Shown: positions 1 through 64,000 of the stretch, piece after piece
Position numbering within the stretch: the first letter of the stretch is position 1
Layout of the letters: the number at the start of each line of letters is the position of its first letter
Assembly: GCF_004293625.1 (NCBI RefSeq)
Contig: NZ_CP033040.1
Location: 1,302,001 to 1,366,000 of the forward strand
From: Thiomicrorhabdus indica
GTDB lineage: Bacteria > Pseudomonadota > Gammaproteobacteria > Thiomicrospirales > Thiomicrospiraceae
DNA length: 64,000 nucleotides
Direction of reading: 5' to 3'
The notes under the pieces: generated by a model
Databases searched by the model: none
What the model was told of the DNA's origin: nothing
What the model saw: the letters and a program-made list of their open reading frames with translations, nothing else
Position numbers and translations under genes: made by a program

Positions 1-638
1 TTGAAGTGGCCCAAAATATCCGAGCTAGTGGGGAACAATCTGAAAAGCTTCCACCGATTGTTGCAGTTACTGCTGGAGGGGATGAATTTGTTTTTCAAAA
101 TGAACAGCGTTCTTTAGAAGGGGTTTTTGATGACTGGATACTGAAACCTATTGATCTAGCACTGATAAAAAAGATTTTAGAGCGCCATTTACTGCTGGTA
201 CCTGAATCTATAGATGAAAGCCATGATGAGCCGTTGATTCAACCGAGTGACAGCGCAGAAAAGATTGCTGGTCATGTTGAAAAAGACGCTTGCGAAAATG
301 ACTTGTCGAATATCAACGATTCTTATGACGAAATTCCAAAACACCTCATTGCTTTGTTTGACGATTTTGTTGCTCAAACCACTGAATTATTAGCTTTGAT
401 AGAGTCTTCTGTGGACGCTAAAAATTGGGAAGATGCTGCAGGACATGCTCATAAGTTAAAAGGAAATATGATGCTATTTCAGCTAAATGACGCAGTGGTT
501 GCTCTAAAAAACTTAGAGCTTACGGTGAAATCCGGTGAAAATCCTGATCTTAAACAAGAAAATTGTCATCAAATATGTCAAACTTTGCGCACTTTGTTAA
601 AAGCGCTTGAGAAGTCTCATTCAATCAAAGATAATTAA
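1..638 (+). CDS. Hybrid sensor histidine kinase, C-terminal part (receiver + HPt), cut by window edge
   Basis: The reading frame is open to the left edge, so only the C-terminal part of the protein is visible. The first 60 residues are the end of a receiver domain, with the VTAGG turn and the LKPID segment carrying the conserved receiver lysine. After a variable acidic linker comes a histidine phosphotransfer (HPt) domain with the motif AHKLKG; its phospho-accepting histidine codon is at 450-452. A receiver followed by HPt is the tail of phosphorelay kinases of the BarA/TorS/ArcB kind. The kinase core and sensor lie outside the window, so the signal is unknown. The response regulator 87 bp downstream is the obvious partner (inference from adjacency). 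Confidence 0.85.
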   Translation, partial: EVAQNIRASGEQSEKLPPIVAVTAGGDEFVFQNEQRSLEGVFDDWILKPIDLALIKKILERHLLLVPESIDESHDEPLIQPSDSAEKIAGHVEKDACENDLSNINDSYDEIPKHLIALFDDFVAQTTELLALIESSVDAKNWEDAAGHAHKLKGNMMLFQLNDAVVALKNLELTVKSGENPDLKQENCHQICQTLRTLLKALEKSHSIKDN

Positions 639-725
639 TACATATTTTTACGTAAGCTGTATATTCAGTGCTTGAATGGTTTATAAAGCATTCCAATGTC
701 GGCAAAAACATAAGGTTGGTTTAAA

Positions 726-1373
726 ATGTCAGAAAAAATTACAGTCGTTCTTGCTGAAGACCATGCACTCGTTCGAGCTGGTTTTAAGGCAATTATTAAT
801 GCTACCGAAGATATTGAAGTTGTTGGTGAAGCTGAAGATGGTTTGGAATGTCTTGAATTGATTCGTAGTTTGTCTCCACAAATTTTACTACTAGATTTGT
901 CCATGCCTAAGTTGAGTGGTGTTAATGTCATCGGTCATATCAACAAACGTTATTCCGATACCAAAGTTATTGTTTTAACCGCTGCAGAAACCTTAAGTGT
1001 TTGGCGTGAGGTTTTAGATTTGGGTGTGCAAGGTCTGGCCATGAAATCAATTCATCCAAAAGAGCTAAATAATGGAATTCGTTCTGTATTAAAAGGTGAG
1101 CAGTTTATTCATTCTGAAATATTGCCAACGATTGAAGCGTCAGAAGGTTTGAAAAATAAATCGCTTTCTGTTCGTGAAAAGCAAGTGGTTAAACTGGTTG
1201 CAGAGGGATATAAGACAAAAGAAATTGCTGAAGCTTTGGAAATTTCTGATCGAACCGTCTCTAAACATCGTGAAAACCTCATGACCAAGATGGGAGTGAC
1301 TTCGACGGCTGAGTTGACGAATTATGCAAATCAATCAGGTTTGACGAAAGTTGGTTTAGAAGAAATAGAATAA
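726..1373 (+). CDS. NarL/FixJ-family two-component response regulator
   Basis: This 215-residue protein has a receiver domain (about 1-120) and a LuxR-type helix-turn-helix (about 145-205). In the receiver I see the acidic pair E11-D12, the phospho-acceptor D57 in LLLDLSMP, and the conserved K107. The HTH carries the usual LSVREKQVV ... GYKTKEIAEAL ... SDRTVSKHRENLM signature, so it should bind DNA as a phosphorylation-dependent dimer. It lies just downstream of the hybrid kinase tail in the same direction and is followed by a strong terminator, which suggests the two end one transcription unit. Length and layout resemble UvrY/GacA-type regulators, but the sequence alone does not identify the target genes. 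Confidence 0.93.
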   Translation: MSEKITVVLAEDHALVRAGFKAIINATEDIEVVGEAEDGLECLELIRSLSPQILLLDLSMPKLSGVNVIGHINKRYSDTKVIVLTAAETLSVWREVLDLGVQGLAMKSIHPKELNNGIRSVLKGEQFIHSEILPTIEASEGLKNKSLSVREKQVVKLVAEGYKTKEIAEALEISDRTVSKHRENLMTKMGVTSTAELTNYANQSGLTKVGLEEIE

Positions 1374-1390
1374 GTTTCTCTAAACGTTAC

Positions 1391-1419
1391 AAAAAACCGG
1401 CTGAATGGCCGGTTTTTTA
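1391..1419 (+). terminator. Rho-independent terminator after the response regulator
   Basis: An 11-bp perfect stem (1391-1401 with 1408-1418) encloses a 6-nt loop and runs into a T tract. Its core, AACCGGC/GCCGGTT, resembles the iterated palindrome but has a loop. Confidence 0.9.
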
Positions 1420-1476
1420 TTGTAAATATCATGTTAATCGCTGATTACTTAAACGGCATTAGTTTCTTAATTAAAC

Positions 1477-1486
1477 ACCGGCCGGT
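1477..1486. repeat. ACCGGCCGGT palindrome copy 1 (intergenic)
   Basis: Lies 18 bp past the stop codon of the convergent DUF5610 gene and 58 bp past the terminator at 1391-1419. The palindrome is 10 bp only. Confidence 0.95.
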
Positions 1487-1504
1487 AAGAATTAACAATC
1501 TCAA

Positions 1505-2188
1505 CTACTCAGCCTTTTCTGAGTCCGTTGCAGGTGCCTCATCAACAATGCCTAAGAAATCTTTACGAAACTGTTCCATTCCTTTTTGAACTAAGTCAAA
1601 TGTTGCGTTGTAGTTTTCTTCCACGGTATCTTCAAAGACATTCAAATCGCCAAGAAATCCTTTGGCTTGTTCAAACCCTTGAATCAGCCCACCACCGACT
1701 ACGTCCATGAATTTATCCATTAAAGCTTCGCCTTCAAGTTCAGGGTGAGCATTTTGAAACCCAGATAAAAACCCGGTTGCACCATCGACAATACGTTTGG
1801 CCGTATTTTCAGATGACCAATATTCCATGCCACCTTGTTCTTCAAGTTTTTGCTGGCTCACTGGATCTGCAGCTTCACTGTCAAGACCTAAATCAATGCG
1901 CAATTTCTCATTGATTGCTTCAATAGCCGACTGATAGCTGACTTTCATTGAGAAAAGTTCAATGTCTTGTTTTGAACCTTGATTGAAAAGGTGAGTGATA
2001 ACACTGGCATTTTGTTGCAGTTTTGCCGAGTGGAAGGTTTTGTCAACGGCCATTTGTGCAATAGGAGAGGCATTATCTGGCAAATCAGGTCGGTTTTTCA
2101 AAGCGGCTTGTTTATCAGAAGCAACTTCCATTTTCATTGAGTTTTGGTAACTTTGGATTGAACTAAGAGTTTTCATATCGACAGCCAT
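1505..2188 (-). CDS. DUF5610 domain-containing protein
   Basis: This 227-residue protein has no signal peptide or membrane segment. Residues about 50-210 match what I recall of the DUF5610 family: an N-terminal helix region (KLQQNASVITHLFNQG), a segment with AIEAINEKL, then AKRIVDGATGFLSGF, the glycine-rich VVGGGLIQGFEQAKGFLGDL and a C-terminal FDLVQKGMEQF. The function of the family is unknown. The start is well supported: an AAGGAG Shine-Dalgarno lies 5 nt before the ATG. It is transcribed on its own, convergent with the response regulator and divergent from prfB. The C-terminus is acidic (DEAPATDSEKAE). Family assignment is from memory of the pattern, not a search. Confidence 0.75.
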   Translation of the reverse strand: MAVDMKTLSSIQSYQNSMKMEVASDKQAALKNRPDLPDNASPIAQMAVDKTFHSAKLQQNASVITHLFNQGSKQDIELFSMKVSYQSAIEAINEKLRIDLGLDSEAADPVSQQKLEEQGGMEYWSSENTAKRIVDGATGFLSGFQNAHPELEGEALMDKFMDVVGGGLIQGFEQAKGFLGDLNVFEDTVEENYNATFDLVQKGMEQFRKDFLGIVDEAPATDSEKAE

Positions 2189-2375
2189 TAGAGTCTCCTT
2201 TTTTCAAATCTTATCCTAGTGATAGTTTATAACGGCCAGTAATAAAAAACCTTGAATTTTATTTTGTTGGTTTTCAAGGTGTTATGGAGTTGTTAAATGA
2301 GATGTCTTTGCTTTTTTTAATCGGAAACTGGTATCATTCCGGCAATTTTTCAATGCGTGTCCCGAGGCTCGAATC

Positions 2376-3471
2376 ATGGAATTGAATCCAATCTATAACC
2401 GAATCAATGATTATCAAGAACGTACCCAAGTGCTTAGGGGGTATCTTTGACTATGATGTCAAAGCGGAACGTTTAGAAGAGGTCAACCGTGAATTGGAAG
2501 ACCCTAATGTTTGGAATGATCCTGAAAAAGCACAATCGTTGGGTAGAGAAAAGTCGCAGCTAGAGAATATCGTTGCGACGATTCAAGACTTAGAGGGCGG
2601 GTGTGAAAGCGCCAATGAATTATTGGAATTGGCGGAAATGGATGGCGATGAAGAGATGGTCTCGGAAGTTGAAACCGAATGTGACCGACTAGGTGAACTC
2701 ATCGATAAGCTGGAGTTCCAACGAATGTTCTCAGGTGAGATGGATGTCAATAATTGTTATCTAGAAATTCAATCTGGGTCAGGTGGAACTGAAGCGCAAG
2801 ACTGGGCAAATATGATTTTGCGTATGTATCTGCGTTGGGCAGATTCCCACGGTTTTAAGTCAGAAATTGTTGAAATCACCGATGGGGACGTCGCTGGTAT
2901 AAAAGGTGCAACGGTTCATATTCAAGGGGATTATGCTTATGGTTGGGCGCGAACCGAAACTGGTGTTCACCGTTTAGTCCGCAAATCACCCTTTGATTCC
3001 AATGCCAAACGTCATACCTCGTTTGCATCCGTGTTCGTGTCACCAGAAATTGATGACAGTTTTGAAATTGAAATCAATCCTGCTGATTTGCGAATTGATG
3101 TGTATCGAGCTTCGGGTGCCGGTGGTCAGCACGTCAACAAAACTGAATCTGCAGTACGTATTACCCATTTGCCGACCAATACGGTAACTCAATGTCAAAA
3201 TGGCCGATCACAGCATCAAAATAAGGCAGAAGCCATGAAGCAGCTGCGTGCAAAATTGTACGAATTGGAAATGCAAGAACGTAATTCTGAGAAGCAGGCG
3301 CTGGAGGATTCAAAGTCTGATATTGGATGGGGAAGCCAGATTCGTTCCTATGTTCTTGATTCAGGTCGAATTAAAGATTTACGAACCAGTGTGGAAACAG
3401 GGAATTGTAATGCGGTGTTGGATGGAGCTCTTGATCAGTTTATTGAGGCCAGTTTGAAAGCTGGGATTTAA
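2376..3471 (+). CDS. prfB: Peptide chain release factor 2, expressed by programmed +1 frameshift
   Basis: RF2 recognises UGA and UAA and releases the finished peptide from the ribosome. The gene must be read in two frames. It starts at ATG 2376 (GAGG 8 nt upstream), runs 24 codons to CTT at 2445-2447, meets an in-frame TGA at 2448-2450, and continues in the +1 frame from GAC at 2449. The spliced product is 364 residues, close to the 365 of E. coli RF2. The N-terminus [10 protein letters not shown] matches the family only with this start. The SPF anticodon-like tripeptide (RKSPFDSN) and the GGQ catalytic motif ([12 protein letters not shown]) are both intact. A naive call would start at ATG 2407 in the wrong upstream context. 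lysS follows, as in many proteobacteria. Confidence 0.97.
2430..2451 (+). promoter_or_regulatory. RF2 autoregulatory +1 frameshift site
   Basis: The site contains an internal Shine-Dalgarno-like AGGGGG (2436-2441), the slippery CTT (2445-2447), the stop TGA (2448-2450) and a following C. This is the canonical layout AGGGGGTATCTTTGAC. Low RF2 slows UGA reading and favours slipping to GAC, so RF2 controls its own synthesis (established for E. coli; inferred here from the identical site). Confidence 0.97.
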
Positions 3472-3641
3472 TGTTGATCGCGCATTGCCAGTTGTGTGTT
3501 TTAAAAAGACGCTACCAGTTCATCCTGAAGGCTCTCACTGCACATCTTGTGCTGTGAAGCTTTTGAAAACAACAACTGCCATGCTTTTAAACTTTGTGAA
3601 GTAAAGCATTCGCACTATATTTCTAATAGATGCTCTAAAAC

Positions 3642-3663
3642 AACTCTACCGGCCGGTAGAGTT
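3642..3663. repeat. ACCGGCCGGT palindrome copy 2, extended to a 22-bp perfect palindrome
   Basis: The core is 3648-3657. The arms extend symmetrically through AACTCT/AGAGTT to 22 bp, the longest copy in the window, about 170 bp after prfB. It could form a cruciform, or a hairpin that ends prfB transcripts, but only a short T run follows. Confidence 0.95.
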
Positions 3664-3704
3664 TAGGCGTTAAACAACGTAAAATACCGCACAATTATAA
3701 ATTC

Positions 3705-3716
3705 TACCGGCCGGTA
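3705..3716. repeat. ACCGGCCGGT palindrome copy 3 (prfB-lysS gap)
   Basis: The core is 3706-3715, extended to 12 bp with T/A flanks. It is 58 bp from copy 2 (core start to core start) and 40 bp before the lysS start. Confidence 0.95.
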
Positions 3717-3755
3717 AAGCTTTTGGCCGACTTAATAACTTAAGTGAGTAAACCG

Positions 3756-5267
3756 ATGTCAGATAACCAAAATAATGTCCCTGAAGTTGATGAGAATAAA
3801 ATCATTGCGGAACGTCGTGCAAAATTAAATGCATTGCGAGAGGCAGGGCATTCTTACCCAAATCATTTCCGCCGCGACCATGCTGCTGCAGATTTGCAGG
3901 CGCAATATGGTGAAATGGAAAAGGAAGAGATGGCGGAAGCCGAGCCTGTAAGAGTCAAAATCGCAGGCCGAATGATGTTGCGTCGTATTATGGGTAAGGC
4001 AAGTTTTGCGACCATTCAAGATCATTCTGGTCGTATTCAGTTATATGTCACGCGTGACGAGTTGCCTGAAGGTTTTTACAATACTCAATTTAAGAAATGG
4101 GATTTGGGCGATATTGTCGGCGCGGAAGGCTATTTGTTCAAAACCAATACCGGTGAGTTATCAATTCATGTAGAGCATATTGAGTTAATCACCAAATCAC
4201 TACGTCCGTTGCCGGATAAGTTTCATGGTTTACAAGATCAAGAAATGCGCTATCGTCAGCGTTATGTGGACTTGATTGTGAACCAAGAATCCCGTGAAAC
4301 GTTCCAGCTGCGTTCGAAAATTGTACAACATGTACGTGATTTCTTAATCCGTAAGAATTTTATGGAAGTGGAAACGCCAATGATGCACGTGATTCCAGGC
4401 GGAGCAACGGCTAAACCATTCCATACTCATCATAATGCGTTGGATATGCCTTTATTCTTGCGTATTGCACCAGAGCTTTACTTGAAACGTTTGGTTGTGG
4501 GCGGTTTTGAACGTGTGTTTGAAATTAACCGTTCTTTCCGCAATGAAGGTCTTTCAACGCGGCATAACCCAGAGTTTACTATGGTGGAGTTTTATGCGGC
4601 TTATACGGACTATCATCAACTGATGGATTACACCGAAGAGTTGTTAAAAGAACTCGCTGAGTTGGCGGTTGGCTCGACCAAAGTACCTTATCAAGGAGAT
4701 GAGTATGACTTTGGTAAACCGTTTGCACGTTTGACATTGAAAGATGCAATCCTTAAATATAATAACGGTGTTACAGCGGAACAATTGGAAGATTTTGATT
4801 CGGCAAAAGCCTTGGCTGAATCTCTCAATATCCGCATCGAGCCGGGTTATGGTCTTGGAAAAATCATTACAGAGATTTTTGAAGAAACGGCGGAACATAA
4901 ACTTATGGATCCAACTTTCATTACAGAATATCCTGCTGAGGTTTCCCCTTTGGCGCGCCGAAATGATGAAGATCCATTTATTACTGACCGCTTCGAGTTG
5001 TTTATCGGAGGTCGAGAATTGGCAAATGGATTCAATGAGTTGAATGATGCGGAAGATCAGGCGGAACGTTTCAAGGCACAAGTTGAAGCTAAAGATGCGG
5101 GTGATGATGAAGCCATGCATTTTGATGAGGATTACATTAACGCCCTTGAGCACGGTATGCCACCAACAGCAGGTGAAGGGATTGGTATTGATCGATTAGT
5201 TATGCTCTTTACTGATAAGCCTTCTATTAGAGACGTGCTTTTGTTCCCGCATATGCGCCAGCAATAG
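3756..5267 (+). CDS. lysS: Lysyl-tRNA synthetase (class II)
   Basis: LysS charges tRNA-Lys with lysine in the cytosol. The protein has an N-terminal OB-fold anticodon-binding domain (about 60-180, with [15 protein letters not shown]) and a class II catalytic core. Motif 2 is visible as [16 protein letters not shown] and motif 3 as [13 protein letters not shown] use ATG 3756 (503 residues; E. coli LysS has 505), because a GTG 12 nt upstream has no ribosome site while AAGTGAG precedes the ATG. It is followed at once by a strong terminator. Its position after prfB matches E. coli and many relatives. Confidence 0.96.
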
Positions 5268-5293
5268 TTAGGAAAAAAGTTTGAACCTTTTTG

Positions 5294-5328
5294 AAAACCG
5301 CTTTGAGAACATCTCAAAGCGGTTTTTT
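5294..5328 (+). terminator. Rho-independent terminator after lysS
   Basis: A perfect 15-bp stem (5294-5308 / 5312-5326) with a 3-nt loop runs into a run of six T. Confidence 0.95.
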
Positions 5329-5553
5329 ACTATTTAGCTTTAATAAATTCAAAAAATAGGTTTTGGTTTTACTTTTGCTTTGTTCTTTGTTTGCAGGTAT
5401 GTGACCAATTTCATTGCCATGCCTTGAGAATTTTTTCTTGCTAGTTCGATAATATACGTAAAAAAATAACCATGATAAATTTGATGGAGTTATTAATTTC
5501 ATATATAGTTTGCGAATAGTAGCAAAGTTAGTTTTATCGTTTTGGAGAACATT

Positions 5554-8460
5554 ATGTCCAATCAAAATCAAGTTCGCTTGGCCGCCAATGTGGATGCAGA
5601 AGGCACAATTACCTATATTAACCAAGACTATATGAACTGGTTAGGGTACGAAGAAAAAGAAATTTTGGGGCAGAAAACAGATATTTTGCGTTCGGATGAG
5701 ACTCCCTCAATCATTCAAGAAACGATTCGTGAACAGATGCTCAAAAATCAGCCTGTACAATTTCCTATCCATGAAAAGAAGAAGAATGGAGAAAAGTATT
5801 GGGCTGATATGACTATTCAACCCATTTGGGAAAATAATCAGTATAAGGGATACACATCCATTAAAAAAATCGTGACTGATTCTCAGAGGATTGCGAGTCA
5901 TGAAACCTTGTACCGGGAAGTTAGGGAAGGCAAGAAGGTTTATACCAATGGGATTTGGGTGTCGAAAGGCTTTCATAATTGGATGACTCGTCTAGGTTTG
6001 CAGAAAGCTTCTTTAATGACTAAAACACTGCTTACGATTGTTTCTGTCTCTTTATTGATTATTGTGGGTGAAGGGGTCTTCACTCTCAATAAAATGTCAG
6101 ATATTGAAGAGTCTTCCGCAGCAGACCGCTCTAAACTTTTAAACATGCAGGTTCAAGATAAGCTAATCAAGAAGGAAGAGATTGGGATTACCAACGCAAT
6201 TGGGATTACGTTCTCGGAACAGGTTTCAGAGCTCATTGCAAGCGAGAATCAGAAAGCACTGCATGAATTATTATCTTCGGCTGGTAAAAGTTACGCAAAA
6301 AGTTCAGATCTACGCAATGTAAAATTGCACTTTGTCAATGAAAAAGGGATTTCTTACTTGAAGTCATGGAAATCACTTGAAACACAGCAACTATCTGATT
6401 TATCAGCTCGAAGCTATATCAAAAAAATTTCTAAAGACCACAAGCCAATTGTTGCAAATGCATTAAGTTCGGTGGGCTATAACATCAAATCAATTGTTCC
6501 AGTTTTCTACAAAGGGAAATATGAAGGGTTTGTAGAATTTATTCAAGGTGTTGGCTCTTTACGACGAGATTTTGATAAAGACGGTAAATTCTATGTAGCC
6601 GCTATGTCTGTTGATTATGCATTGAAAGGTGATCAATTTCGACAAAAGAACGCCAAGAACAAACCGGTCTCTGCAGATGGTAAATGGGTTGTTGGGAATG
6701 ATAAACACTTTTCGAGTGACAACAGTGAAAAGCAAATTGCTCTATTGAAACAAATTGATATTGATAAGTTATTTGCTCAAGGCTATTTGGTTTCAGGAGA
6801 TTATTTCCACTCAGTGCTACCTATTAAGACGCTATCTGGAGAGTTAATGGGTTACCACATTTTAAGTGAGCCTATTGCTGAATTGGAGGTTTATGTTTCA
6901 GAGAAACAAGATATTGCGATTGGTGCATTTATTAATGTTGTTGTAACGGTAGTGATTCTTTCATTACTAATTATGCTTTTGCTCTGGTTATTCATTTTAA
7001 AACCAATGCGTAAAGTGCAAGAAGTAATGGAACAAGCAACCTTAACAAGCGACTTGTTTGCTCGTGTACGCTATTACGCAAAGGATGAAATTGGGCAGCT
7101 TGGAACAGCTTATAACCGTCAAGCGATGTTATCGCAATGCATTATTGCTGAAGCAAATGCAGCCATGGAAGAGCTTGAGAAAGGGCGTTTGGACTATCGC
7201 ATCCTTACGCCATTTGATTCGGACTACAATATGCTTAAAGGTCGAATTAACAATACGTGTAGTGTATTGTCGGACACATTCGACTCATTAAAAGATGTCA
7301 TGGAAAATTTACAAAAAGGTAATTTCCAGAAACAAACTGAACACCAGTTTGTGGGTGAATATGCTGAAATTATCGATGCGGGTCAGACGGCTATGGCAAA
7401 TTTAGCCGAGGTGTTTGCTGAGATTAATGGTGTTATGGGTTACACCGCTCGTGGTAAGTTAGATGAGCGAATTGTTAATTTCCAAGAAGGTGATATTGCA
7501 AATCTTCAGCAGAGCATTAATAAGTCTCTGGAATTGATTGAAACTGGCTTTCAAGATGTCATTAAGGCTAGCGAACGTATGGCAGAAGGCGATTTTACCC
7601 AAGCTATTACAAACAACTATGAATTCTCATTAGATGTCGCCAAGCAAGCAGTGAATGCGAGTATGGATCGTCTAACTGAAACTATGATGACCCTTCGTCA
7701 AACTGCTCATGAAGTTTATGAAAACACGGAAAATGTGGTGGAAGGGACACAAAGTTTGAATGAACGTACTCAAAACCAGGCGGCTTCACTGGAAGAAACG
7801 TCAGCGGCAATGGAGCAAACAACGGCTCAAATCCGTAGCAACCTAGAGAATACAATTGAAGCCTCGAAAATGTCTTTGGAACAAAGCGAAAGCCTTAAAC
7901 AAGCCAATGGTTTGATGCTGGAAACTAAAGGCTCTATGCACAACATTCAGGAGGCTTCGCAAAAAATTAAAGACATCACTTCTTTGATTGACTCTATTGC
8001 CTTTCAAACAAATTTGCTTGCCTTGAATGCCGCGGTTGAAGCTGCTCGAGCAGGTGAGCATGGTCGTGGGTTTGCGGTTGTTGCCGGTGAAGTTCGTAGC
8101 TTGGCAGGAAAATCGGCAGATGCAGCTAAGGAAATCGAGAAATTAATTCTTGAATCAACCAGTGCAATTGACGTAGGGGTGAGTCAAGTTGAGCGAGTGG
8201 CTGAGTCTTTGAATACGGTGACTGAAATGACCACAAAAATGCAGAGCATTATTTCAGAAGTCGAAACGGCTTCAAAAGACCAATCTATTGGAGTGGAAGA
8301 GGTTAATAAATCAATCACACATATTGACAGCATTACACAGCAAAATGCGGCTTTGGTGGAAGAAACCACTGCAACGACAGAAAGTTTGAAGCATTCAGCA
8401 GATTCAATGCAGGGAATTATTCAAGGCTTCAAATTAAAAGCCGGATTACCAAATCGATAA
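5554..8460 (+). CDS. Methyl-accepting chemotaxis protein with N-terminal PAS and tandem HAMP domains
   Basis: This 968-residue chemoreceptor has an unusual order. A cytoplasmic PAS domain comes first (about 10-110, with YINQDYMNWLGY and GEKYWADM). TM1 follows (about 158-178), then a periplasmic sensor of about 270 residues, then TM2 (about 455-482). After TM2 I count five HAMP-like units between about 483 and 720, recognised by repeated E-GDF / KGNFQ / RGKLDE turns. The C-terminal signalling hairpin carries the diagnostic tip IAFQTNLLALNAAVEAARAG and so should bind CheA/CheW. I take ATG 5554 because GGAG lies 7 nt upstream; a TTG at 5542 overlaps that site. No chemotaxis kinase is nearby, so it probably feeds a distant array. 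The ligand is unknown. Confidence 0.93.
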   Translation: MSNQNQVRLAANVDAEGTITYINQDYMNWLGYEEKEILGQKTDILRSDETPSIIQETIREQMLKNQPVQFPIHEKKKNGEKYWADMTIQPIWENNQYKGYTSIKKIVTDSQRIASHETLYREVREGKKVYTNGIWVSKGFHNWMTRLGLQKASLMTKTLLTIVSVSLLIIVGEGVFTLNKMSDIEESSAADRSKLLNMQVQDKLIKKEEIGITNAIGITFSEQVSELIASENQKALHELLSSAGKSYAKSSDLRNVKLHFVNEKGISYLKSWKSLETQQLSDLSARSYIKKISKDHKPIVANALSSVGYNIKSIVPVFYKGKYEGFVEFIQGVGSLRRDFDKDGKFYVAAMSVDYALKGDQFRQKNAKNKPVSADGKWVVGNDKHFSSDNSEKQIALLKQIDIDKLFAQGYLVSGDYFHSVLPIKTLSGELMGYHILSEPIAELEVYVSEKQDIAIGAFINVVVTVVILSLLIMLLLWLFILKPMRKVQEVMEQATLTSDLFARVRYYAKDEIGQLGTAYNRQAMLSQCIIAEANAAMEELEKGRLDYRILTPFDSDYNMLKGRINNTCSVLSDTFDSLKDVMENLQKGNFQKQTEHQFVGEYAEIIDAGQTAMANLAEVFAEINGVMGYTARGKLDERIVNFQEGDIANLQQSINKSLELIETGFQDVIKASERMAEGDFTQAITNNYEFSLDVAKQAVNASMDRLTETMMTLRQTAHEVYENTENVVEGTQSLNERTQNQAASLEETSAAMEQTTAQIRSNLENTIEASKMSLEQSESLKQANGLMLETKGSMHNIQEASQKIKDITSLIDSIAFQTNLLALNAAVEAARAGEHGRGFAVVAGEVRSLAGKSADAAKEIEKLILESTSAIDVGVSQVERVAESLNTVTEMTTKMQSIISEVETASKDQSIGVEEVNKSITHIDSITQQNAALVEETTATTESLKHSADSMQGIIQGFKLKAGLPNR

Positions 8461-8481
8461 TAATCCAGGACAGTGTTTCAA

Positions 8482-8512
8482 AAAAAGGCCAGCATCATTG
8501 CTGGCCTTTTTG
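8482..8512 (+). terminator. Terminator between convergent chemoreceptor and ygfZ
   Basis: A 12-bp stem (AAAAAGGCCAGC / GCTGGCCTTTTT) has a 6-nt loop. A runs on the left and T runs on the right let it serve both convergent genes. Confidence 0.9.
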
Positions 8513-8578
8513 TTTTTAACCGATAGAAATAAGCTCTAACGACTGTTATAGGATAAGAACTATCTTTTGTGAGGAAGT

Positions 8579-9664
8579 TTATTCCTCTTCTGTAATTTTA
8601 TAGGGCAGAGGTTCAATGCTGACAACCTCTCCATTTTCAGTTTTTAAATCGCCTTGAGCGGCATCTAAAGAGCGCAAGGTTGCAACTGCATTGAGAATAC
8701 TGCCTTGTAGAATGTCTTTGCCACAAGCAATCGTTATTAGCTTATGAGATTTTCCTGTTTCATCAATTAGAGAAAATTCTTCACCCGATTCCAGTTCAAC
8801 GACTGAATCGGTGCGAAGGCGTAGCATTCGTTTGGTAATTTTGCCACGATAGTGGATACGAGCAATAATCTCTTGGCCAGGAAAACAACCTTTTTTAAAA
8901 TTAATTGCATCAAATTTGTCTAGGTTTAAGAATTGTGCGGTGAACTTGCCGGTAGTTTTGATATTAACAGTCGGTACTGCTGCGGCTATATTCAAAAGCT
9001 TCCAATCTTCTGCATTTGTCACGTCACTGTTAATACGAATCTCTTGCCAAGCTTGAATGATTTGCTCTGCTGGTCCGAAAATTTCATAACGATGATAAGG
9101 TCCTGGTACTTTCACCATCAGCACGTCGGCCATCTCTGCATTGTCTACATAACCACATTCAAACACTTCTTTGATTTTTGTATCCAAACGACGTTGAACG
9201 TCTAAATCACCAAATTCACCGGCAAAGCCAATGTGAACGATTTCTTGGCGCATGTCGGTTAAGGTGACATCAGATCGCATAATAAACATTTGTAAGCGTT
9301 TTTGAATAGTCTCTGCTAAGGAGAAATCAAAGCTTAGAAAATAGTCTTGCTTGTATTTAAAGACTAAAAATAGGGCAAGTACATTGCCTTGAGGGTCGCA
9401 ATAAGCAGAGAACTGGGCATGTGTTTCTGTTACATCTTTTAAATCAGCGGTAAGTTGGCCTTGTAAAAAATCAAATGCCTCACTACCAGACACCTTTAAT
9501 AATGCTTGGTGGTTTTGCGAAGTGACAACTGGACCATGCTTTATTAAATAGTGTTCAATTTCAGGTGCGCCAAACGTTTTGACTTGGCCAATCTCATCAA
9601 GCTGTGCATTTTGTGAGTCTAGGAATTCAATCCAACTGGGAGATAGGTGCGTCATGTTTTCCAT
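8579..9664 (-). CDS. ygfZ: YgfZ/GcvT-fold folate-binding protein (Fe-S cluster maturation)
   Basis: YgfZ is a tetrahydrofolate-binding protein needed for full activity of some Fe-S enzymes. The signature K-G-C-[FY]-x-G-Q-E is present as KGCFPGQE at residues 258-265, with the essential cysteine; it is followed by ARIHYRGK, typical of the family. The N-terminal half has the GcvT-like fold pattern with LLKVSGSEAFDFLQGQLTADL. Length (361) is slightly above E. coli YgfZ (326). Two starts are possible: ATG 9664, or ATG 9655 three codons in, which has GGAA nearby; I keep the longer one. It is monocistronic, with a 356-bp gap before the divergent cheW. Confidence 0.9.
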   Translation of the reverse strand: MENMTHLSPSWIEFLDSQNAQLDEIGQVKTFGAPEIEHYLIKHGPVVTSQNHQALLKVSGSEAFDFLQGQLTADLKDVTETHAQFSAYCDPQGNVLALFLVFKYKQDYFLSFDFSLAETIQKRLQMFIMRSDVTLTDMRQEIVHIGFAGEFGDLDVQRRLDTKIKEVFECGYVDNAEMADVLMVKVPGPYHRYEIFGPAEQIIQAWQEIRINSDVTNAEDWKLLNIAAAVPTVNIKTTGKFTAQFLNLDKFDAINFKKGCFPGQEIIARIHYRGKITKRMLRLRTDSVVELESGEEFSLIDETGKSHKLITIACGKDILQGSILNAVATLRSLDAAQGDLKTENGEVVSIEPLPYKITEEE

Positions 9665-10020
9665 AATTAATTATCGTTCTCTTTTTATTTATAGTTTTGA
9701 AACAATTGACGGAAGAATTCAACCGTCGATATGGGATGAATAGTAAACAAACCCTGTAGCCTTTTTTGATATTTGAAAATGATACCGAACAAAACTAAAA
9801 GCACAAGTCACTATCGCCTTTAAGACAAGTGGCGGTTGAAGAGAGTGTACTGGCAGCTGCGGTCGAGTTAATCTAATGCGAACCTATCATTTTTGTCTAT
9901 GAATAGGGTTTTGTTGAATCTTAATTGATTTTGATAAAGTGAATTTTATTGTGTCAATTCGGTGTTTTAGCTAAGATGAAACAATCTATGTAGTGTGTGT
10001 TCTAAACTTGGAGCTAAAAC
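9665..10020. other. Gap between divergent ygfZ and cheW
   Basis: This 356-bp AT-rich gap holds no reading frame I can support. It must contain both promoters. A weak candidate for cheW is TTGTTG (9911) about 16 nt before GATAAA (9933). No iterated palindrome and no strong dyad is present. Confidence 0.4.
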
Positions 10021-10542
10021 GTGTCAAACCAACAAGAGTTTCTAACCTTTAAATTAGGTAAAGAAGAGTATGCCGTCGAAATCATGAGAGTTCAGGAGAT
10101 TCGAGGGTGGCAAGAGCCAAGTCCTTTACCGCAGGTTCCACCTTTTGTAAAAGGTGTTGTGGATCTTCGTGGCTCGATTGTTCCAATTATTGATCTGCGC
10201 CAACGGTTCAACTTACCTCAATCCTACGATGGCACGACGGTGGTCATTGTTGTGAATGTAAAAACACGAATCGGCGATCGAGTGATTGGTTTAGTCGTCG
10301 ATGCGGTCTCAGATGTTAAAACTTTGGATTTGGATAATCTACAGCCACCACCAGATATTTCAGATTCAATTGATTCCCAGTTTATTCGTGGATTGACGAC
10401 GGTTTTTGATCAATTAAGCCCGACATCTGGCCAGACTGACGAACAGAAGAAAAATAAAAAAGGGCGTATGGTTGTTATTTTGGATATCGATTTAATTGCG
10501 AGTGATGGTTTGATTGAGGAAATCACTCAGCAACAAGCATAA
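10021..10542 (+). CDS. cheW: CheW-like chemotaxis coupling protein
   Basis: CheW links chemoreceptors to the kinase CheA. This 173-residue protein is a single CheW domain: FLTFKLGKEEYAVEI at the N-terminus, VPPFVKGVVDLRGSIVPIIDLRQRF in the middle and MVVILDID at the end are all family hallmarks. It starts with GTG, with TTGGAG 7 nt upstream. It stands alone, away from any cheA or motility operon. It could be the core CheW or one of several paralogues. A short Gln/Lys-rich insertion (about 140-150) precedes the last strands. Confidence 0.92.
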   Translation: MSNQQEFLTFKLGKEEYAVEIMRVQEIRGWQEPSPLPQVPPFVKGVVDLRGSIVPIIDLRQRFNLPQSYDGTTVVIVVNVKTRIGDRVIGLVVDAVSDVKTLDLDNLQPPPDISDSIDSQFIRGLTTVFDQLSPTSGQTDEQKKNKKGRMVVILDIDLIASDGLIEEITQQQA

Positions 10543-10555
10543 AAAAATTTTAAAG

Positions 10556-10571
10556 CATACCGGCCGGTATG
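10556..10571. repeat. ACCGGCCGGT palindrome copy 4, 16-bp palindrome
   Basis: The core is 10559-10568, with symmetric CAT/ATG arms. It sits just after the cheW stop in the gap between convergent cheW and nadB. Confidence 0.95.
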
Positions 10572-10594
10572 TTCCTTGTAGCAGAATGTATTTC

Positions 10595-10604
10595 ACCGGC
10601 CGGT
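10595..10604. repeat. ACCGGCCGGT palindrome copy 5
   Basis: This is the second copy in the same 88-bp gap, 36 bp from copy 4. The palindrome is 10 bp only. Confidence 0.95.
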
Positions 10605-10609
10605 TACTT

Positions 10610-10631
10610 AATTATTCAAAAGTGAATAATT
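10610..10631 (-). terminator. AT-rich hairpin at the nadB stop codon
   Basis: A 9-bp perfect stem AATTATTCA / TGAATAATT has a 4-nt loop. The outer base touches the nadB stop codon. It has little GC and no good T tract, so terminator function is uncertain; the two neighbouring palindromes may help. Confidence 0.35.
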
Positions 10632-12316
10632 TAGTGACGAGTTTTCTTACAAGGTTTTGGGGCTTTAAACAATTTTTTAGGGTCTAAAATTGTGGGCTTG
10701 GCTCTCTTTGAAAGCTTTGGATAATCTAGGTTGTAATGCAACCCACGACTTTCTTTCCTTTTCTGCGCGCTTAAAATCATCAGCTCGGCAACCATTGCCA
10801 AATTCCGTAGCTCGAGCAGGTCACTGGTCAAAGTGTGTTGGCAGTAATATTCATAAATCTCTTTTTGTAGATTTCGAATTCGTTGCAAAGCACGTTTCAA
10901 ACGTTTATCTGTACGGACGATTCCCACATAATCCCACATGACTCGACGTAGTTCATCCCAGTCGTGACTGACTAGAATTTTTTCTTTTGCATCTGTAATT
11001 CGACTTGTGTCCCAGGGTTTTGGTTGGAAGTTCTGATCAAATGGCTTGTTTTGGGCAAATGCTTTTTCAATACTGCAATGCGCAATTTTGGCAAATACTA
11101 AACCTTCAGCCAAAGAGTTGCTAGCCAATCTGTTGGCGCCATGCAGTCCGGTGTAAGCTGTTTCGCCGATAGCATAGAGTCGTGTAATATCTGTTTTTGC
11201 ATCTAAGTTTGTGTGGATACCTCCACAAGTGTAGTGTGCAGCTGGAACCACTGGAATCGTTTCTTTGGTGATGTCGATGCCTACCGCGAGGCAGCGTTTA
11301 TAAATGGTCGGAAAGTGGTTTTTCACGTAATCAGGGTCTTTGTGAGAAATATCTAAGTAGACGCAGTCAATTCCATGTTTTTTCATTTCTTGGTCAATGG
11401 CTCTGGCAACAATATCTCTTGGTGCTAAATCAGCACGTTTGTCATAGTCCTGCATAAAAGCATAGCCATTTGGTAGACGTAAAATTCCACCTTCGCCGCG
11501 TACTGCTTCACTGATTAAAAATGATCGATCCCTTGGATGATATAAACAGGTTGGATGGAATTGGTTGAATTCCATATTGGTGATGCGACAGCCTGCACGC
11601 CAAGCCATGGCAATTCCATCGCCAGTCGAAGTATCGGGATTACTTGTGTATAGGTAGGCCTTACTCGCCCCACCCGTTGCCAAAACGGTGAACTGTGCTT
11701 TGATTGAATAAACTTGGCTTTCTAATTTGTTCAATACGTAAGCGCCCATGCATTCTTTCGATTTTGGATGCAAAATTAAATCAATGCTGATATGTTCCGG
11801 CAGAATTTGAATATTCGGGTGATGCTTGACAGTTTTAATTAAAGTGTCGGCAACGGACTTACCTGTGTGATCGGCGGCATGGATGACTCGTCGATGGCTG
11901 TGGCCACCTTCTTTTGTCAGGTGAAATGGAAATTCCGAGTTTTGAGCGTTTTGATTTTGCTCTTTACTGAATGGAACACCTAACTGAATCAATTCTTGAA
12001 TTGTTTCTCCCGCATGTGTTGCGACAACAGCGACTGCTTTAGGGTCGCACAAACCTGCACCAGCGGTTAATGTATCGTTAACATGGGCTTCAATGCTATC
12101 AAAAGGATCAAGAACACCAGCAATTCCACCTTGAGCATAGGACGTTGAGCCTTCATTGATGGCACTTTTCGATAAAACAGTAACTTTGTGATTTATGGCT
12201 AATTTCAGAGCGAGTGATAGGCCTGCAATACCGCTGCCAATAATTAAGACATCGGTTTCAATGTGAAAGTTTTCATGTGTGATTTGGTTCGTTGTTTTAT
12301 TGCTTGTGCTGCTCAC
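10631..12316 (-). CDS. nadB: L-aspartate oxidase
   Basis: NadB oxidises L-aspartate to iminoaspartate, the first step of de novo NAD synthesis. This 561-residue flavoprotein shows the FAD-binding GSGIAGLSLA turn near residue 28, STSYAQGGIAG, the active-site EGGHSHRRVIHAADHTG, FNQFHPT, EAVRGEGG and the late ARDIVARAID and GLHGANRLASNSL motifs. All are family hallmarks. The C-terminal helical domain is complete (E. coli NadB has 540 residues). It is transcribed divergently from the rseC-mucD block, the same arrangement as nadB beside the sigma-E operon in E. coli and Pseudomonas. Confidence 0.96.
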   Translation of the reverse strand: MSSTSNKTTNQITHENFHIETDVLIIGSGIAGLSLALKLAINHKVTVLSKSAINEGSTSYAQGGIAGVLDPFDSIEAHVNDTLTAGAGLCDPKAVAVVATHAGETIQELIQLGVPFSKEQNQNAQNSEFPFHLTKEGGHSHRRVIHAADHTGKSVADTLIKTVKHHPNIQILPEHISIDLILHPKSKECMGAYVLNKLESQVYSIKAQFTVLATGGASKAYLYTSNPDTSTGDGIAMAWRAGCRITNMEFNQFHPTCLYHPRDRSFLISEAVRGEGGILRLPNGYAFMQDYDKRADLAPRDIVARAIDQEMKKHGIDCVYLDISHKDPDYVKNHFPTIYKRCLAVGIDITKETIPVVPAAHYTCGGIHTNLDAKTDITRLYAIGETAYTGLHGANRLASNSLAEGLVFAKIAHCSIEKAFAQNKPFDQNFQPKPWDTSRITDAKEKILVSHDWDELRRVMWDYVGIVRTDKRLKRALQRIRNLQKEIYEYYCQHTLTSDLLELRNLAMVAELMILSAQKRKESRGLHYNLDYPKLSKRAKPTILDPKKLFKAPKPCKKTRH

Positions 12317-12684
12317 TGAGGCGACCCGAAAAGTTAGCTGACTTGAAATTTAAAGTCATTGGTAAAAGGTATACTAATTCCCAAATTATAAGGGGTGAAG
12401 AAGCTTATATGTGGTCAATTCTTATGGGTTTTGGTAAAAGTCAGATTTTTGTCAAACATAAATAAAATAAGTTCTGCGTATAGTTGTAAATTTAATTCTC
12501 AAAAAAGTCTGGCAACAGTTTGAATTGTTCATTCAATACTTGAAAATCTGCACAAGTGATACCAATATAGGCTAATAGATTGAAATTTTCGTATAAGTCA
12601 GGCTATTGGAGTTTGACAAGTTTTCGTTATAAAGCTCTATTGCTCGTTAGGCTTTTTTTATTCAACATAGGAAAGAAAATAGCA
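12317..12684. other. nadB-rseC gap where algU/rpoE, mucA and mucB would be expected
   Basis: In Pseudomonas and E. coli the sigma-E gene and its anti-sigma genes sit here. This gap is only 368 bp and holds no coding remnant of them that I can recognise and no obvious sigma-E promoter. A possible sigma-70 promoter for rseC is TTGGAG (12606) 16 nt before TATAAA (12628). Confidence 0.6.
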
Positions 12685-13146
12685 ATGCAGTCAAACAGCT
12701 ATAGTCAAAATTTAAACGAAACAGGACGAGTGGTTGATGTTTCAGATGAGTATGTCTGGGTTGAAACGCAAAGAAAATCGGCGTGTGGAAGTTGCCAAAA
12801 CTCTTCAGGATGTGGGACGGGAAGTTTGTCTAAGTTATTTGTTAATGACAAGCCTGCCTTGTTAAAAGTGCCAAAAACGTTTGAAGTGAAGGTTGGAGAC
12901 CATGTTCATTTGAGTATTGATAAGCAATTTTTTATACAACAGATTTTTCTCGCTTATGGGTTGCCGCTTATCGGCTTTTTTGCAGGTGCTGTTATTTTTG
13001 AAGGCTTAACGGCATCGTTTTTAATTCAGGGAGAGTTACTTACGATTGTAGGTGGAATTATTGGCTTGTTTGGTGGCTGGTGGGGTTCAAAAAAACTTTA
13101 CCGGCCGGTACTTCCTAAAATAGTTAAAGTTGAAAACTTTAATTAA
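12685..13146 (+). CDS. rseC: RseC/MucC-family membrane protein
   Basis: This 153-residue protein matches the RseC/MucC family: an N-terminal cytoplasmic part with a cysteine cluster C-x2-C-x5-C (ACGSCQNSSGCGTG), then two membrane helices (QQIFLAYGLPLIGFFAGAV and LLTIVGGIIGLFGGWW) and a short basic tail. E. coli RseC has 159 residues. Relatives modulate sigma-E signalling or electron transfer (SoxR reduction via the Rsx system). I start at ATG 12685, preceded by AGGAAAG; the frame is open further up to a TTG at 12580 but that stretch has no family similarity. The last codons contain palindrome copy 6. mucD follows after 89 bp. Confidence 0.85.
   Translation: MQSNSYSQNLNETGRVVDVSDEYVWVETQRKSACGSCQNSSGCGTGSLSKLFVNDKPALLKVPKTFEVKVGDHVHLSIDKQFFIQQIFLAYGLPLIGFFAGAVIFEGLTASFLIQGELLTIVGGIIGLFGGWWGSKKLYRPVLPKIVKVENFN
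13099..13110. repeat. ACCGGCCGGT palindrome copy 6 (inside rseC)
   Basis: The core is 13100-13109, 12-bp with flanks. It reads Tyr-Arg-Pro-Val near the C-terminus, one of only two exact copies in the N/Y-R-P-V frame. Confidence 0.95.
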
Positions 13147-13235
13147 TTCAATTTTTAAAATTTTAATTTAGAGAGCTTTATACCTGCTAGGGTGCAAAAC
13201 TCTCATGTAGTTTGTAGTAAGAAGGGTCATTAATT

Positions 13236-14663
13236 ATGAGACAGAGAATATCGCCATCATTGATTGTCGCTCTAGTGATGAGTTTGGTTATGCTCGGCTT
13301 TACGTCACAAAGTTTCGCTAAGACGAATGCTTACGGGTTGCCTGATTTCACACAATTGGTTGAAGAGAATAACCAAGCGGTTGTTAATATCAGCACCACC
13401 CAAAAAGTTAAACGCCAAGCAATGCCACAATTTCATGGTATCCCAGATGAGATGTTAAGACGTTTCTTTGGGTTTCCACCGGGCATGTTTCCTCAGCCAC
13501 AACCAAGAGGTGATGAACAAAAAGAGCAGGCGCATTCTCTAGGGTCTGGGTTCATCATTAGTGAGGATGGCTACATTTTGACGAATAATCATGTCATTGA
13601 AGATGCGGATGAAATTATCGTTCGTATGCGTGACAGAAAGGAGTTGGTTGCAGAAGTCATTGGTTCTGATCCTAGAACAGATATTGCACTTTTGAAAATC
13701 GAAGCGGAAGATTTACCGACAGTAAAAATTGGCAAGAGTTCTGACTTAAAAGTGGGTCAATGGGTGATTGCAATTGGCGAACCGTTTGGGTTGGACTACA
13801 CCGTTACGCATGGAATTGTTTCAGCATTAGGGCGTTCTTTACCAGATGATACGTACGTTCCCTTTATTCAAACGGATGTCTCCATTAATCCGGGTAACTC
13901 TGGTGGGCCTTTATTCAACCTAGATGGGGAAGTTGTGGGAATTAACTCGCAAATCTACTCTAAAAGTGGTGGTTCGATGGGGCTTTCTTTCTCAATCCCG
14001 ATTGATATTGCTATGAATATCACTCAGCAGTTACGTGAAAATGGAGAGGTAAACCGTGGATTTTTAGGTGTTCAAGTTCAAGAAGTTACCAGTGAGCTGT
14101 CTGAGTCATTTGGCTTAGAAAAGCCAATTGGAGCACTTATTGGTGAAGTTTACCCAGATACCCCAGCTGAAAAGGCAAAACTTGAAGCGGGTGATGTTAT
14201 CTTGGAGTTTAATGGAAAATCCATTATCAAGTCTGCAGATTTGCCTCCAATTGTTGGGGTTTCACCGATTAATAAACCTCTAAAAATTAAAATTTTGCGT
14301 CAAGGGAAAGTGCTTTACAAAACGGTTTATTTGCAGTCGCTTGAAAAGTCAAAGCAAATGGCATCGGCAAAACAAAAACGTTTAACTGCCAATCGATTAG
14401 GAGCAGAAGTGGCAGAAATTTCAAAAGAGGAAATGGAAGAACTTGAAATTAAATATGGCGTGAGAATTATTGATGTTGAAAAAGGCCCAGCGAAAAAAGC
14501 TGGGATTCGTAAAGGAGATGTTTTGCAGACAATTGATTTTAAACGGGTTATGAATGTATCCCAGTTAAATAAAATTTTAAAGGATCTGCCGGAAAATCGT
14601 TCTGTTCCAGTTCGTTTGCTTCGAAATGGTCAATCGGTGTTTTTACCGCTTAAATTAGATTAG
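13236..14663 (+). CDS. mucD: Periplasmic serine protease, DegP/MucD family
   Basis: This 475-residue DegP/HtrA-type protease degrades misfolded envelope proteins. It has a signal peptide (about 1-28, ending SQSFA), a trypsin-like domain and two PDZ domains (about 275-365 and 390-475). The catalytic triad is visible: H119 in TNNHV, D149 in RTDIALL and S222 in GNSGGPL. The oxyanion loop reads IGEPFGLD, where most relatives have IGSPFG or IGNPFG. It follows rseC and precedes lepA as mucD does in Pseudomonas, which is why I use that symbol. In that genus it also feeds back on the AlgU system, whose genes are absent here. A small imperfect hairpin (13171-13204) lies in its leader. Confidence 0.95.
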   Translation: MRQRISPSLIVALVMSLVMLGFTSQSFAKTNAYGLPDFTQLVEENNQAVVNISTTQKVKRQAMPQFHGIPDEMLRRFFGFPPGMFPQPQPRGDEQKEQAHSLGSGFIISEDGYILTNNHVIEDADEIIVRMRDRKELVAEVIGSDPRTDIALLKIEAEDLPTVKIGKSSDLKVGQWVIAIGEPFGLDYTVTHGIVSALGRSLPDDTYVPFIQTDVSINPGNSGGPLFNLDGEVVGINSQIYSKSGGSMGLSFSIPIDIAMNITQQLRENGEVNRGFLGVQVQEVTSELSESFGLEKPIGALIGEVYPDTPAEKAKLEAGDVILEFNGKSIIKSADLPPIVGVSPINKPLKIKILRQGKVLYKTVYLQSLEKSKQMASAKQKRLTANRLGAEVAEISKEEMEELEIKYGVRIIDVEKGPAKKAGIRKGDVLQTIDFKRVMNVSQLNKILKDLPENRSVPVRLLRNGQSVFLPLKLD

Positions 14664-14725
14664 ACGTGAATCTTGGATAAGTTTTTATAACTACTGCGAA
14701 ATCGTTTTAATTAGCGTAAAATAGC

Positions 14726-14851
14726 GGCAATTTTCAATCAGACAGGCTCTATGCCAAAATCTGTACGTAATTGCCTTGTGAGTCAAGCGGTTTGCAGAAT
14801 AGTGGGTTTTAATCTTGTCTGAAAATGAAAAGGGGCTTTTGCCCCTTTTTT
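14726..14851 (+). ncRNA. Candidate small structured RNA between mucD and lepA
   Basis: This gap does not code. It holds nested helices, GGCAATT (14726-14732) with AATTGCC (14769-14775), enclosing CAGA/TCTG and GGC/GCC, and ends in the terminator at 14828-14851. An alternative long helix pairs TCAGACA with TGTCTGA further down. A TAAAAT hexamer at 14717-14722 could be its -10 box; the -35 is poor. It could equally be the 3' end of mucD mRNA or a lepA leader. I do not recognise a known RNA family. Confidence 0.35.
14828..14851 (+). terminator. Rho-independent terminator before lepA
   Basis: A 9-bp stem AAAAGGGGC / GCCCCTTTT with a TTTT loop is followed by more T. It separates mucD (or the candidate small RNA) from lepA. 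Confidence 0.9.
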
Positions 14852-14852
14852 A

Positions 14853-14887
14853 TTGTTGGTGTAAATGTCATATCAATGCACCAACAA
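14853..14887 (+). promoter_or_regulatory. Inverted repeat in the lepA leader
   Basis: The perfect 9-bp arms TTGTTGGTG and CACCAACAA are separated by 17 nt and start 1 nt after the terminator. The lepA start is 27 nt downstream. It could be an operator or a leader hairpin; no function is shown. Confidence 0.4.
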
Positions 14888-14914
14888 AATTAAAAATTTC
14901 GTTTTGGAGTTTCA

Positions 14915-16717
14915 ATGTCTAGCGACTTAAAGCATATTCGTAACTTTTCAATCATTGCTCATATTGACCATGGTAAATCTACTATTGCGGATCGTTTCAT
15001 CCATCATTGTGGTGGTTTGACCGATCGCGAAATGGACGCTCAAGTTTTAGATTCAATGGATATTGAACGTGAGCGCGGCATAACAATTAAGTCGCAAAGT
15101 GTTACCTTGAATTACGAAGCACAAGATGGACAGATCTATCAGTTAAATTTTATTGATACGCCAGGACATGTGGATTTTTCTTATGAGGTTTCAAGATCAT
15201 TATCTGCCTGTGAGGGAGCCTTGCTGGTGGTCGATGCCTCTCAAGGTGTTGAGGCTCAAACGGTCGCGAACTGTTACACAGCAGTTGAACAAGGGCTTGA
15301 GGTTTTGGCGGTACTCAACAAAATTGACTTACCTGCAGCAGACCCAGAACGTGTGATTGAAGAAATTGAGGAAATCGTTGGCATTGAAGCTGTAGACGCT
15401 GTTCGAGCGAGTGCAAAAGCTGGCATTGGAATTGTTGAAACGCTTGAGGATATTGTTAAAAAAATTCCTCCTCCGCAAGGGGATCAAAAGGCACCTTTAA
15501 AAGCATTGATTATCGATTCTTGGTTTGACAATTATCTTGGAGTCGTCTCATTAGTTAGAGTGATTGACGGCAAAATTGGTAAGAAAACCAAAATGAAAGT
15601 TATGTCAACGAAAGAAGAATATTCCGTTGATCAAGTGGGGATTTTTACACCTAAACGCACACCTAAAGATTATTTAAGCGCAGGTGAAGTTGGTTATGTC
15701 GTTGCGGGAATTAAGGACATTGATGGGGCGCCTGTTGGGGATACATTAGCTGAATCGGGGCGTGAGATTGAAGCACTTCCTGGATTTAAGCCTGCACAAC
15801 CGCGAGTATTTGCTGGTTTATTCCCTGTCACCTCTGAGCAATATGAAGACCTACGCGAATCCTTGCGAAAATTGCGCTTGAATGATGCATCGTTATTCTT
15901 TGAACCTGAGACATCTCAGGCACTAGGATTTGGTTTCCGTTGCGGGTTCCTTGGAATGTTGCACATGGAAATCATCCAAGAACGCTTGGAGCGTGAGTAC
16001 AATCTGGATTTGATTAGTACTGCGCCTACAGTTGTTTATGAGGTTTTAACTAAGCAAGGTGAAACGTTAAAGGTAGATAACCCATCGGAGTTACCAGAAC
16101 CAAGCATTATTGATGAGATTCGCGAGCCAATCATCAATGCAAATATTTTGGTGCCGAATGAATTTGTTGGTGCGGTTATGAAGCTTTGTATTGAAAAGCG
16201 TGGTATCCAGAAAGATATGCAGTATTCCGGTGGTCAAGTCTCTATTAACTATGAACTGCCTTTGAACGAAGTGGTTTTGGACTTCTTTGACCGTTTAAAA
16301 TCATGCAGTCGAGGTTATGCGTCGATGGACTATGATTTTAAGCGTTTTCAAGCAGATGATTTGGTTAGAATGGATTTCTTGATTAATGGCGAAAAAGTGG
16401 ATGCATTGGCTGTGATTGTTCATAAAAGCTTTGCGGTACAACGCGGTAAAGTTATCATCGAAAAACTTCGTCAGGTGATTCCTCGTCAAATGTTTGATGT
16501 TGCCATTCAGGCTGCTATTGGTGCAAAAGTAATCGGCCGTACTAACGTGAAAGCATTACGTAAAAACGTTACGGCAAAATGTTATGGCGGCGACGTTTCT
16601 CGTAAGAAAAAGCTGTTACAAAAACAAAAAGAAGGTAAGAAACGCATGAAGGCTATCGGTTCAGTGGAAATACCACAAGAAGCCTTTCTTGCGATTCTTG
16701 ATACAGGAGACTCCTAA
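14915..16717 (+). CDS. lepA: Elongation factor 4 (LepA), ribosome back-translocase GTPase
   Basis: LepA is a GTPase that acts on stalled or mis-translocated ribosomes. All family parts are present in 600 residues: the P-loop AHIDHGKST, the switch [16 protein letters not shown], then EF-G-like domains and the LepA-specific C-terminal domain ending in the basic [16 protein letters not shown] segment. GGAG lies 7 nt before the ATG. It is the first gene of a tight lepA-lepB-rnc unit: its stop overlaps the lepB start by one base. The lepA-lepB pairing is conserved in E. coli and Pseudomonas. Confidence 0.97.
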
Positions 16718-17487
16718 TGAATTTTGAACTAATTTTGGTTCTAGTAACGGTCATTACCGGTGTTATCGTGTTTATTGACCGTTTGGCGTTCAAACCAAAG
16801 CGTGAGAATACAACGATTGAACGCAAGGAACCGATTCTTGTGGAATATGCGCGATCTTTGTTTCCTGTATTTTTAATTGTTTTGGTTTTGCGCTCATTCA
16901 TTATTGAGCCTTTTAGAATTCCGTCTGGTTCCATGTACCCAACTCTAGAAATCGGTGACTTCATTGTCGTAAATAAGTTTTCATATGGTGTCAAATTACC
17001 AGTGACACAGACAACGATCATCCCTATCTCAAAACCGGAACGAGGAGATGTTGTGGTTTTCAAATACCCAAAGGACCCAGATGTTGATTACATTAAGCGA
17101 GTCGTAGGCTTGCCAGGCGATGAAATCGCTTATTTAAACCGCACGATTTATGTGAATGGACAGCCGGTAGATAAAAAATATATTGGTGAATACCGAGGCA
17201 CTGAATCCGGAAAGATTATGGATGGTGCCGAGATTCATCGTGAAACATTTGCCAATGGTAAGAGCCATGAAGTGCTTATTGATGCGGATAAAAGTAGCTA
17301 TGACATGCAGCCCAAAACTGTGCCTGAAGGACATTATTTTATGGTTGGAGACAACCGTGATCACAGTAATGATAGCCGTTTTTGGGGCTTTGTTCCTGAA
17401 GAAAACTTGAAAGGGCGTGCCTTTGCTATCTGGATGAATTGGGATAATGGCGTACACTTTAATCGAATCGGAAAAGGAGTGGAGTAA
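16717..17487 (+). CDS. lepB: Signal peptidase I
   Basis: LepB removes signal peptides from secreted proteins at the outer face of the inner membrane. It has an N-terminal membrane helix (2-20), a short cytoplasmic loop and a second helix (about 48-60). The catalytic dyad is visible: S72 in PSGSMYPTL and K127 in YIKRVVGLPGDE. Box E, GDNRDHSNDSRFWGFV, is also clear. Length is 256, shorter than the 324 of E. coli, as is common outside enterics. It overlaps lepA and rnc by one base each, so the three are translationally coupled. Confidence 0.96.
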   Translation: MNFELILVLVTVITGVIVFIDRLAFKPKRENTTIERKEPILVEYARSLFPVFLIVLVLRSFIIEPFRIPSGSMYPTLEIGDFIVVNKFSYGVKLPVTQTTIIPISKPERGDVVVFKYPKDPDVDYIKRVVGLPGDEIAYLNRTIYVNGQPVDKKYIGEYRGTESGKIMDGAEIHRETFANGKSHEVLIDADKSSYDMQPKTVPEGHYFMVGDNRDHSNDSRFWGFVPEENLKGRAFAIWMNWDNGVHFNRIGKGVE

Positions 17488-18206
17488 TGCCCACACCGCA
17501 GCAGCCAGTTATGGAGATCGAAAGAGAACGTAAATTGATTCAGTTATCTAAAAAACTTGGTTATGAGTTTCAGGATTTAAACTTTTTACAACGTGCGTTG
17601 ACCCACCGAAGTGCCGGTTCTAAAAACAATGAAAGACTTGAGTTTTTGGGCGATAGTTTGGTGAATTTTATGGTGGCAGACGTTCTGTTTCATCAGTTTA
17701 CTAAACTTGCTGAGGGAGATATGAGTCGTATCAGAGCTCATTTGGTAAAAGGGGATACCTTAGCGATTATCGGTAAAGAATATGATTTGAGTGATTATCT
17801 GATTCTTGGACCGGGTGAATTGAAAAGTGGTGGCTATCGCCGTGAATCGATTATTGCGGATTCCGTGGAGGCGATTATTGCTGCGGTCTATGAGGATGGC
17901 GGCTTGGACGCCTGTCGTGCTATGGTGATGAGACTCTATCAGAAGCGTTTGGAAAACCTTGATCCCAAAAAAATGGGGAAAGATCCTAAAACACGTTTAC
18001 AAGAGTTTTTGCAATCACGAAACCAATCATTGCCCGAGTACAGTATTATCAGTGTGAATGGTGCCGCGCATGCACAAGAATTTACCGTATGCTGTTATGT
18101 TGAAATGTTGAATACCAAATTTGAAGCCAGTGCTTCAAGCCGACGTAAAGCGGAACAAAAAGCCGCAGAAATCGCTTTAGATGAAATTGAAAGCCGGAAC
18201 ATTTAA
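17487..18206 (+). CDS. rnc: Ribonuclease III
   Basis: RNase III cuts double-stranded RNA, including rRNA precursors and structured mRNA leaders such as those of pnp in other bacteria. The signature NERLEFLGDS is at residues 48-57, and the second acidic cluster is in ADSVEAIIAAVYEDGG. A double-stranded RNA-binding domain follows (about 160-235, with KTRLQEFLQ and SSRRKAEQKAAEIAL). Length is 239, with an N-terminal extension of about a dozen residues; an internal ATG at 17511 could also be used. It overlaps lepB by one base, and era follows after 60 bp, as in the E. coli rnc-era-recO operon. Confidence 0.96.
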   Translation: MPTPQQPVMEIERERKLIQLSKKLGYEFQDLNFLQRALTHRSAGSKNNERLEFLGDSLVNFMVADVLFHQFTKLAEGDMSRIRAHLVKGDTLAIIGKEYDLSDYLILGPGELKSGGYRRESIIADSVEAIIAAVYEDGGLDACRAMVMRLYQKRLENLDPKKMGKDPKTRLQEFLQSRNQSLPEYSIISVNGAAHAQEFTVCCYVEMLNTKFEASASSRRKAEQKAAEIALDEIESRNI

Positions 18207-18266
18207 TGGCTTCTTTCACCTTTAGCATCACTTCACCGCCCAACTTTAAAAAATAGCGAGTTCATT

Positions 18267-19208
18267 ATGTCTAATCAAGTTGATACACCTGAGTCACCCG
18301 AGTCGGATGAATCGTTTCAATGTGGCTTTGCTGCGGTAATTGGTCGGCCAAATGTTGGTAAATCGACAATCATGAATGAGCTTTTGGGTCAAAAACTTAG
18401 CATTACTTCGCACAAGCCTCAAACCACACGCCATAGAATTCATGGTATTCACACGACCGATGCCTTTCAGATTGTTTTTGTCGATACTCCTGGGATGCAT
18501 TTGGGAGGAAAGAAATCGATTAACGATTATATGAATCGTACCGCAACCAGTGCTTTTGCTGATGTAGATGTAGTGATGTTTGTAGTTGAAGCTGGGCGTT
18601 GGACGGAAGAAGATAAGGTGGTTGCACGCAAGCTTAAGCATTTGCAGATGCCAATTATTTTAGTAGTCAATAAGATTGATAAACTCAATGATAAAACCGA
18701 ACTTTACCCTTATGTTGAACAAATTCAACAAGAGGTTACGTTTGATGCCTTGTTACCTATTTCAGCGTATAAAAAAATCAATCTACCTGCATTGGAAACC
18801 GAAGTTTTAAAGTTTATTCCCAAGCAACCTGCGATTTTTCCAGAAGATTCTATTACAGATCGCTCGATGCGTTTTTTAGCAGCTGAAATGATTCGTGAAA
18901 AACTTATGCGTAGCCTTGGAGATGAAGTCCCTTATGGTGCGACAGTTGAAATCGAGCAGTTTGAATTTGATGACGAAGAGGGGCGTTGGGTCATTCATGG
19001 ATTGATTTTGGTTGAACGCGCGGGCCAAAAGAAAATTGTGATTGGTCACAAAGGTTCCGTTATTAAAGACATTGGTATGAAAGCGCGTAAAGATTTAATC
19101 GCCATGCTTGATGCACGCGTGCATCTAGAGTTGTGGGTTAAGGTGAAAGAAAACTGGTCGGATGATGCGCGTGCTTTGGCAAGCTTGGGCTATAACGATA
19201 ATATATAA
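18267..19208 (+). CDS. era: GTPase Era
   Basis: Era is a GTPase that helps mature the 30S ribosomal subunit by binding the 3' end of 16S rRNA. The GTPase motifs are GRPNVGKS (26-33), DTPGMH and NKIDKL. The C-terminal KH domain has VIGHKGSVIKDIGMKARKDL. Length is 313 with an acidic N-terminal extension of about 18 residues before the first GTPase strand. No strong Shine-Dalgarno precedes the ATG. It sits between rnc and recO as in E. coli. Confidence 0.96.
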   Translation: MSNQVDTPESPESDESFQCGFAAVIGRPNVGKSTIMNELLGQKLSITSHKPQTTRHRIHGIHTTDAFQIVFVDTPGMHLGGKKSINDYMNRTATSAFADVDVVMFVVEAGRWTEEDKVVARKLKHLQMPIILVVNKIDKLNDKTELYPYVEQIQQEVTFDALLPISAYKKINLPALETEVLKFIPKQPAIFPEDSITDRSMRFLAAEMIREKLMRSLGDEVPYGATVEIEQFEFDDEEGRWVIHGLILVERAGQKKIVIGHKGSVIKDIGMKARKDLIAMLDARVHLELWVKVKENWSDDARALASLGYNDNI

Positions 19209-19222
19209 AATTTTTGGATTAC

Positions 19223-19236
19223 TTACCGGCCGGTAA
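19223..19236. repeat. ACCGGCCGGT palindrome copy 7 (era-recO gap)
   Basis: The core is 19225-19234, 14-bp with TT/AA flanks. It fills the middle of the 62-bp gap between era and recO. Confidence 0.95.
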
Positions 19237-19270
19237 ACTTTCTCAGCTACCTTGATGAACTAAGATTCGC

Positions 19271-19972
19271 ATGCCAAACTTTGAACAACATTGTGCCTAT
19301 GTACTCCATAGTCGGCCTTATCGTGAAACCTCGGCTCTGGTGACATTTATTGCTCCGCAAAAAGGTAAATTTAATGCGATTGTTCGTGGGGTTAAAGGCC
19401 CAAAAGCCAAGAACAAATCTGCTCTTATCCAACCGTTTCAAAAACTGGAGCTTCGTTGGAAACCCAATGAACGTTCCGAACTTGTCTCACTTCAGTCTTT
19501 AGAATTTGCTCAGCTGAGTTTTCCGCTCCAAGCGACCGCAAATATTTGCGGGCTTTATGCCAATGAATTGTTATATCGTTTGATGTTTCCTCAGATTGAA
19601 GCGCAAACGATTTTTCATGTTTATGAACAGTTATTGTATTCGTTAGTAAAAACTCAAACGTTGGATAAGGCGGATCAACAAGCACAAATTGAATGGGGTT
19701 TGAGGTTGTTTGAGTATCAAATACTCAGTGAGTGGTTAGAAGGTTTTTCATTAGAAAATATCGAAAATTTATCGCAAGAATTTCGTTATGAGTTTATTCC
19801 AGATTGGGGCTGGAAACACCATCCGCAAGGGATTTGTGGCAGAGACCTATTAAGTTTGCAGAATCAAGAGTTTGTACAGGCCTCTTTGCCGGCTTTGAAA
19901 AGGCTCATGCGGTATCAGATTTCCAGTCTGTTAGGAAATAAGCCTTTAAATACTCGTAAGCTTTTCTCTTAG
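19271..19972 (+). CDS. recO: DNA repair protein RecO
   Basis: RecO loads RecA on gapped DNA together with RecR, in the RecFOR pathway. The N-terminal OB-fold is recognisable (AYVLHSRPYRETSALVTF, KGKFNAIVRGVKG), followed by LYANELLYRLM in the helical C-terminal part. Length is 233, close to E. coli (242). No zinc-finger cysteines are seen, as in other gammaproteobacteria. The start lacks a clear ribosome site. It lies in the conserved rnc-era-recO-pdxJ-acpS order, separated from era by a palindrome copy. Confidence 0.92.
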   Translation: MPNFEQHCAYVLHSRPYRETSALVTFIAPQKGKFNAIVRGVKGPKAKNKSALIQPFQKLELRWKPNERSELVSLQSLEFAQLSFPLQATANICGLYANELLYRLMFPQIEAQTIFHVYEQLLYSLVKTQTLDKADQQAQIEWGLRLFEYQILSEWLEGFSLENIENLSQEFRYEFIPDWGWKHHPQGICGRDLLSLQNQEFVQASLPALKRLMRYQISSLLGNKPLNTRKLFS

Positions 19973-20081
19973 CGCAGGATTCTTTAACATTTATTTGTGA
20001 AAAAGCTTTAGAATTTCCAACTTTAGTCAGCTTGCATTTTTAGCGGCGGTTTAAGCAAACGTCTAACTATAAGGTACCTCT

Positions 20082-20831
20082 ATGAATCCCATTTATCTCG
20101 GTTTGAATATTGATCATGTTGCCACACTTCGTCAAGCACGAGGTACGCGTTATCCTGATCCAATTAAAGCGGCATTGGATGCGGAAATGGCCGGAGCGGA
20201 TTCTATAACACTGCATTTGCGTGAGGATCGTCGCCATATTCAAGATGAAGATGTTTTGCGAATTGCACAAGTTCGACAAACGAAAGTGAATTTGGAAATG
20301 GCAGCGACAGAGGAAATGGTTCAAATTGCCTGTGCTGTCAAACCCGAAGATATTTGCTTAGTGCCTGAAAAACGTGAAGAATTAACCACGGAAGGCGGCT
20401 TGGATGTTGCAGGTCAAAAACCTTGGCTAACAAAAGTGTGTGCTCGTTTAGCGGATGCAGGTTGCCGTGTCTCGTTATTTATTGATCCTGATGAATCGCA
20501 AATTTTGGCTGCGAAAGAAGTCGGTGCCCCAGTCATTGAACTACATACTGGCACTTATGCAGAACTTGAAAAAACTGAAGACGTTGCAGCGGAATTAGAG
20601 CGAATCAGGCAGGCCACATCTTTTGCGGTCGAGAATGGTTTGATTGTGAATGCAGGGCACGGGTTGCATTATCATAATGTACAACCGATTGCTGCCATTA
20701 AAGAGATTGAAGAGTTGAATATTGGCCATGCAATTATTGCGCAAGCAATCTATTCGGGCTTACCTGAGGCCGTAAAAGAGATGAAACGCTTAATGGTAGA
20801 AGCTCGTCAAAATGCTTATTTAGTCGATTAA
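20082..20831 (+). CDS. pdxJ: Pyridoxine 5'-phosphate synthase
   Basis: PdxJ condenses aminoacetone-type 3-amino-2-oxopropyl phosphate with deoxyxylulose phosphate to form pyridoxine phosphate, the last ring-closing step of vitamin B6 synthesis. The family starts with [17 protein letters not shown] and has [35 protein letters not shown] and [11 protein letters not shown], all present. The 249 residues are full length (E. coli 243). AAGG is placed 9 nt before the ATG. acpS follows after 35 bp; this pair is conserved in E. coli and Pseudomonas. Confidence 0.97.
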
Positions 20832-20851
20832 TTCAGAGCTTTCAAAACGTA

Positions 20852-20861
20852 ACCGGCCGGT
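20852..20861. repeat. ACCGGCCGGT palindrome copy 8 (immediately before acpS)
   Basis: Ends 5 nt before the acpS ATG, exactly where a Shine-Dalgarno would normally be. Confidence 0.95.
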
Positions 20862-20866
20862 ATAAA

Positions 20867-21250
20867 ATGATTATAGGGATTGGGACTGATATTGTAGAAA
20901 TCGCTCGCATTGAAAAAATGCTGGCGAATCATCCCCAATCGTTTCCAGAACGGTTATTGACTGAATTTGAACTAAAAGACTTTGCGACTAAAAAATTTCC
21001 TGAAAAATTTTTAGCGAAACGTTGGGCGATTAAAGAAGCCATTTCAAAAGCCTTGGGAACAGGGATTGCAAAGGGCGTTAGCTTCACTGATATGGAAGTT
21101 TCTCATACCGAATTAGGCGCACCAGTCCTTCGTTTAACCGGCCGGTCAAAAAAACGAGCCGATGAATTGGGGATTCAAAACTGGCAAATCAGCGTCAGTG
21201 ATGAACAGCATTATTGCGTTGCCTTTGCGCTTGCCCAAGACTCGTTCTAA
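20867..21250 (+). CDS. acpS: Holo-[acyl-carrier-protein] synthase
   Basis: AcpS transfers the phosphopantetheine arm from coenzyme A to acyl carrier protein. The protein starts IIGIGTDIVEIARIEKM (metal-binding D in GTDIVE) and has FLAKRWAIKEAISKALG with the second metal-binding glutamate, both family signatures. The 127 residues match E. coli (126). No GGAG-like site precedes the ATG; the 15 bases upstream are mostly a palindrome copy. A second copy lies inside the gene and encodes Leu-Thr-Gly-Arg-Ser at 21137. It may be coupled to pdxJ. Confidence 0.96.
   Translation: MIIGIGTDIVEIARIEKMLANHPQSFPERLLTEFELKDFATKKFPEKFLAKRWAIKEAISKALGTGIAKGVSFTDMEVSHTELGAPVLRLTGRSKKRADELGIQNWQISVSDEQHYCVAFALAQDSF
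21137..21146. repeat. ACCGGCCGGT palindrome copy 9 (inside acpS)
   Basis: Reads Thr-Gly-Arg, the only exact in-gene copy in this frame. Confidence 0.95.
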
Positions 21251-21279
21251 AGGTTCGTGTCCAAAGTTGGTTGGAGCCA

Positions 21280-21675
21280 ATGATTTCTATGCAATTAACA
21301 TTTCATTCAGACGAATTTTCCAATCTACCACTCGATGATCAATGTCAGCAGTTAAAAAACTTTTTTGAATCTCAAATCGACCGAATTGACCGCCAATTAG
21401 TTCGTGATTTAAGTTTTATTTCACAGCTTGCTCATTACAAAGAAGGAATGAAAATCATTCGGGTTGAATCGATACCGGCCGGTAAAAACTTGGATCGTTT
21501 TTATCTATACTTTGAATACGAATGGCATATTTTTCAAGGGTGTATGGCAATGGAAGACAGCGGCATAATGAAGGATAAAGTCAAATTCTCCATCGACTCT
21601 TCAAGTATACCCTTGCACAGCATCATACTGGATTTAACCCCTTTCCAAACCCTTTCTACCGCAGATGAACTCTAA
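21280..21675 (+). CDS. Hypothetical protein, no recognised family
   Basis: I do not recognise this protein of about 131 residues. It is soluble, without signal peptide or membrane helix, and alternates charged helical N-terminal sequence (QQLKNFFESQIDRIDRQL) with strand-rich aromatic sequence (DRFYLYFEYEWHIFQGCM). It starts 30 bp after acpS, probably at ATG 21280 or ATG 21289; GGAG is at 21273-21276, rather close to the first and rather far from the second. It contains a palindrome copy read as Ile-Pro-Ala-Gly-Lys. Co-direction suggests it ends the acpS transcript. Length, codon use and a plausible ribosome site make it likely to be real. Confidence 0.6.
   Translation: MISMQLTFHSDEFSNLPLDDQCQQLKNFFESQIDRIDRQLVRDLSFISQLAHYKEGMKIIRVESIPAGKNLDRFYLYFEYEWHIFQGCMAMEDSGIMKDKVKFSIDSSSIPLHSIILDLTPFQTLSTADEL
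21473..21484. repeat. ACCGGCCGGT palindrome copy 10 (inside hypothetical gene)
   Basis: The core is 21474-21483, 12-bp with T/A flanks. Read as Pro-Ala-Gly followed by Lys. Confidence 0.95.
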
Positions 21676-21834
21676 CGAGTTTTTCCAGAAACATTCCATC
21701 AAATCCTAGAAAAGTTTTTCAGCTTGATAAGCCCATTTCTCGCCAACTCAAAAGCAGCTAAGGTAGAATATTACGCAGTTTGAATTGTTAAATGGTGGCT
21801 TGGTTCGGAAGGATTAAGGTCACCTCTGAATTAA

Positions 21835-24060
<2,226 letters not shown>

Positions 24061-24068
24061 TGATTTAT

Positions 24069-24080
24069 TACCGGCCGGTA
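24069..24080. repeat. ACCGGCCGGT palindrome copy 11 (after icd)
   Basis: The core is 24070-24079, 12-bp with flanks, 9 bp after the icd stop codon. Confidence 0.95.
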
Positions 24081-24146
24081 GACTTTCTTTAGGGCATAAA
24101 TAGACCCAAAGGTTAAGTTCTATCGCGGGTTCGAAAGGAGAATCGA

Positions 24147-24494
24147 ATGAAAGATAAGTTTATTAAAAAACCGCAATTTTTGGCAGCGAGTCTTTTAATC
24201 ATGCTGACCATTGGTATTGCAGGTGACAATTTTACGTTCCTACAAACCATTATTGGTTTAATGGCTTGGTTCATGATTTGGCCAATGAAAGACTTACCAA
24301 CAAGCTATTATGGTCAATGGTTTATTGCTGGTATGTTTGGTGGTGCTGCGCTGTTAGTGTTTGGTGTTTTCTTACAGCTTTTTGGCATGGCTTATGCCGC
24401 AGGTATCGGTTATCTGATTTTCTGGGCAATGGCGGCCGCAACGGTGTATTTCTTAGTGTTAAACCCAAGAAATATTGTTGAAGAAAGAGAATGA
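24147..24494 (+). CDS. Small inner-membrane protein of unknown function
   Basis: This 115-residue protein is almost entirely hydrophobic. I count four likely membrane helices: about 10-26, 31-47, 57-80 and 84-107, with short charged ends (MKDKFIKK at the start, NPRNIVEERE at the end). I see no family motif. The start is good: AAAGGAG lies 6 nt before the ATG. It ends 20 bp from the convergent stop of the GGDEF-EAL gene. It may be part of the icd transcript or independent; no function can be given. Confidence 0.75.
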   Translation: MKDKFIKKPQFLAASLLIMLTIGIAGDNFTFLQTIIGLMAWFMIWPMKDLPTSYYGQWFIAGMFGGAALLVFGVFLQLFGMAYAAGIGYLIFWAMAAATVYFLVLNPRNIVEERE

Positions 24495-24514
24495 GGCTCT
24501 TTGATTATTTAGAT

Positions 24515-26629
24515 TTAAGTTGTTTGATCTCTTATTAATTTCTCAAACTCTTTCCTGGGAACTGGGCAACTGAAATAGTATCCCTGCCCGTAATCACACT
24601 TCATTGCTTTAAGCATCTCAAGTTGTTGCTGAGTTTCAATTCCTTCGGCGACAACTTTCATTTGAAAACTATGTGCCATGGCAATTGTTGCCCTAACCAG
24701 CCCAAGATCTGATGGGTCATCGGTTATATCACTAATAAAACTTTTATCGATTTTTAAAGCTGTAAAGGGATAATTTCGCAGATAGCTTAAAGAGGAATAT
24801 CCTGTTCCAAAGTCATCCATATATATATTTAACTTCATATCACAAAGCTCTTGAAGCGCTTCTTCAACGTGTGAATACCCAGTAATTAGTGTTCCTTCGG
24901 TTATTTCTAAATTTATAGTCGAATTTTTCAATTGATGTTTCTGTAGCAGTCCTTGAATGTTGTTGACAAGCTCCATTGAACGAAATTGAAGTGGGGATAG
25001 GTTGACTGATAGGGTAAATTCACTTAAATAGTTCTCTTGCCAATATTTTGCTTGTGAAAAGGAGTGAGAGAGAACAAAGTGGCCAATTTCATTAATCACT
25101 CCTAATTGTTCTGCAATCGGAATGAATTCTTCAGGGGAGACTTGGCCAAATTCTGAACTGTTCCAACGAAGTAAAGCTTCTGCTCCAGTAATCTTGTCGT
25201 TTTTTAAGGAGACAATCGGTTGGTAGTAAATTTCTAACTCATGTTTTTTTAGGGCATTGTGTAATTGTTCTTCTATGTTTAATCGACGAGTTACTTTTTC
25301 GTTGAGTTCCTTAGTAAAAAAGGAATAGGTGTTTCTACCAAGTTCTTTAGCTCGATACATAGCTGTATCTGCATTTTGAAGAATAGTTTGTGGGTCCTCC
25401 CCATCATTGGGGTAGAGGGCAACGCCAATACTGGTTGTCAGTAGTAGTTCTCGGTTTTCAATTGGTAAAGGACTGCGAAACTGTTCAAGTAATTTTTCTG
25501 CGATTAATTGCGCTTCAATCATTGATGGTAAATCTGCTAAAAGGATAATGAATTCATCGCCTCCAAGACGACCAACAGTATCACCTAGTCGGGTAACTTG
25601 GATGAGTCGATTGGCGACTTCTATCAGCAGTTTGTCACCAACATCGTGACCTAGTGTATCGTTAACTTTTTTAAAGTCGTCTAGGTCAAAAAACATGACG
25701 GCAATGATCTCATCCTTGCGTTTGGCTTCATCGATCGATTGTTTTAGTCGATCCATAGATAGAAAGCGATTGGGTAGGCCGGTTAAATGATCAAAATGTG
25801 CCTGCTGTTGAATTTGATTTTTGGCAATGGATATATCATTTGCCATCTGCTTAAGAGAAGCTGACAGTTGGTCTACTTCATTTCTAGCCTGTACTTTTGC
25901 CGGAATTTGATAGTTCAAATTTCCAGCAGCAAATTCCTTTGCAGCTTTAGTCATTTCAGCAATGGGTTTTGAAAAGGACTTTCTTGCTTTTACTCCGAGC
26001 AAAACACTGACAATGAGAATAACAAAAAGGCCAATTGCTCCAACAATTATGAGTGCTTGATGAAACTTAGTAATGCTAGAATTAACATCATCTTGTAGCC
26101 TTGCGACTAATATTTGGTCTTTTTCTTGGGAGAATACAATTCGGATATAGCCAACCGGTTTATGTTCAATCCCAATTTTTGCAAAGATAACTCTTTGACC
26201 TTGATCATTGTGAGTTAGGTAACTTTGCTTGTCTTTTAAAGGCTCGGGAATAACAATGCTTTTTCCATAGTTTCTATTAGCTTCAGTCCCATCTGTAATA
26301 ATTGTGCCAGTAAGGTCGGTAATTAGAATTGATTTAGGTTTTAGCCAGCCTTTTAATTGATAAAGTTCGTCATTGAGTAGTGATATATCAAATTCATAAA
26401 TAGGGTTAAAAAGTCTCAGGTTGATATAACGAAGATTACTTTTCAGTATCGCTTCGGAATCATTTAAGTAAGTTTCCGAAAAAGAAGCTGTTAGCTCGTT
26501 TTGTAGCTTTTGGGTTCTGTCCAATATAAGAAATGCAACTAATCCTAAAACGAAAATCACTAAAGTGCTTGCCGTCAACGCAAATGAAAAAACGAATTGA
26601 GTACTTAATTTATTAAAAAACTTTGGCAT
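24515..26629 (-). CDS. Membrane-bound GGDEF-EAL protein (c-di-GMP turnover)
   Basis: This 704-residue protein has TM1 (about 12-37), a periplasmic sensor of about 150 residues, TM2 (about 192-214), a HAMP domain (about 211-265), then GGDEF and EAL domains. The GGDEF motif is intact at 356-360 and an inhibitory I-site RLGD lies at 347-350, five residues before it. The EAL motif is intact (484-486 in GAEALLRW), as are DDFGTGYSS and AEGIET. So both synthesis and hydrolysis of c-di-GMP are possible on sequence grounds. It starts 2 nt after the stop of the PhnD-like gene, so the two form an operon, and the binding protein may present its ligand to this sensor (inference). Confidence 0.92.
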   Translation of the reverse strand: MPKFFNKLSTQFVFSFALTASTLVIFVLGLVAFLILDRTQKLQNELTASFSETYLNDSEAILKSNLRYINLRLFNPIYEFDISLLNDELYQLKGWLKPKSILITDLTGTIITDGTEANRNYGKSIVIPEPLKDKQSYLTHNDQGQRVIFAKIGIEHKPVGYIRIVFSQEKDQILVARLQDDVNSSITKFHQALIIVGAIGLFVILIVSVLLGVKARKSFSKPIAEMTKAAKEFAAGNLNYQIPAKVQARNEVDQLSASLKQMANDISIAKNQIQQQAHFDHLTGLPNRFLSMDRLKQSIDEAKRKDEIIAVMFFDLDDFKKVNDTLGHDVGDKLLIEVANRLIQVTRLGDTVGRLGGDEFIILLADLPSMIEAQLIAEKLLEQFRSPLPIENRELLLTTSIGVALYPNDGEDPQTILQNADTAMYRAKELGRNTYSFFTKELNEKVTRRLNIEEQLHNALKKHELEIYYQPIVSLKNDKITGAEALLRWNSSEFGQVSPEEFIPIAEQLGVINEIGHFVLSHSFSQAKYWQENYLSEFTLSVNLSPLQFRSMELVNNIQGLLQKHQLKNSTINLEITEGTLITGYSHVEEALQELCDMKLNIYMDDFGTGYSSLSYLRNYPFTALKIDKSFISDITDDPSDLGLVRATIAMAHSFQMKVVAEGIETQQQLEMLKAMKCDYGQGYYFSCPVPRKEFEKLIRDQTT

Positions 26630-26631
26630 GG

Positions 26632-27525
26632 CTAATGGTGAAGTAAATTATCCCAATATTTAAGGTTTTCTTGGTCTTCGCTACTGAGGTGTTCGATTTT
26701 TTTGATATTGGCAGCCGCTTTTAAAGCTTTTTGACCTTCTTCTGAAAGGTGAGCATCAACCAAAATCTGATTGACACTATTCTTTATTCGGTTTGAAGTG
26801 GATGACGTGAAAGAAAACAGCCATCTTAAAATCGGTCTGGTTTGCCCAATAATTTTTAGATCTTTTTTTATAACCGTTGGAATACGCTCCCAATCGCCAT
26901 TATTAAACGCGCCAACTTGTGCCTTTCTATTGTGGACCCAGTATGCTTGATTTGATTCAGAGCCAGAAAAAACATAGGGGATTGTTTTGCTTGTATTCGT
27001 AGCTTGTCCGAATTCCATCAATTGATAGCCTAAGGATTCTAAAGTGATTTTTGGAATAAAGTAAGCTGAAGTTGAGCGTGGTGCTTCAAAGGCCATTAAG
27101 TGACCAGAAAGGTTTTCAAGTGAGTTGAGTTTATTTTTTCTGTGTGTAAAAAAGACAGAGTGATATTGCCGTTGACCTTTGCGCCAGATAAGCAATTCTG
27201 GGTGTAGCTTTTGAGTACGTTTTTTAAGTATTAAACTTGGAATGACACCTTCAAAAATTGCATCGACTTTTCCATTCTCAATGAGGATAGCAAGCTCTTC
27301 AATACTTTCGACTACAACAAGAGGAGCGACCTGAATATTTAGCTCAGATAGTTTTTGTTTTAAATAGTTATTTAAGGGTAAGTACTGTTTTAAAGCATGA
27401 TCAGAACGGTCAGGACGTTCATTGACGACTGCCAGTTGGAAGTCATCTTGTGCAAATATTGGAAAAGAAAGCGACAAGACAATTAAGGCCAATACCTTAA
27501 ATCTCCATTTATGTAAGTAAATCAT
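26632..27525 (-). CDS. PhnD-like periplasmic substrate-binding protein
   Basis: This 297-residue protein has a signal peptide (about 1-25, ending PIFAQ) and the fold pattern of PhnD-type phosphate/phosphonate-binding proteins: QLAVVNERPDRSDHALKQYLPLNNYLKQ at the start, a central GKVDAIFEG, LIWRKGQRQYHSVFFTHR, and the LMAFEAPRSTSAYFIP ligand-loop region. There is no ABC transporter beside it. It is followed 2 nt later by a membrane GGDEF-EAL protein, an arrangement seen elsewhere in which a binding protein serves as the sensor partner. A Pho-box-like sequence lies about 57 bp upstream. The ligand is unknown; phosphate, phosphonate or phosphite are candidates from the family. Confidence 0.82.
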   Translation of the reverse strand: MIYLHKWRFKVLALIVLSLSFPIFAQDDFQLAVVNERPDRSDHALKQYLPLNNYLKQKLSELNIQVAPLVVVESIEELAILIENGKVDAIFEGVIPSLILKKRTQKLHPELLIWRKGQRQYHSVFFTHRKNKLNSLENLSGHLMAFEAPRSTSAYFIPKITLESLGYQLMEFGQATNTSKTIPYVFSGSESNQAYWVHNRKAQVGAFNNGDWERIPTVIKKDLKIIGQTRPILRWLFSFTSSTSNRIKNSVNQILVDAHLSEEGQKALKAAANIKKIEHLSSEDQENLKYWDNLLHH

Positions 27526-27581
27526 TTGCCAATCCAGCGGTGATCTTTTAAATCAACTATATAACAGAGTGATGTTCAATA

Positions 27582-27600
27582 AATGAAGATTTATGACAAA
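27582..27600 (-). promoter_or_regulatory. Weak Pho-box-like sequence before the PhnD-like gene
   Basis: On the minus strand the first half and spacer (TTGTCATAAATCT) fit the PhoB consensus CTGTCATAWAWCTGTCAY well, but the second half reads CTTCATT and lacks a base. A TATAT-rich -10-like region follows about 17 nt later, farther than usual. This is suggestive only. Confidence 0.3.
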
Positions 27601-27624
27601 GGCAATACATTATATCTTGCCTTT
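27598..27624 (-). terminator. Hairpin after the YebC-family gene
   Basis: A perfect 8-bp stem AAAGGCAA / TTGCCTTT with an 11-nt loop lies 49 bp beyond the stop codon. The T tract is short. The 3' arm touches the Pho-box-like site. Confidence 0.45.
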
Positions 27625-27672
27625 CTTAACGGTGTTTATGGTAGTTTTGCTTCGCTCAACTGCCGGTGATAT

Positions 27673-28389
27673 CTATAATTCGATATCAAAGTAAACGTTT
27701 TGTACATCATCTACGTTTTCAAGCGCTGCAATGAACTTTTCAAAGTTTTCTAAATCTTCGCCTTCAAGTTTTTTGGTGAGGTTAGGTACAAATTGAATCT
27801 CATCTACATCAAATTCAATTCCCTCAAATGCTTCCATCAACGCCGTTTTTGCTTTGTTATATTCTGTATTTGGCACAAATACAGTCGCTTTAGCATCCTC
27901 AACTTCTACGTCAGTGACATCCACATCAGCCATCAACAAAGCTTCAAGAATTTCTTCGTCATCTTCCGCTGAAAAAACAAAGATTGCTGCGTGATCGAAC
28001 ATGTGAGCGACAGATCCAGGTGTTCCAATTTTTGCATTGGCTTTGTTAAAAACGCCACGTAAATCACCAAATGTACGATTAGGGTTGTCAGTTAAACAAT
28101 CGATAATTACCATTGAGCTTCCTGGGCCATAGCCTTCGTAGCGAGCAACAGAAAAATCTTCGCCGCCTCCACCGGTGGCTTTATCAAGGGCTTTTTCAAT
28201 TACGTGTGCTGGCACTTGCTCTTTTTTTGCGCGTTCAATCAAACCGGCCAAAGCAAGGTTTCCAGAGGTTTCTGCACCACCGCTTTTTGCACACATATAG
28301 ATTTCTTTCGAAAATTTACTGTAAACCTTAGCTTTTTGATCCGAGGTTTTCGCCATCGATTCTTTACGGTTTTGGTAAGCTCTTCCCAT
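27673..28389 (-). CDS. YebC/PmpR-family protein (YeeN-like subgroup)
   Basis: Members of this family act as DNA-binding regulators or as translation factors that rescue stalled ribosomes at proline runs. This 238-residue protein has the family landmarks [75 protein letters not shown] and the [12 protein letters not shown] segment. The N-terminus [15 protein letters not shown] and short loops resemble the YeeN-like subgroup rather than the ruvC-linked yebC, so a second paralogue may exist elsewhere. It is transcribed in the same direction as the upstream phnA gene, 61 bp away. Confidence 0.92.
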
Positions 28390-28450
28390 ACTAATCTCCG
28401 TGGGTAATCATTAAGTCGTTATTATTAAATTTCTGTGAATTGAATTGGTT

Positions 28451-29017
28451 TTAGAGTTTTTTCAAGTAAGCTGCGACCAATACAATTTGCGTGCCGTTTA
28501 CTTTACCTTCAACATGCAAAGGGTTATCACTCATTCGAATACCTTTAACAGTGGTCCCACGCTTCGCAGTAAAGTTCGCACCTTTAACAACAAGGTCTTT
28601 GATTAAGGTTACATCGTCACCTTCTTTAAGAGGGGTGCCGTTCGAATCGACCGTGTTGGAGATTTCTTCTTCTTGAGCAATACCGGCTTTCGCCCACTCT
28701 AGCACATCGTCTTCAAGGTACATCATATCCAAAAGGTCTTGAGGCCAGCCTTCAGCGCGAAGACGGTCAAGCATACGGTAAGCCACAACTTGAACGGCTG
28801 TTACAGGCGACCACATTGAATCATTCAAGCAGCGCCAATGATTAGCATCCATTGGAGACACTTCGGTGATTTGATTACGACAGGTTTCGCAAGCAAATAC
28901 GCTTTGTTCTGCTGTCCCATCAGAAGGGTCAACACTCAATACCTGAACATTTTCGGTACTTCCACATAGTTCACATTTATGGCCACTGCGTTCAATGAGT
29001 GCTTGTTCAACTGACAT
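28451..29017 (-). CDS. phnA: PhnA-family protein
   Basis: This 188-residue protein carries an N-terminal zinc-ribbon-like part with two CxxC pairs (CELCGS and CETCRN) and a C-terminal SH3-like PhnA domain (DSNGTPLKEGDDVTLIKDLVVKGANFTAKRGTTVKGI ... VEGKVNGTQIVL as separate stretches). E. coli YjdM/PhnA has about 111 residues, so this is the longer form with an inserted helical segment. Despite the historical name, a role in phosphonate use is not established. AGGAG lies 8 nt before the ATG. It probably shares a transcript with the YebC-family gene. Confidence 0.88.
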   Translation of the reverse strand: MSVEQALIERSGHKCELCGSTENVQVLSVDPSDGTAEQSVFACETCRNQITEVSPMDANHWRCLNDSMWSPVTAVQVVAYRMLDRLRAEGWPQDLLDMMYLEDDVLEWAKAGIAQEEEISNTVDSNGTPLKEGDDVTLIKDLVVKGANFTAKRGTTVKGIRMSDNPLHVEGKVNGTQIVLVAAYLKKL

Positions 29018-29158
29018 CTTAAGAATCTCCTAAATTTCAAAACGCATATTATGCCCGAAATGAATCGATTTTTGACTATTGCATGAAAAGTTTCGTGAAA
29101 GCCGAAGATAAAAACTTTAGAATTAAGTTTTTACTTTAATGCCTAACTTTTTCTTTGG

Positions 29159-30199
29159 ATGATTAATTTGCCATTTGACTTATCAATAGACTATTTTGCG
29201 GTTCTTGGAGTGCATTATGGTGCCAGTACCGACCAGGTCAAAAAAGCATATCGAAAAATGGCGCGACGTTATCATCCAGACGTTTCCAAAATTCGCGATG
29301 CAAAGGAAAAATTCCAAGAAATTTCCGAGGCGTATGAGATTCTTCGTAAATATCGGGAAGATTACTGTCGCCAATATAGTCGTAAGTTAGAAGAAAAAAG
29401 GACACAGTCACGTTATCAACAGGCTCGAAGTGCTCAAGCAGCATCTACAAGTCCGAATCGTTCAGCGAGAGAGGCTAAAAACCATACCCGTGCAAAGGAT
29501 CCAAAATGGCAGGATCAACGCAAACATGATAAGCAGCAAGACTATGGTTTTCAATCTGACTCTAGAGCTAAATCTGATAAAAACCAGCATTCGGAACACA
29601 GTAAGCAACAGGAGTTTCAATGGGAATTCCAGTCGCGTTATGAAGGCGTTCATAGACCGATTCATGGAAAAGACCGAATCATCGAGTATCCGCTTACCCT
29701 ACGGTATGCAATTCGTCAGTTACGAATTGGACGTTTTTATGTGCCGGGGCTAAAGGTCAGCATGAAGTTTACCCGTCAGGCATTTGAGGGAAAAACGTTC
29801 CGTATTGCTGGTAAAGGATATCGTGGACTGTTTGGAGGGCGGGATGGTGACTTTTTGGTGAGGTTTCAGATTCGATTGGATGAAGAACGATTTGAGCTTA
29901 AAGACGGTGATCTTTATGCAAAATACTTTGTTGCACCTTCTCTGCTGCATCCTGGTCGGACTATTATGCTTGATACCCCCGGAGGGCGCGTCGATTTGGT
30001 TTTACCTGAAAACTTTGCCAAACAGGAATACTTTAAAGTCCCCAAAATGGGGTTGCCAGAAGACGAATTTCACCGGCCGGGAGATTTATTTGTGAAAATT
30101 TTGCCGCGTGAAACTGAGAAAACCAAACCTCAACAAAAAACACAGTCCTCTTCCACATCAAAGCAAACGAGAGGCTTTGAAGTAAAAAACTCGCAATAA
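29159..30199 (+). CDS. J-domain co-chaperone, CbpA/DnaJ type II
   Basis: The protein (346 residues) stimulates the ATPase of DnaK-type chaperones. The J domain is at about 8-72, with HPD at 39-41. A long polar linker (about 75-155) rich in Gln, Lys, Ser and His replaces the usual Gly/Phe region, and there is no cysteine-rich zinc finger, so it is not DnaJ itself. The two C-terminal beta domains (about 165-325) are present, with [19 protein letters not shown] and [11 protein letters not shown]. The linker and Gly/Phe loss set it apart from E. coli CbpA. A near-copy of the palindrome encodes the conserved His-Arg-Pro-Gly-Asp. The start lacks a clear ribosome site. Confidence 0.88.
30072..30081. 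repeat. One-mismatch palindrome copy in the J-protein gene
   Basis: ACCGGCCGG is followed by G instead of T. Read as Arg-Pro-Gly. Confidence 0.8.
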
Positions 30200-30313
30200 T
30201 CGGTTTAAATATTTAAATCCTGTTGCACAGGGCTTGAAATTTAACGCTTAATCCATACAAATAAGTCAGATTAATGACTAAATCTTAACCAGTTACATAT
30301 TGGATAAACACAA

Positions 30314-30631
30314 ATGCCGCATTCCCACGATTATGATGATGGAAATCTCTTGCTGGAAACAGCTAAGCCTAAGTTGAAACCACCTCGCCGTTATCAAGTG
30401 GTGTTGATGAATGATGATTTCACGCCGATGGATTTTGTAGTGGAAGTCTTGCAGGAGTTTTTTGGAATGGATTTAGAAAAAGCCAATAGTGTCATGATGC
30501 AAGTTCATCGCAATGGCAAAGGCGTGTGTGGTGTATACAGTCGAGAAGTCGCTGAAATGAAAGTTAACCAGGTGAATCGTTATTCTCGAGAAAACGGCCA
30601 CCCACTAATGTGTCAATTGGAGATGCTTTAA
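30314..30631 (+). CDS. clpS: ClpS, N-degron adaptor of ClpAP
   Basis: ClpS binds proteins with destabilising N-terminal residues and hands them to ClpA. The 105 residues include the adaptor core PPRRYQVVLMNDDFTPMDFVVEVLQEFF, VMMQVHRNGKGVCGVYSREVAE and a flexible N-terminal tail needed for delivery. E. coli ClpS has 106. Its stop codon overlaps the clpA start by one base, so the two are coupled. The aat gene for the N-degron-making transferase lies 2.7 kb away. Confidence 0.97.
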   Translation: MPHSHDYDDGNLLLETAKPKLKPPRRYQVVLMNDDFTPMDFVVEVLQEFFGMDLEKANSVMMQVHRNGKGVCGVYSREVAEMKVNQVNRYSRENGHPLMCQLEML

Positions 30632-32877
30632 TGCTAAGCAAAGGGCTACAAATGAACTTGAGTAATGCGTTTGGCATTGCTCATAAATACGAGCATGAAT
30701 TTGTGACACTTGAGCACTTATTACTTGAATTGCTAAACGAAGAATCGGTTCAAGAGGTTGTTGCTGCTTGTGGTGCCGATGTAGATGCCATTGAAACAGG
30801 GTTGATAGATTACCTTGAATCTGAAGAAGCCGCACCAAATGTAGCCGAGCTGCAACCGACCATGAGTTTTCAACGAGTCATTGAGCGTGCAATCTATTTC
30901 GTGCAAGGTCACGGCTACCCTGAAGTTTCAGCGGTACATGTCTTTGTTTCGTTATTTGGAGAAGAGGAATCGCACGCAGTCTATTTGCTTGAAGTGCATG
31001 GCGTAGATCGCTTGAAAGTTCAGCAGTTTCTATCACATGGCGTGGCGTCAGAATCTGAAGATCATTTGCCGATTCAATCGGAAAACAGCGAATCTGAAAC
31101 ATCACCGGCCGGTGAGAAAGGTGAAGCTGATCCCTTAAGCTCTTATACAACTGATCTCAATGCAGAAGTTGAAGCAGATCGTATTGACCCGATTATTGGC
31201 CGAGCATGGGAGTTAGAGCGGACGCAAGAAGTGCTCAGTCGTCGCCGGAAAAATAATCCCTTGCTAGTGGGTGAGCCCGGAGTTGGAAAAACGGCCGTTG
31301 CAGAAGGTTTAGCCTACAAAATTGTTAAAGGCGAAGTGCCTGAGAGCTTGAAAGAGGCACGTGTTTATACTCTAGATATGGGTGCTTTGTTGGCGGGGAC
31401 ACGTTATCGCGGTGATTTTGAAAAGCGATTTAAAGCGCTGCTTAAAGCTTTGCAAGAGCATGAAGACTCGATTTTATTTATTGATGAGATTCATACGGTC
31501 ATTGGAGCTGGAGCGGTTCAGGGAGGTGCAATGGATGCCTCAAATTTAATGAAACCTGCTTTGTCATCTGGAAAACTGCGTTGTATTGGTGCGACCACAT
31601 ATGAGGAGTTTCGTGGAATTTTTGAAAAAGATCGTGCATTAGCTCGACGTTTTCAAAAGGTGGATATTAATGAGCCGACACAGGCCGAATGTGTGCAGAT
31701 TTTAAAAGGGTTAAAAACACAATATGAATCTCATCATAATGTGAAATATACGCTTCCAGCGATTAAAGAAGCTGTTGCTTTATCTGCACGATATATTACT
31801 GAGCGTCATTTGCCGGATAAAGCGATTGATGTGATTGATGAAGCGGGTGCGAAGCAAGCCTTGGCTGTGCCTTCTAAGCGAAAAAAACAGATTGGTGTGC
31901 ACGAGATTCAACAAATTGTTGCTTCAATTGCCAGAATTCCAGTAACCCAAATTACCCAAAAAGAGCGCGATAAACTACATGACTTAGAACCGAGTTTAAA
32001 ACGTGTGATTTTTGGGCAAGACAATGCGGTTGAGCAAGTGGTTTCAGCGATTAAACTTGCTCGTTCTGGATTGGCTGACCCAAATAAGCCAACGGCTTCT
32101 TTTCTGTTTGCAGGGCCTACTGGTGTCGGAAAAACTGAATTGACACAGCAGTTAGCAAATCACTTGGGTGTTGAAATGATTCGTTTTGATATGTCGGAAT
32201 ACATGGAGCGTCATACGGTTTCTCGTCTGATTGGGGCACCACCGGGTTATGTTGGCTTTGATCAAGGTGGGTTGTTGACTGAAGCAGTGAATAGGCAGCC
32301 GCACGCAATTGTCTTGTTGGATGAAATCGAAAAAGCGCATCCAGACGTATTTAATATTCTGTTACAAGTGATGGATCATGGAACTCTAACCGATAATAAC
32401 GGGCGTAAAGCAGACTTTCGTAATGTGACGTTGATTATGACTTCTAATGTAGGGGCGGAGCAAATGGCTCGTGCAAGCATTGGCTTCACTATGCAAGATC
32501 ACAGTCAAGATTTCGATGGCGAGCTGAAAAAAGTTTTCACCCCAGAGTTTCGAAACCGCTTGGATGGCGTGATTCAGTTTAATCGATTATCACAAGATTC
32601 GATGGAATCTGTAGTCAATAAGTTTATCTATCAGTTAGAAAGTTTGTTGCTTGAGAAAAAAGTTTCAATAAAACTTACGCAGTCAGCAAGAAGTTGGTTA
32701 GCAAAACATGGGTATGATCCATTAATGGGGGCAAGACCAATGGCACGATTAGTCAAAGAAAAATTGAAACAACCTATTTCTGAGATGTTGCTATTCGGGG
32801 ATTTGAAAAATGGTGGAAAGGTTACGGTTGACTGTGAAGAAGATCGTTTGAAATTTAAAGAAGAGGCGGGTGCATAA
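30631..32877 (+). CDS. clpA: ATP-dependent Clp protease ATP-binding subunit ClpA
   Basis: ClpA unfolds proteins and feeds them to ClpP. It has the N-terminal Clp repeat domain (about 1-145), a variable linker, and two AAA+ modules with Walker A motifs GEPGVGKT (about 214-221) and GPTGVGKT (about 495-502), each with Walker B (ILFIDEIH and IVLLDEIE). The start is ATG 30631, not the in-frame GTG at 30610, because [14 protein letters not shown] aligns with the E. coli start, the codon overlaps the clpS stop, and GGAG is 9 nt upstream. The result is 748 residues. Palindrome copy 12 encodes Ser-Pro-Ala-Gly-Glu in the linker. Confidence 0.97.
31102..31115. repeat. ACCGGCCGGT palindrome copy 12 (inside clpA linker)
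   Basis: The core is 31104-31113, 14-bp palindrome with TC/GA flanks. Read as Pro-Ala-Gly in the variable region between the N-domain and D1. Confidence 0.95.
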
Positions 32878-32910
32878 ATTGATTGTTGCTACCGAGAACT
32901 GAATTGTTTA

Positions 32911-32949
32911 GGGAATAAACAAAGGGAATAAACAAAGGGAATAAACAAA
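32911..32949. repeat. Three perfect tandem 13-bp repeats after clpA
   Basis: The unit GGGAATAAACAAA occurs three times without error, beginning 33 bp after the clpA stop and running into the terminator. It looks like a recent slippage product. Confidence 0.95.
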
Positions 32950-32986
32950 AAAACCTCCAAGGAAGCGATCCAAAGAGGTTTTTTTT
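32948..32986 (+). terminator. Rho-independent terminator after clpA
   Basis: AAAAAACCTC pairs with GAGGTTTTTT around a 17-nt loop that itself holds GGA/TCC; eight T end the structure. Confidence 0.85.
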
Positions 32987-33024
32987 AAGGGTAGAGATTT
33001 ATTAGTTTTAAACTTACTTAGCGC

Positions 33025-33243
33025 TTATTTGCCGCGATAAGTAATACGACCTTTTGTTAAATCGTAAGGCGTTAGTTCAACTTTTACTGAATCACCAGCA
33101 AGAATTCGGATGTAGTTTTTGCGCATACGTCCAGAGATGTGCGCCAATACTTGATGACCATTCTCTAGTTCTACTTTAAACATGGTGTTTGGAAGTGTTT
33201 CTAGTACAACACCATCGAATTCAATTACGTCTTGCTTGCCCAT
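33025..33243 (-). CDS. infA: Translation initiation factor IF-1
   Basis: IF-1 occupies the ribosomal A site during initiation. This 72-residue S1-like protein is nearly identical in pattern to other IF-1 proteins ([48 protein letters not shown]). It lies between clpA (convergent) and aat, as in E. coli. It starts 142 bp after aat ends, so it may have its own promoter. Confidence 0.97.
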
Positions 33244-33385
33244 AAGTCTGTTATTACCCTTATTTAGAAAAAAATTTGGCGCGAATTATAACAGAAATTT
33301 TTTTATGTATTTAATTATTTACACATAAGCCTTATGGATAACAGCGTTGCCTTTATTAAGTTGTCTATAAGGATTAAATAGTCGA

Positions 33386-34165
33386 CTAAATAAAACGACT
33401 TTGCGAGTAATGCTGTTGAGCAAGGGAAAACCAGTCATCCGTAAAATGCCAAGTTTTATTCTCGAAAGATTGGTTAATTAAACCTGACAAATCCCGTTCA
33501 AATTCCGCTCGTGGAATTTGCACTGCACCCATACTATTCAAGTGATCTGTTTCCACTTGAGTGTCAATCATTGAAAAACCCCAAGCTTGGAGTTGCATAC
33601 TCAGGGCGACAAGAGCAATTTTAGAGGCATCTGCATGTTTGGCGAACATTGATTCGCCAAAAAACATTTTGCCAATGGCTACACCATAAAGCCCGCCAAC
33701 TAGTTCGCCTTGTTGCCAAATCTCAACAGAATGTGCATGTCCTAGTTGGTGAAGTTTTTGGTAGGATATCAGCATATCATTCGTTATCCATGTTCCAGAC
33801 TGGCCGCCTCTTGGAACTTCAGAACAATTTCTCATAACCTCTGTAAATGATTGATCTAAAGTGATTTTAAATTCTGGATCTTGCATTTTTTGTTTAATTC
33901 TTTTCCAAAGACTGCGGCGTATTTTGATGGCATCAACGGGTAAAACACTTCGTGGGTTCGGGGTCCACCAAAGAATTGGTTCTCCAGGATTAAACCATGG
34001 AAACAGTCCAACACTGTAAGCATGCAATAACCATTCTGGTGTTAAATCCCCCCCAATTGCCAGCAGGCCATCTGGCTCATTCATTGCAAGACTTGTTGGA
34101 GGGAAATAAACAGGTTCTCTATCAAGCCAAAAAGGTGCTTGAGTTGCAGGCTTGAAATGGCTCAT
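33386..34165 (-). CDS. aat: Leucyl/phenylalanyl-tRNA-protein transferase
   Basis: Aat adds Leu or Phe to proteins with N-terminal Lys or Arg, making them substrates for ClpS-ClpAP. Family stretches are clear: FPPTSLAMNEPDGLLAIGGDL, AYSVGLFPWF, WWTPNPRSVL, GGLYGVAIGKMFFGESMF and MIDTQVETDHLNSMGA. Length is 259 (E. coli 234). The clpS-clpA-infA-aat neighbourhood gathers the N-degron pathway. The companion bacterial arginyl-type transferase gene (bpt/ate) found beside aat in many proteobacteria is not here. Confidence 0.96.
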   Translation of the reverse strand: MSHFKPATQAPFWLDREPVYFPPTSLAMNEPDGLLAIGGDLTPEWLLHAYSVGLFPWFNPGEPILWWTPNPRSVLPVDAIKIRRSLWKRIKQKMQDPEFKITLDQSFTEVMRNCSEVPRGGQSGTWITNDMLISYQKLHQLGHAHSVEIWQQGELVGGLYGVAIGKMFFGESMFAKHADASKIALVALSMQLQAWGFSMIDTQVETDHLNSMGAVQIPRAEFERDLSGLINQSFENKTWHFTDDWFSLAQQHYSQSRFI

Positions 34166-34287
34166 GAGCGATATTCCTTAGCTTTGGATTAGAATTATTT
34201 ACTTTCGTACCCTGTTTTTCAGTATGTAGAGGATAAGATGATTTTTAACTACTTGATTCTATTAACAAGGTATTAACATTAAAAAAG

Positions 34288-34346
34288 TTAACGGCCATTT
34301 TATAGAAAATTTAAGTCACTGGGGATTGCTGTAACCGTTAAAATGG
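34288..34346 (+). promoter_or_regulatory. Competing inverted repeats upstream of dnaE
   Basis: TTAACGG (34288-34294) can pair with CCGTTAA (34335-34341), and CCATTTTA (34295-34302) can pair with TAAAATGG (34339-34346). The two right arms overlap by 3 nt, so complete forms of both helices exclude each other. It lies in the 248-bp gap between divergent aat and dnaE; role unknown. Confidence 0.3.
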
Positions 34347-34413
34347 GTGGCAAATTTTATCAATGTTTAAAAATTTAAACCAAACTTAGCCGTTTGTCGG
34401 CTGTCTGCGATTT

Positions 34414-37400
34414 ATGACTGATCTTACCCGTAATAATTTTGTACACCTTCATGTCCACTCTGAATATTCAGTTGTCGATGGAACACTTAGAGTTAAGGAT
34501 TTAATTTCGAAAGCCTCCGCATTTGAACAACCAGCGGTTGCTCTGACAGATCAGTCGAACCTTTACGCTCTTGTTAAATTTTATAGCAGCGCAATAGGGG
34601 CCGGTATAAAACCAATAGTGGGTTCTGAAATCTGGTTGGAAGATGAACAGACATCAGAAGTTTTTCGAGTAGTTTTGCTTTGCCAAAATTCACAGGGCTA
34701 TTTGAACTTATCTCATTTATTGTCGATGGGCTTTCTGAAGAACCAGCAGATTCATCAATCACAGCAAGTGCCGCTGATTAAGCGTGCTTGGTTAGCGGAG
34801 TACAGTGACGGGTTAATTGCTCTCTCTGCTGGGCGAGAAGGTGATGTCGGTGTTGCACTTCTTGCACAAAACCAAGCCTTAGTCGCTCAGCGTGTCCAAT
34901 GGTGGCAAAAACATTTTCCTAACCGCTATTATCTGGAACTGATTCGTACCGGCCGGGAGAATGAGGAAACTTATCTTCAGTTAGCTCTGTTATTGTCTGA
35001 GCAGTATTCTTTACCGGTTGTAGCAACCAATGATGTGCGATTCATGACGCCCGAAGATTTTGAGGCGCATGAAGTTCGTACTTGTATTCATGATGGCTAT
35101 ATTTTAATTGACCAAAACCGCCCTAAGCGTTATTCGGAACAGCAGTATCTGCGTTCAACCGATGAAATGTTGGCGTTATTTTCTGATATCCCCGAAGCTC
35201 TGCAAAACTCGTTTGAAATCGCCAAACGCTGTTCGTTGGATTTAACCCTTGGCACTTATTTCTTACCCGACTTCCCAATTACTGAAGGCATGACGATGGA
35301 TGAATTTTTTGTCCAAGAGAGTCATCAAGGTCTGGATGAGCGTTTAGAGTTTTTGTTTGGCCAAGAGACACCTGATGTTCAAGCGAAAAAAAGAGCGGAA
35401 TATTACGATCGTATTAAGTTTGAGCTCGATATTATTTTGCAAATGGGGTTTCCAGGTTACTTCTTAATTGTTGCCGATTTTATTCAGTGGGCAAAAAATC
35501 ACCAAATTCCGGTTGGTCCAGGGCGTGGGTCAGGTGCTGGTTCATTGGTAGCGTACGCGCTAAAAATTACCGATTTGGATCCGATTAAATATGACCTGCT
35601 ATTTGAACGTTTTCTAAACCCAGAACGTGTTTCCATGCCTGACTTTGATGTTGATTTTTGTATGGATCGACGTGATGAAGTGATTGATTATGTTTCACGA
35701 CATTATGGGCGAGACCATGTGTCGCAAATTGTGACCTTCGGAACCATGGCTGCCAAGGCCGTTGTGCGTGACGTTGGGCGTGTTTTGGGAATGGGTTATG
35801 GTGCCGTGGATAGCATTGCCAAACTGATTCCAAACGAGTTGGGAATTAAACTCAAAGATGCAGTTGAAGAAGAGGAAATGAAAGCGCGTCGAGAGTCGGA
35901 TGAAGATGCGGACCAGTTGCTTGAACTGGCATTAAAGCTTGAGGGGACTGTTCGAAATACCGGTAAACACGCAGGGGGTGTAGTTATCGGTCCCAAACCT
36001 CTAGATCATTTTTGTCCTGTTCAGTCAGAAGCAGATGGTTCTTCTGTAGTGACACAATTGGATAAAAATGATGTTGAAACTGCTGGATTAGTGAAATTTG
36101 ACTTCTTAGGTCTTCGAACTCTAACCATCATTGATTGGGCGTTGCAGTCTATTAATGGCAATAAAACGCCTAATGATGAGGGTTTTTTGGATATTGCGCG
36201 AATTCCGTTAGATGATGGGCAAACGTTTGAGTTAATTAAAACGGGTAAAACTACCGGGATTTTCCAGCTAGAGTCGTCTGGTATGCAAAACTTGATTGTT
36301 AAACTGCGTCCGGACTGTTTTGAAGACATTATCGCTTTGGTTGCATTATTTCGTCCTGGTCCGCTTGAATCCGGAATGGTTGATAACTTTATCAATCGAA
36401 AACATGGTCGCGAAAAAGTTTCGTATCCAGATCCGCAATTTCAGCATGACAGTCTGCAACCGATTCTAGAGCCCACGTATGGAGTCATTCTTTACCAAGA
36501 GCAAGTTATGCAGATTGCACAGGTTTTAGCCGGTTATACACTCGGTGGCGCTGATTTGCTCCGACGAGCAATGGGTAAAAAGAAACCTGAAGAAATGGCC
36601 AAACAGCGCTCAGTCTTTAAAGATGGTGCTGTAGGAATTGGGGTCGACGGTGATTTGGCCATGAAAATATTCGACTTGGTTGAAAAATTTGCCGGTTATG
36701 GTTTTAACAAATCTCACTCGGCAGCTTATGCATTGGTTTCTTATCAGGCCGCTTGGCTGAAAACGCATTATCCAGCTGAATTTATGTCCGCGCAGATTTC
36801 TTCTGACATGGATAACACAGAAAAAGTCGTTCATATGATCAATGAGTGTTATGCGATGGGCTTGACGGTTAACCCTCCTAATATTAATTTGGGACAAATT
36901 CATTTTAAACCGGCCGGTGACAATGCGGTTAATTATGGTTTGGGTGCAATTAAAGGTGTCGGTGAATCTGCTTTAGAAGGAGTCATTGCTGAAAGGAGTG
37001 CAAATGGAGCCTTCACGGATTTATTTGATTTTGCGTTACGTGTTGGTAAAAAACTGAATAAACGAGTGATTGAATCATTGATTCGTTCTGGGGCTTTGGA
37101 TTGTTTGCATGATAATCGTAATGCAATGTTGCAAAGCATTCCAATGGCTTTGAAACAGGCTGAGCAACAGATTAAAAATGAAGCCGCTGGGCAAAGTGAT
37201 CTGTTTGGAGAAATGCTGAGTGTTGATCACGCAGGTGAAAATAAGCTTATTGAGGTGAGTGAGCTTGCACAAAAGCAAAAATTGGCGTTTGAAAAAGATA
37301 CTTTGGGTCTTTATATGACAGGGCACCCAATTGATACTTACGAGCAAGAGCTAAAACAGTTGATAAATCGCTCCTTAATTAATTTGCGTCCAGATAAATG

Positions 37401-37902
37401 GGAAAAAGTTTGGGTGGCTGGATTAGTCATGGCTATGCGAGCAAAATTTACTAAATCGGGCTCCAAAATGGGCTTTTTAACATTGGATGATAAAACCGCT
37501 CGTGTTGATGTTGCCTGTCGACCAGCAGTATTTGAGGCGATCGTTGAAGATATTCAGCCAGATATGGTAGTCATGGTCTATGGCAAGGTAGCAGAAGATA
37601 CCTTTAATGGTGGAATAAAGGTTGATGCAGAGCAAGTTGTGAGTTTGGCAGAAGCTCGCGTTGAACGTGCTCGCGCATTGAAATTATTTATGAATTCTGA
37701 AAAATTGCACTTTGATGATGTGGGTTTGATTGTGGATATTTTTGATGCTTATCAATCTGAAAATGGCTTGCCGTTAGTTGTTGAATATGAAAATAGTGTT
37801 GGACGAGTACAGTTGAAAAGCCAGAAAAAATATTCTCCAGAAGATGATTTGTTAGAAATGCTGGATGCAAAAGGTTTTCGTCCAGAAGTTGTGCTCAATT
37901 AA
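34414..37902 (+). CDS. dnaE: DNA polymerase III alpha subunit
   Basis: DnaE is the replicative polymerase. The 1162-residue protein (E. coli 1160) has the N-terminal PHP domain (FVHLHVHSEYSVVDG), the palm motifs GPGRGSGAGSLVAYAL and MPDFDVDFCMDRRDEV with the catalytic aspartates, the helix-hairpin region, GKHAGGVVIGP, and a C-terminal OB fold (VWVAGLVMAMRAKFTKSGSKMG). No GGAG-like site precedes the ATG. A palindrome copy encodes Lys-Pro-Ala-Gly-Asp at 36909, and a one-mismatch copy lies at 34948. In E. coli dnaE sits with lpxB and accA; here it stands alone. Confidence 0.97.
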   Translation: MTDLTRNNFVHLHVHSEYSVVDGTLRVKDLISKASAFEQPAVALTDQSNLYALVKFYSSAIGAGIKPIVGSEIWLEDEQTSEVFRVVLLCQNSQGYLNLSHLLSMGFLKNQQIHQSQQVPLIKRAWLAEYSDGLIALSAGREGDVGVALLAQNQALVAQRVQWWQKHFPNRYYLELIRTGRENEETYLQLALLLSEQYSLPVVATNDVRFMTPEDFEAHEVRTCIHDGYILIDQNRPKRYSEQQYLRSTDEMLALFSDIPEALQNSFEIAKRCSLDLTLGTYFLPDFPITEGMTMDEFFVQESHQGLDERLEFLFGQETPDVQAKKRAEYYDRIKFELDIILQMGFPGYFLIVADFIQWAKNHQIPVGPGRGSGAGSLVAYALKITDLDPIKYDLLFERFLNPERVSMPDFDVDFCMDRRDEVIDYVSRHYGRDHVSQIVTFGTMAAKAVVRDVGRVLGMGYGAVDSIAKLIPNELGIKLKDAVEEEEMKARRESDEDADQLLELALKLEGTVRNTGKHAGGVVIGPKPLDHFCPVQSEADGSSVVTQLDKNDVETAGLVKFDFLGLRTLTIIDWALQSINGNKTPNDEGFLDIARIPLDDGQTFELIKTGKTTGIFQLESSGMQNLIVKLRPDCFEDIIALVALFRPGPLESGMVDNFINRKHGREKVSYPDPQFQHDSLQPILEPTYGVILYQEQVMQIAQVLAGYTLGGADLLRRAMGKKKPEEMAKQRSVFKDGAVGIGVDGDLAMKIFDLVEKFAGYGFNKSHSAAYALVSYQAAWLKTHYPAEFMSAQISSDMDNTEKVVHMINECYAMGLTVNPPNINLGQIHFKPAGDNAVNYGLGAIKGVGESALEGVIAERSANGAFTDLFDFALRVGKKLNKRVIESLIRSGALDCLHDNRNAMLQSIPMALKQAEQQIKNEAAGQSDLFGEMLSVDHAGENKLIEVSELAQKQKLAFEKDTLGLYMTGHPIDTYEQELKQLINRSLINLRPDKWEKVWVAGLVMAMRAKFTKSGSKMGFLTLDDKTARVDVACRPAVFEAIVEDIQPDMVVMVYGKVAEDTFNGGIKVDAEQVVSLAEARVERARALKLFMNSEKLHFDDVGLIVDIFDAYQSENGLPLVVEYENSVGRVQLKSQKKYSPEDDLLEMLDAKGFRPEVVLN
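34948..34957. repeat. One-mismatch palindrome copy in dnaE
   Basis: ACCGGCCGG followed by G. Read as Thr-Gly-Arg. Confidence 0.8.
36909..36918. repeat. ACCGGCCGGT palindrome copy 13 (inside dnaE)
   Basis: Read as Pro-Ala-Gly followed by Asp. Confidence 0.95.
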
Positions 37903-38293
37903 TTGATAAAACTCTTTTCATATTTAGGCTGTGCTTGGAGTTGGTCTGCTTGCCTATTAATTGTGATTAACTTTCGTAAAAAAAGTCAGAGGTTGATTGT
38001 TTTCGGGGTGCGATTTTTTCAGTCAACTGGTAAACTTCCACTAAATTTTTACCCGTAAGGGATAGATTAACCGGCCGGTAGAGATTCATTGGTAAAATGA
38101 AGGCTCTATCGGCGATTTAGATTAGATCGCTTGCAAAACTCGCTTAGGGCTTAGCGAAAAATATTTTTATTTGAACATACTGAAGTGCTTACAAGTTCTA
38201 GTACGACAGTGGTGTGCTAAAAAAATATTTTGCGGTACGGCATAGTGCGGTTTGCAGGACGAAAATTGAATACTCAGACGCTTAGGAGTAACC
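37903..38293. other. dnaE-acs gap with palindrome and AT dyads
   Basis: This 391-bp gap has no supported gene. It holds palindrome copy 14 and, nearer acs, two AT-rich dyads, CGAAAAATATTTTTA (38155-38169) and TAAAAAAATATTTTGCG (38218-38234), which are imperfect inverted copies of each other 48 bp apart. These could be binding sites controlling acs. No clear terminator for dnaE was found. Confidence 0.4.
38070..38079. repeat. ACCGGCCGGT palindrome copy 14 (dnaE-acs gap)
   Basis: The 10-bp core has no symmetric flanks. It lies 168 bp after dnaE. Confidence 0.95.
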
Positions 38294-40246
38294 ATGTCAA
38301 ACATTGAATCGGTGCTTTCCGAAACACGTGTTTTTGAATTAGATGATAACGCAAAAGCGCAATTTGCGATTAGCCAAGAAAAATTGGATCAAATGCGAGC
38401 GAAAGCAGCTTCTGACCATGTTGGTTTTTGGTCAGATTTAGCGCGTGAAAAACTCTCTTGGTCAAAACCCTTTACGGTTGGTTTAGACGAATCAAAAGCG
38501 CCGCATTATGAATGGTTTACGGATGGTGAGTTAAATGTTTCTTACAACTGTATTGATCGTCATCTAGAAAATAAAGCCGATAAAACAGCGATTATTTTTG
38601 AAGGCGATCAAGGTGATATCGAAAGATACACTTATAAAGAGCTTCATGATCAAGTTTGTCGTTTTGCTAACACCTTAACTGCGCAAGGTATCGAAAAAGG
38701 TGATCGTGTCATTATTTATATGCCAATGATTCCACAAGCAGTTATAGCCATGCAGGCGTGTGCACGTATTGGCGCAATCCACTCTATTGTGTTTGGTGGC
38801 TTCTCTGCAGAAGCATTGCGCGATCGAGTTGAAGATGCGGGTGCGAAAATGGTGATTACGACGAACGGTTCTCGTCGTGGTGGTAAGACAATCCCTCTTA
38901 AAGGCGCGGTTGATACGGCACTTGAGAAAGGGTGCAGAAGTATTGAGAAAGTCATCGTTTATCGTCGTACAGATGATGTGGTTGCTATGAAAGATGGCCG
39001 TGATATTGATTGGATGGAAGCTGAAGCAGGCATGAGTAATTACCATGAACCTGTTGCAGTAAATTCTGAACATCCGCTGTTTTTGCTTTACACCTCCGGC
39101 TCAACAGGAAAACCAAAAGGGGTTCAGCATTCGTCGGGTGGTTATTTATTAAATGCTCAGTTAACAAATGAGTGGATGTTTGATTTAAATGATGATGATG
39201 TATTCTGGTGTACTGCAGATGTGGGTTGGATTACAGGTCACTCGTATGTCGCTTACGGACCTCTTTCTGTCGGTGCAACAATCGTCATGTTTGAAGGTGT
39301 TCCGACTTATCCAGATGCAGGTCGTTTTTGGCAAGTCTGTCAAGACCATAGTGTGACTGTGTTTTACACTGCACCTACCGCTATTCGCGCTTTAATGAAA
39401 TTTGGTGCTGATTTACCACAGAAATATGATTTAAGTAAGTTACGTCTGCTTGGAACGGTTGGTGAACCTATTAACCCTGAAGCATGGATGTGGTATTACG
39501 AAGTAATTGGACAAAGCCGTTGCCCAATTATTGATACGTGGTGGCAAACTGAAACCGGTGCTCACATGATTGCACCTTTCCCTGTAACGCCACTAAAACC
39601 TGGTTCTTGTACGCAGCCACTTCCTGGAATTGATGCGGCAATTTTGGATGAAGAGGGTAATGAACTTGGTCGAGGTGAAGGTGGATTATTAGTTATCAAA
39701 AAACCTTGGCCGTCAATGATTCGAAATGTTTGGGGACAGCCTGAGCGTTATCAAACCACTTACTTCCCTCTTGAAGGCCAAAATTATTACGTAGTTGGAG
39801 ACTCGGCTTATCAAGATGATGATGGATATTTCTGGATTCTAGGGCGCGTCGATGATGTTCTTAACGTCTCGGGTCACCGACTAGGAACGATGGAAATTGA
39901 ATCGGCATTGGTTTCGCATGAAAAAGTGGCTGAAGCGGCAGTAGTGGGTCGTCCTCATGATGTTAAGGGCGAGGCAGTTGCTGCGTTTGTGGTTCTTAAT
40001 GTGGACATGCCAGAAGGTGAAGAGCGAGAAGCCTTGATTCAAGAATTGCGTAATTGGGTTGCGGCTGAAATTGGGCCAATTGCTAAACCTGATGATATTC
40101 GTTTTGGAACGAACCTTCCAAAAACACGTTCAGGAAAAATTATGCGACGCTTACTTCGAACGATAGCGAAGGGAGAAGAAATCACGCAAGATACTTCAAC
40201 GCTTGAAGATCCATCAATTTTGGATCAATTTCAGAAAAATGTGTAA
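38294..40246 (+). CDS. acs: Acetyl-CoA synthetase
   Basis: Acs activates acetate to acetyl-CoA with ATP. The 650-residue protein (E. coli 652) has the adenylate-forming motif [12 protein letters not shown], the WWQTETGA loop, [16 protein letters not shown] and the C-terminal [13 protein letters not shown], whose lysine is the known site of control by acetylation in relatives. GGAG lies 7 nt before the ATG. A terminator follows. The DUF485/ActP transporter pair comes next in the same direction, an arrangement like acs-yjcH-actP in E. coli, but the terminator and a 303-bp gap suggest a separate promoter for the transporter. Confidence 0.97.
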
Positions 40247-40549
40247 GTTTTAACCTTAGAATTTTAGGCTAACGCTTAATGAACCGGAGTTTGGTAAGTA
40301 CTGAATTCCGGTTTTTTTATACCTTAAAAAAATGTAAATTGTATTTTTTATAAAGTCAGCTTGTTTAATCAGATGACCTTATAAATATGAGCGCTTACTA
40401 ATATAAAGTTTTTGGATTGCAGTATTTATGAATTCGGGTTTTTTTTGTTTTTGCATTGCGTCATAATACCCACCGAATTTATGGGTTTCATAAACCTATA
40501 GCATAAGCCTGTTTTAGGCAAAAACTACTAAAACCAACTAGGGGACTTT
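40247..40549. other. acs-DUF485 gap
   Basis: This gap holds the acs terminator, then about 230 bp of AT-rich sequence with no reading frame. A weak -10-like CATAAT lies at 40472 with only a T-rich stretch as -35. Confidence 0.4.
40282..40318 (+). terminator. Rho-independent terminator after acs
   Basis: AACCGGAGTT pairs with AATTCCGGTT (one G-U pair) around a 12-nt loop, followed by seven T. Confidence 0.85.
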
Positions 40550-40768
40550 ATGGGAAATAAAGTTAAATTTTCTGCTATTTTGTTGGCAGTTTATACCGTC
40601 CTGTACTTTGGTGTTGCACTAATGGTTAGTGCAAGCTTCAAAGACCTTGCGGCGACTGAAATTGCGGGTGCACCACTGGCAATCTGGGGTGGATTGGTTG
40701 TAATTATCACTGGCGTGATCATTACCCGTCTGTATTTGAAAAAAATGGATTCCGAGGAAACTAACTAA
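40550..40768 (+). CDS. DUF485-like small membrane protein (transporter partner)
   Basis: This 72-residue protein has two membrane helices (about 7-29 and 41-64) and a charged C-terminus. By size, topology and place directly before an ActP-like symporter it corresponds to the DUF485 protein YjcH, thought to be a small partner of the acetate permease. It overlaps the symporter start by one base. AGGGGA lies before the ATG. It is shorter than E. coli YjcH (104), lacking most of the N-terminal cytoplasmic part. Confidence 0.75.
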   Translation: MGNKVKFSAILLAVYTVLYFGVALMVSASFKDLAATEIAGAPLAIWGGLVVIITGVIITRLYLKKMDSEETN

Positions 40769-42378
40769 TGGAAAATTTAGTTGCATTAATTATCGTTGGT
40801 CTCGGGATTGCATTGTCAATCGCGATTAGTTTTTACCACTCCAAATCGACCAGTAGTACTGCGAACTTCTATGTTGCAGGTGGAGGTCTGTCACCAAAAG
40901 TAAACGGTCTAGCAATGTTAGGTGATTACGCTTCTGCAGCAAGTTTCTTGGGGGTCGCTGGAGCGGTTGCCTTACTTGGTGTTGATGGTTGGTGGCTTGC
41001 AATTGGTTTCTTTGCTGCATGGATTGTGGTTTTGATTGCGATTTCTAGCCCATTGAAAAACGTTGGTAAGTTTACTGTGGCAGATGTATTAAATGCCCGC
41101 TTTACAGAAAACTCGACTAAAATTCGTACGGTTGCAATGGCATCGACGCTTGTACTTTGTGTCATGTATTTGGTTCCACAGATCGTAGGTGCTGGACATC
41201 TGTTTGGTTTGTTATTGGGTTGGGACTATCTTCCAACCGTTTTGGTGACTGGATCTTTGATGGCACTGTTTGTCATTATTGGCGGTATGAAAGGAACGTC
41301 TTATAACCAAGCCATCCAAGGTGCGATTCTGTTTGGTGCGATGTTATTCTTGCTGGTATTCGGTGTGATTCACTTATTCGGTGGTAACCCTGCTGGAGTG
41401 ATTGAAGCATCAGAGCAAATGGTTCCAGCAAAACTTGCCGCTGAAAATGCAGCAGCTGTTGCAGCGGCTCAAGCGGCTGGATCTCCTGGTGAAGCTGTCG
41501 ATGCAGTTCGTGCATTGATGCCTGAAGCGGCTTCTGCTGTGACGCCGGGAGTTGGACTTCGTGACTTTGCAAACCAAGCATCTCTCGTTATTGCTTTGTT
41601 TTTAGGTGTTCTTGGTCTTCCTCATATCCTTATTAAGTTCTATACAGTTTCTAATGCATCTGATGCTCGTAAATCTGCAGAAATCACGATTTGGGGTCTG
41701 GCGGTATTCTATGCAGCAATCTTCTTTGTTGGTTTGATTGCAATGTATGCATTGTATCCTGAGCTGTTGAAGCTGATTGCGGATGGTAAAGTGGGTGTTG
41801 CGAAAAACATGACTATGCCAATGTTAGGTGACATGTTAGGTGGTCAAATCCTGATGGGTGTGATTGCAGCTGGTGCGATGGCAGCAATGCTTTCAACGTC
41901 TGCTGGTTTATTGATTTCTGCCACGTCTTCACTTTCTCATGACCTTTATAAAGGTGTGATTAACCCGAACTCCACAGATGAGCAAGAACTTCGTTTTGCG
42001 AAAATCGGTGCTTTCTTCCTAGCAGTTGTTGCAATTGCAATGTCTGTATGGCTTAAAGAAGAAAACGTCGCAATGCTTGTAGGTATGTGTTTCGGTATTG
42101 CAGCTTCAACTTTTGCACCTGCGCTTGTATTCGCTGTTTGGTGGAAAGGTTTGACTAGTCAAGCAGTTATCTGGGGTATGGCAACGGGTCTAGTGCTTTC
42201 ATTGCTATTCACCTTTTCAAAATTCTTCGGTGCGAAAACAATGTTGGGTCTAGATGTTCTAGTGAACCCAGCACTTTATTCTGTACCTGTTGCGATTATC
42301 GTAACGCTTGTGGTTGCCAAAATGACAAGTGACAAAGGTAACGTTGAAGAGTTTATGGAAAAAGCACACGGCAAATAA
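40768..42378 (+). CDS. actP: Sodium:solute symporter, acetate permease (ActP) type
   Basis: This 536-residue protein is a member of the sodium:solute symporter family with about 12-13 membrane helices. Landmarks are NFYVAGGGLSPKVNGLAMLGDYASAASFLG, GKFTVADVLNARF, GGMKGTSYNQAIQGAILF and MLSTSAGLLISATSSLSHD (each a separate stretch). Between two helices there is an Ala-rich insertion (about 215-255, with AAENAAAVAAAQAAG) that I do not associate with E. coli ActP. The location after acs and the DUF485 gene favours acetate or another short carboxylate as substrate (inference). A strong terminator follows. Confidence 0.9.
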   Translation: MENLVALIIVGLGIALSIAISFYHSKSTSSTANFYVAGGGLSPKVNGLAMLGDYASAASFLGVAGAVALLGVDGWWLAIGFFAAWIVVLIAISSPLKNVGKFTVADVLNARFTENSTKIRTVAMASTLVLCVMYLVPQIVGAGHLFGLLLGWDYLPTVLVTGSLMALFVIIGGMKGTSYNQAIQGAILFGAMLFLLVFGVIHLFGGNPAGVIEASEQMVPAKLAAENAAAVAAAQAAGSPGEAVDAVRALMPEAASAVTPGVGLRDFANQASLVIALFLGVLGLPHILIKFYTVSNASDARKSAEITIWGLAVFYAAIFFVGLIAMYALYPELLKLIADGKVGVAKNMTMPMLGDMLGGQILMGVIAAGAMAAMLSTSAGLLISATSSLSHDLYKGVINPNSTDEQELRFAKIGAFFLAVVAIAMSVWLKEENVAMLVGMCFGIAASTFAPALVFAVWWKGLTSQAVIWGMATGLVLSLLFTFSKFFGAKTMLGLDVLVNPALYSVPVAIIVTLVVAKMTSDKGNVEEFMEKAHGK

Positions 42379-42400
42379 GCTTTACGTTTTTTCTAGTCTT

Positions 42401-42438
42401 AAAAAAGGGAGCTAAACAGTCGTTTAGCTCCCTTTTTT
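42401..42438 (+). terminator. Rho-independent terminator after the symporter gene
   Basis: A perfect 17-bp stem with an AGTC loop, from AAAAAAGGGAGC to its complement ending in six T. Confidence 0.95.
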
Positions 42439-42507
42439 GTGCTCAATCATCTTAAATAATATTCGCTTGCAGTATGATTGAAATAGTTTCCATTAGGATT
42501 GTTAACT

Positions 42508-44358
42508 ATGGCTTTGATACAGCAACGAGAATTTCTTTCTAAAATCACACCGTTTACCGAACTGCCTAACGATTTGTTAAATCAACTCGCTGATAGCATG
42601 GATATTGTCTACTTGCCCGAACGGACTGAAATCACTTTTCAAAACGAATTGGCGCTACTTTATATTTTGATTAAAGGAAAAGTTACGGAGTACCGTGATG
42701 AAGAAGTGACTTCTCATTACAGTGTGAGAGGTTTCTTTGGGGACAGCGCGATTCTTGAAAAGTCTCAAAGCCACGTCAAGTTCGTGGTGGATGAAGAGGC
42801 GATTGCCTATAAGTTACCGGCCGGTAAGTTTCTGCACGCTTTTAACGAGCACGAAGCTTTTGCAGATTTTTTTAATGCATCCATTGTTGAAAAACTTAAT
42901 CGAATTCATGAAACCCAACAGACGGCCACTTCGACAGAAGTGATGATGGATACAGTAATCAGTGCGCCTATTCAGAAACTGGTTTCAGTTACTCAAAAGG
43001 CCAGTATTTTAGAAGCTACTCAGGCGATGACTGATGCGCGTTCAGATGCTTGTTTAGTTGAGTTTTCTGAAGGAGAGAGTGGAATTATTACTTCAACTGA
43101 TATTTTGAAATTCGTCGCACTGGGTGAAACCGATAGAATTAATGCACCTAGTGGGGTGCAATCTATTTGTAACCGGCCGGTCTATTCTGTGCATGAATTT
43201 GATTATCTTTTTAACGCATTACTTAAAATGACTCGCTTTCAAATTGACCGTTTAGCGGTTCGTAGTGATTTAGGGTTTGTTGGTTTTTTGCATCAGAAGG
43301 ATTTAATGAGTCTGTTTGCTAACCAATCCGGTTTGGTGTTAACAAAAGTCGAAAAATCAACCACGGTTGAGGATTTGATTGGTATTGGTGAGCAAGTTGA
43401 TGCGATGGTGCATAATCTGAATCGTAAAGGGATTAAAACCCATTACATTGCCAAACTTGTCAATGAACTTCATCGAAAAATGATTGCCAAATTGGTTGAA
43501 TTTATCCTACCTGAAACATTGCAGGAGAAAGTCTGTCTATTTGTTATGGGTTCAGAAGGCCGTTCAGAGCAAGTTATTCGTACCGATCAAGATAATGCGC
43601 TGATCTATGACAATGAGTTAAATGCTGAGCAATTGACGCAATTGCATGCGTTTACAAAAGCGTTTACGGAAAATCTCATGAAAATGGGATTTCCTCCCTG
43701 TCCGGGAAACATCATGCTCTCAAACCCTGAATGGTGCCAGAGTCAGGCCAGTTTTTCACAAACGGTAGAAGGATGGTTTGATGAAAGTACGGAAGGAAGC
43801 TTTATGAATGCAGCGATTTTATTTGATGCAGAGTTTGTCTTTGGTGAGTCGCACTGGTTAAATGACATAAAGCGTTTATTGATCCATCTAAATATTAAAC
43901 ATTCCAATTTCTTACGCCACTTTGCCATACAGTCTCTAAAGTTTAATACCCCTGTTGGCTTTTTTGGCGGCTTGATTGCTGATTCGGAATCAGGAATTGA
44001 AGTGATTGATATTAAAAAAGGTGGAATTTTTAGTATTGTGCATGGAATTCGATGTTACGCCCTCGAACTTGGGATTAAGGCGACTAATACACATTGGCGA
44101 ATTAAAGCCTTAATGGATGCTGGGGTTTTCGAGCAAGAATTTGGTATCGAATTAGGGGAAACACTTAACTTTTTAAATACTCTTAGATTGGAGTCCATGT
44201 TGCATCAATTGGATTCAGGGGTTGAATTGCCCGACAATAAAATTCGTTTGGCGGAGTTAAGCCATATGCAACAAGACTTACTTAAACAAAGTTTTAATGT
44301 GGTTGATGTTTTTAAAAAACGACTTTCACATCATTTTGGTTTGAATGGAATGTTGTAA
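42508..44358 (+). CDS. cNMP-binding/CBS/DUF294 nucleotidyltransferase-like protein
   Basis: This 616-residue regulator-like protein has a cyclic-nucleotide-binding fold (about 10-130), a CBS pair (about 155-275) and a GlnD-like nucleotidyltransferase domain DUF294 with GSEGRSEQ at 348-355 and the acidic pair D360/D362 in TDQDNAL, followed by the DUF294 C-terminal domain. The catalytic-looking residues are kept, but the substrate of this family is not established. I start at ATG 42508 with AGGA 9 nt upstream; TTG 42499 is less likely. Its stop overlaps the exonuclease start by one base. Such a pair often lies near acs/actP genes. Palindrome copies encode Leu-Pro-Ala-Gly-Lys and Asn-Arg-Pro-Val. 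Confidence 0.9.
   Translation: MALIQQREFLSKITPFTELPNDLLNQLADSMDIVYLPERTEITFQNELALLYILIKGKVTEYRDEEVTSHYSVRGFFGDSAILEKSQSHVKFVVDEEAIAYKLPAGKFLHAFNEHEAFADFFNASIVEKLNRIHETQQTATSTEVMMDTVISAPIQKLVSVTQKASILEATQAMTDARSDACLVEFSEGESGIITSTDILKFVALGETDRINAPSGVQSICNRPVYSVHEFDYLFNALLKMTRFQIDRLAVRSDLGFVGFLHQKDLMSLFANQSGLVLTKVEKSTTVEDLIGIGEQVDAMVHNLNRKGIKTHYIAKLVNELHRKMIAKLVEFILPETLQEKVCLFVMGSEGRSEQVIRTDQDNALIYDNELNAEQLTQLHAFTKAFTENLMKMGFPPCPGNIMLSNPEWCQSQASFSQTVEGWFDESTEGSFMNAAILFDAEFVFGESHWLNDIKRLLIHLNIKHSNFLRHFAIQSLKFNTPVGFFGGLIADSESGIEVIDIKKGGIFSIVHGIRCYALELGIKATNTHWRIKALMDAGVFEQEFGIELGETLNFLNTLRLESMLHQLDSGVELPDNKIRLAELSHMQQDLLKQSFNVVDVFKKRLSHHFGLNGML
42814..42827. repeat. ACCGGCCGGT palindrome copy 15
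   Basis: The core is 42816-42825, 14-bp with TT/AA flanks. Read as Pro-Ala-Gly in the cNMP-like domain. The surrounding bases match copy 20 in the methyltransferase gene. Confidence 0.95.
43172..43181. repeat. ACCGGCCGGT palindrome copy 16
   Basis: In the same gene as copy 15 but a different frame; read as Asn-Arg-Pro-Val in the CBS region. Confidence 0.95.
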
Positions 44359-45029
44359 TGAGTCTGATTGAACGAGGAATTACTTTTTTTCAAAAAAACC
44401 GTTTAAGCAAACAAAAACAAAAACTTAAGGGTGAAAGTTATGAATACTTATTTAATGTAATTCCTGATGAATTTGTCTGTTTTGATTGTGAAACCACAGG
44501 GCTTAATACGAAGAAAGACAAAATCATTACTCTCAGTGCCATTAAAGTTGTTGGTCACGAAGTGTTGACGAGCCAAAGTTTAAACTTAGTGATTAAACAA
44601 GAACGGAAAATCTCGGCTGACAGTATTGCAATTCATCAGATACGTAATTTGGATGTTGCCAATAGTTCGTTTATCTATTTAGATGAGTTTAGTGCAATTC
44701 AAGACTTTTTGGCTTTTATACAGGGACGCACACTCGTCGGATATTATTTGGATTTCGATGTGTCAATGGTTAATCGGGTGATTAAACCTGTGTTAGGGAT
44801 TGATTTACCAAATCCACGCATCGAAACTTCGGCCATGTTTCATGAGTACACTCGACAAAAATATAAGCGTTCTTGTATTGAGCCAAATATCGACTTGTCT
44901 TTTTCGCATATATTGAAAACGTTGCAAATCCCGAACATGGGTCAACATGATGCCTATAATGATGCTTTGATGACCGCTTTTATCTTTGTAAAGTTAAAAA
45001 GGCTGTTAGCAGAGGGAAATAAACCTTAG
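44358..45029 (+). CDS. DEDDh 3'-5' exonuclease, DnaQ-like
   Basis: This 223-residue protein is an exonuclease of the DnaQ superfamily. Exo I is FDCETTGLN (D43, E45), Exo II lies in LVGYYLDFDVSMVNR, and Exo III is GQHDAYNDALMT with the catalytic His and Asp. It is not the polymerase epsilon subunit itself, lacking the usual C-terminal linker. It is translationally coupled to the DUF294 gene, which suggests a joint role; what that is remains unknown. Its promoter is shared, and the rimP promoter starts 17 bp after its stop. Confidence 0.9.
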   Translation: MSLIERGITFFQKNRLSKQKQKLKGESYEYLFNVIPDEFVCFDCETTGLNTKKDKIITLSAIKVVGHEVLTSQSLNLVIKQERKISADSIAIHQIRNLDVANSSFIYLDEFSAIQDFLAFIQGRTLVGYYLDFDVSMVNRVIKPVLGIDLPNPRIETSAMFHEYTRQKYKRSCIEPNIDLSFSHILKTLQIPNMGQHDAYNDALMTAFIFVKLKRLLAEGNKP

Positions 45030-45045
45030 AAATATGGCTGTTGCC

Positions 45046-45073
45046 TTGACAAAATGGCTTTTTTTCTTATAAT
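45046..45073 (+). promoter_or_regulatory. Strong sigma-70 promoter for the rimP-nusA-infB operon
   Basis: Consensus TTGACA (45046-45051), a 16-bp spacer and consensus TATAAT (45068-45073). Transcription should start near 45080, giving a leader of about 145 nt before rimP. Confidence 0.9.
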
Positions 45074-45097
45074 TCAAGCCAGATTTTTTAAACATTC

Positions 45098-45172
45098 TTG
45101 AGATTTGTTAAATATCTAAATATTTAACGGGTGCTCAAATTTTAAAAAACCCCGTTTTTACGGGGTTTTTTG
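45098..45172 (+). promoter_or_regulatory. rimP leader with attenuator
   Basis: The leader can form TTGAG/CTCAA (45098-45102 / 45134-45138) closing over a hairpin GTTAAATAT/ATATTTAAC (45107-45115 / 45120-45128), followed by a strong terminator AAAAAACCCCG/CGGGGTTTTTT (45144-45154 / 45161-45171). A terminator between a strong promoter and the first gene of its operon implies attenuation or antitermination, plausible for an operon encoding NusA. It may correspond to the known rimP-leader motif (from memory, untested). Confidence 0.7.
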
Positions 45173-45223
45173 TTATTTAAATCCACAAAAATTTTCCACA
45201 AAATATTCGTTTGGATAGCGTCA

Positions 45224-45676
45224 GTGAGATTAGAAGAAAAACTTGAACAGCTTTTAGCGCCCACGATTGAGTCTATGGGCTTTGAATTGTGGGGTATTGA
45301 ATATATACCGGCCGGTAAACATTCAACACTTCGTATTTATATTGAAAAAGAAGGCGGCGTAAATGTTGATGATTGCAGTGATGTAAGTCGTCAGGTAAGT
45401 GCCATTATGGATGTAGAAGACCCGATCAGCAGTGCCTACAACCTAGAAGTTTCCTCGCCTGGTATGGATCGTCAGCTATTCAAACCTGAGCAATTTATCC
45501 GCTACAAAGGTGAGCAGGTACAAATTCGCACCAGTATTGCCGTTTTAGGACGCAAGCGTTTCAAAGGACCAATGCTGACAGTCACAGAAGACGGTATCGA
45601 AGTGGAAGTGGATGCTGAACTTTACGAAATTCCATTTGATTTAATTGAAAAAGCCAACCTTGTGGCTGTGTTTTAG
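45224..45676 (+). CDS. rimP: Ribosome maturation factor RimP
   Basis: RimP helps assemble the 30S subunit. The 150-residue protein has the family pattern APTIESMGFELWGIEYI, STLRIYIEKEGGVNVDDCSDVSRQVSAIMDVEDPI and YNLEVSSPGMDRQLF. I start at GTG 45224 (GGAT 9 nt upstream); the frame is open upstream, but an earlier TTG at 45170 would lie in the terminator. Palindrome copy 17 encodes Ile-Pro-Ala-Gly-Lys in the first beta strand pair, where E. coli has a short different loop. It opens the rimP-nusA-infB operon. Confidence 0.94.
   Translation: MRLEEKLEQLLAPTIESMGFELWGIEYIPAGKHSTLRIYIEKEGGVNVDDCSDVSRQVSAIMDVEDPISSAYNLEVSSPGMDRQLFKPEQFIRYKGEQVQIRTSIAVLGRKRFKGPMLTVTEDGIEVEVDAELYEIPFDLIEKANLVAVF
45306..45317. 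repeat. ACCGGCCGGT palindrome copy 17 (inside rimP)
   Basis: The core is 45307-45316, 12-bp with T/A flanks. Read as Pro-Ala-Gly followed by Lys. Confidence 0.95.
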
Positions 45677-45701
45677 TCGATTTTAAAAGGCGTACAGAGA
45701 A

Positions 45702-47192
45702 ATGAGTAGAAAGGATGTATTAGCGGTCGTTGAAATCATGGCCAATGAGAAAGGCGTTGATAAAGAAATTATTTTCGATGCTATTGAGACCGCACTGGCC
45801 ACTGCAACTCGACGCAGTCATGATGACGAAATCGATGCGCGTGTAGAAATTAACCGTATTTCTGGTGATTACAAAACTTATCGTCGCTGGGAAGTTATTG
45901 AAGACGATGTTTATATTGAAGACAATGTTGGTTGGTATATTCGCCACATGGATGCAGTCGATGAAAAACCTGGTTCTGAGGTAGGTGAGTTCATCGAAGA
46001 AGAAATTGAATCGATTGATTTCGGACGTATTGGTGCCCAAACGGCCAAGCAAGTCATTATCCAAAAGGTTCGTGAAGCGGAACGTAAGAAAGTCGTAGAA
46101 GTTTATGAGAAGCGCATTGGTGAAATTCTTACAGGGCAAGTCAAGCGTGTCGATCGTGGAGATGTAATCCTCGATTTAGGTGATAACGTTGATGCCTTAA
46201 TTCCACGTAATCAACTTGTTGGACGAGAAAATTTCCGTATGGGTGATCGTGTTCGCGCTTACTTACAAGAAGTTTCTTTCCGTCCACGTGGGCCTTTATT
46301 AACCATGTCACGTGCTTGTAACGAAATGTTGATAGAGTTATTTAAAATCGAAGTGCCTGAAATTTCAGATGATTTGATTGATGTGATGTCAGCTGCTCGC
46401 GATGTTGGTTTCCGTGCAAAAATCGCGGTTCGTGCAAATGACCCACGCTTAGACCCAATCGGTGCCTGTGTTGGTATGCGCGGTGGTCGTGTTCAAGCGG
46501 TGACTAATGAACTTAACGGTGAACGTATCGATATCATTATGTGGGATGCCAACGATGCACAATTTGTCATCAATGCAATGGCACCGGCAGAAGTAACAAA
46601 CATCATGGTCGATGAAGATTCTCATACCATGGATATTGCTGTGGAAGATGAGCAATTGTCGCAAGCGATTGGTAAGAACGGGCAAAACGTTCGCCTTGCC
46701 TCTGAATTGACCGGTTGGGAACTCAATGTGATGACTCAATCAGATATGTCGGAAAAGCATGAATTAGAATCGCGTGACCAAATCAATATCTTCGTTAACG
46801 CATTGGATATTGATGATGAATTTGCTGAAGTCCTAGTTGGCGAAGGTTTTACAACCCTAGAAGAAGTGGCTTATGTTCCAGCTGCTGAAATGCTAGAAAT
46901 TGACGGGTTTGATGAAGATCTTGTCACAGAATTAAAGCAACGTGCTAAGGATGCGTTATTAACGCAAGCGATTGCTGAAGAAGAAAAGGCGGCTCTAGCT
47001 GAGCCGGCTGAAGATTTGCTGAACCTTGAGGGCATGAATCCTGAAATGGCAAAAACTTTGGCGCAAAGTGGTGTGATAACTCAAGAAGATTTGGCCGAAC
47101 TCGGCACTGATGAGTTATTAGAGCTTGTGGAGTTGGATGAAGCTGCTGCCGCAGAATTGATTTTGAAAGCACGCGCACCATGGTTTGAATAA
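45702..47192 (+). CDS. nusA: Transcription termination/antitermination protein NusA
   Basis: NusA binds RNA polymerase and controls pausing, termination and antitermination. The 496 residues (E. coli 495) comprise the N-terminal domain, an S1 domain (about 135-200), two KH domains (about 230-340, with GMRGGRVQAVTNELNGERIDI and AIGKNGQNVRLASELTGWE as separate stretches) and two C-terminal acidic helix-hairpin repeats. It is 25 bp after rimP and 17 bp before infB, the standard order. In E. coli it regulates its own operon; the attenuator in the rimP leader suggests the same here. Confidence 0.97.
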   Translation: MSRKDVLAVVEIMANEKGVDKEIIFDAIETALATATRRSHDDEIDARVEINRISGDYKTYRRWEVIEDDVYIEDNVGWYIRHMDAVDEKPGSEVGEFIEEEIESIDFGRIGAQTAKQVIIQKVREAERKKVVEVYEKRIGEILTGQVKRVDRGDVILDLGDNVDALIPRNQLVGRENFRMGDRVRAYLQEVSFRPRGPLLTMSRACNEMLIELFKIEVPEISDDLIDVMSAARDVGFRAKIAVRANDPRLDPIGACVGMRGGRVQAVTNELNGERIDIIMWDANDAQFVINAMAPAEVTNIMVDEDSHTMDIAVEDEQLSQAIGKNGQNVRLASELTGWELNVMTQSDMSEKHELESRDQINIFVNALDIDDEFAEVLVGEGFTTLEEVAYVPAAEMLEIDGFDEDLVTELKQRAKDALLTQAIAEEEKAALAEPAEDLLNLEGMNPEMAKTLAQSGVITQEDLAELGTDELLELVELDEAAAAELILKARAPWFE

Positions 47193-47209
47193 CATAAGGG
47201 AGAGGTTTA

Positions 47210-49678
47210 ATGGCTCAAGTCACAATCAAAAAATTTGCAGAAACACTCAACCTTTCTGTTGAAAAACTTTTAACCCAATTGGATGAATCTGGGGTTAAAG
47301 GGAAAAAGTCGGATGATTCTATTACAGAAGATGAAAAATTAACCTTGTTGGGTTATTTGAAAAGTTTACATGGTGAGTCTGCTGAAGCACCGAAAAAAGT
47401 TACTTTACGTCGTAAACAAACACAAACACTGTCGACTGGTAAACGAAAAGTAAACGTTGAAGTGCGTAAAAAGCGTACTTACGTTAAGAAAGAAGAGCAA
47501 GTTGAACCCGAGGAGGTTCCGACAGAAGAACCTACCGAAGCACCAACTCCTGCTCCAACAACAGCACCTTCAGTAGATGCGAAAAAAGATGAAGTCATTG
47601 ATGAGTCTTTGTTGAAACCGCATAATCAAGGTGAGAAACATGAAAAGCCTAAGGCTGATAAAGAACCGGTAGCAAAATCACCAGTAGATGTTGCTCCGCT
47701 TCCTCCAAAAGAGGATCACTCTAAGGCCGCTAAGAAATCGAAAGATAAAAAACATCAAGACAACCGTGAGCTGTCGGAACGTAAAGACAAGCCTAAAGGT
47801 AAAGCTGCGAAGAAATCTAAAGGCAGTTTTTTGGATGAAGGTCGCAATCGTATGCGTGGTAAAAACCGCCATAAGCCTGCAGCAAAAAATGATCATGCTT
47901 TCCAAAAACCAACCGCTCCTGTCATTAAGGAAGTTAAAGTTCCTGAAAGTATGACGCTTGCGGCATTAGCCGATGCAATGTCTGTGAAATCCGGTGAAAT
48001 CATTAAATACATGATGATGGAATTGGGCACTATGGCGACGATCAATCAGGTTCTTGACCAAGAAACAGCTATTCTGATTGTCGAAGAAATGGGGCATAAA
48101 GCGGTTGCATTCACCGAAAAAACCATTGAAGACGAAGTCATGGATCAAGATTATGACGGTGCAACGATTAAACGTTCACCTGTCGTCACGATTATGGGGC
48201 ACGTTGATCATGGTAAAACGTCTTTGCTTGACTACATTCGAAAAGCGAAGGTTGCGTCAGGAGAAGCCGGTGGTATCACTCAGCATATTGGTGCTTATCA
48301 TGTCGATACAGACATGGGTGGTTTAACATTTATTGATACTCCTGGACACGCGGCCTTTACTGCAATGCGTGCTCGTGGTGCTGAAGTCACTGATGTTGTC
48401 GTTATTGTTGTTGCTGCGGATGATGGTGTCATGCCACAAACCAAAGAGGCGATTCAACATGCGAAAGCATCTGGAGTTGGTATTGTTGTTGCCGTAAACA
48501 AAATGGATAAGGAAACTGCTAACCCTGAACGTGTTAAGCAAGAGTTGGTGGCTGAAGAAGTTGTGCCGGAAGAATGGGGTGGTGATGTTCAGTTCATTCC
48601 AGTTTCTGCAAAAACTGGTATGGGTGTTGATGAACTTCTTGATGCTATTTCGCTTCAAGCAGAGATTCTAGAACTTGAAGCTCCGACAGAGGGGCCGGTA
48701 AAAGGTGTGGTAATTGAATCACGTCTTGATAAAGGTCGTGGTCCAGTTGCAACCGTTTTGGTACAGCAAGGAACTTTGAAAAAAGGTGATATTGCTCTGT
48801 GTGGTATGGAATACGGTCGTGTCCGTGCTCTGATTTCTGATACTGGCGAAACCATCACCGAAGCAGGCCCTTCAATTCCAGTTGAATTGCTAGGGATGTC
48901 TGGAGTGCCTGTGGCGGGTGACGAAATGATTACGGTTGAGAATGAGCGTAAAGCCCGTGAAGCAGCCATGTATCGTCAAGCGAAGAATAAAGAATTGAAG
49001 ATTGCTCGTCAGCAAAAATCGAAACTGGACAACATGTTCAATAAGATGGCTGAAGGGGATATCCAAAACGTTAATATTATTCTAAAAGCGGACGTTCAAG
49101 GTTCGATTGAAGCGATTACAGATGCTTTGGTCAAGCTGTCAACAGAAGAAGTCAAAGTAAATGTTATTTCTTCTGCGGTAGGTGGAATCACAGAAACTGA
49201 TGCTAACTTAGCCTTAGCTTCCGATGCGATTTTGGTAGGTTTCAATGTTCGTGCTGATGCTTCTGCAAAACGATTGATTGATTCTGAATCAATCGCGCTG
49301 AAATACTACAGCGTTATTTACGAGATTGTGGATGAAGTCAAACGCGCTATGGAAGGTAAAATGGCTCCAGACTTCCGTGAAGATATCGTGGGTGTTGCCG
49401 ATGTACGTGATGTGTTTAAGGCACCTAAGATTGGCGCAATCGCTGGTTGTATGGTGACCGAAGGTACCGTGAAACGTAACAATCCAATCCGTGTTCTTCG
49501 TGAAAATGTTGTTATTTATGAAGGGACTTTAGAGTCGCTACGTCGCTTCAAAGACGATGTCAACGAAGTGCAGAAAGGTATGGAGTGTGGTATCGGGGTT
49601 AAGGATTACAACGATGTTCGAGTTGGTGATCAAATCGAGTGTTATGAACGTGTTGAAGTTAAGCGTACGCTAGATTAA
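47210..49678 (+). CDS. infB: Translation initiation factor IF-2
   Basis: IF-2 brings initiator tRNA to the ribosome. The 822-residue protein has an N-terminal IF2_N domain (about 1-50), a long Lys/Glu/Pro-rich linker (about 70-230), a second IF2_N-like domain, and the G domain with [25 protein letters not shown] and NKMDKE, followed by domains II-IV. E. coli IF-2 alpha has 890. Shorter forms from internal starts are known in E. coli; no clear internal ribosome site was looked for in detail. AGGGAGAGG precedes the ATG. Confidence 0.97.
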
Positions 49679-49689
49679 TCATACCTCTT

Positions 49690-49750
49690 ACAAAACTCTA
49701 CTATGGCGGGCTGTAAAGAATATTTTTCGCTTTGCCCTAGCGAGTTTTGT
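49690..49750 (+). ncRNA. Structured element in the infB-rbfA gap
   Basis: A perfect 9-bp pair ACAAAACTC (49690-49698) with GAGTTTTGT (49742-49750) encloses GGGC-bulge-AAAG pairing with CTTTGCCC. It lies between infB and a terminator. It may be an mRNA processing or stability element; no family is recognised. Confidence 0.35.
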
Positions 49751-49796
49751 TTCAGTTAAGAGTTTAATCCTTAAATTAAGTACACCGTTACTTTAT

Positions 49797-49826
49797 AATG
49801 CCTCATCAATTCGATGGGGCATTTTT
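49797..49826 (+). terminator. Rho-independent terminator between infB and rbfA
   Basis: An 11-bp stem AATGCCTCATC / GATGGGGCATT (one G-U pair) with a 5-nt loop, followed by five T. It would separate rbfA-truB from the rimP-nusA-infB transcript or act as a partial terminator. Confidence 0.8.
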
Positions 49827-49880
49827 GTTTTATAAGTGTTGTCCCAGAGTCGTCCTTTGAGGATACATACGAGGTAGTAA

Positions 49881-50246
49881 ATGGCAAATTCTCCAATTAG
49901 TCGCCCAACTCGCGTGGCGCAAGAAGTTCGCAGAACACTCGCGCAACTTCTGGTTCAAGAAGCAAAAGACCCGCGTTTTCAAAAAATCACGATTACAGAG
50001 TGTCAGATTTCAAAAGATTTAAGTGTGGCTAAAGTTCACTTTTCATTGATGGGTCATAGCTCGGAAGATCCAGAGGTTGAATCGACTTTACAGGCACTAG
50101 AAAAAGCCCAAGGGTATTTTCGTTCTGAAATCGGTAAACGTTTAAATCTTCGTATTGTGCCGCAGATTCGTTTTTATTTTGATACCGTGCCTGAAAATGT
50201 TCAGCACATCGAAGATTTAATCAATAAGGCATTGAATAAAAACTAA
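49881..50246 (+). CDS. rbfA: Ribosome-binding factor A
   Basis: RbfA is a cold-shock and 30S maturation factor. The 121-residue protein has the KH-like fold pattern RPTRVAQEVRRTLAQLL, KDPRFQKITITECQISKDLSVAKVHF (two stretches) and RSEIGKRLNLRIVPQIRFYFD. Length is close to E. coli (133). GAGG lies 7 nt before the ATG. It is followed by a 160-bp leader of truB that contains a 7-bp hairpin. Confidence 0.95.
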   Translation: MANSPISRPTRVAQEVRRTLAQLLVQEAKDPRFQKITITECQISKDLSVAKVHFSLMGHSSEDPEVESTLQALEKAQGYFRSEIGKRLNLRIVPQIRFYFDTVPENVQHIEDLINKALNKN

Positions 50247-50319
50247 ATATTTCAGCCGTTCTAATGAATCACCAATCTTTTTGAAAAGACCGTGTAACCT
50301 CATCTATAAAGGTAAGGCA

Positions 50320-50338
50320 CAGTCCATCCTTTGGACTG
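50320..50338 (+). promoter_or_regulatory. Hairpin in the truB leader
   Basis: CAGTCCA pairs with TGGACTG around a 5-nt loop. A second possible pair, TTGTCA (50345-50350) with TGACAA (50391-50396), frames the region just before the truB ribosome site. No T tract, so not a terminator. Confidence 0.4.
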
Positions 50339-50406
50339 CACCACTTGTCAAACAGATTGATACTTCTTCTTTATTGGATTATTTGTAGCCTGACAATAGG
50401 AACCTT

Positions 50407-51348
50407 ATGGCACAGTATCGCAACCCACCCAAACAAGATATTCATGGCATTGTCCTGTTAAATAAACCGGCCGGTGTTTCTTCCAATGGGATCTTACAAA
50501 AAGTGCGCCGTCTGTTTAATGCCAAAAAAGCTGGACATACAGGAGCTCTAGATCCTTTTGCCACAGGACTTCTACCGATTTGCTTAGGAGAGGCGACTAA
50601 AGTTTCCGGATTGCTTTTGGATTCGGATAAAGGCTATCGAGCGACTTTAAACCTAGGCGAGCAATCGGATACTGGAGACACTGAAGGTGAAATTATTTCC
50701 ACACAGTTAGTGCCTGAATTAAGCGTTGAAAAAATAGAAGCAACCTTGGCCGATTTTATTGGAGATATTCAACAAATTCCGCCTATGTATTCGGCTTTGA
50801 AACACAACGGCAAACCGCTTTATTGGTATGCTCGACAAGGAATCGAAATTGACCGGCCGGCGAGAAATATTCATATCTTTTCATTAAAGCTTGTTTCATT
50901 TTCTCAAGAATCGAAAGGTACTGCGCAAATCGTATTTGATGTTTTGTGTTCAAAAGGCACATATGTTCGAACATTAGGCGAAGATATTGCTAAAGCAATC
51001 GGCACAGTTGGCCATTTAACCGCTTTACACCGAATTCAAAGTGGGTCTTTGCGTGCTGAACAAATGTTGACGATTGAACAAATTGAAGAAGCAATCACTT
51101 CAGGCAAGGGTGATGATATTCTTTGGCCGGTGGATTTGCCGCTAGAGCATTTGCAAAGAATTGATTTGGTTGAGGATCAAGCAAAGTGGTTACGAAATGG
51201 GGGGCAACTTCGGTTACCGAAACCAGAAACGGAGTTAGTTCGCTTTTATAATCCAGATGGGATTTGTTTGGGGGTCGGAGAATGGATGCCTGAACATGAA
51301 CGTATTAAGCCAAAACGTTTGTTTAATCTTCCAGAGTTGGATAAATAA
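50407..51348 (+). CDS. truB: tRNA pseudouridine-55 synthase
   Basis: TruB makes pseudouridine 55 in the T loop of tRNAs. The 313-residue protein shows LLNKPAGVSSN at the start, the catalytic GHTGALDPFATGLLP with D49, and YSALKHNGKPLYWYARQG. Length equals the E. coli protein (314). The conserved Lys-Pro-x-Gly motif at 20-23 is encoded by palindrome copy 18, and a one-mismatch copy lies at 50852. It abuts the methyltransferase gene with no gap, so the two are coupled. In E. coli rpsO and pnp follow directly; here three other genes intervene. Confidence 0.97.
   Translation: MAQYRNPPKQDIHGIVLLNKPAGVSSNGILQKVRRLFNAKKAGHTGALDPFATGLLPICLGEATKVSGLLLDSDKGYRATLNLGEQSDTGDTEGEIISTQLVPELSVEKIEATLADFIGDIQQIPPMYSALKHNGKPLYWYARQGIEIDRPARNIHIFSLKLVSFSQESKGTAQIVFDVLCSKGTYVRTLGEDIAKAIGTVGHLTALHRIQSGSLRAEQMLTIEQIEEAITSGKGDDILWPVDLPLEHLQRIDLVEDQAKWLRNGGQLRLPKPETELVRFYNPDGICLGVGEWMPEHERIKPKRLFNLPELDK
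50466..50475. repeat. ACCGGCCGGT palindrome copy 18 (inside truB)
   Basis: Read as Pro-Ala-Gly within the conserved N-terminal motif of TruB. Confidence 0.95.
50852..50861. repeat. One-mismatch palindrome copy in truB
   Basis: ACCGGCCGG followed by C. Read as Asp-Arg-Pro-Ala. Confidence 0.8.
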
Positions 51349-52215
51349 ATGTCAGAAAAACTATACCAAAAAGCCGATGGAATTCTGGATTTAAGAAGCC
51401 GAGAGAGTTTTCTTTCCGGCCACTTAGTTGATTCGACCTGGATGGGTTTTGAGATGCTAGCGGAAAGTTTAAATCAATTACCTGCTGCGCCCGCGGTGTT
51501 ATTTTTAGTGGGCGATAAACCTGAAATTGAAGAGGCGAGTATCTTTTTGGATGCCAAAGGCTATGAAGTGAATGGCTCTTTGGTAATCAATGAAAATACA
51601 TTGGTTTTTTGGCAAAGGTCTTTGCAACAGGACTGGACTGAAGGAAAAGAGTCAAAGCAATTATGGCAGCCATCAAGAATTGTATTGGATTGGTTAGAAA
51701 ATTATCGTAACGATTTAGATATTGAGCGTCCAACCGTATTAGATTTAGGATGCGGTGGAGGTCGTGATGCAGTGTTCTTGGCAAAACAAAAAATGTCGGT
51801 GACAGCCATCGACAATAAAGGCAATGTTCTTAAGCGTGCCAAGCAATTAGCACAAAGCTCAGGGGCTCAGGTGACATTTAAATGCTGTGATTTATCAAAG
51901 ACAGTAAAAACTGAGAATGATGAATGTTTACCGGCCGGTAAGTTTGATGTGATTTTAGGCGTTCGTTTTTTAAATCGAGCCTTGCTTTCACAATTGAGCA
52001 ATAAACTGTCACCCAATGGTTTTTTGCTGTGGGAAACCTTTGTTGATAATGGTGAATTTCTAGAATCCCCAAAAAACCCAAATTTTATTTTAAAAACAGG
52101 TGAGTTAGCCGAAGTTTTTAAAGACCTTAATATTATTACTGATAAAATACAAAAAATCTCGGATGGTCGCCCTGTGAACGCATTTATCGCACGGAAACCG
52201 GCCGGTAAAATTTAA
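51349..52215 (+). CDS. Rhodanese-like/SAM-dependent methyltransferase fusion
   Basis: The 288-residue protein has an N-terminal rhodanese-like part (about 1-95: DGILDLRSRESFLSGHLVDST, then LFLVGDKPEIEEA as separate stretches) without the active-site cysteine, and a C-terminal class I methyltransferase with SAM-binding VLDLGCGGGRDAVFLA (130-145). The methyl acceptor is unknown; the methyltransferase part resembles TehB-type small-molecule enzymes in outline. It follows truB directly. Two exact palindrome copies lie in it, one of which encodes almost the C-terminus (Lys-Pro-Ala-Gly-Lys-Ile). Confidence 0.85.
   Translation: MSEKLYQKADGILDLRSRESFLSGHLVDSTWMGFEMLAESLNQLPAAPAVLFLVGDKPEIEEASIFLDAKGYEVNGSLVINENTLVFWQRSLQQDWTEGKESKQLWQPSRIVLDWLENYRNDLDIERPTVLDLGCGGGRDAVFLAKQKMSVTAIDNKGNVLKRAKQLAQSSGAQVTFKCCDLSKTVKTENDECLPAGKFDVILGVRFLNRALLSQLSNKLSPNGFLLWETFVDNGEFLESPKNPNFILKTGELAEVFKDLNIITDKIQKISDGRPVNAFIARKPAGKI
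51928..51941. repeat. ACCGGCCGGT palindrome copy 19 (methyltransferase gene)
   Basis: The core is 51930-51939, 14-bp with TT/AA flanks. Read as Leu-Pro-Ala-Gly-Lys-Phe, the same peptide as at 42816. Confidence 0.95.
52197..52206. repeat. ACCGGCCGGT palindrome copy 20 (C-terminus of methyltransferase gene)
   Basis: Ends nine bases before the last base of the stop codon. Read as Pro-Ala-Gly. Confidence 0.95.
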
Positions 52216-52230
52216 TAATTAGGAGTTCTT

Positions 52231-52719
52231 ATGTTATCCATGAAACCCAAAGAGTTATTTGCTTTTTTCCAAGAGCATTCGATTTGTGAGTCATTGACTT
52301 TGAATGAAGTTGAAAAATTAATGCCGTATTTGCAGGAAAAAAACTACTCACAAAATGAAATTATTTCAGATATTGGTGAAGTGGGTGATGCGCTAGGTTT
52401 TATTTTGGAAGGTAAGGTGCAACTATTTGGCCCAGAAGATGATGTGGTTGTAGGTTCGCAAAAAGAAGGAACCTTAATCGGTGAAATGTCTTTCTTTGAT
52501 CGTCAACCTCGCAATTTACGTATGCAAGCTTGCTGTAAAAAAGGCGTAAAATTCTTTATGTTAACGCGTCCTATGTACGACCGTCTTAAGGTTGAAGAGC
52601 CATTTATTGCGGTAAATATTTTAGAAAACGCGATTGTGAGCTTGGATAACTTAGTGCGCAATATGGGAGCCGATATTACTGCGCTAGAGCATTACATGCA
52701 TGGTTATGGCCGCCAATAA
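52231..52719 (+). CDS. Cyclic nucleotide-binding domain protein
   Basis: This 162-residue protein is a single cNMP-binding fold (about 18-130) with a short helical C-terminus and no DNA-binding domain. The phosphate-binding cassette reads GEMSFFDRQPRNLRMQ, with the glycine-glutamate and arginine that contact cyclic nucleotides partly recognisable. Without an output domain it may act by protein interaction. AGGAG lies 6 nt before the ATG and it follows the methyltransferase gene by 15 bp, so it likely ends the truB transcript, which stops at the terminator after it. Confidence 0.85.
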   Translation: MLSMKPKELFAFFQEHSICESLTLNEVEKLMPYLQEKNYSQNEIISDIGEVGDALGFILEGKVQLFGPEDDVVVGSQKEGTLIGEMSFFDRQPRNLRMQACCKKGVKFFMLTRPMYDRLKVEEPFIAVNILENAIVSLDNLVRNMGADITALEHYMHGYGRQ

Positions 52720-52757
52720 AATTAAACGCATAAAAAACATTTATTCCTCTAAAACGT

Positions 52758-52793
52758 AAGCCTTGGTGATAAAAACAATCACCAGGGCTTTTT
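52758..52793 (+). terminator. Rho-independent terminator after the cNMP-binding gene
   Basis: A 13-bp stem AAGCCTTGGTGAT / ATCACCAGGGCTT (one G-U pair) with a 7-nt A-rich loop, then T run. Confidence 0.9.
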
Positions 52794-52941
52794 CATAGTT
52801 TTAAACCGGTTCTCTTGCACTTTATTTGTTCTAAGTTGGGTATTATTTTTGTATTCATGCTCGTTTTGTCTTGTGTAAGAATGTTAGTATGTATTTTTTT
52901 CGCTTTATTCAACCCCGTGAAGAATTGTAAAGAGAGTTTTT

Positions 52942-55900
52942 ATGAAACCTCAAGATATTGAGTACAACGCACTGCTCGAGGCACTTAATGATGATTTTGC
53001 GATTGCAATTATTGATAAACATGGCAGGTTCATAAAAACCAACAGGCTGTTCAGTGAACTCTCAGAATATCCATCAGAAGAGTTGGCGGGTCAACACATC
53101 ACGGTTATGTGTGAAGACGATAAATCAGCGAGTAAATGTCATCAAGAATATCAATACATTTTGGAAAAAGTACTTAGTGGCGAAGCGGTTACTAAAAACA
53201 TAAAGCGAAAGACAAAAAACGGAAGCACCATTTATTTAAAGGTCAGCTATGAACCAATTAAAAATAGCCAGAGTGACGTTGTCAAGGTTCTGAAATTAGC
53301 GCAGGACATTACCCAGCAACATCAAAAAGACTTAGATACGAAAGGAAAACTTGAGGCTATTAATCAATCTCAAGCTGTTATTGAGTTTGATTTGAATGGA
53401 AATGTACTTCATGCAAACGAAAATTTTCTGGAATTAATGGGGTACGAACTCATTGAAATTGTCGGTCGACACCACAGTATTTTTATCATGGATGACTATA
53501 AAAATACACTTGATTATGCCGAGTTTTGGGACAAGTTGCGATCCGGGAAGTTTGTTTCCGGTGATTTTTTAAGAATCAATCGTGATAAAAAAATTGTGTG
53601 GATTCACGCTTCATACAATCCTATTTATGATGTTTCCGGTAATGTTGTGAAAATTTTAGAATTTGCTCATGATATTACGGACTCCAAAAGGCTTAATGAC
53701 GAAAATAATGCCAAACTTCAGGCGATTGATAAGTCATTATTAACGATTGAATTTTCTCCGACTGGAATTATTCTGGATGCGAATAAAAATTTTTTGACAG
53801 CTACAGGTTACCAACGTGCCGAAGTTGTTGGTCAGCATCATCAAATGTTTGTATCGAAAGAGGAGGCTTTATCTCAAAAATATAGGGTTTTTTGGGATAA
53901 ATTGCGCCAAGGTATTTTCCATTCAGGTGAATACACTCGCTATACAAAAGAAGGTCAAAAGGTTTGGTTGCGAGCTTCATATAACCCTGTGCTGGATTTT
54001 AATGGCAAAATTATTAAGATTGTTAAGTACGCCCAAAACGTCACCAATGAGCGTATTTCTACCTCTTATTTCCAAGAACAAATCACAGCAATCGACAAAA
54101 GTATTGCAATCATTGAATTCAACACCAGCGGCATCATTATCAATGCAAATCAAAATTTCTTGGAATTGGTCGATTATAAAAAATCTGAAATTATGGGTCG
54201 CCATCACAGCATATTCGTTGAAAGTGACTACGAAGGGAGTGCAGATTACCAAAATTTTTGGAAAAAACTCCGTTCGGGAGAATTTGATTCAGGAGAGTAT
54301 TTACGAGTTGCTAAAAATGGTCGTCGAGTTTGGATTCAAGCCTCTTACAATCCAATTTATGATGCCGATGGTAAGATTTCAAAAATCATTAAATTTGCGC
54401 AAGATGTTACTAAGCAGAAACTTAACAGTCTTTATAGTTCAGAACAGCTGAATGCAATTAATAAAACACAAGGTGTTGTCGAATTTGATCTTAATGGAAT
54501 TATCTTACAATCGAACTCGATTTTTTTAAAATCTATGGGGTATTCCGAAGCGGAAATTATTGGCAAACATCATAGTATTTTTGTTGATGACGATTATGCA
54601 ACGTCTGATGAATATGAAGAGTTTTGGCAAACTCTGAGAGCCGGGAAGCATCTTTCGGGAAAATATTTACGTTACGGCAAAAACCATGAAAAAGTATGGA
54701 TTCAAGCCGCTTATACACCGATTTTAGATTTAGATGGATTGCCGATAAAAATTGTTAAGTTTGCACAAGATATCACCGGATTCGAATCTGTAGTTGTGGA
54801 TCAAGCAACAAATCTCTATAACCGAGAAAAATTATTACTCGATTTACAACCAAGTGAAACAAATAATTTAGCGTTGTTACAGCTCAGTAACTTCCACTCA
54901 TTTCAAAGTTTTTATGGGAATGCGGATGCGACTAGGTTGCTAAAACTTTTTGCAACTCGCATTACCGATTTAATCGGCACTGACTTTGATTTGTATCGCA
55001 CTTCGGAAAACACCTTCGCTATCATGAACAACTCATTAACCCAAGAGCAGTTTGTTGGTTATATCAAAAACCTAATTAACAGTTGCGAAAAAGGTAAAGC
55101 GATTAAGCTTAATGAGATTGAAGTCTTTCCTAATTTAACCTCTGCAGTCAGCTTTTCTAAAGAACCCTTAAAAAGCAGTGAGCTTACACTGAAATATTTA
55201 AAAAAGCAGAATAAGAGTTTTGAAATTTATTCAAAAGATCTCGGCATAGAGAAGCAGTTCGAAAATAATTTAGTATGGTTCAGTAAAATTAAAAAAGCCT
55301 TACAAGAAGATCGAATTCAGCCGTTTTATCAAGCTATTGTGAATAACAAAACAGGTAAAACCGAAAAATATGAATCTTTGGTTCGTTTGATTGAAGAAGA
55401 CGGTACCGTCATTTCACCTTTCTATTTTTTGGGTATTGCGAAAGAGTCCAATCAGTACTCTGATATTACTAAACGTGTGATTAATAAAAGTTTTGCCTAT
55501 TTTCAAAATACGGATTATGAGTTCTCCATTAATCTAGCGATTCAGGATATATTTAACGATGATGTCGTTGATTATTTATTCACTCAAATGCAGACTTATG
55601 GGATTGCAGACAGATTAGTCATTGAACTCGTCGAATCAGAAAAAATTGTTTCCTATGAACCGGTATTTGAGTTCATCACGAAACTCAAGCAGCAAGGAGC
55701 TAAAATTGCAATCGATGATTTCGGCTCAGGTTATAGCAATTTTGAATACATTGTTCAGATTCAGGCTGATTACGTTAAGATTGATGGCTCTATTGTAAAA
55801 AATATTTTGCACAGCGAAAGCTCAATGGCTGTCATGAAATCTATACTGGATTTTAGCCAAAAACTAGGGTTTAAAACCATTGCAGAATTTATTGCCGATG

Positions 55901-55995
55901 AAGCCTTGTATCAAAAAGTACAAGAGTTAGAGGTTGATTATTCTCAGGGTTTCCATTTGGGGATGCCAGTTCGATCACCGTTAGAAAACCAATAA
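52942..55995 (+). CDS. Five-PAS protein with degenerate GGDEF and EAL domains
   Basis: This 1017-residue soluble protein carries five PAS domains (about 14-123, 137-246, 258-368, 380-490, 502-612). In PAS 2-5 the motif G-[RQK]-HH recurs at exactly 122-residue steps (175, 297, 419, 541), with the strand VW-x2-ASYNP also repeated. Then comes a GGDEF-fold domain in which the signature is replaced by RTSENTF (about 686-692), so it should not make c-di-GMP. The EAL domain (about 785-1008) has ESL at 811-813, keeps IDDFGSGYSN, and has AEFIA where AEGVE is usual, so activity is uncertain. It is a candidate redox or ligand sensor with c-di-GMP output or binding. Monocistronic. Confidence 0.92.
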   Translation: MKPQDIEYNALLEALNDDFAIAIIDKHGRFIKTNRLFSELSEYPSEELAGQHITVMCEDDKSASKCHQEYQYILEKVLSGEAVTKNIKRKTKNGSTIYLKVSYEPIKNSQSDVVKVLKLAQDITQQHQKDLDTKGKLEAINQSQAVIEFDLNGNVLHANENFLELMGYELIEIVGRHHSIFIMDDYKNTLDYAEFWDKLRSGKFVSGDFLRINRDKKIVWIHASYNPIYDVSGNVVKILEFAHDITDSKRLNDENNAKLQAIDKSLLTIEFSPTGIILDANKNFLTATGYQRAEVVGQHHQMFVSKEEALSQKYRVFWDKLRQGIFHSGEYTRYTKEGQKVWLRASYNPVLDFNGKIIKIVKYAQNVTNERISTSYFQEQITAIDKSIAIIEFNTSGIIINANQNFLELVDYKKSEIMGRHHSIFVESDYEGSADYQNFWKKLRSGEFDSGEYLRVAKNGRRVWIQASYNPIYDADGKISKIIKFAQDVTKQKLNSLYSSEQLNAINKTQGVVEFDLNGIILQSNSIFLKSMGYSEAEIIGKHHSIFVDDDYATSDEYEEFWQTLRAGKHLSGKYLRYGKNHEKVWIQAAYTPILDLDGLPIKIVKFAQDITGFESVVVDQATNLYNREKLLLDLQPSETNNLALLQLSNFHSFQSFYGNADATRLLKLFATRITDLIGTDFDLYRTSENTFAIMNNSLTQEQFVGYIKNLINSCEKGKAIKLNEIEVFPNLTSAVSFSKEPLKSSELTLKYLKKQNKSFEIYSKDLGIEKQFENNLVWFSKIKKALQEDRIQPFYQAIVNNKTGKTEKYESLVRLIEEDGTVISPFYFLGIAKESNQYSDITKRVINKSFAYFQNTDYEFSINLAIQDIFNDDVVDYLFTQMQTYGIADRLVIELVESEKIVSYEPVFEFITKLKQQGAKIAIDDFGSGYSNFEYIVQIQADYVKIDGSIVKNILHSESSMAVMKSILDFSQKLGFKTIAEFIADEALYQKVQELEVDYSQGFHLGMPVRSPLENQ

Positions 55996-56065
55996 AGAAT
56001 AATTACAAAAGATTTAAACGAATACTCCCAGAGGTTTTAAACTCGATTGGTCAAACCTAAAGTGT

Positions 56066-56093
56066 TTGATTTTTTTAAATTAATCACTAAAAT
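56066..56093 (+). promoter_or_regulatory. Promoter of rpsO
   Basis: TTGATT (56066-56071), a 16-bp spacer and TAAAAT (56088-56093). The predicted start near 56100 falls at the base of the leader hairpin. Confidence 0.7.
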
Positions 56094-56098
56094 ACGCC

Positions 56099-56148
56099 TT
56101 TCGTTTCTGTCATCGGTTGCGGAGACGAAAATTTTTATCAAAACCGAT
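56099..56148 (+). promoter_or_regulatory. rpsO leader pseudoknot (S15 autoregulation element)
   Basis: An 11-bp hairpin pairs 56099-56109 (TTTCGTTTCTG) with 56120-56130 (CGGAGACGAAA), with two U-G pairs; the inner one next to a G-C pair recalls the GU/GC site bound by S15. The loop ATCGGTT (56112-56118) can pair with AACCGAT (56142-56148), forming a pseudoknot ending 5 nt before the GGAG ribosome site. This is the layout by which S15 traps its own mRNA in E. coli. Confidence 0.8.
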
Positions 56149-56163
56149 ATTTGGAGATAAACC

Positions 56164-56430
56164 ATGTTTAATGCTGAAGTAAAAGCAAAAATCGTTGCTG
56201 AATACGCGACTTGTGAAAACGATACTGGTTCACCAGAAGTTCAAGTAGCGCTTCTTACTCACCGTATCAAGTACCTAACTGAGCACTTCAAAGAGCACAA
56301 GCAAGATAACCATTCTCGTACTGGTCTTCTTCGTTTGGTTAGCCGTCGTCGTAAGCTTCTTGATTACCTTCACAAGAAAGATGGTGAACGTTATCTATCT
56401 TTGATCAAGCGCCTAGGTCTACGTAAGTAA
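56164..56430 (+). CDS. rpsO: 30S ribosomal protein S15
   Basis: S15 is a primary 16S rRNA-binding protein. The 88-residue protein (E. coli 89) has [38 protein letters not shown] in outline and [13 protein letters not shown], full family pattern. TTGGAG lies 7 nt before the ATG. Upstream is the pseudoknot leader; downstream a hairpin GCCAGT/ACTGGC (56462-56476) and a terminator. In most gammaproteobacteria pnp follows directly; here a lipoprotein gene is between them. Confidence 0.97.
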
Positions 56431-56480
56431 TCTAAACTTACGAAGCTTTAATGCTTGATTGGCCAGTTTAACTGGCAATG

Positions 56481-56514
56481 AAACCCGCAAAGTTTTGCTT
56501 TCGCGGGTTTTTTT
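56481..56514 (+). terminator. Rho-independent terminator after rpsO
   Basis: AAACCCGC-AAAG pairs with CTTTCGCGGGTTT with one bulged base, then seven T. Confidence 0.85.
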
Positions 56515-56593
56515 ATTTCTGAAAAACAAGGGTTGAATGAACGTAATAAAGTAGGGTAAGTAAATGTTCTTAAACTAGAGTCTCTGTATGACG

Positions 56594-56611
56594 TTGTCAT
56601 AAAACTGTCAT
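56594..56611 (+). promoter_or_regulatory. Pho box (PhoB-binding site) before the lipoprotein gene
   Basis: TTGTCATAAAACTGTCAT matches 17 of 18 positions of the PhoB consensus CTGTCATAWAWCTGTCAY. A third, weaker repeat TGTGA begins in phase 11 bp further on (56617). The gene starts 80 bp downstream. A weak -10-like TGTTAA lies at 56628-56633. Confidence 0.75.
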
Positions 56612-56691
56612 TAGCTTGTGACATTTTTGTTAAGCCGCAAGCTTAATATCACGGACGTTTATTTTTTTGATTACTTAAAGGAATTAATCTC

Positions 56692-57279
56692 ATGCGTTCT
56701 ATTTTTATGGCAGGTTTTGCTCTAGCTGGTGCTCTTACTCTTTCTGCTTGTGACTCTATGCCATCGACTAAAGCTGATGCAAAAGAAGCGAAATCAACTG
56801 CTGCAGCGAACGTTGCAGCTCAAGCAGCAGAAACTCAAATTTTTGAAGTTTTTCATGATGGTCGTATCAACCAATTCTACGATTACAAAACTTATCAATC
56901 ATTTTTGAATGTAGGTGAAACTGCATATCGCCTTACACGCATTGGTGGTGGTCCAAAAGGAGAAACGCTGGTTTTCGGTCTAACTAAAGCAGACAAGAAA
57001 AAAGGCCTAAATACACCTGCGGCGATGATTTGGGATGGAAAATCAGAAGCATCTGAAAACTTCTACGGTGAAATGCATAAACACGGCCGTATTTATGTGT
57101 TTGATACTATGGCAGACATGAAACATGTTCGTGAACTAGGTCACCCTAATTTCATGTTTACTGAAATCGGTATGGGGCCAAAAGGTGAAACGGTCGTATT
57201 TGTACTAAACAAAGCCAACAAAAAGAAAAAGCCTGTTGCTCAAATTGCAAAATACAAAGCACTGAATGGTATGAAGTAA
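56692..57279 (+). CDS. Lipoprotein with internal duplication, likely phosphate-regulated
   Basis: This 195-residue protein has a lipoprotein signal: a hydrophobic N-terminus and lipobox LSAC with the modified C20. After an Ala-rich tether (about 30-48) come two similar units of about 55 residues (50-104 and 124-180), each with an HxxGRI-like opening, an I-G-x-G-PKGET-x-VF strand and a basic KADKKK/KANKKK end. I know no named family. A Pho box upstream predicts induction on phosphate limitation; the function is unknown. Own terminator; it separates rpsO from pnp. Confidence 0.8.
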   Translation: MRSIFMAGFALAGALTLSACDSMPSTKADAKEAKSTAAANVAAQAAETQIFEVFHDGRINQFYDYKTYQSFLNVGETAYRLTRIGGGPKGETLVFGLTKADKKKGLNTPAAMIWDGKSEASENFYGEMHKHGRIYVFDTMADMKHVRELGHPNFMFTEIGMGPKGETVVFVLNKANKKKKPVAQIAKYKALNGMK

Positions 57280-57308
57280 GTTTTACTTAAAAGAAAATTA
57301 TGCTTTTT

Positions 57309-57336
57309 AAAACCCAGCCTAAGCGCTGGGTTTTTT
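57309..57336 (+). terminator. Rho-independent terminator after the lipoprotein gene
   Basis: A 10-bp stem AAAACCCAGC / GCTGGGTTTT with a 6-nt loop, then T run. Confidence 0.9.
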
Positions 57337-57492
57337 CGTTTTATGATGTTCAATCTCACCCTTTAAAATGCCCATTCGTGCAAAAATCTCTATTGAATGC
57401 AGAAATTGTTATTTTGCTACTAGCCAATTTTTATGTAACCGGTAGAATGGCAGTCGGTTTAGTGATTAGACAGTAACCCTAATGGTCTTTTT

Positions 57493-57567
57493 AAGCCTGA
57501 ATCCCTAAATTTATTTGCTTGTGTAAATTAAATGATACCGGCCGGTTAAGTTTAGGGATTCAGGTTT
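57493..57567 (+). promoter_or_regulatory. Long hairpin in the pnp leader, likely RNase III target
   Basis: Arms 57493-57513 and 57547-57567 pair over 21 bp with two G-U pairs; the central 14 bp (CCTGAATCCCTAAA and its complement) are perfect. The 33-nt loop ends with palindrome copy 21. In E. coli the pnp leader has a long stem cut by RNase III, after which PNPase represses its own mRNA; the position and length here fit that role. No other gene lies in this 340-bp gap. Confidence 0.75.
57537..57546. repeat. ACCGGCCGGT palindrome copy 21 (pnp leader)
   Basis: Forms the last ten bases of the loop of the pnp leader hairpin, next to its 3' arm. Confidence 0.95.
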
Positions 57568-57619
57568 CTGTCTAGATGACAAATCACGCTATGAAAGAAA
57601 TCTGAATAAAGGAAAAACT

Positions 57620-59710
57620 ATGTCAAAGATTACTTCTTCATTCCAATATGGAAAACATACTGTCACCCTAGAAACGGGTGAAATTGCGCGCCAAGCAGAT
57701 GGTGCAGTGATGGTTGGAATGGGAAAAACTCGCGTTTTAGTGACGGTTGTCGGAGCTAAGACAGCTAATGAAGGGCAGGACTTTTTCCCTTTAACTGTCA
57801 ATTATCAAGAAAAAGCCTATGCGGCTGGAAAAATTCCAGGTGGTTTCTTAAAGCGAGAAGGTCGTCCATCCGAAAAAGAAACCTTAACATCTCGTCTGAT
57901 TGACCGTCCAATTCGTCCTTTATTTCCAAAAGGGTTTTATAACGAAGTTCAAATTATTGCGACAGTTGTCGCACTTGACCCAGAAGTAGGAACTGAAGTA
58001 CCTGCAATGCTTGGGACTTCAGCAGCACTTGCAATTTCTGGCATTCCTTTCAATGGACCAATTGGGGCTGCAATTGTTGGTTTTAATGATGGTGAATATC
58101 TGTTGAATCCAAGTGCAGATGAACTTGAAGCCTCTGACCTCGAATTGTCAGTTGCGGGTACAAAAGATGCAGTGCTGATGGTTGAATCCGAAGCAGCAGA
58201 ACTAAGTGAAGAAGAAATGCTAGGTGCAGTTGTTTTCGGCCATTCACAAATGAAAACGGCCATTGAAGCGATTGAAGCATTTGCCAAAGAAGCTGGAAAA
58301 CCAAAATGGGACTGGCAACCTGCGCAAGAAAATACCGCATTAAAAGACGCTGTATTTGGTTTGATTGAAAAAGATGTTGCGGATGCATATTTAATCTCTG
58401 ACAAGATGGATCGATATGCGGCGTTGGATGCCGCTAAGACGAAAGCACTTGACGCTTTGGCTGAGTCGGAAGAAAACCCTGACGGTTTTAATGCTAAAGA
58501 AATCGAGGGTATGTTTGGTAAAGTGCAAAAGTCAGTTGTTCGTGGACGTGTTATTGCAGGTGAGCCTCGTATTGATGGCCGTGACACAAAAACGGTTCGT
58601 GCCATTAACTGCCAAGTGGGTGTTCTTCCACAAGTGCATGGTTCTGCTTTGTTTACACGAGGAGAAACACAGGCGTTGGTTGTAACCACTCTAGGTACTG
58701 AAAAAGATGCAAAAATTGTTGATGAACTAACCGGTTCTTACCACGACCGCTTTATGTTGCACTACAACTTCCCTCCTTTTTCTGTAGGTGAGTGTGGCCG
58801 AACAGGTTCCCCAGGTCGTCGTGAAATTGGTCATGGTATGTTGGCTCGCCGTGGTGTAGCAGCCATGCTACCAACTGCAGAAGAATTCCCATATACAATT
58901 CGTGTTGTTTCTGAGATTACTGAATCCAATGGTTCAAGTTCTATGGCATCGGTTTGCGGTACCTCAATGTCGCTCATGCATGCAGGTGTTCCAATTGAAG
59001 CACCTGTGGCTGGAATCGCGATGGGACTCATCAAAGAAGACTCAGGTTTTGCAGTACTTTCGGACATTCTGGGTGATGAAGATCATCTGGGCGATATGGA
59101 CTTTAAGGTGGCAGGGACTGAAGAAGGTATCACTGCGCTGCAAATGGATATCAAAATCAACGGTATCACCGAAGAGATTATGCAAATCGCTTTAGAGCAA
59201 GCAAAAGCTGGACGTCTACACATTTTGGGTGAAATGGCGAACGCGATTACACATTCGAACCAAGAAGTTGCAACGACAGCGCCGCGTTTCTTTATCATGA
59301 AAGTCAAACCACAAAAAGTGCGTGAAATCATTGGTAAAGGGGGCGCAACGATTCGTTCTATCACAGAAGAGTCAGGTTGTACGATTGAGTTGGATGACGA
59401 TGGAAATGTTAAAATCGCTGCAACGGATAGTGACGCTGCGCAAGTAGCAATCGATAAGATCAATGAAATCATTGCAGAGCCTGAAATTGGCGTGGTATAT
59501 GACGCAGTGGTTAAGAAAATCGTTGATTTTGGTGCCTTTGTTGCCTACATGCCTGGCCGTGAAGGGTTGGTTCATGTTTCTCAAATTGCTAAAGAACGTG
59601 TCGAAGACGTCAATGATTACCTAAAAGAAGGTCAAGCGATTCGCGTCAAGCTAACGGATATCGATAAACAAGGTCGTGTGAAGTTGTCTATGACAGCGGT
59701 TGAAGAGTGA
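57620..59710 (+). CDS. pnp: Polyribonucleotide nucleotidyltransferase
   Basis: PNPase degrades RNA 3'-5' using phosphate and is part of the degradosome. The 696-residue protein (E. coli 711) has two RNase PH domains joined by a helical domain, [27 protein letters not shown] active-site sequence (visible as [14 protein letters not shown]), then a KH domain ([17 protein letters not shown]) and an S1 domain ([20 protein letters not shown]). AAGGA lies before the ATG. It has its own leader hairpin and terminator. The preceding gene is a lipoprotein rather than rpsO. Confidence 0.97.
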
Positions 59711-59730
59711 TTCTTTAACGCAACCTTTTA

Positions 59731-59759
59731 AAAAAGCCATTCTATTGAATGGCTTTTTT
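59731..59759 (+). terminator. Rho-independent terminator after pnp
   Basis: A perfect 12-bp stem AAAAAGCCATTC / GAATGGCTTTTT with a TATT loop. Confidence 0.95.
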
Positions 59760-59933
59760 GTATAAGTCATTTATAAAAAGCAATGATTTTACAAATTCAG
59801 TTACGTGCAATAAAACTTTCACTGGTAATAAAACTCTGCAAAGTTCTTATAGATGATCTTGTAGCGTCTTTTTTATCTCACTGACTGACTTTGTTACTAG
59901 CTAAATTGTTGTCGTGTAAAAAGAGAAATAAAA

Positions 59934-62852
59934 ATGAAAAAACAACATCCAGCATTTGAATTGTTAGGCGAAACACCAATTGAAACCTTAAAACTTACGG
60001 TAGAGCACTATCGACATAAAGTCACAGGTGCAGAACATTATCATTTGAGTGCGGACGATCCGCAAAATGTGTTTATGGTCGCATTACGTACCGTGCCAAT
60101 GGACTCTACCGGTGTTGCCCATATTTTGGAACATACCGTATTGTGTGGGTCTGAAAAATATCCAGTCCGTGATCCATTTTTTATGATGATTCGTCGTTCA
60201 TTGAATACTTTTATGAATGCGTTTACATCGAGTGATTGGACGGCTTATCCATTTGCTACAGAAAATCGCAAGGATTTTCAAAACTTATTGCAGGTCTATA
60301 TGGATGCCGTGTTTTTTCCAAACATTGATCCTCTGGATTTTGCTCAGGAAGGGCACCGTTTTGAGTTTGAAGAGATGGATAACCCTGAGTCAAAACTGAC
60401 GTATAAAGGTGTTGTCTTCAATGAAATGAAAGGTGCGATGAGCTCACCAGTTTCGACGCTGTGGCAAACCTTAACGACTGAGTTGTATCCGACATCAACG
60501 TATCACTATAACTCGGGTGGTGAACCTGAGGATATTCCCAATTTAACTTATCAACAATTAAAAGATTTCCATAGTCTTCACTATCATCCGTCCAATTCTG
60601 TGTTTATGACTTATGGCGATATTTCGGCATTAGAACATCAAACGCAATTTGAAGAGTTGGCATTGGTACGATTCAATGACAAGGTTGAAAAAATTACTGT
60701 TAATACTGAGCAAAGATTCTCAGTTCCTAAAACAGTCAAACGCAATTATGCCCTAGATGAAGCAGAGACAAAGCAAAAAACTTATATCAATATTGCTTGG
60801 TTACTGGGTGAAAACAAAGATCCATTGGAAGTCCTTAAAGGCCATTTGTTGTCTGCAGTCTTGCTAGATAATTCCTCATGCCCCATGCGCAAGCTATTAG
60901 AAGATACAGAACTTGCACAAGCGCCATCTCCACTATGTGGCTTTGAAGAATCGAATAAAGAAATGGCATTTGTGTTGGGCGTGCAAGGTTCAGAAGCTGA
61001 GCATACAGAAGAATTCGAAAAACTGGTATTGGACGAATTGCATCGCATTGCGAATGAAGGGGTTGATCCTGAGTTACTTGAAGCGATGTTACATCAATTG
61101 GAGCTTTCCCAGCGTGAAGTGGGGGGAGATTCTTACCCTTACGGTTTGCAAATGATTTTGCACTCTTTGGCAGGAGCTATGCACGATGGCGACCCAATAG
61201 CACTACTAGATGTGGATGCGGCTCTAAAACAACTTGAAGGTGAAATTAAAGATCCGAAATTTATTCCGAATTTAATTCAATCATGGTTGCTAGATAATCC
61301 TCATCGTTTGACATTGACTATGGTGCCAGATAAAGAGCTTTCTGCGAAGAAAGAACAAGCAGAAATTCAAAAATTAGCCAAGATTCAATCGGAATTAACC
61401 TTTGAACAGAAGCAACAGATTGTTGATCAAGCCTTGGCTTTGGCAAAGCGTCAGGAGCAGATGGATGACCCTAGTCTTTTACCAGAGGTAACTAAAGAAG
61501 ACATTCCTGTAGATATTAAAAATCCAGAGGGTGAACATCGTCAAATGGGTTCATTGCCGGTGACTGATTATGTATGTGGTTCTAATGGCATTAGCTACCA
61601 ACAAATGGTAATGCAAATGCCTGAATTAACCAACGATCAGCAAGCATTGATGCCGTTATTCAGTAGTTCACTGACTGAGATGGGCTCAGGAGAGCGTGAT
61701 TATTTGCAAACGCAAGCACTGCAAGCTGCAGTAACAGGTGGAATGGGGGCGCGTACAGCATTGCGTGATAATTTGAATGATTCTCAAAACCCTCACAGTC
61801 ACTATGTATTGAGTGCCAAAGCATTGAATCGAAATGTTCAACCTATGAGTGAAATTTTGCACGATACACTGCATGCACCGAACTTTTTAGAACATCAACG
61901 TTTAAATGATCTGTTTTCTCAAATTCGTGCTGGAATTGATCAGGGTATTACGGGTTCTGGACATATGCATGCCATGATGACAGCAGTCCAAAACTTTACG
62001 CCAATTTCCAAATGGAAGTTTGATCGCAGTGGTTTTGCTGGTATCCGAGCGATTAAAGATTTATATGAATCAGTTCAGACTGCACCAGAGAAGATTGAAG
62101 AAATCGCAGAGAGTTTGACTACGATCGCACAAAAAATTTCTCAATCGCCAAAACAGGCTTTGGTTGTGTCTGATGAACAAGGAATTGAAGAGGCATTACA
62201 TGCTGTAGATTCAGTTTGGGGGCAAGAATCCGAGTATGCAGGACAAAAAGAATTTAGCCTTCAGGCCTCAAACTTGCCAGTCAAACAAGCTTGGATTACA
62301 TCAACACAAGTGAACTTCTGCGCTATGGCTTATCCTGCCGTGCCAAGCGGTCATCCAGATGCTCCGAAACTGGCTGTTTTAGGTGCTTGTTTACGAAATG
62401 GTTTCTTACATACCGCAGTTCGTGAAAAAGGTGGTGCATACGGCGGAGGCGCAAGTTTTAATTCAGAAGCGGCTGGGTTTGTATTTTATTCTTATCGTGA
62501 TCCTCGATTGATGGAAACCTTTGATGACTTTGCTCAAGCAAAAGATTGGTTAATGTCTTCGGAAGCGACTCAAGCTAAAGTGGATGAAGCGATTTTGAAC
62601 GTGATTTCAGCGATGGATAAACCGGGTTCACCGGCCGGTGAAATGAAAAAAGCGTTTTTTCAGCAACTTTATGGGCGCACTTATGATGTTCGGATGGCAT
62701 ACCGACAAGGAGTCATTTCGACCACTATTGATGAATTGCGTGCCTTAGCAGAAAAATACTTTAATCCTGAAAAAGCTTCCTACGCTGTGCTCACTCATAA
62801 AGGCACAATTGAAGCGCTTCAAGATCAGGGATTTGAGAGCTTCACTCTTTAA
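59934..62852 (+). CDS. M16C metalloprotease, PreP/insulinase family
   Basis: This 972-residue zinc protease has the inverted zinc motif HILEH at 63-67 followed by TVLCGSEKYPVRDPFFMM, and the distal glutamate in GVVFNEMKGAMSSP, all typical of the M16C group that includes presequence protease PreP. The duplicated halves are complete, with REKGGAYGGGASFNSEAA near the C-terminus, typical of the substrate-binding half. No signal peptide is seen, so it is probably cytosolic and degrades peptides. Palindrome copy 22 encodes Ser-Pro-Ala-Gly-Glu. It is monocistronic with a terminator. Confidence 0.93.
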   Translation: MKKQHPAFELLGETPIETLKLTVEHYRHKVTGAEHYHLSADDPQNVFMVALRTVPMDSTGVAHILEHTVLCGSEKYPVRDPFFMMIRRSLNTFMNAFTSSDWTAYPFATENRKDFQNLLQVYMDAVFFPNIDPLDFAQEGHRFEFEEMDNPESKLTYKGVVFNEMKGAMSSPVSTLWQTLTTELYPTSTYHYNSGGEPEDIPNLTYQQLKDFHSLHYHPSNSVFMTYGDISALEHQTQFEELALVRFNDKVEKITVNTEQRFSVPKTVKRNYALDEAETKQKTYINIAWLLGENKDPLEVLKGHLLSAVLLDNSSCPMRKLLEDTELAQAPSPLCGFEESNKEMAFVLGVQGSEAEHTEEFEKLVLDELHRIANEGVDPELLEAMLHQLELSQREVGGDSYPYGLQMILHSLAGAMHDGDPIALLDVDAALKQLEGEIKDPKFIPNLIQSWLLDNPHRLTLTMVPDKELSAKKEQAEIQKLAKIQSELTFEQKQQIVDQALALAKRQEQMDDPSLLPEVTKEDIPVDIKNPEGEHRQMGSLPVTDYVCGSNGISYQQMVMQMPELTNDQQALMPLFSSSLTEMGSGERDYLQTQALQAAVTGGMGARTALRDNLNDSQNPHSHYVLSAKALNRNVQPMSEILHDTLHAPNFLEHQRLNDLFSQIRAGIDQGITGSGHMHAMMTAVQNFTPISKWKFDRSGFAGIRAIKDLYESVQTAPEKIEEIAESLTTIAQKISQSPKQALVVSDEQGIEEALHAVDSVWGQESEYAGQKEFSLQASNLPVKQAWITSTQVNFCAMAYPAVPSGHPDAPKLAVLGACLRNGFLHTAVREKGGAYGGGASFNSEAAGFVFYSYRDPRLMETFDDFAQAKDWLMSSEATQAKVDEAILNVISAMDKPGSPAGEMKKAFFQQLYGRTYDVRMAYRQGVISTTIDELRALAEKYFNPEKASYAVLTHKGTIEALQDQGFESFTL
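62627..62642. repeat. ACCGGCCGGT palindrome copy 22, 16-bp palindrome
   Basis: The core is 62630-62639, extended by TTC/GAA. In the M16 protease gene, read as Pro-Ala-Gly. Confidence 0.95.
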
Positions 62853-62880
62853 GTTCTTTATGATTTTGATGACTCTTTCA

Positions 62881-62908
62881 AAAAAGCCAATAATTTAATT
62901 GGCTTTTT
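62881..62908 (+). terminator. Rho-independent terminator after the M16 protease gene
   Basis: AAAAAGCCAAT pairs with ATTGGCTTTTT around a short AT loop, followed by T. Confidence 0.9.
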
Positions 62909-62961
62909 TCGTTTAGAATGAATGACTTTCTAAGTATCTTATATAAATTGGGCAGAAAACG

Positions 62962-63817
62962 TTGTTGATAACGCCTTATGTTAGAGTAGTTCTTGGACAT
63001 AGAATAATAGCAGGTTTTACGCAAGTGACTTCACAAACTCAGCCAAATATTTTAGACAAAATTGAATACAGAGATCAGTCTGGCCGCGAATATTCACTGG
63101 ATTGCCGCCGTTGTGCATCCATGATAAATTTTGATTTTAGTTATGCGTTTCAACCGATTATTAATGCCGATCTAAAGCAGATATTTGGTTATGAAGCGTT
63201 GGTTAGAGGACCTAATAGTGAATCTGCATGGAGCGTTATTTCGAAAGTTAATGATGATAACCGATATGCATTCGATCAAATCTGTCGTCAAAAAGCGATT
63301 CGTATGGCGGCTGAGCTGAATGTTCAGTCTATGCTCAGTATCAATTTTCTTCCTAATGCTGTATACGAGCCGGAACACTGCATTCAAAGTACCTTAAAAG
63401 CTGCACATGAAGTGAATTTTCCCGTTGAGAAGATTATGTTTGAAGTTACAGAATCTGAAAAAGTCTTAGATCGCAAACATCTCACTAACATCTTCCAGTA
63501 TTACCATTCTCAAGGTTTTACTGTGGCATTGGATGATTTTGGTGCTGGGCACGCAGGGTTGAATATGTTGTCGAGTTTTGTTCCGGATATACTCAAAATT
63601 GATATGGAATTATGATCAAGATAAGGTGAAACAGATTATAGCCAGAAACCTTGTTAAGATGTGTCAAGAGCTTAAGGTAACAGTACTGGCTGAAGGAATT
63701 GAAACCCAAGAAGAATATCAATTCTATCGTGATTTGGGTGTGAACTTATTTCAAGGTTATCTTTTCGCTAAACCCGGTTTTGAGTGTCTGCCCGAAATCG
63801 ACTGGTCGGTTGCTTAA
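62962..63817 (+). pseudogene. EAL-domain protein gene broken by a frameshift near 63605
   Basis: The first frame (62962-63615) encodes most of an EAL domain with intact GYEALVRG, MLSINFLPNAV, FEVTESEKV and DDFGAGHAG, then hits TGA right after KIDMEL. The rest of the domain continues in the +1 frame to 63817 (DQDKVKQIIARNLVKM, VLAEGIETQEEY, FQGYLFAKPGF). Relatives have about four residues (such as IRNI) between MEL and DQD; here they are missing, fitting an 11-nt deletion at about 63610. As read, the catalytic domain is truncated. It could be a true pseudogene or a sequencing error. The start is uncertain (TTG 62962 or GTG 63025). No sensor domain is present. Confidence 0.85.
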
Positions 63818-63880
63818 GGTATCAAGTGAAAACTGCAAGAAGAACGTCTTTTTATTTAATAAGACGCTCATCAAATGTTC

Positions 63881-63890
63881 ACCGGCCGGT
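63881..63890. repeat. ACCGGCCGGT palindrome copy 23 (near right edge)
   Basis: Its last base is the first base of the stop codon complement of the minus-strand gene at the edge. Confidence 0.95.
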
Positions 63891-64000
63891 TAAAATAATA
63901 ATGCCTGAAACTTTCGACGGTATTCATTTACCAACTCAGGGTGAGAGCTCTTTAGGTTTTCAAACTGTTCTAATAGCGTCTTTCGTGCATATCCATCCGA
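63890..64000 (-). CDS. C-terminal 36 residues of an unidentified gene, cut by window edge
   Basis: On the minus strand an open frame enters from the right edge and ends at a TAA (63890-63892). The visible tail contains YARKTLLEQFENLKSSH, then PELVNEYRRKFQALLF as the C-terminus; it is helical and charged. It is convergent with the broken EAL gene, and a palindrome copy touches its stop codon, as seen after icd and cheW. I cannot name the family from this fragment. Confidence 0.55.
   Translation of the reverse strand, partial: SDGYARKTLLEQFENLKSSHPELVNEYRRKFQALLF

Follow-up and report, generated by a model that had tools for sequence, protein, structure and literature searches.

A highly iterated palindrome of Thiomicrorhabdus indica, a candidate uptake-signal dialect

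Described iterated words and the T. indica motif

To our knowledge, DNA uptake signals of the sort considered here are known so far from only two bacterial families, neither of them the one studied. The uptake signal sequences (USS) of the Pasteurellaceae, of the Hin and Apl types, share several traits with the motif of Thiomicrorhabdus indica and its relatives, namely copy numbers in the hundreds or thousands, an A-then-T segment after the core, dialects that differ between subclades and an origin by substitution; the positions of USS are also stable, and in one region of the relatives studied here positions were kept between genomes, with relatedness explaining part of the contrast. The likeness extends to the spelling, since the Pasteurellaceae USS GCGGT-CAA-TTTT is much like the half-site (G)CCGGT-AAAN-TTT of T. 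indica (eHin-USS AAAGTGCGGTCAATTTT against T. indica half-site CCGGTAAANTTT), and the AT segment resembles 'segment 2' of the published USS (PMC1626085). By contrast, the T. indica core is palindromic, AT segments can flank it on both sides, the family has more dialects, and the second AT segment that USS carry about one helical turn further out was not seen in the T. indica sample, where the flanks gave no signal beyond about +8.

The DNA uptake sequences (DUS) of the Neisseriaceae also occur in many dialects that differ by a few bases and follow the phylogeny, some members of the family are without any, overlap in dyad symmetry is possible in Simonsiella, and an inner core is kept across the DUS dialects as well as across those of the USS. 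Transcription termination has been reported as a secondary use of both signals. DUS differ from the T. indica motif in the word itself and in having no flanking motif, and their ComP family was not found in the Thiomicrospiraceae genomes. HIP1 and the alternate HIPs of cyanobacteria are also highly iterated GC-rich palindromes, with other words in some relatives and deviations mostly at the end bases; however, HIPs accompany methyltransferases, none of which was found in T. indica for two families (PF00145, PF01555), and in the family studied here the dialects include non-palindromic ones, and the core has AT segments beside it.

Abundance, flanks and placement of the palindrome in T. indica

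In the window, i.e., the whole 64-kb stretch of DNA analysed, the earlier note had counted 23 exact copies of ACCGGCCGGT and three more that differ at a single end base (30072, 34948, 50852), and our recount was identical (Table 1). The chance expectation of roughly 0.02 given there is close to the order-1 value for exact copies (0.012), and the split into 11 intergenic and 12 genic copies fits the ORF table, whereas the GC content is 40.4% and not about 42 percent. Allowing up to one mismatch, 0.47 copies were expected from 100 dinucleotide shuffles (maximum 4). The excess is genome-wide: the whole chromosome of 2,829,883 bp holds 1025 copies, against 1 for the reversed control, which excludes a local effect of the window. 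In a 464-kb sample made of the window and 20 evenly spaced 20-kb stretches, 174 exact copies were observed against 0.26 expected (order-3 model, motif masked), and an artefact of the Markov or shuffle models was rejected, as the observed counts lie far above both expectations.

Table 1. Copies of the palindrome in the window. Gene names were read from translations and are given as "-like"; rimP, acpS and truB were compared with homologues.
Copy	Position	Strand	Location	Remark
exact ACCGGCCGGT	1477..1486	.	intergenic	
exact ACCGGCCGGT	3648..3657	.	between prfB-like and lysS-like genes	58 bp from 3706 copy; extended palindrome CTCTACCGGCCGGTAGAG
exact ACCGGCCGGT	3706..3715	.	intergenic	
exact ACCGGCCGGT	10559..10568	.	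directly past stop at 10542	36 bp from 10595 copy
exact ACCGGCCGGT	10595..10604	.	flanking genes convergent	
exact ACCGGCCGGT	13100..13109	.	rseC-like gene	encodes YRPV; site ungapped vs 20 relatives
exact ACCGGCCGGT	19225..19234	.	between era-like and recO-like genes	then AAACTTT
exact ACCGGCCGGT	20852..20861	.	between pdxJ-like gene and acpS	
exact ACCGGCCGGT	21137..21146	.	acpS	encodes TGRS; site ungapped vs 20 relatives
exact ACCGGCCGGT	21474..21483	.	inside ORF	encodes IPAG
exact ACCGGCCGGT	24070..24079	.	directly past stop at 24060 (icd-like gene)	
one mismatch, ACCGGCCGGG	30072..30081	+	dnaJ/cbpA-like gene	chance match possible
exact ACCGGCCGGT	31104..31113	.	clpA-like gene	encodes SPAG
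one mismatch, ACCGGCCGGG	34948..34957	+	dnaE-like gene	chance match possible
exact ACCGGCCGGT	36909..36918	.	dnaE-like gene	encodes KPAG
exact ACCGGCCGGT	38070..38079	.	intergenic	
exact ACCGGCCGGT	42816..42825	.	cNMP/CBS-type gene	encodes LPAG
exact ACCGGCCGGT	43172..43181	.	cNMP/CBS-type gene, second copy	encodes NRPV
exact ACCGGCCGGT	45307..45316	.	rimP	encodes IPAG
exact ACCGGCCGGT	50466..50475	.	truB	encodes KPAG; ungapped vs two solved TruB chains (KPQG)
one mismatch, ACCGGCCGGC	50852..50861	+	truB	
exact ACCGGCCGGT	51930..51939	.	small-molecule-methyltransferase-like gene	encodes LPAG
exact ACCGGCCGGT	52197..52206	.	small-molecule-methyltransferase-like gene, 3' end	encodes KPAG
exact ACCGGCCGGT	57537..57546	.	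upstream of pnp-like gene	then TAAGTTT
exact ACCGGCCGGT	62630..62639	.	M16C-peptidase-like gene	encodes SPAG
exact ACCGGCCGGT	63881..63890	.	past final listed ORF	

Along the sampled chromosome each 20-kb stretch held 1–13 copies, with no obvious trend along the contig coordinates, and the spacing was slightly even (variance/mean 0.67 in 46 bins of 10 kb). In the same 464-kb sample, 11 of 153 gaps were shorter than 60 bp against 3.4 expected, and 28 of 47 one-mismatch sites carried the change at an end position. Once the motif was removed, neither CCGG (864 vs 788 expected) nor GGCC (822 vs 1011; both order 1) was clearly enriched, but longer inner words were, as for CCGGCCGG (30 vs 1.7 expected). 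The palindrome forms only the middle of a longer motif that includes AT segments: of 346 flanks in the T. indica sample, 21% had TTT at +5..+7 (background 3.9%), and beyond motif and AT segment the flank comparison of that sample revealed nothing common to the copies.

Intergenic copies made up 73 of the 174, against about 18 expected, and 100 lay inside genes, coding and intergenic DNA being separated by a simple longest-ORF rule. Copies were enriched past stop codons and, with neighbour orientation taken for 67 of the 73 intergenic sites, reached their highest density where the neighbouring genes converge (18 in 4.8 kb) and their lowest where these diverge (6 in 10 kb). In three of the four genic sites examined (acpS, the rseC-like gene and truB) the alignment to homologues ran through the site ungapped, and at the rimP site a gap of one residue appeared in the comparison with one of the two solved homologues. 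An inserted element or IS end was rejected on this ground, rimP being mixed, and the earlier statement that this is a real, highly iterated palindrome and not a gene family or an IS end was upheld; at these few sites the alignments suggest that copies arise by substitution rather than by insertion.

Dialects, site positions and competence genes in relatives

The exact 10-mer is rare in congeners (0–15 copies in 31 other Thiomicrorhabdus genomes), and a word fixed throughout the genus was therefore rejected. Instead, many relatives have a different word of similar layout in hundreds of copies. For the exact 10-mer within the genus, the condition that the earlier note had set for refutation, an excess conserved in no related genome, would hold, but relatives have an excess of other words. 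The inner 10-mer of ACCAGGCCTGGT, CCAGGCCTGG, is present more than 100 times in each of 26 genomes among the 59 others of the family and is absent from T. indica; AACAGGCCTGTT and AGCAGGCCTGCT are further words of this kind. Other dialects are one-sided: with up to one mismatch, CCGGCCTGTTGAGTTT was found 215+225 times in T. cannonii (G021, 440 in total) and 125+126 times in G004 (none for the reversed control in either genome), and the word [AG]CCTGGCAGATTT of three genomes of another genus (214–389 copies), counted as ACCTGGCAGATTT, occurred 118+96 times in G053, 192+154 in G055 and 204+185 in G057 (reversed control 1–4). Altogether at least six dialect words, palindromic and one-sided, are spread across the family, and the feature is a fast-changing dialect, not a fixed word. 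GGCC is common to the palindromic and T. cannonii forms and absent from CCCAACCTGGCAGATTTT and from a possible poly-C form.

An A-then-T segment adjoins the core in most dialects, on both sides of a symmetric core in T. indica and several relatives; it is weak in G019 and G027 and not visible in genus g5 (in this comparison T. indica was represented by 203 sites anchored on CCGGCCGG, end-base variants included). One-sided words stand in both orientations, even inside single 20-kb stretches of the same contig, and this, together with the palindromic core, led us to reject a polar replichore motif of the KOPS/Chi type. GGCCTGATGT, with 5 copies in 80 kb of G031, was dropped as a dialect, being weak and without shared context. 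No motif of any dialect was found in the sampled stretches of 7 of the 21 tree genomes, and in G013 five copies sit inside a mobile island.

In one region, the 8-bp core was kept among seven clade-A genomes at 125 of 205 places aligned to motif-bearing genomes and at 6 of 75 aligned to motif-poor ones, and among four clade-C genomes, in the same region, at 43 of 162 and 6 of 67, respectively, with genome pairs that are non-independent and with T. cannonii put among the motif-poor genomes despite its own dialect. Since the motif-poor genomes lie mostly outside clade A, part of the clade-A contrast is relatedness; all 6 clade-A matches to motif-poor genomes are a single recO site in G003. In six comparisons of T. 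indica site positions none was conserved (4 gapped, 2 different), this species being without a close motif-bearing sister for comparison.

ComEC, the sole competence gene looked for, was found in T. indica and in 57 of 66 searched genomes. The motif does not track it, since ComEC is present in 6 of the 7 motif-poor tree genomes and had no match in motif-bearing G004 and G006, both fragmentary assemblies. The Neisseria receptor family ComP_DUS (PF16732) gave no match over the cut-off in 60 genomes of the family, with one weak sub-threshold match in G020. Those pilin clusters of T. indica that were read by eye appeared T2SS-like and MSHA-like. As for cytosine methyltransferases, PF00145 and PF01555 had no match in T. 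indica, nor in the motif-rich G015, G022, G027, G033 and G039; PF00145 is present in other motif-rich genomes, e.g., G009, G019 and G030. Among the matches listed for open-licence PMC papers, titles and displayed abstracts report no uptake or transformation data for Thiomicrospiraceae, and the listed ones among the papers that contain an exact motif word bear titles that look unrelated.

Possible functions of the motif

The best reading, on sequence comparison, is that a third bacterial family has a signal of the USS/DUS type, that its dialects change fast and that the T. indica form would be a back-to-back fusion yielding a palindrome; we regard it as probable that ACCGGCCGGT and its flanking AAA-N-TTT segments are the dialect of such an uptake signal in T. 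indica. In the proposed mechanism, a competence machinery with a surface DNA receptor would prefer the motif, motif-bearing DNA of relatives would be taken up and recombined and, because of this, substitutions creating or restoring a site would spread by biased transformation up to hundreds of copies. The half-site (G)CCGGT-AAAN-TTT reads outward from the centre, two half-sites overlapping back to back at GGCC to give the palindromic core of T. indica; the motif of T. cannonii, like that of one lineage in another genus, is one-sided. A change in receptor specificity would then replace the dialect genome-wide. Three elements on which this depends are inferred: competence of the cells, a bias in uptake and recognition of the motif by a receptor. 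A receptor family common to both may lie behind the resemblance between the half-site and the USS of the Pasteurellaceae; the PpdA/ComN-type minor pilin of those USS systems is itself a prediction.

A symmetric core with two-sided AT segments, as in T. indica and several relatives, could also be the target of an abundant dimeric chromosome-organising or nucleoid-associated protein, the AT tracts lying about one helical turn from the centre, with many permissive places kept by selection and a specificity drifting between species. The slightly even spacing, the avoidance of divergent intergenic regions and the positions kept in one region of the relatives agree with such a protein, but we consider it unlikely: two lineages have non-palindromic one-sided dialects, a third of the tree genomes (7 of 21) lack the motif in the sampled stretches, copies per stretch have no obvious trend along the contig coordinates, and swapping about 1000 sites between related lineages would be hard if the protein were essential. 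Less probable still is a HIP1-type by-product of methylation-directed mismatch repair, the word being set by a cognate methyltransferase (Elhai 2015 model), even though a GC-rich palindrome with alternate words in relatives and deviations at the first or last base, a pattern reported for HIP1, would be expected from it. Such an origin is argued against by the lack of a match to the two cytosine-methyltransferase families in T. indica and the five motif-rich genomes named above (G009, G019 and G030 do have PF00145), as well as by the non-palindromic dialects CCGGCCTGTTGAGTTT and [AG]CCTGGCAGATTT, by the specific AT segments and by the behaviour of CCGG and GGCC, not clearly enriched outside the motif though CCGGCCGG is.

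The enrichment past stop codons and between convergent genes, some extended palindromes and the excess of close pairs would suit an element that acts where genes end, be it a terminator of transcription or an RNA element. As the primary function this is very improbable, since more than half of the sampled copies are inside genes, an uninterrupted 10-bp palindrome would probably make a poor hairpin and changes between dialect words are symmetrical; a secondary use in termination is possible, as reported for DUS and USS. That the copies were left by a mobile element or a replicating palindrome, to which the abundance of the word in a single species of the genus and the five copies in the G013 island might point, is disfavoured and hardly credible, given the absence of a gap at the acpS, rseC-like and truB copies and of any shared sequence past the motif and its AT segment. 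The interpretation offered in the earlier note is partly supported: DNA uptake, one of the roles it listed, is the best reading, and its HIP1 or methyltransferase role has been weakened by the unmatched families and the non-palindromic dialects.

Returning to the uptake-signal reading, we hold with evenly balanced confidence its wider form, in which these sulfur-oxidising autotrophs would be a third family with self-DNA uptake signals, built from a half-site and AT segment either doubled into palindromes or one-sided, with a spelling that turns over so fast that one species would have no copy of the ancestral 10-mer and about 1000 copies of its own. It would point to natural transformability in these autotrophs, at present or in the past. 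If true, receptor–motif coevolution and genetic isolation between species become directly testable, and many natural receptor–motif pairs would be on offer in the search for the receptor. A third family in which at least six dialects, palindromic as well as one-sided, occur together with apparent losses would then reveal how systems of this kind originate, change their word and disappear.

Abundance and surroundings of the palindrome in T. indica

The earlier note had counted 23 exact copies of the palindrome ACCGGCCGGT in the window, and three with an altered end base; our recount gave the same copies at the same coordinates. The whole chromosome (a single contig of 2,829,883 bp) contains 1025 copies. 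A sample of 464 kb (16% of the chromosome), made up of the window and 20 evenly spaced 20-kb stretches, held 174 exact copies vs 0.26 expected under an order-3 model with the motif masked, together with 47 one-mismatch copies, 28 of which deviated at the two end positions. The copies were scattered along the sampled chromosome, from 1 to 13 per 20-kb stretch, and close pairs were over-represented, 11 of the 153 inter-copy gaps in the sample being shorter than 60 bp (3.4 expected). The 20-kb stretch L022 has a single copy and, at 39.2%, a lower GC content than any other stretch sampled; it may be acquired DNA.

In the same sample one flank or both carried a position-specific signal, with A favoured at +1 to +3 and T at +5 to +7, and no signal past about +8; the consensus for this genome is aaw..ttACCGGCCGGTaa..wtt. 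Outside the motif neither CCGG (864 vs 788 expected, order 1) nor GGCC (822 vs 1011, order 1) was clearly enriched, while longer inner words were, as for CCGGCCGG (30 vs 1.7 expected), mostly as end variants of the motif. The core of other dialects, CAGGCCTG, was absent from the sample (3-4 expected). By a simple, heuristic ORF rule, 100 of the 174 copies were genic vs 156 expected from the coding fraction, 73 were intergenic and one lay across a gene end. Intergenic copies were densest where neighbouring genes converge (18 in 4.8 kb) and sparsest where they diverge (6 in 10 kb); co-directional neighbours were intermediate (43 in 28.9 kb). Among the genic copies, 65 of 100 shared one frame, translated xPAG.

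Dialects in the family

Each of the 31 congeners had 0-15 exact copies of ACCGGCCGGT, and each of the 28 remaining family genomes 0-14. The word CCAGGCCTGG, with zero copies in T. indica, was present more than 100 times in 26 of those 59 genomes (10 in the genus, 16 outside). Sampled stretches revealed further dialects, namely AACAGGCCTGTT in three genomes (G005, G018, G025), AGCAGGCCTGCT in G008, and one-sided, non-palindromic words in T. cannonii (G021) and in two genomes of genus g6 (G055, G057). In whole-genome counts allowing up to one mismatch, one-sided CCGGCCTGTTGAGTTT was found 215 times forward and 225 times reverse in T. cannonii, and 125/126 times in G004, with 0 matches to the reversed control in both; one-sided ACCTGGCAGATTT gave 118/96 in G053, 192/154 in G055 and 204/185 in G057, for which the reversed-control totals were 1-4; elsewhere in the family the word itself totalled 0-9 per genome. 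Both orientations of the one-sided words occurred inside single stretches. In centre-aligned consensuses the AT segment, A then T beside the core, stood at about equal distance from the centre in most dialects; it was faint in G019/G027 and could not be seen in genus g5.

Runs of at least seven C were frequent (3.4-7.7 per 10 kb; L147, L148, L261, L262, L264, L265, L266) in four congeners (G012, G017, G023, G029), often with AAATTTtCT just before them; TTT lay within 8 nt on one side of 35 of 57 runs in these genomes, vs 11 on the opposite side. Elsewhere such runs numbered 8 in 400 kb of the T. indica sample and 0 in 40 kb of G022. They are possibly another dialect, less sure than the others, or phase-variable tracts.

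Other repeats were also observed. GGGGTCCCCGACTT, with a T run, occurred five times in 40 kb of G037 (L267, L268) and is terminator-like or a further dialect. In G091, from another family, ACCTGGCAGATTT with up to one mismatch matched 291 places; among the matches listed these were mostly ACCTGGCAGGTTT, often in inverted pairs 16 bp apart, which is a separate, dispersed inverted-repeat element. An 11-bp unit, TATAAGAGGTT, was repeated about 15 times in G020, and TTCTGG at least 15 times in register in G036.

Coordinates of the island and of the side observations
Feature	Genome	Position	Stretch
Mobile island	G013	contig C11, 225-257 kb	L233, L234
Single-copy, low-GC stretch	T. indica	1,820,001-1,840,000	L022
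ACCTGGCAGATTT-like place (example)	G091	C3:3288-3316	
Array of 11-bp unit	G020	9891-10058	L240
TTCTGG array	G036	817-912	L132

Apparent losses, origin and persistence of sites

In a tree of 21 genomes based on eight proteins, T. indica forms a long branch whose neighbours are G026, G020, G013 and G024; G031 and G014 branch more distantly. Among named sequences, the T. indica PdxJ is best matched by that of Thiomicrorhabdus sp. 6S3-12 (G026), at 91%. A clear motif was absent from the sampled stretches (36-120 kb each) of these six genomes, except for the island in G013, and also from G003, grouped with clade A. Given these motif-poor neighbours, losses and one complete dialect change have apparently taken place within the genus. 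The G013 island has five copies of the T. indica dialect within 31.8 kb and, as named by eye, phage-type integrases, a relaxase-like HD protein, metal-efflux and copper-oxidase-like genes and a transposase; since the genome is otherwise motif-poor, the island probably came from a motif-bearing donor.

The regions of the acpS and rseC sites aligned without gaps to 20 relatives and the truB site to two solved homologues; for rimP, the alignment was gap-free with one homologue and had a one-residue gap with another. In the pdxJ region of clade A (seven genomes), the 8-bp core was kept at 125 of 205 aligned places in motif-bearing genomes vs 6 of 75 in genomes counted motif-poor, all six being one recO site in G003; in clade C (four genomes) it was kept at 43 of 162 vs 6 of 67, the genome pairs in these counts not being independent. 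Part of the contrast reflects relatedness, most motif-poor genomes being more distant. The recO site is common to both clades, with half-sites near each dialect (TGACCAGGCCTGGTCA in clade A, GAACAGGCCTGGGT in clade C). None of the T. indica sites in this region was conserved in the six comparisons possible there.

Known systems and a putative uptake signal

For a palindrome, the nearest look-alike is HIP1 of cyanobacteria, which has alternate words, deviations at end bases and an association with methyltransferases (PMC4390886). The first two traits recur in T. indica and its relatives; in contrast, the T. indica genome gave no match to the two methyltransferase families searched, C5 (PF00145) and N4/N6 (PF01555); some motif-rich relatives likewise lack both, and others do not. 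Uptake sequences fit better, given that some dialects are one-sided, that an AT segment is present, that sites arose by substitution where tested, and that the genome lacks matches to these two families. The uptake signal sequences (USS) of Pasteurellaceae have similar traits: an AT segment that starts with A and ends with T, stable sites that are not insertions, and two subclade types (PMC1626085). The DNA uptake sequences (DUS) of Neisseriaceae form eight dialects, some members of that family lack them, and in Simonsiella they occur as overlapping dyads (PMC3630211). The extended Hin-USS, AAAGTGCGGTCAATTTT (PMC12616744), resembles the half-site CCGGT-AAAN-TTT of T. indica. Our reading of the palindrome is accordingly that of two uptake half-sites that overlap and face opposite ways.

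ComEC (PF03772), the sole competence gene considered, was found in T. indica and in 57 of the 66 genomes searched, motif-poor ones included; it had no match in the motif-bearing G004 and G006, which are fragmentary assemblies. No family genome of the 60 had a ComP_DUS (PF16732) match above the cut-off. By eye, the T. indica pilin clusters examined look T2SS-like and MSHA-like, so no receptor is named. We regard a role of the motif as a DNA uptake signal as fairly probable; DNA uptake by these cells, and a preference for DNA carrying the motif, are inferred.
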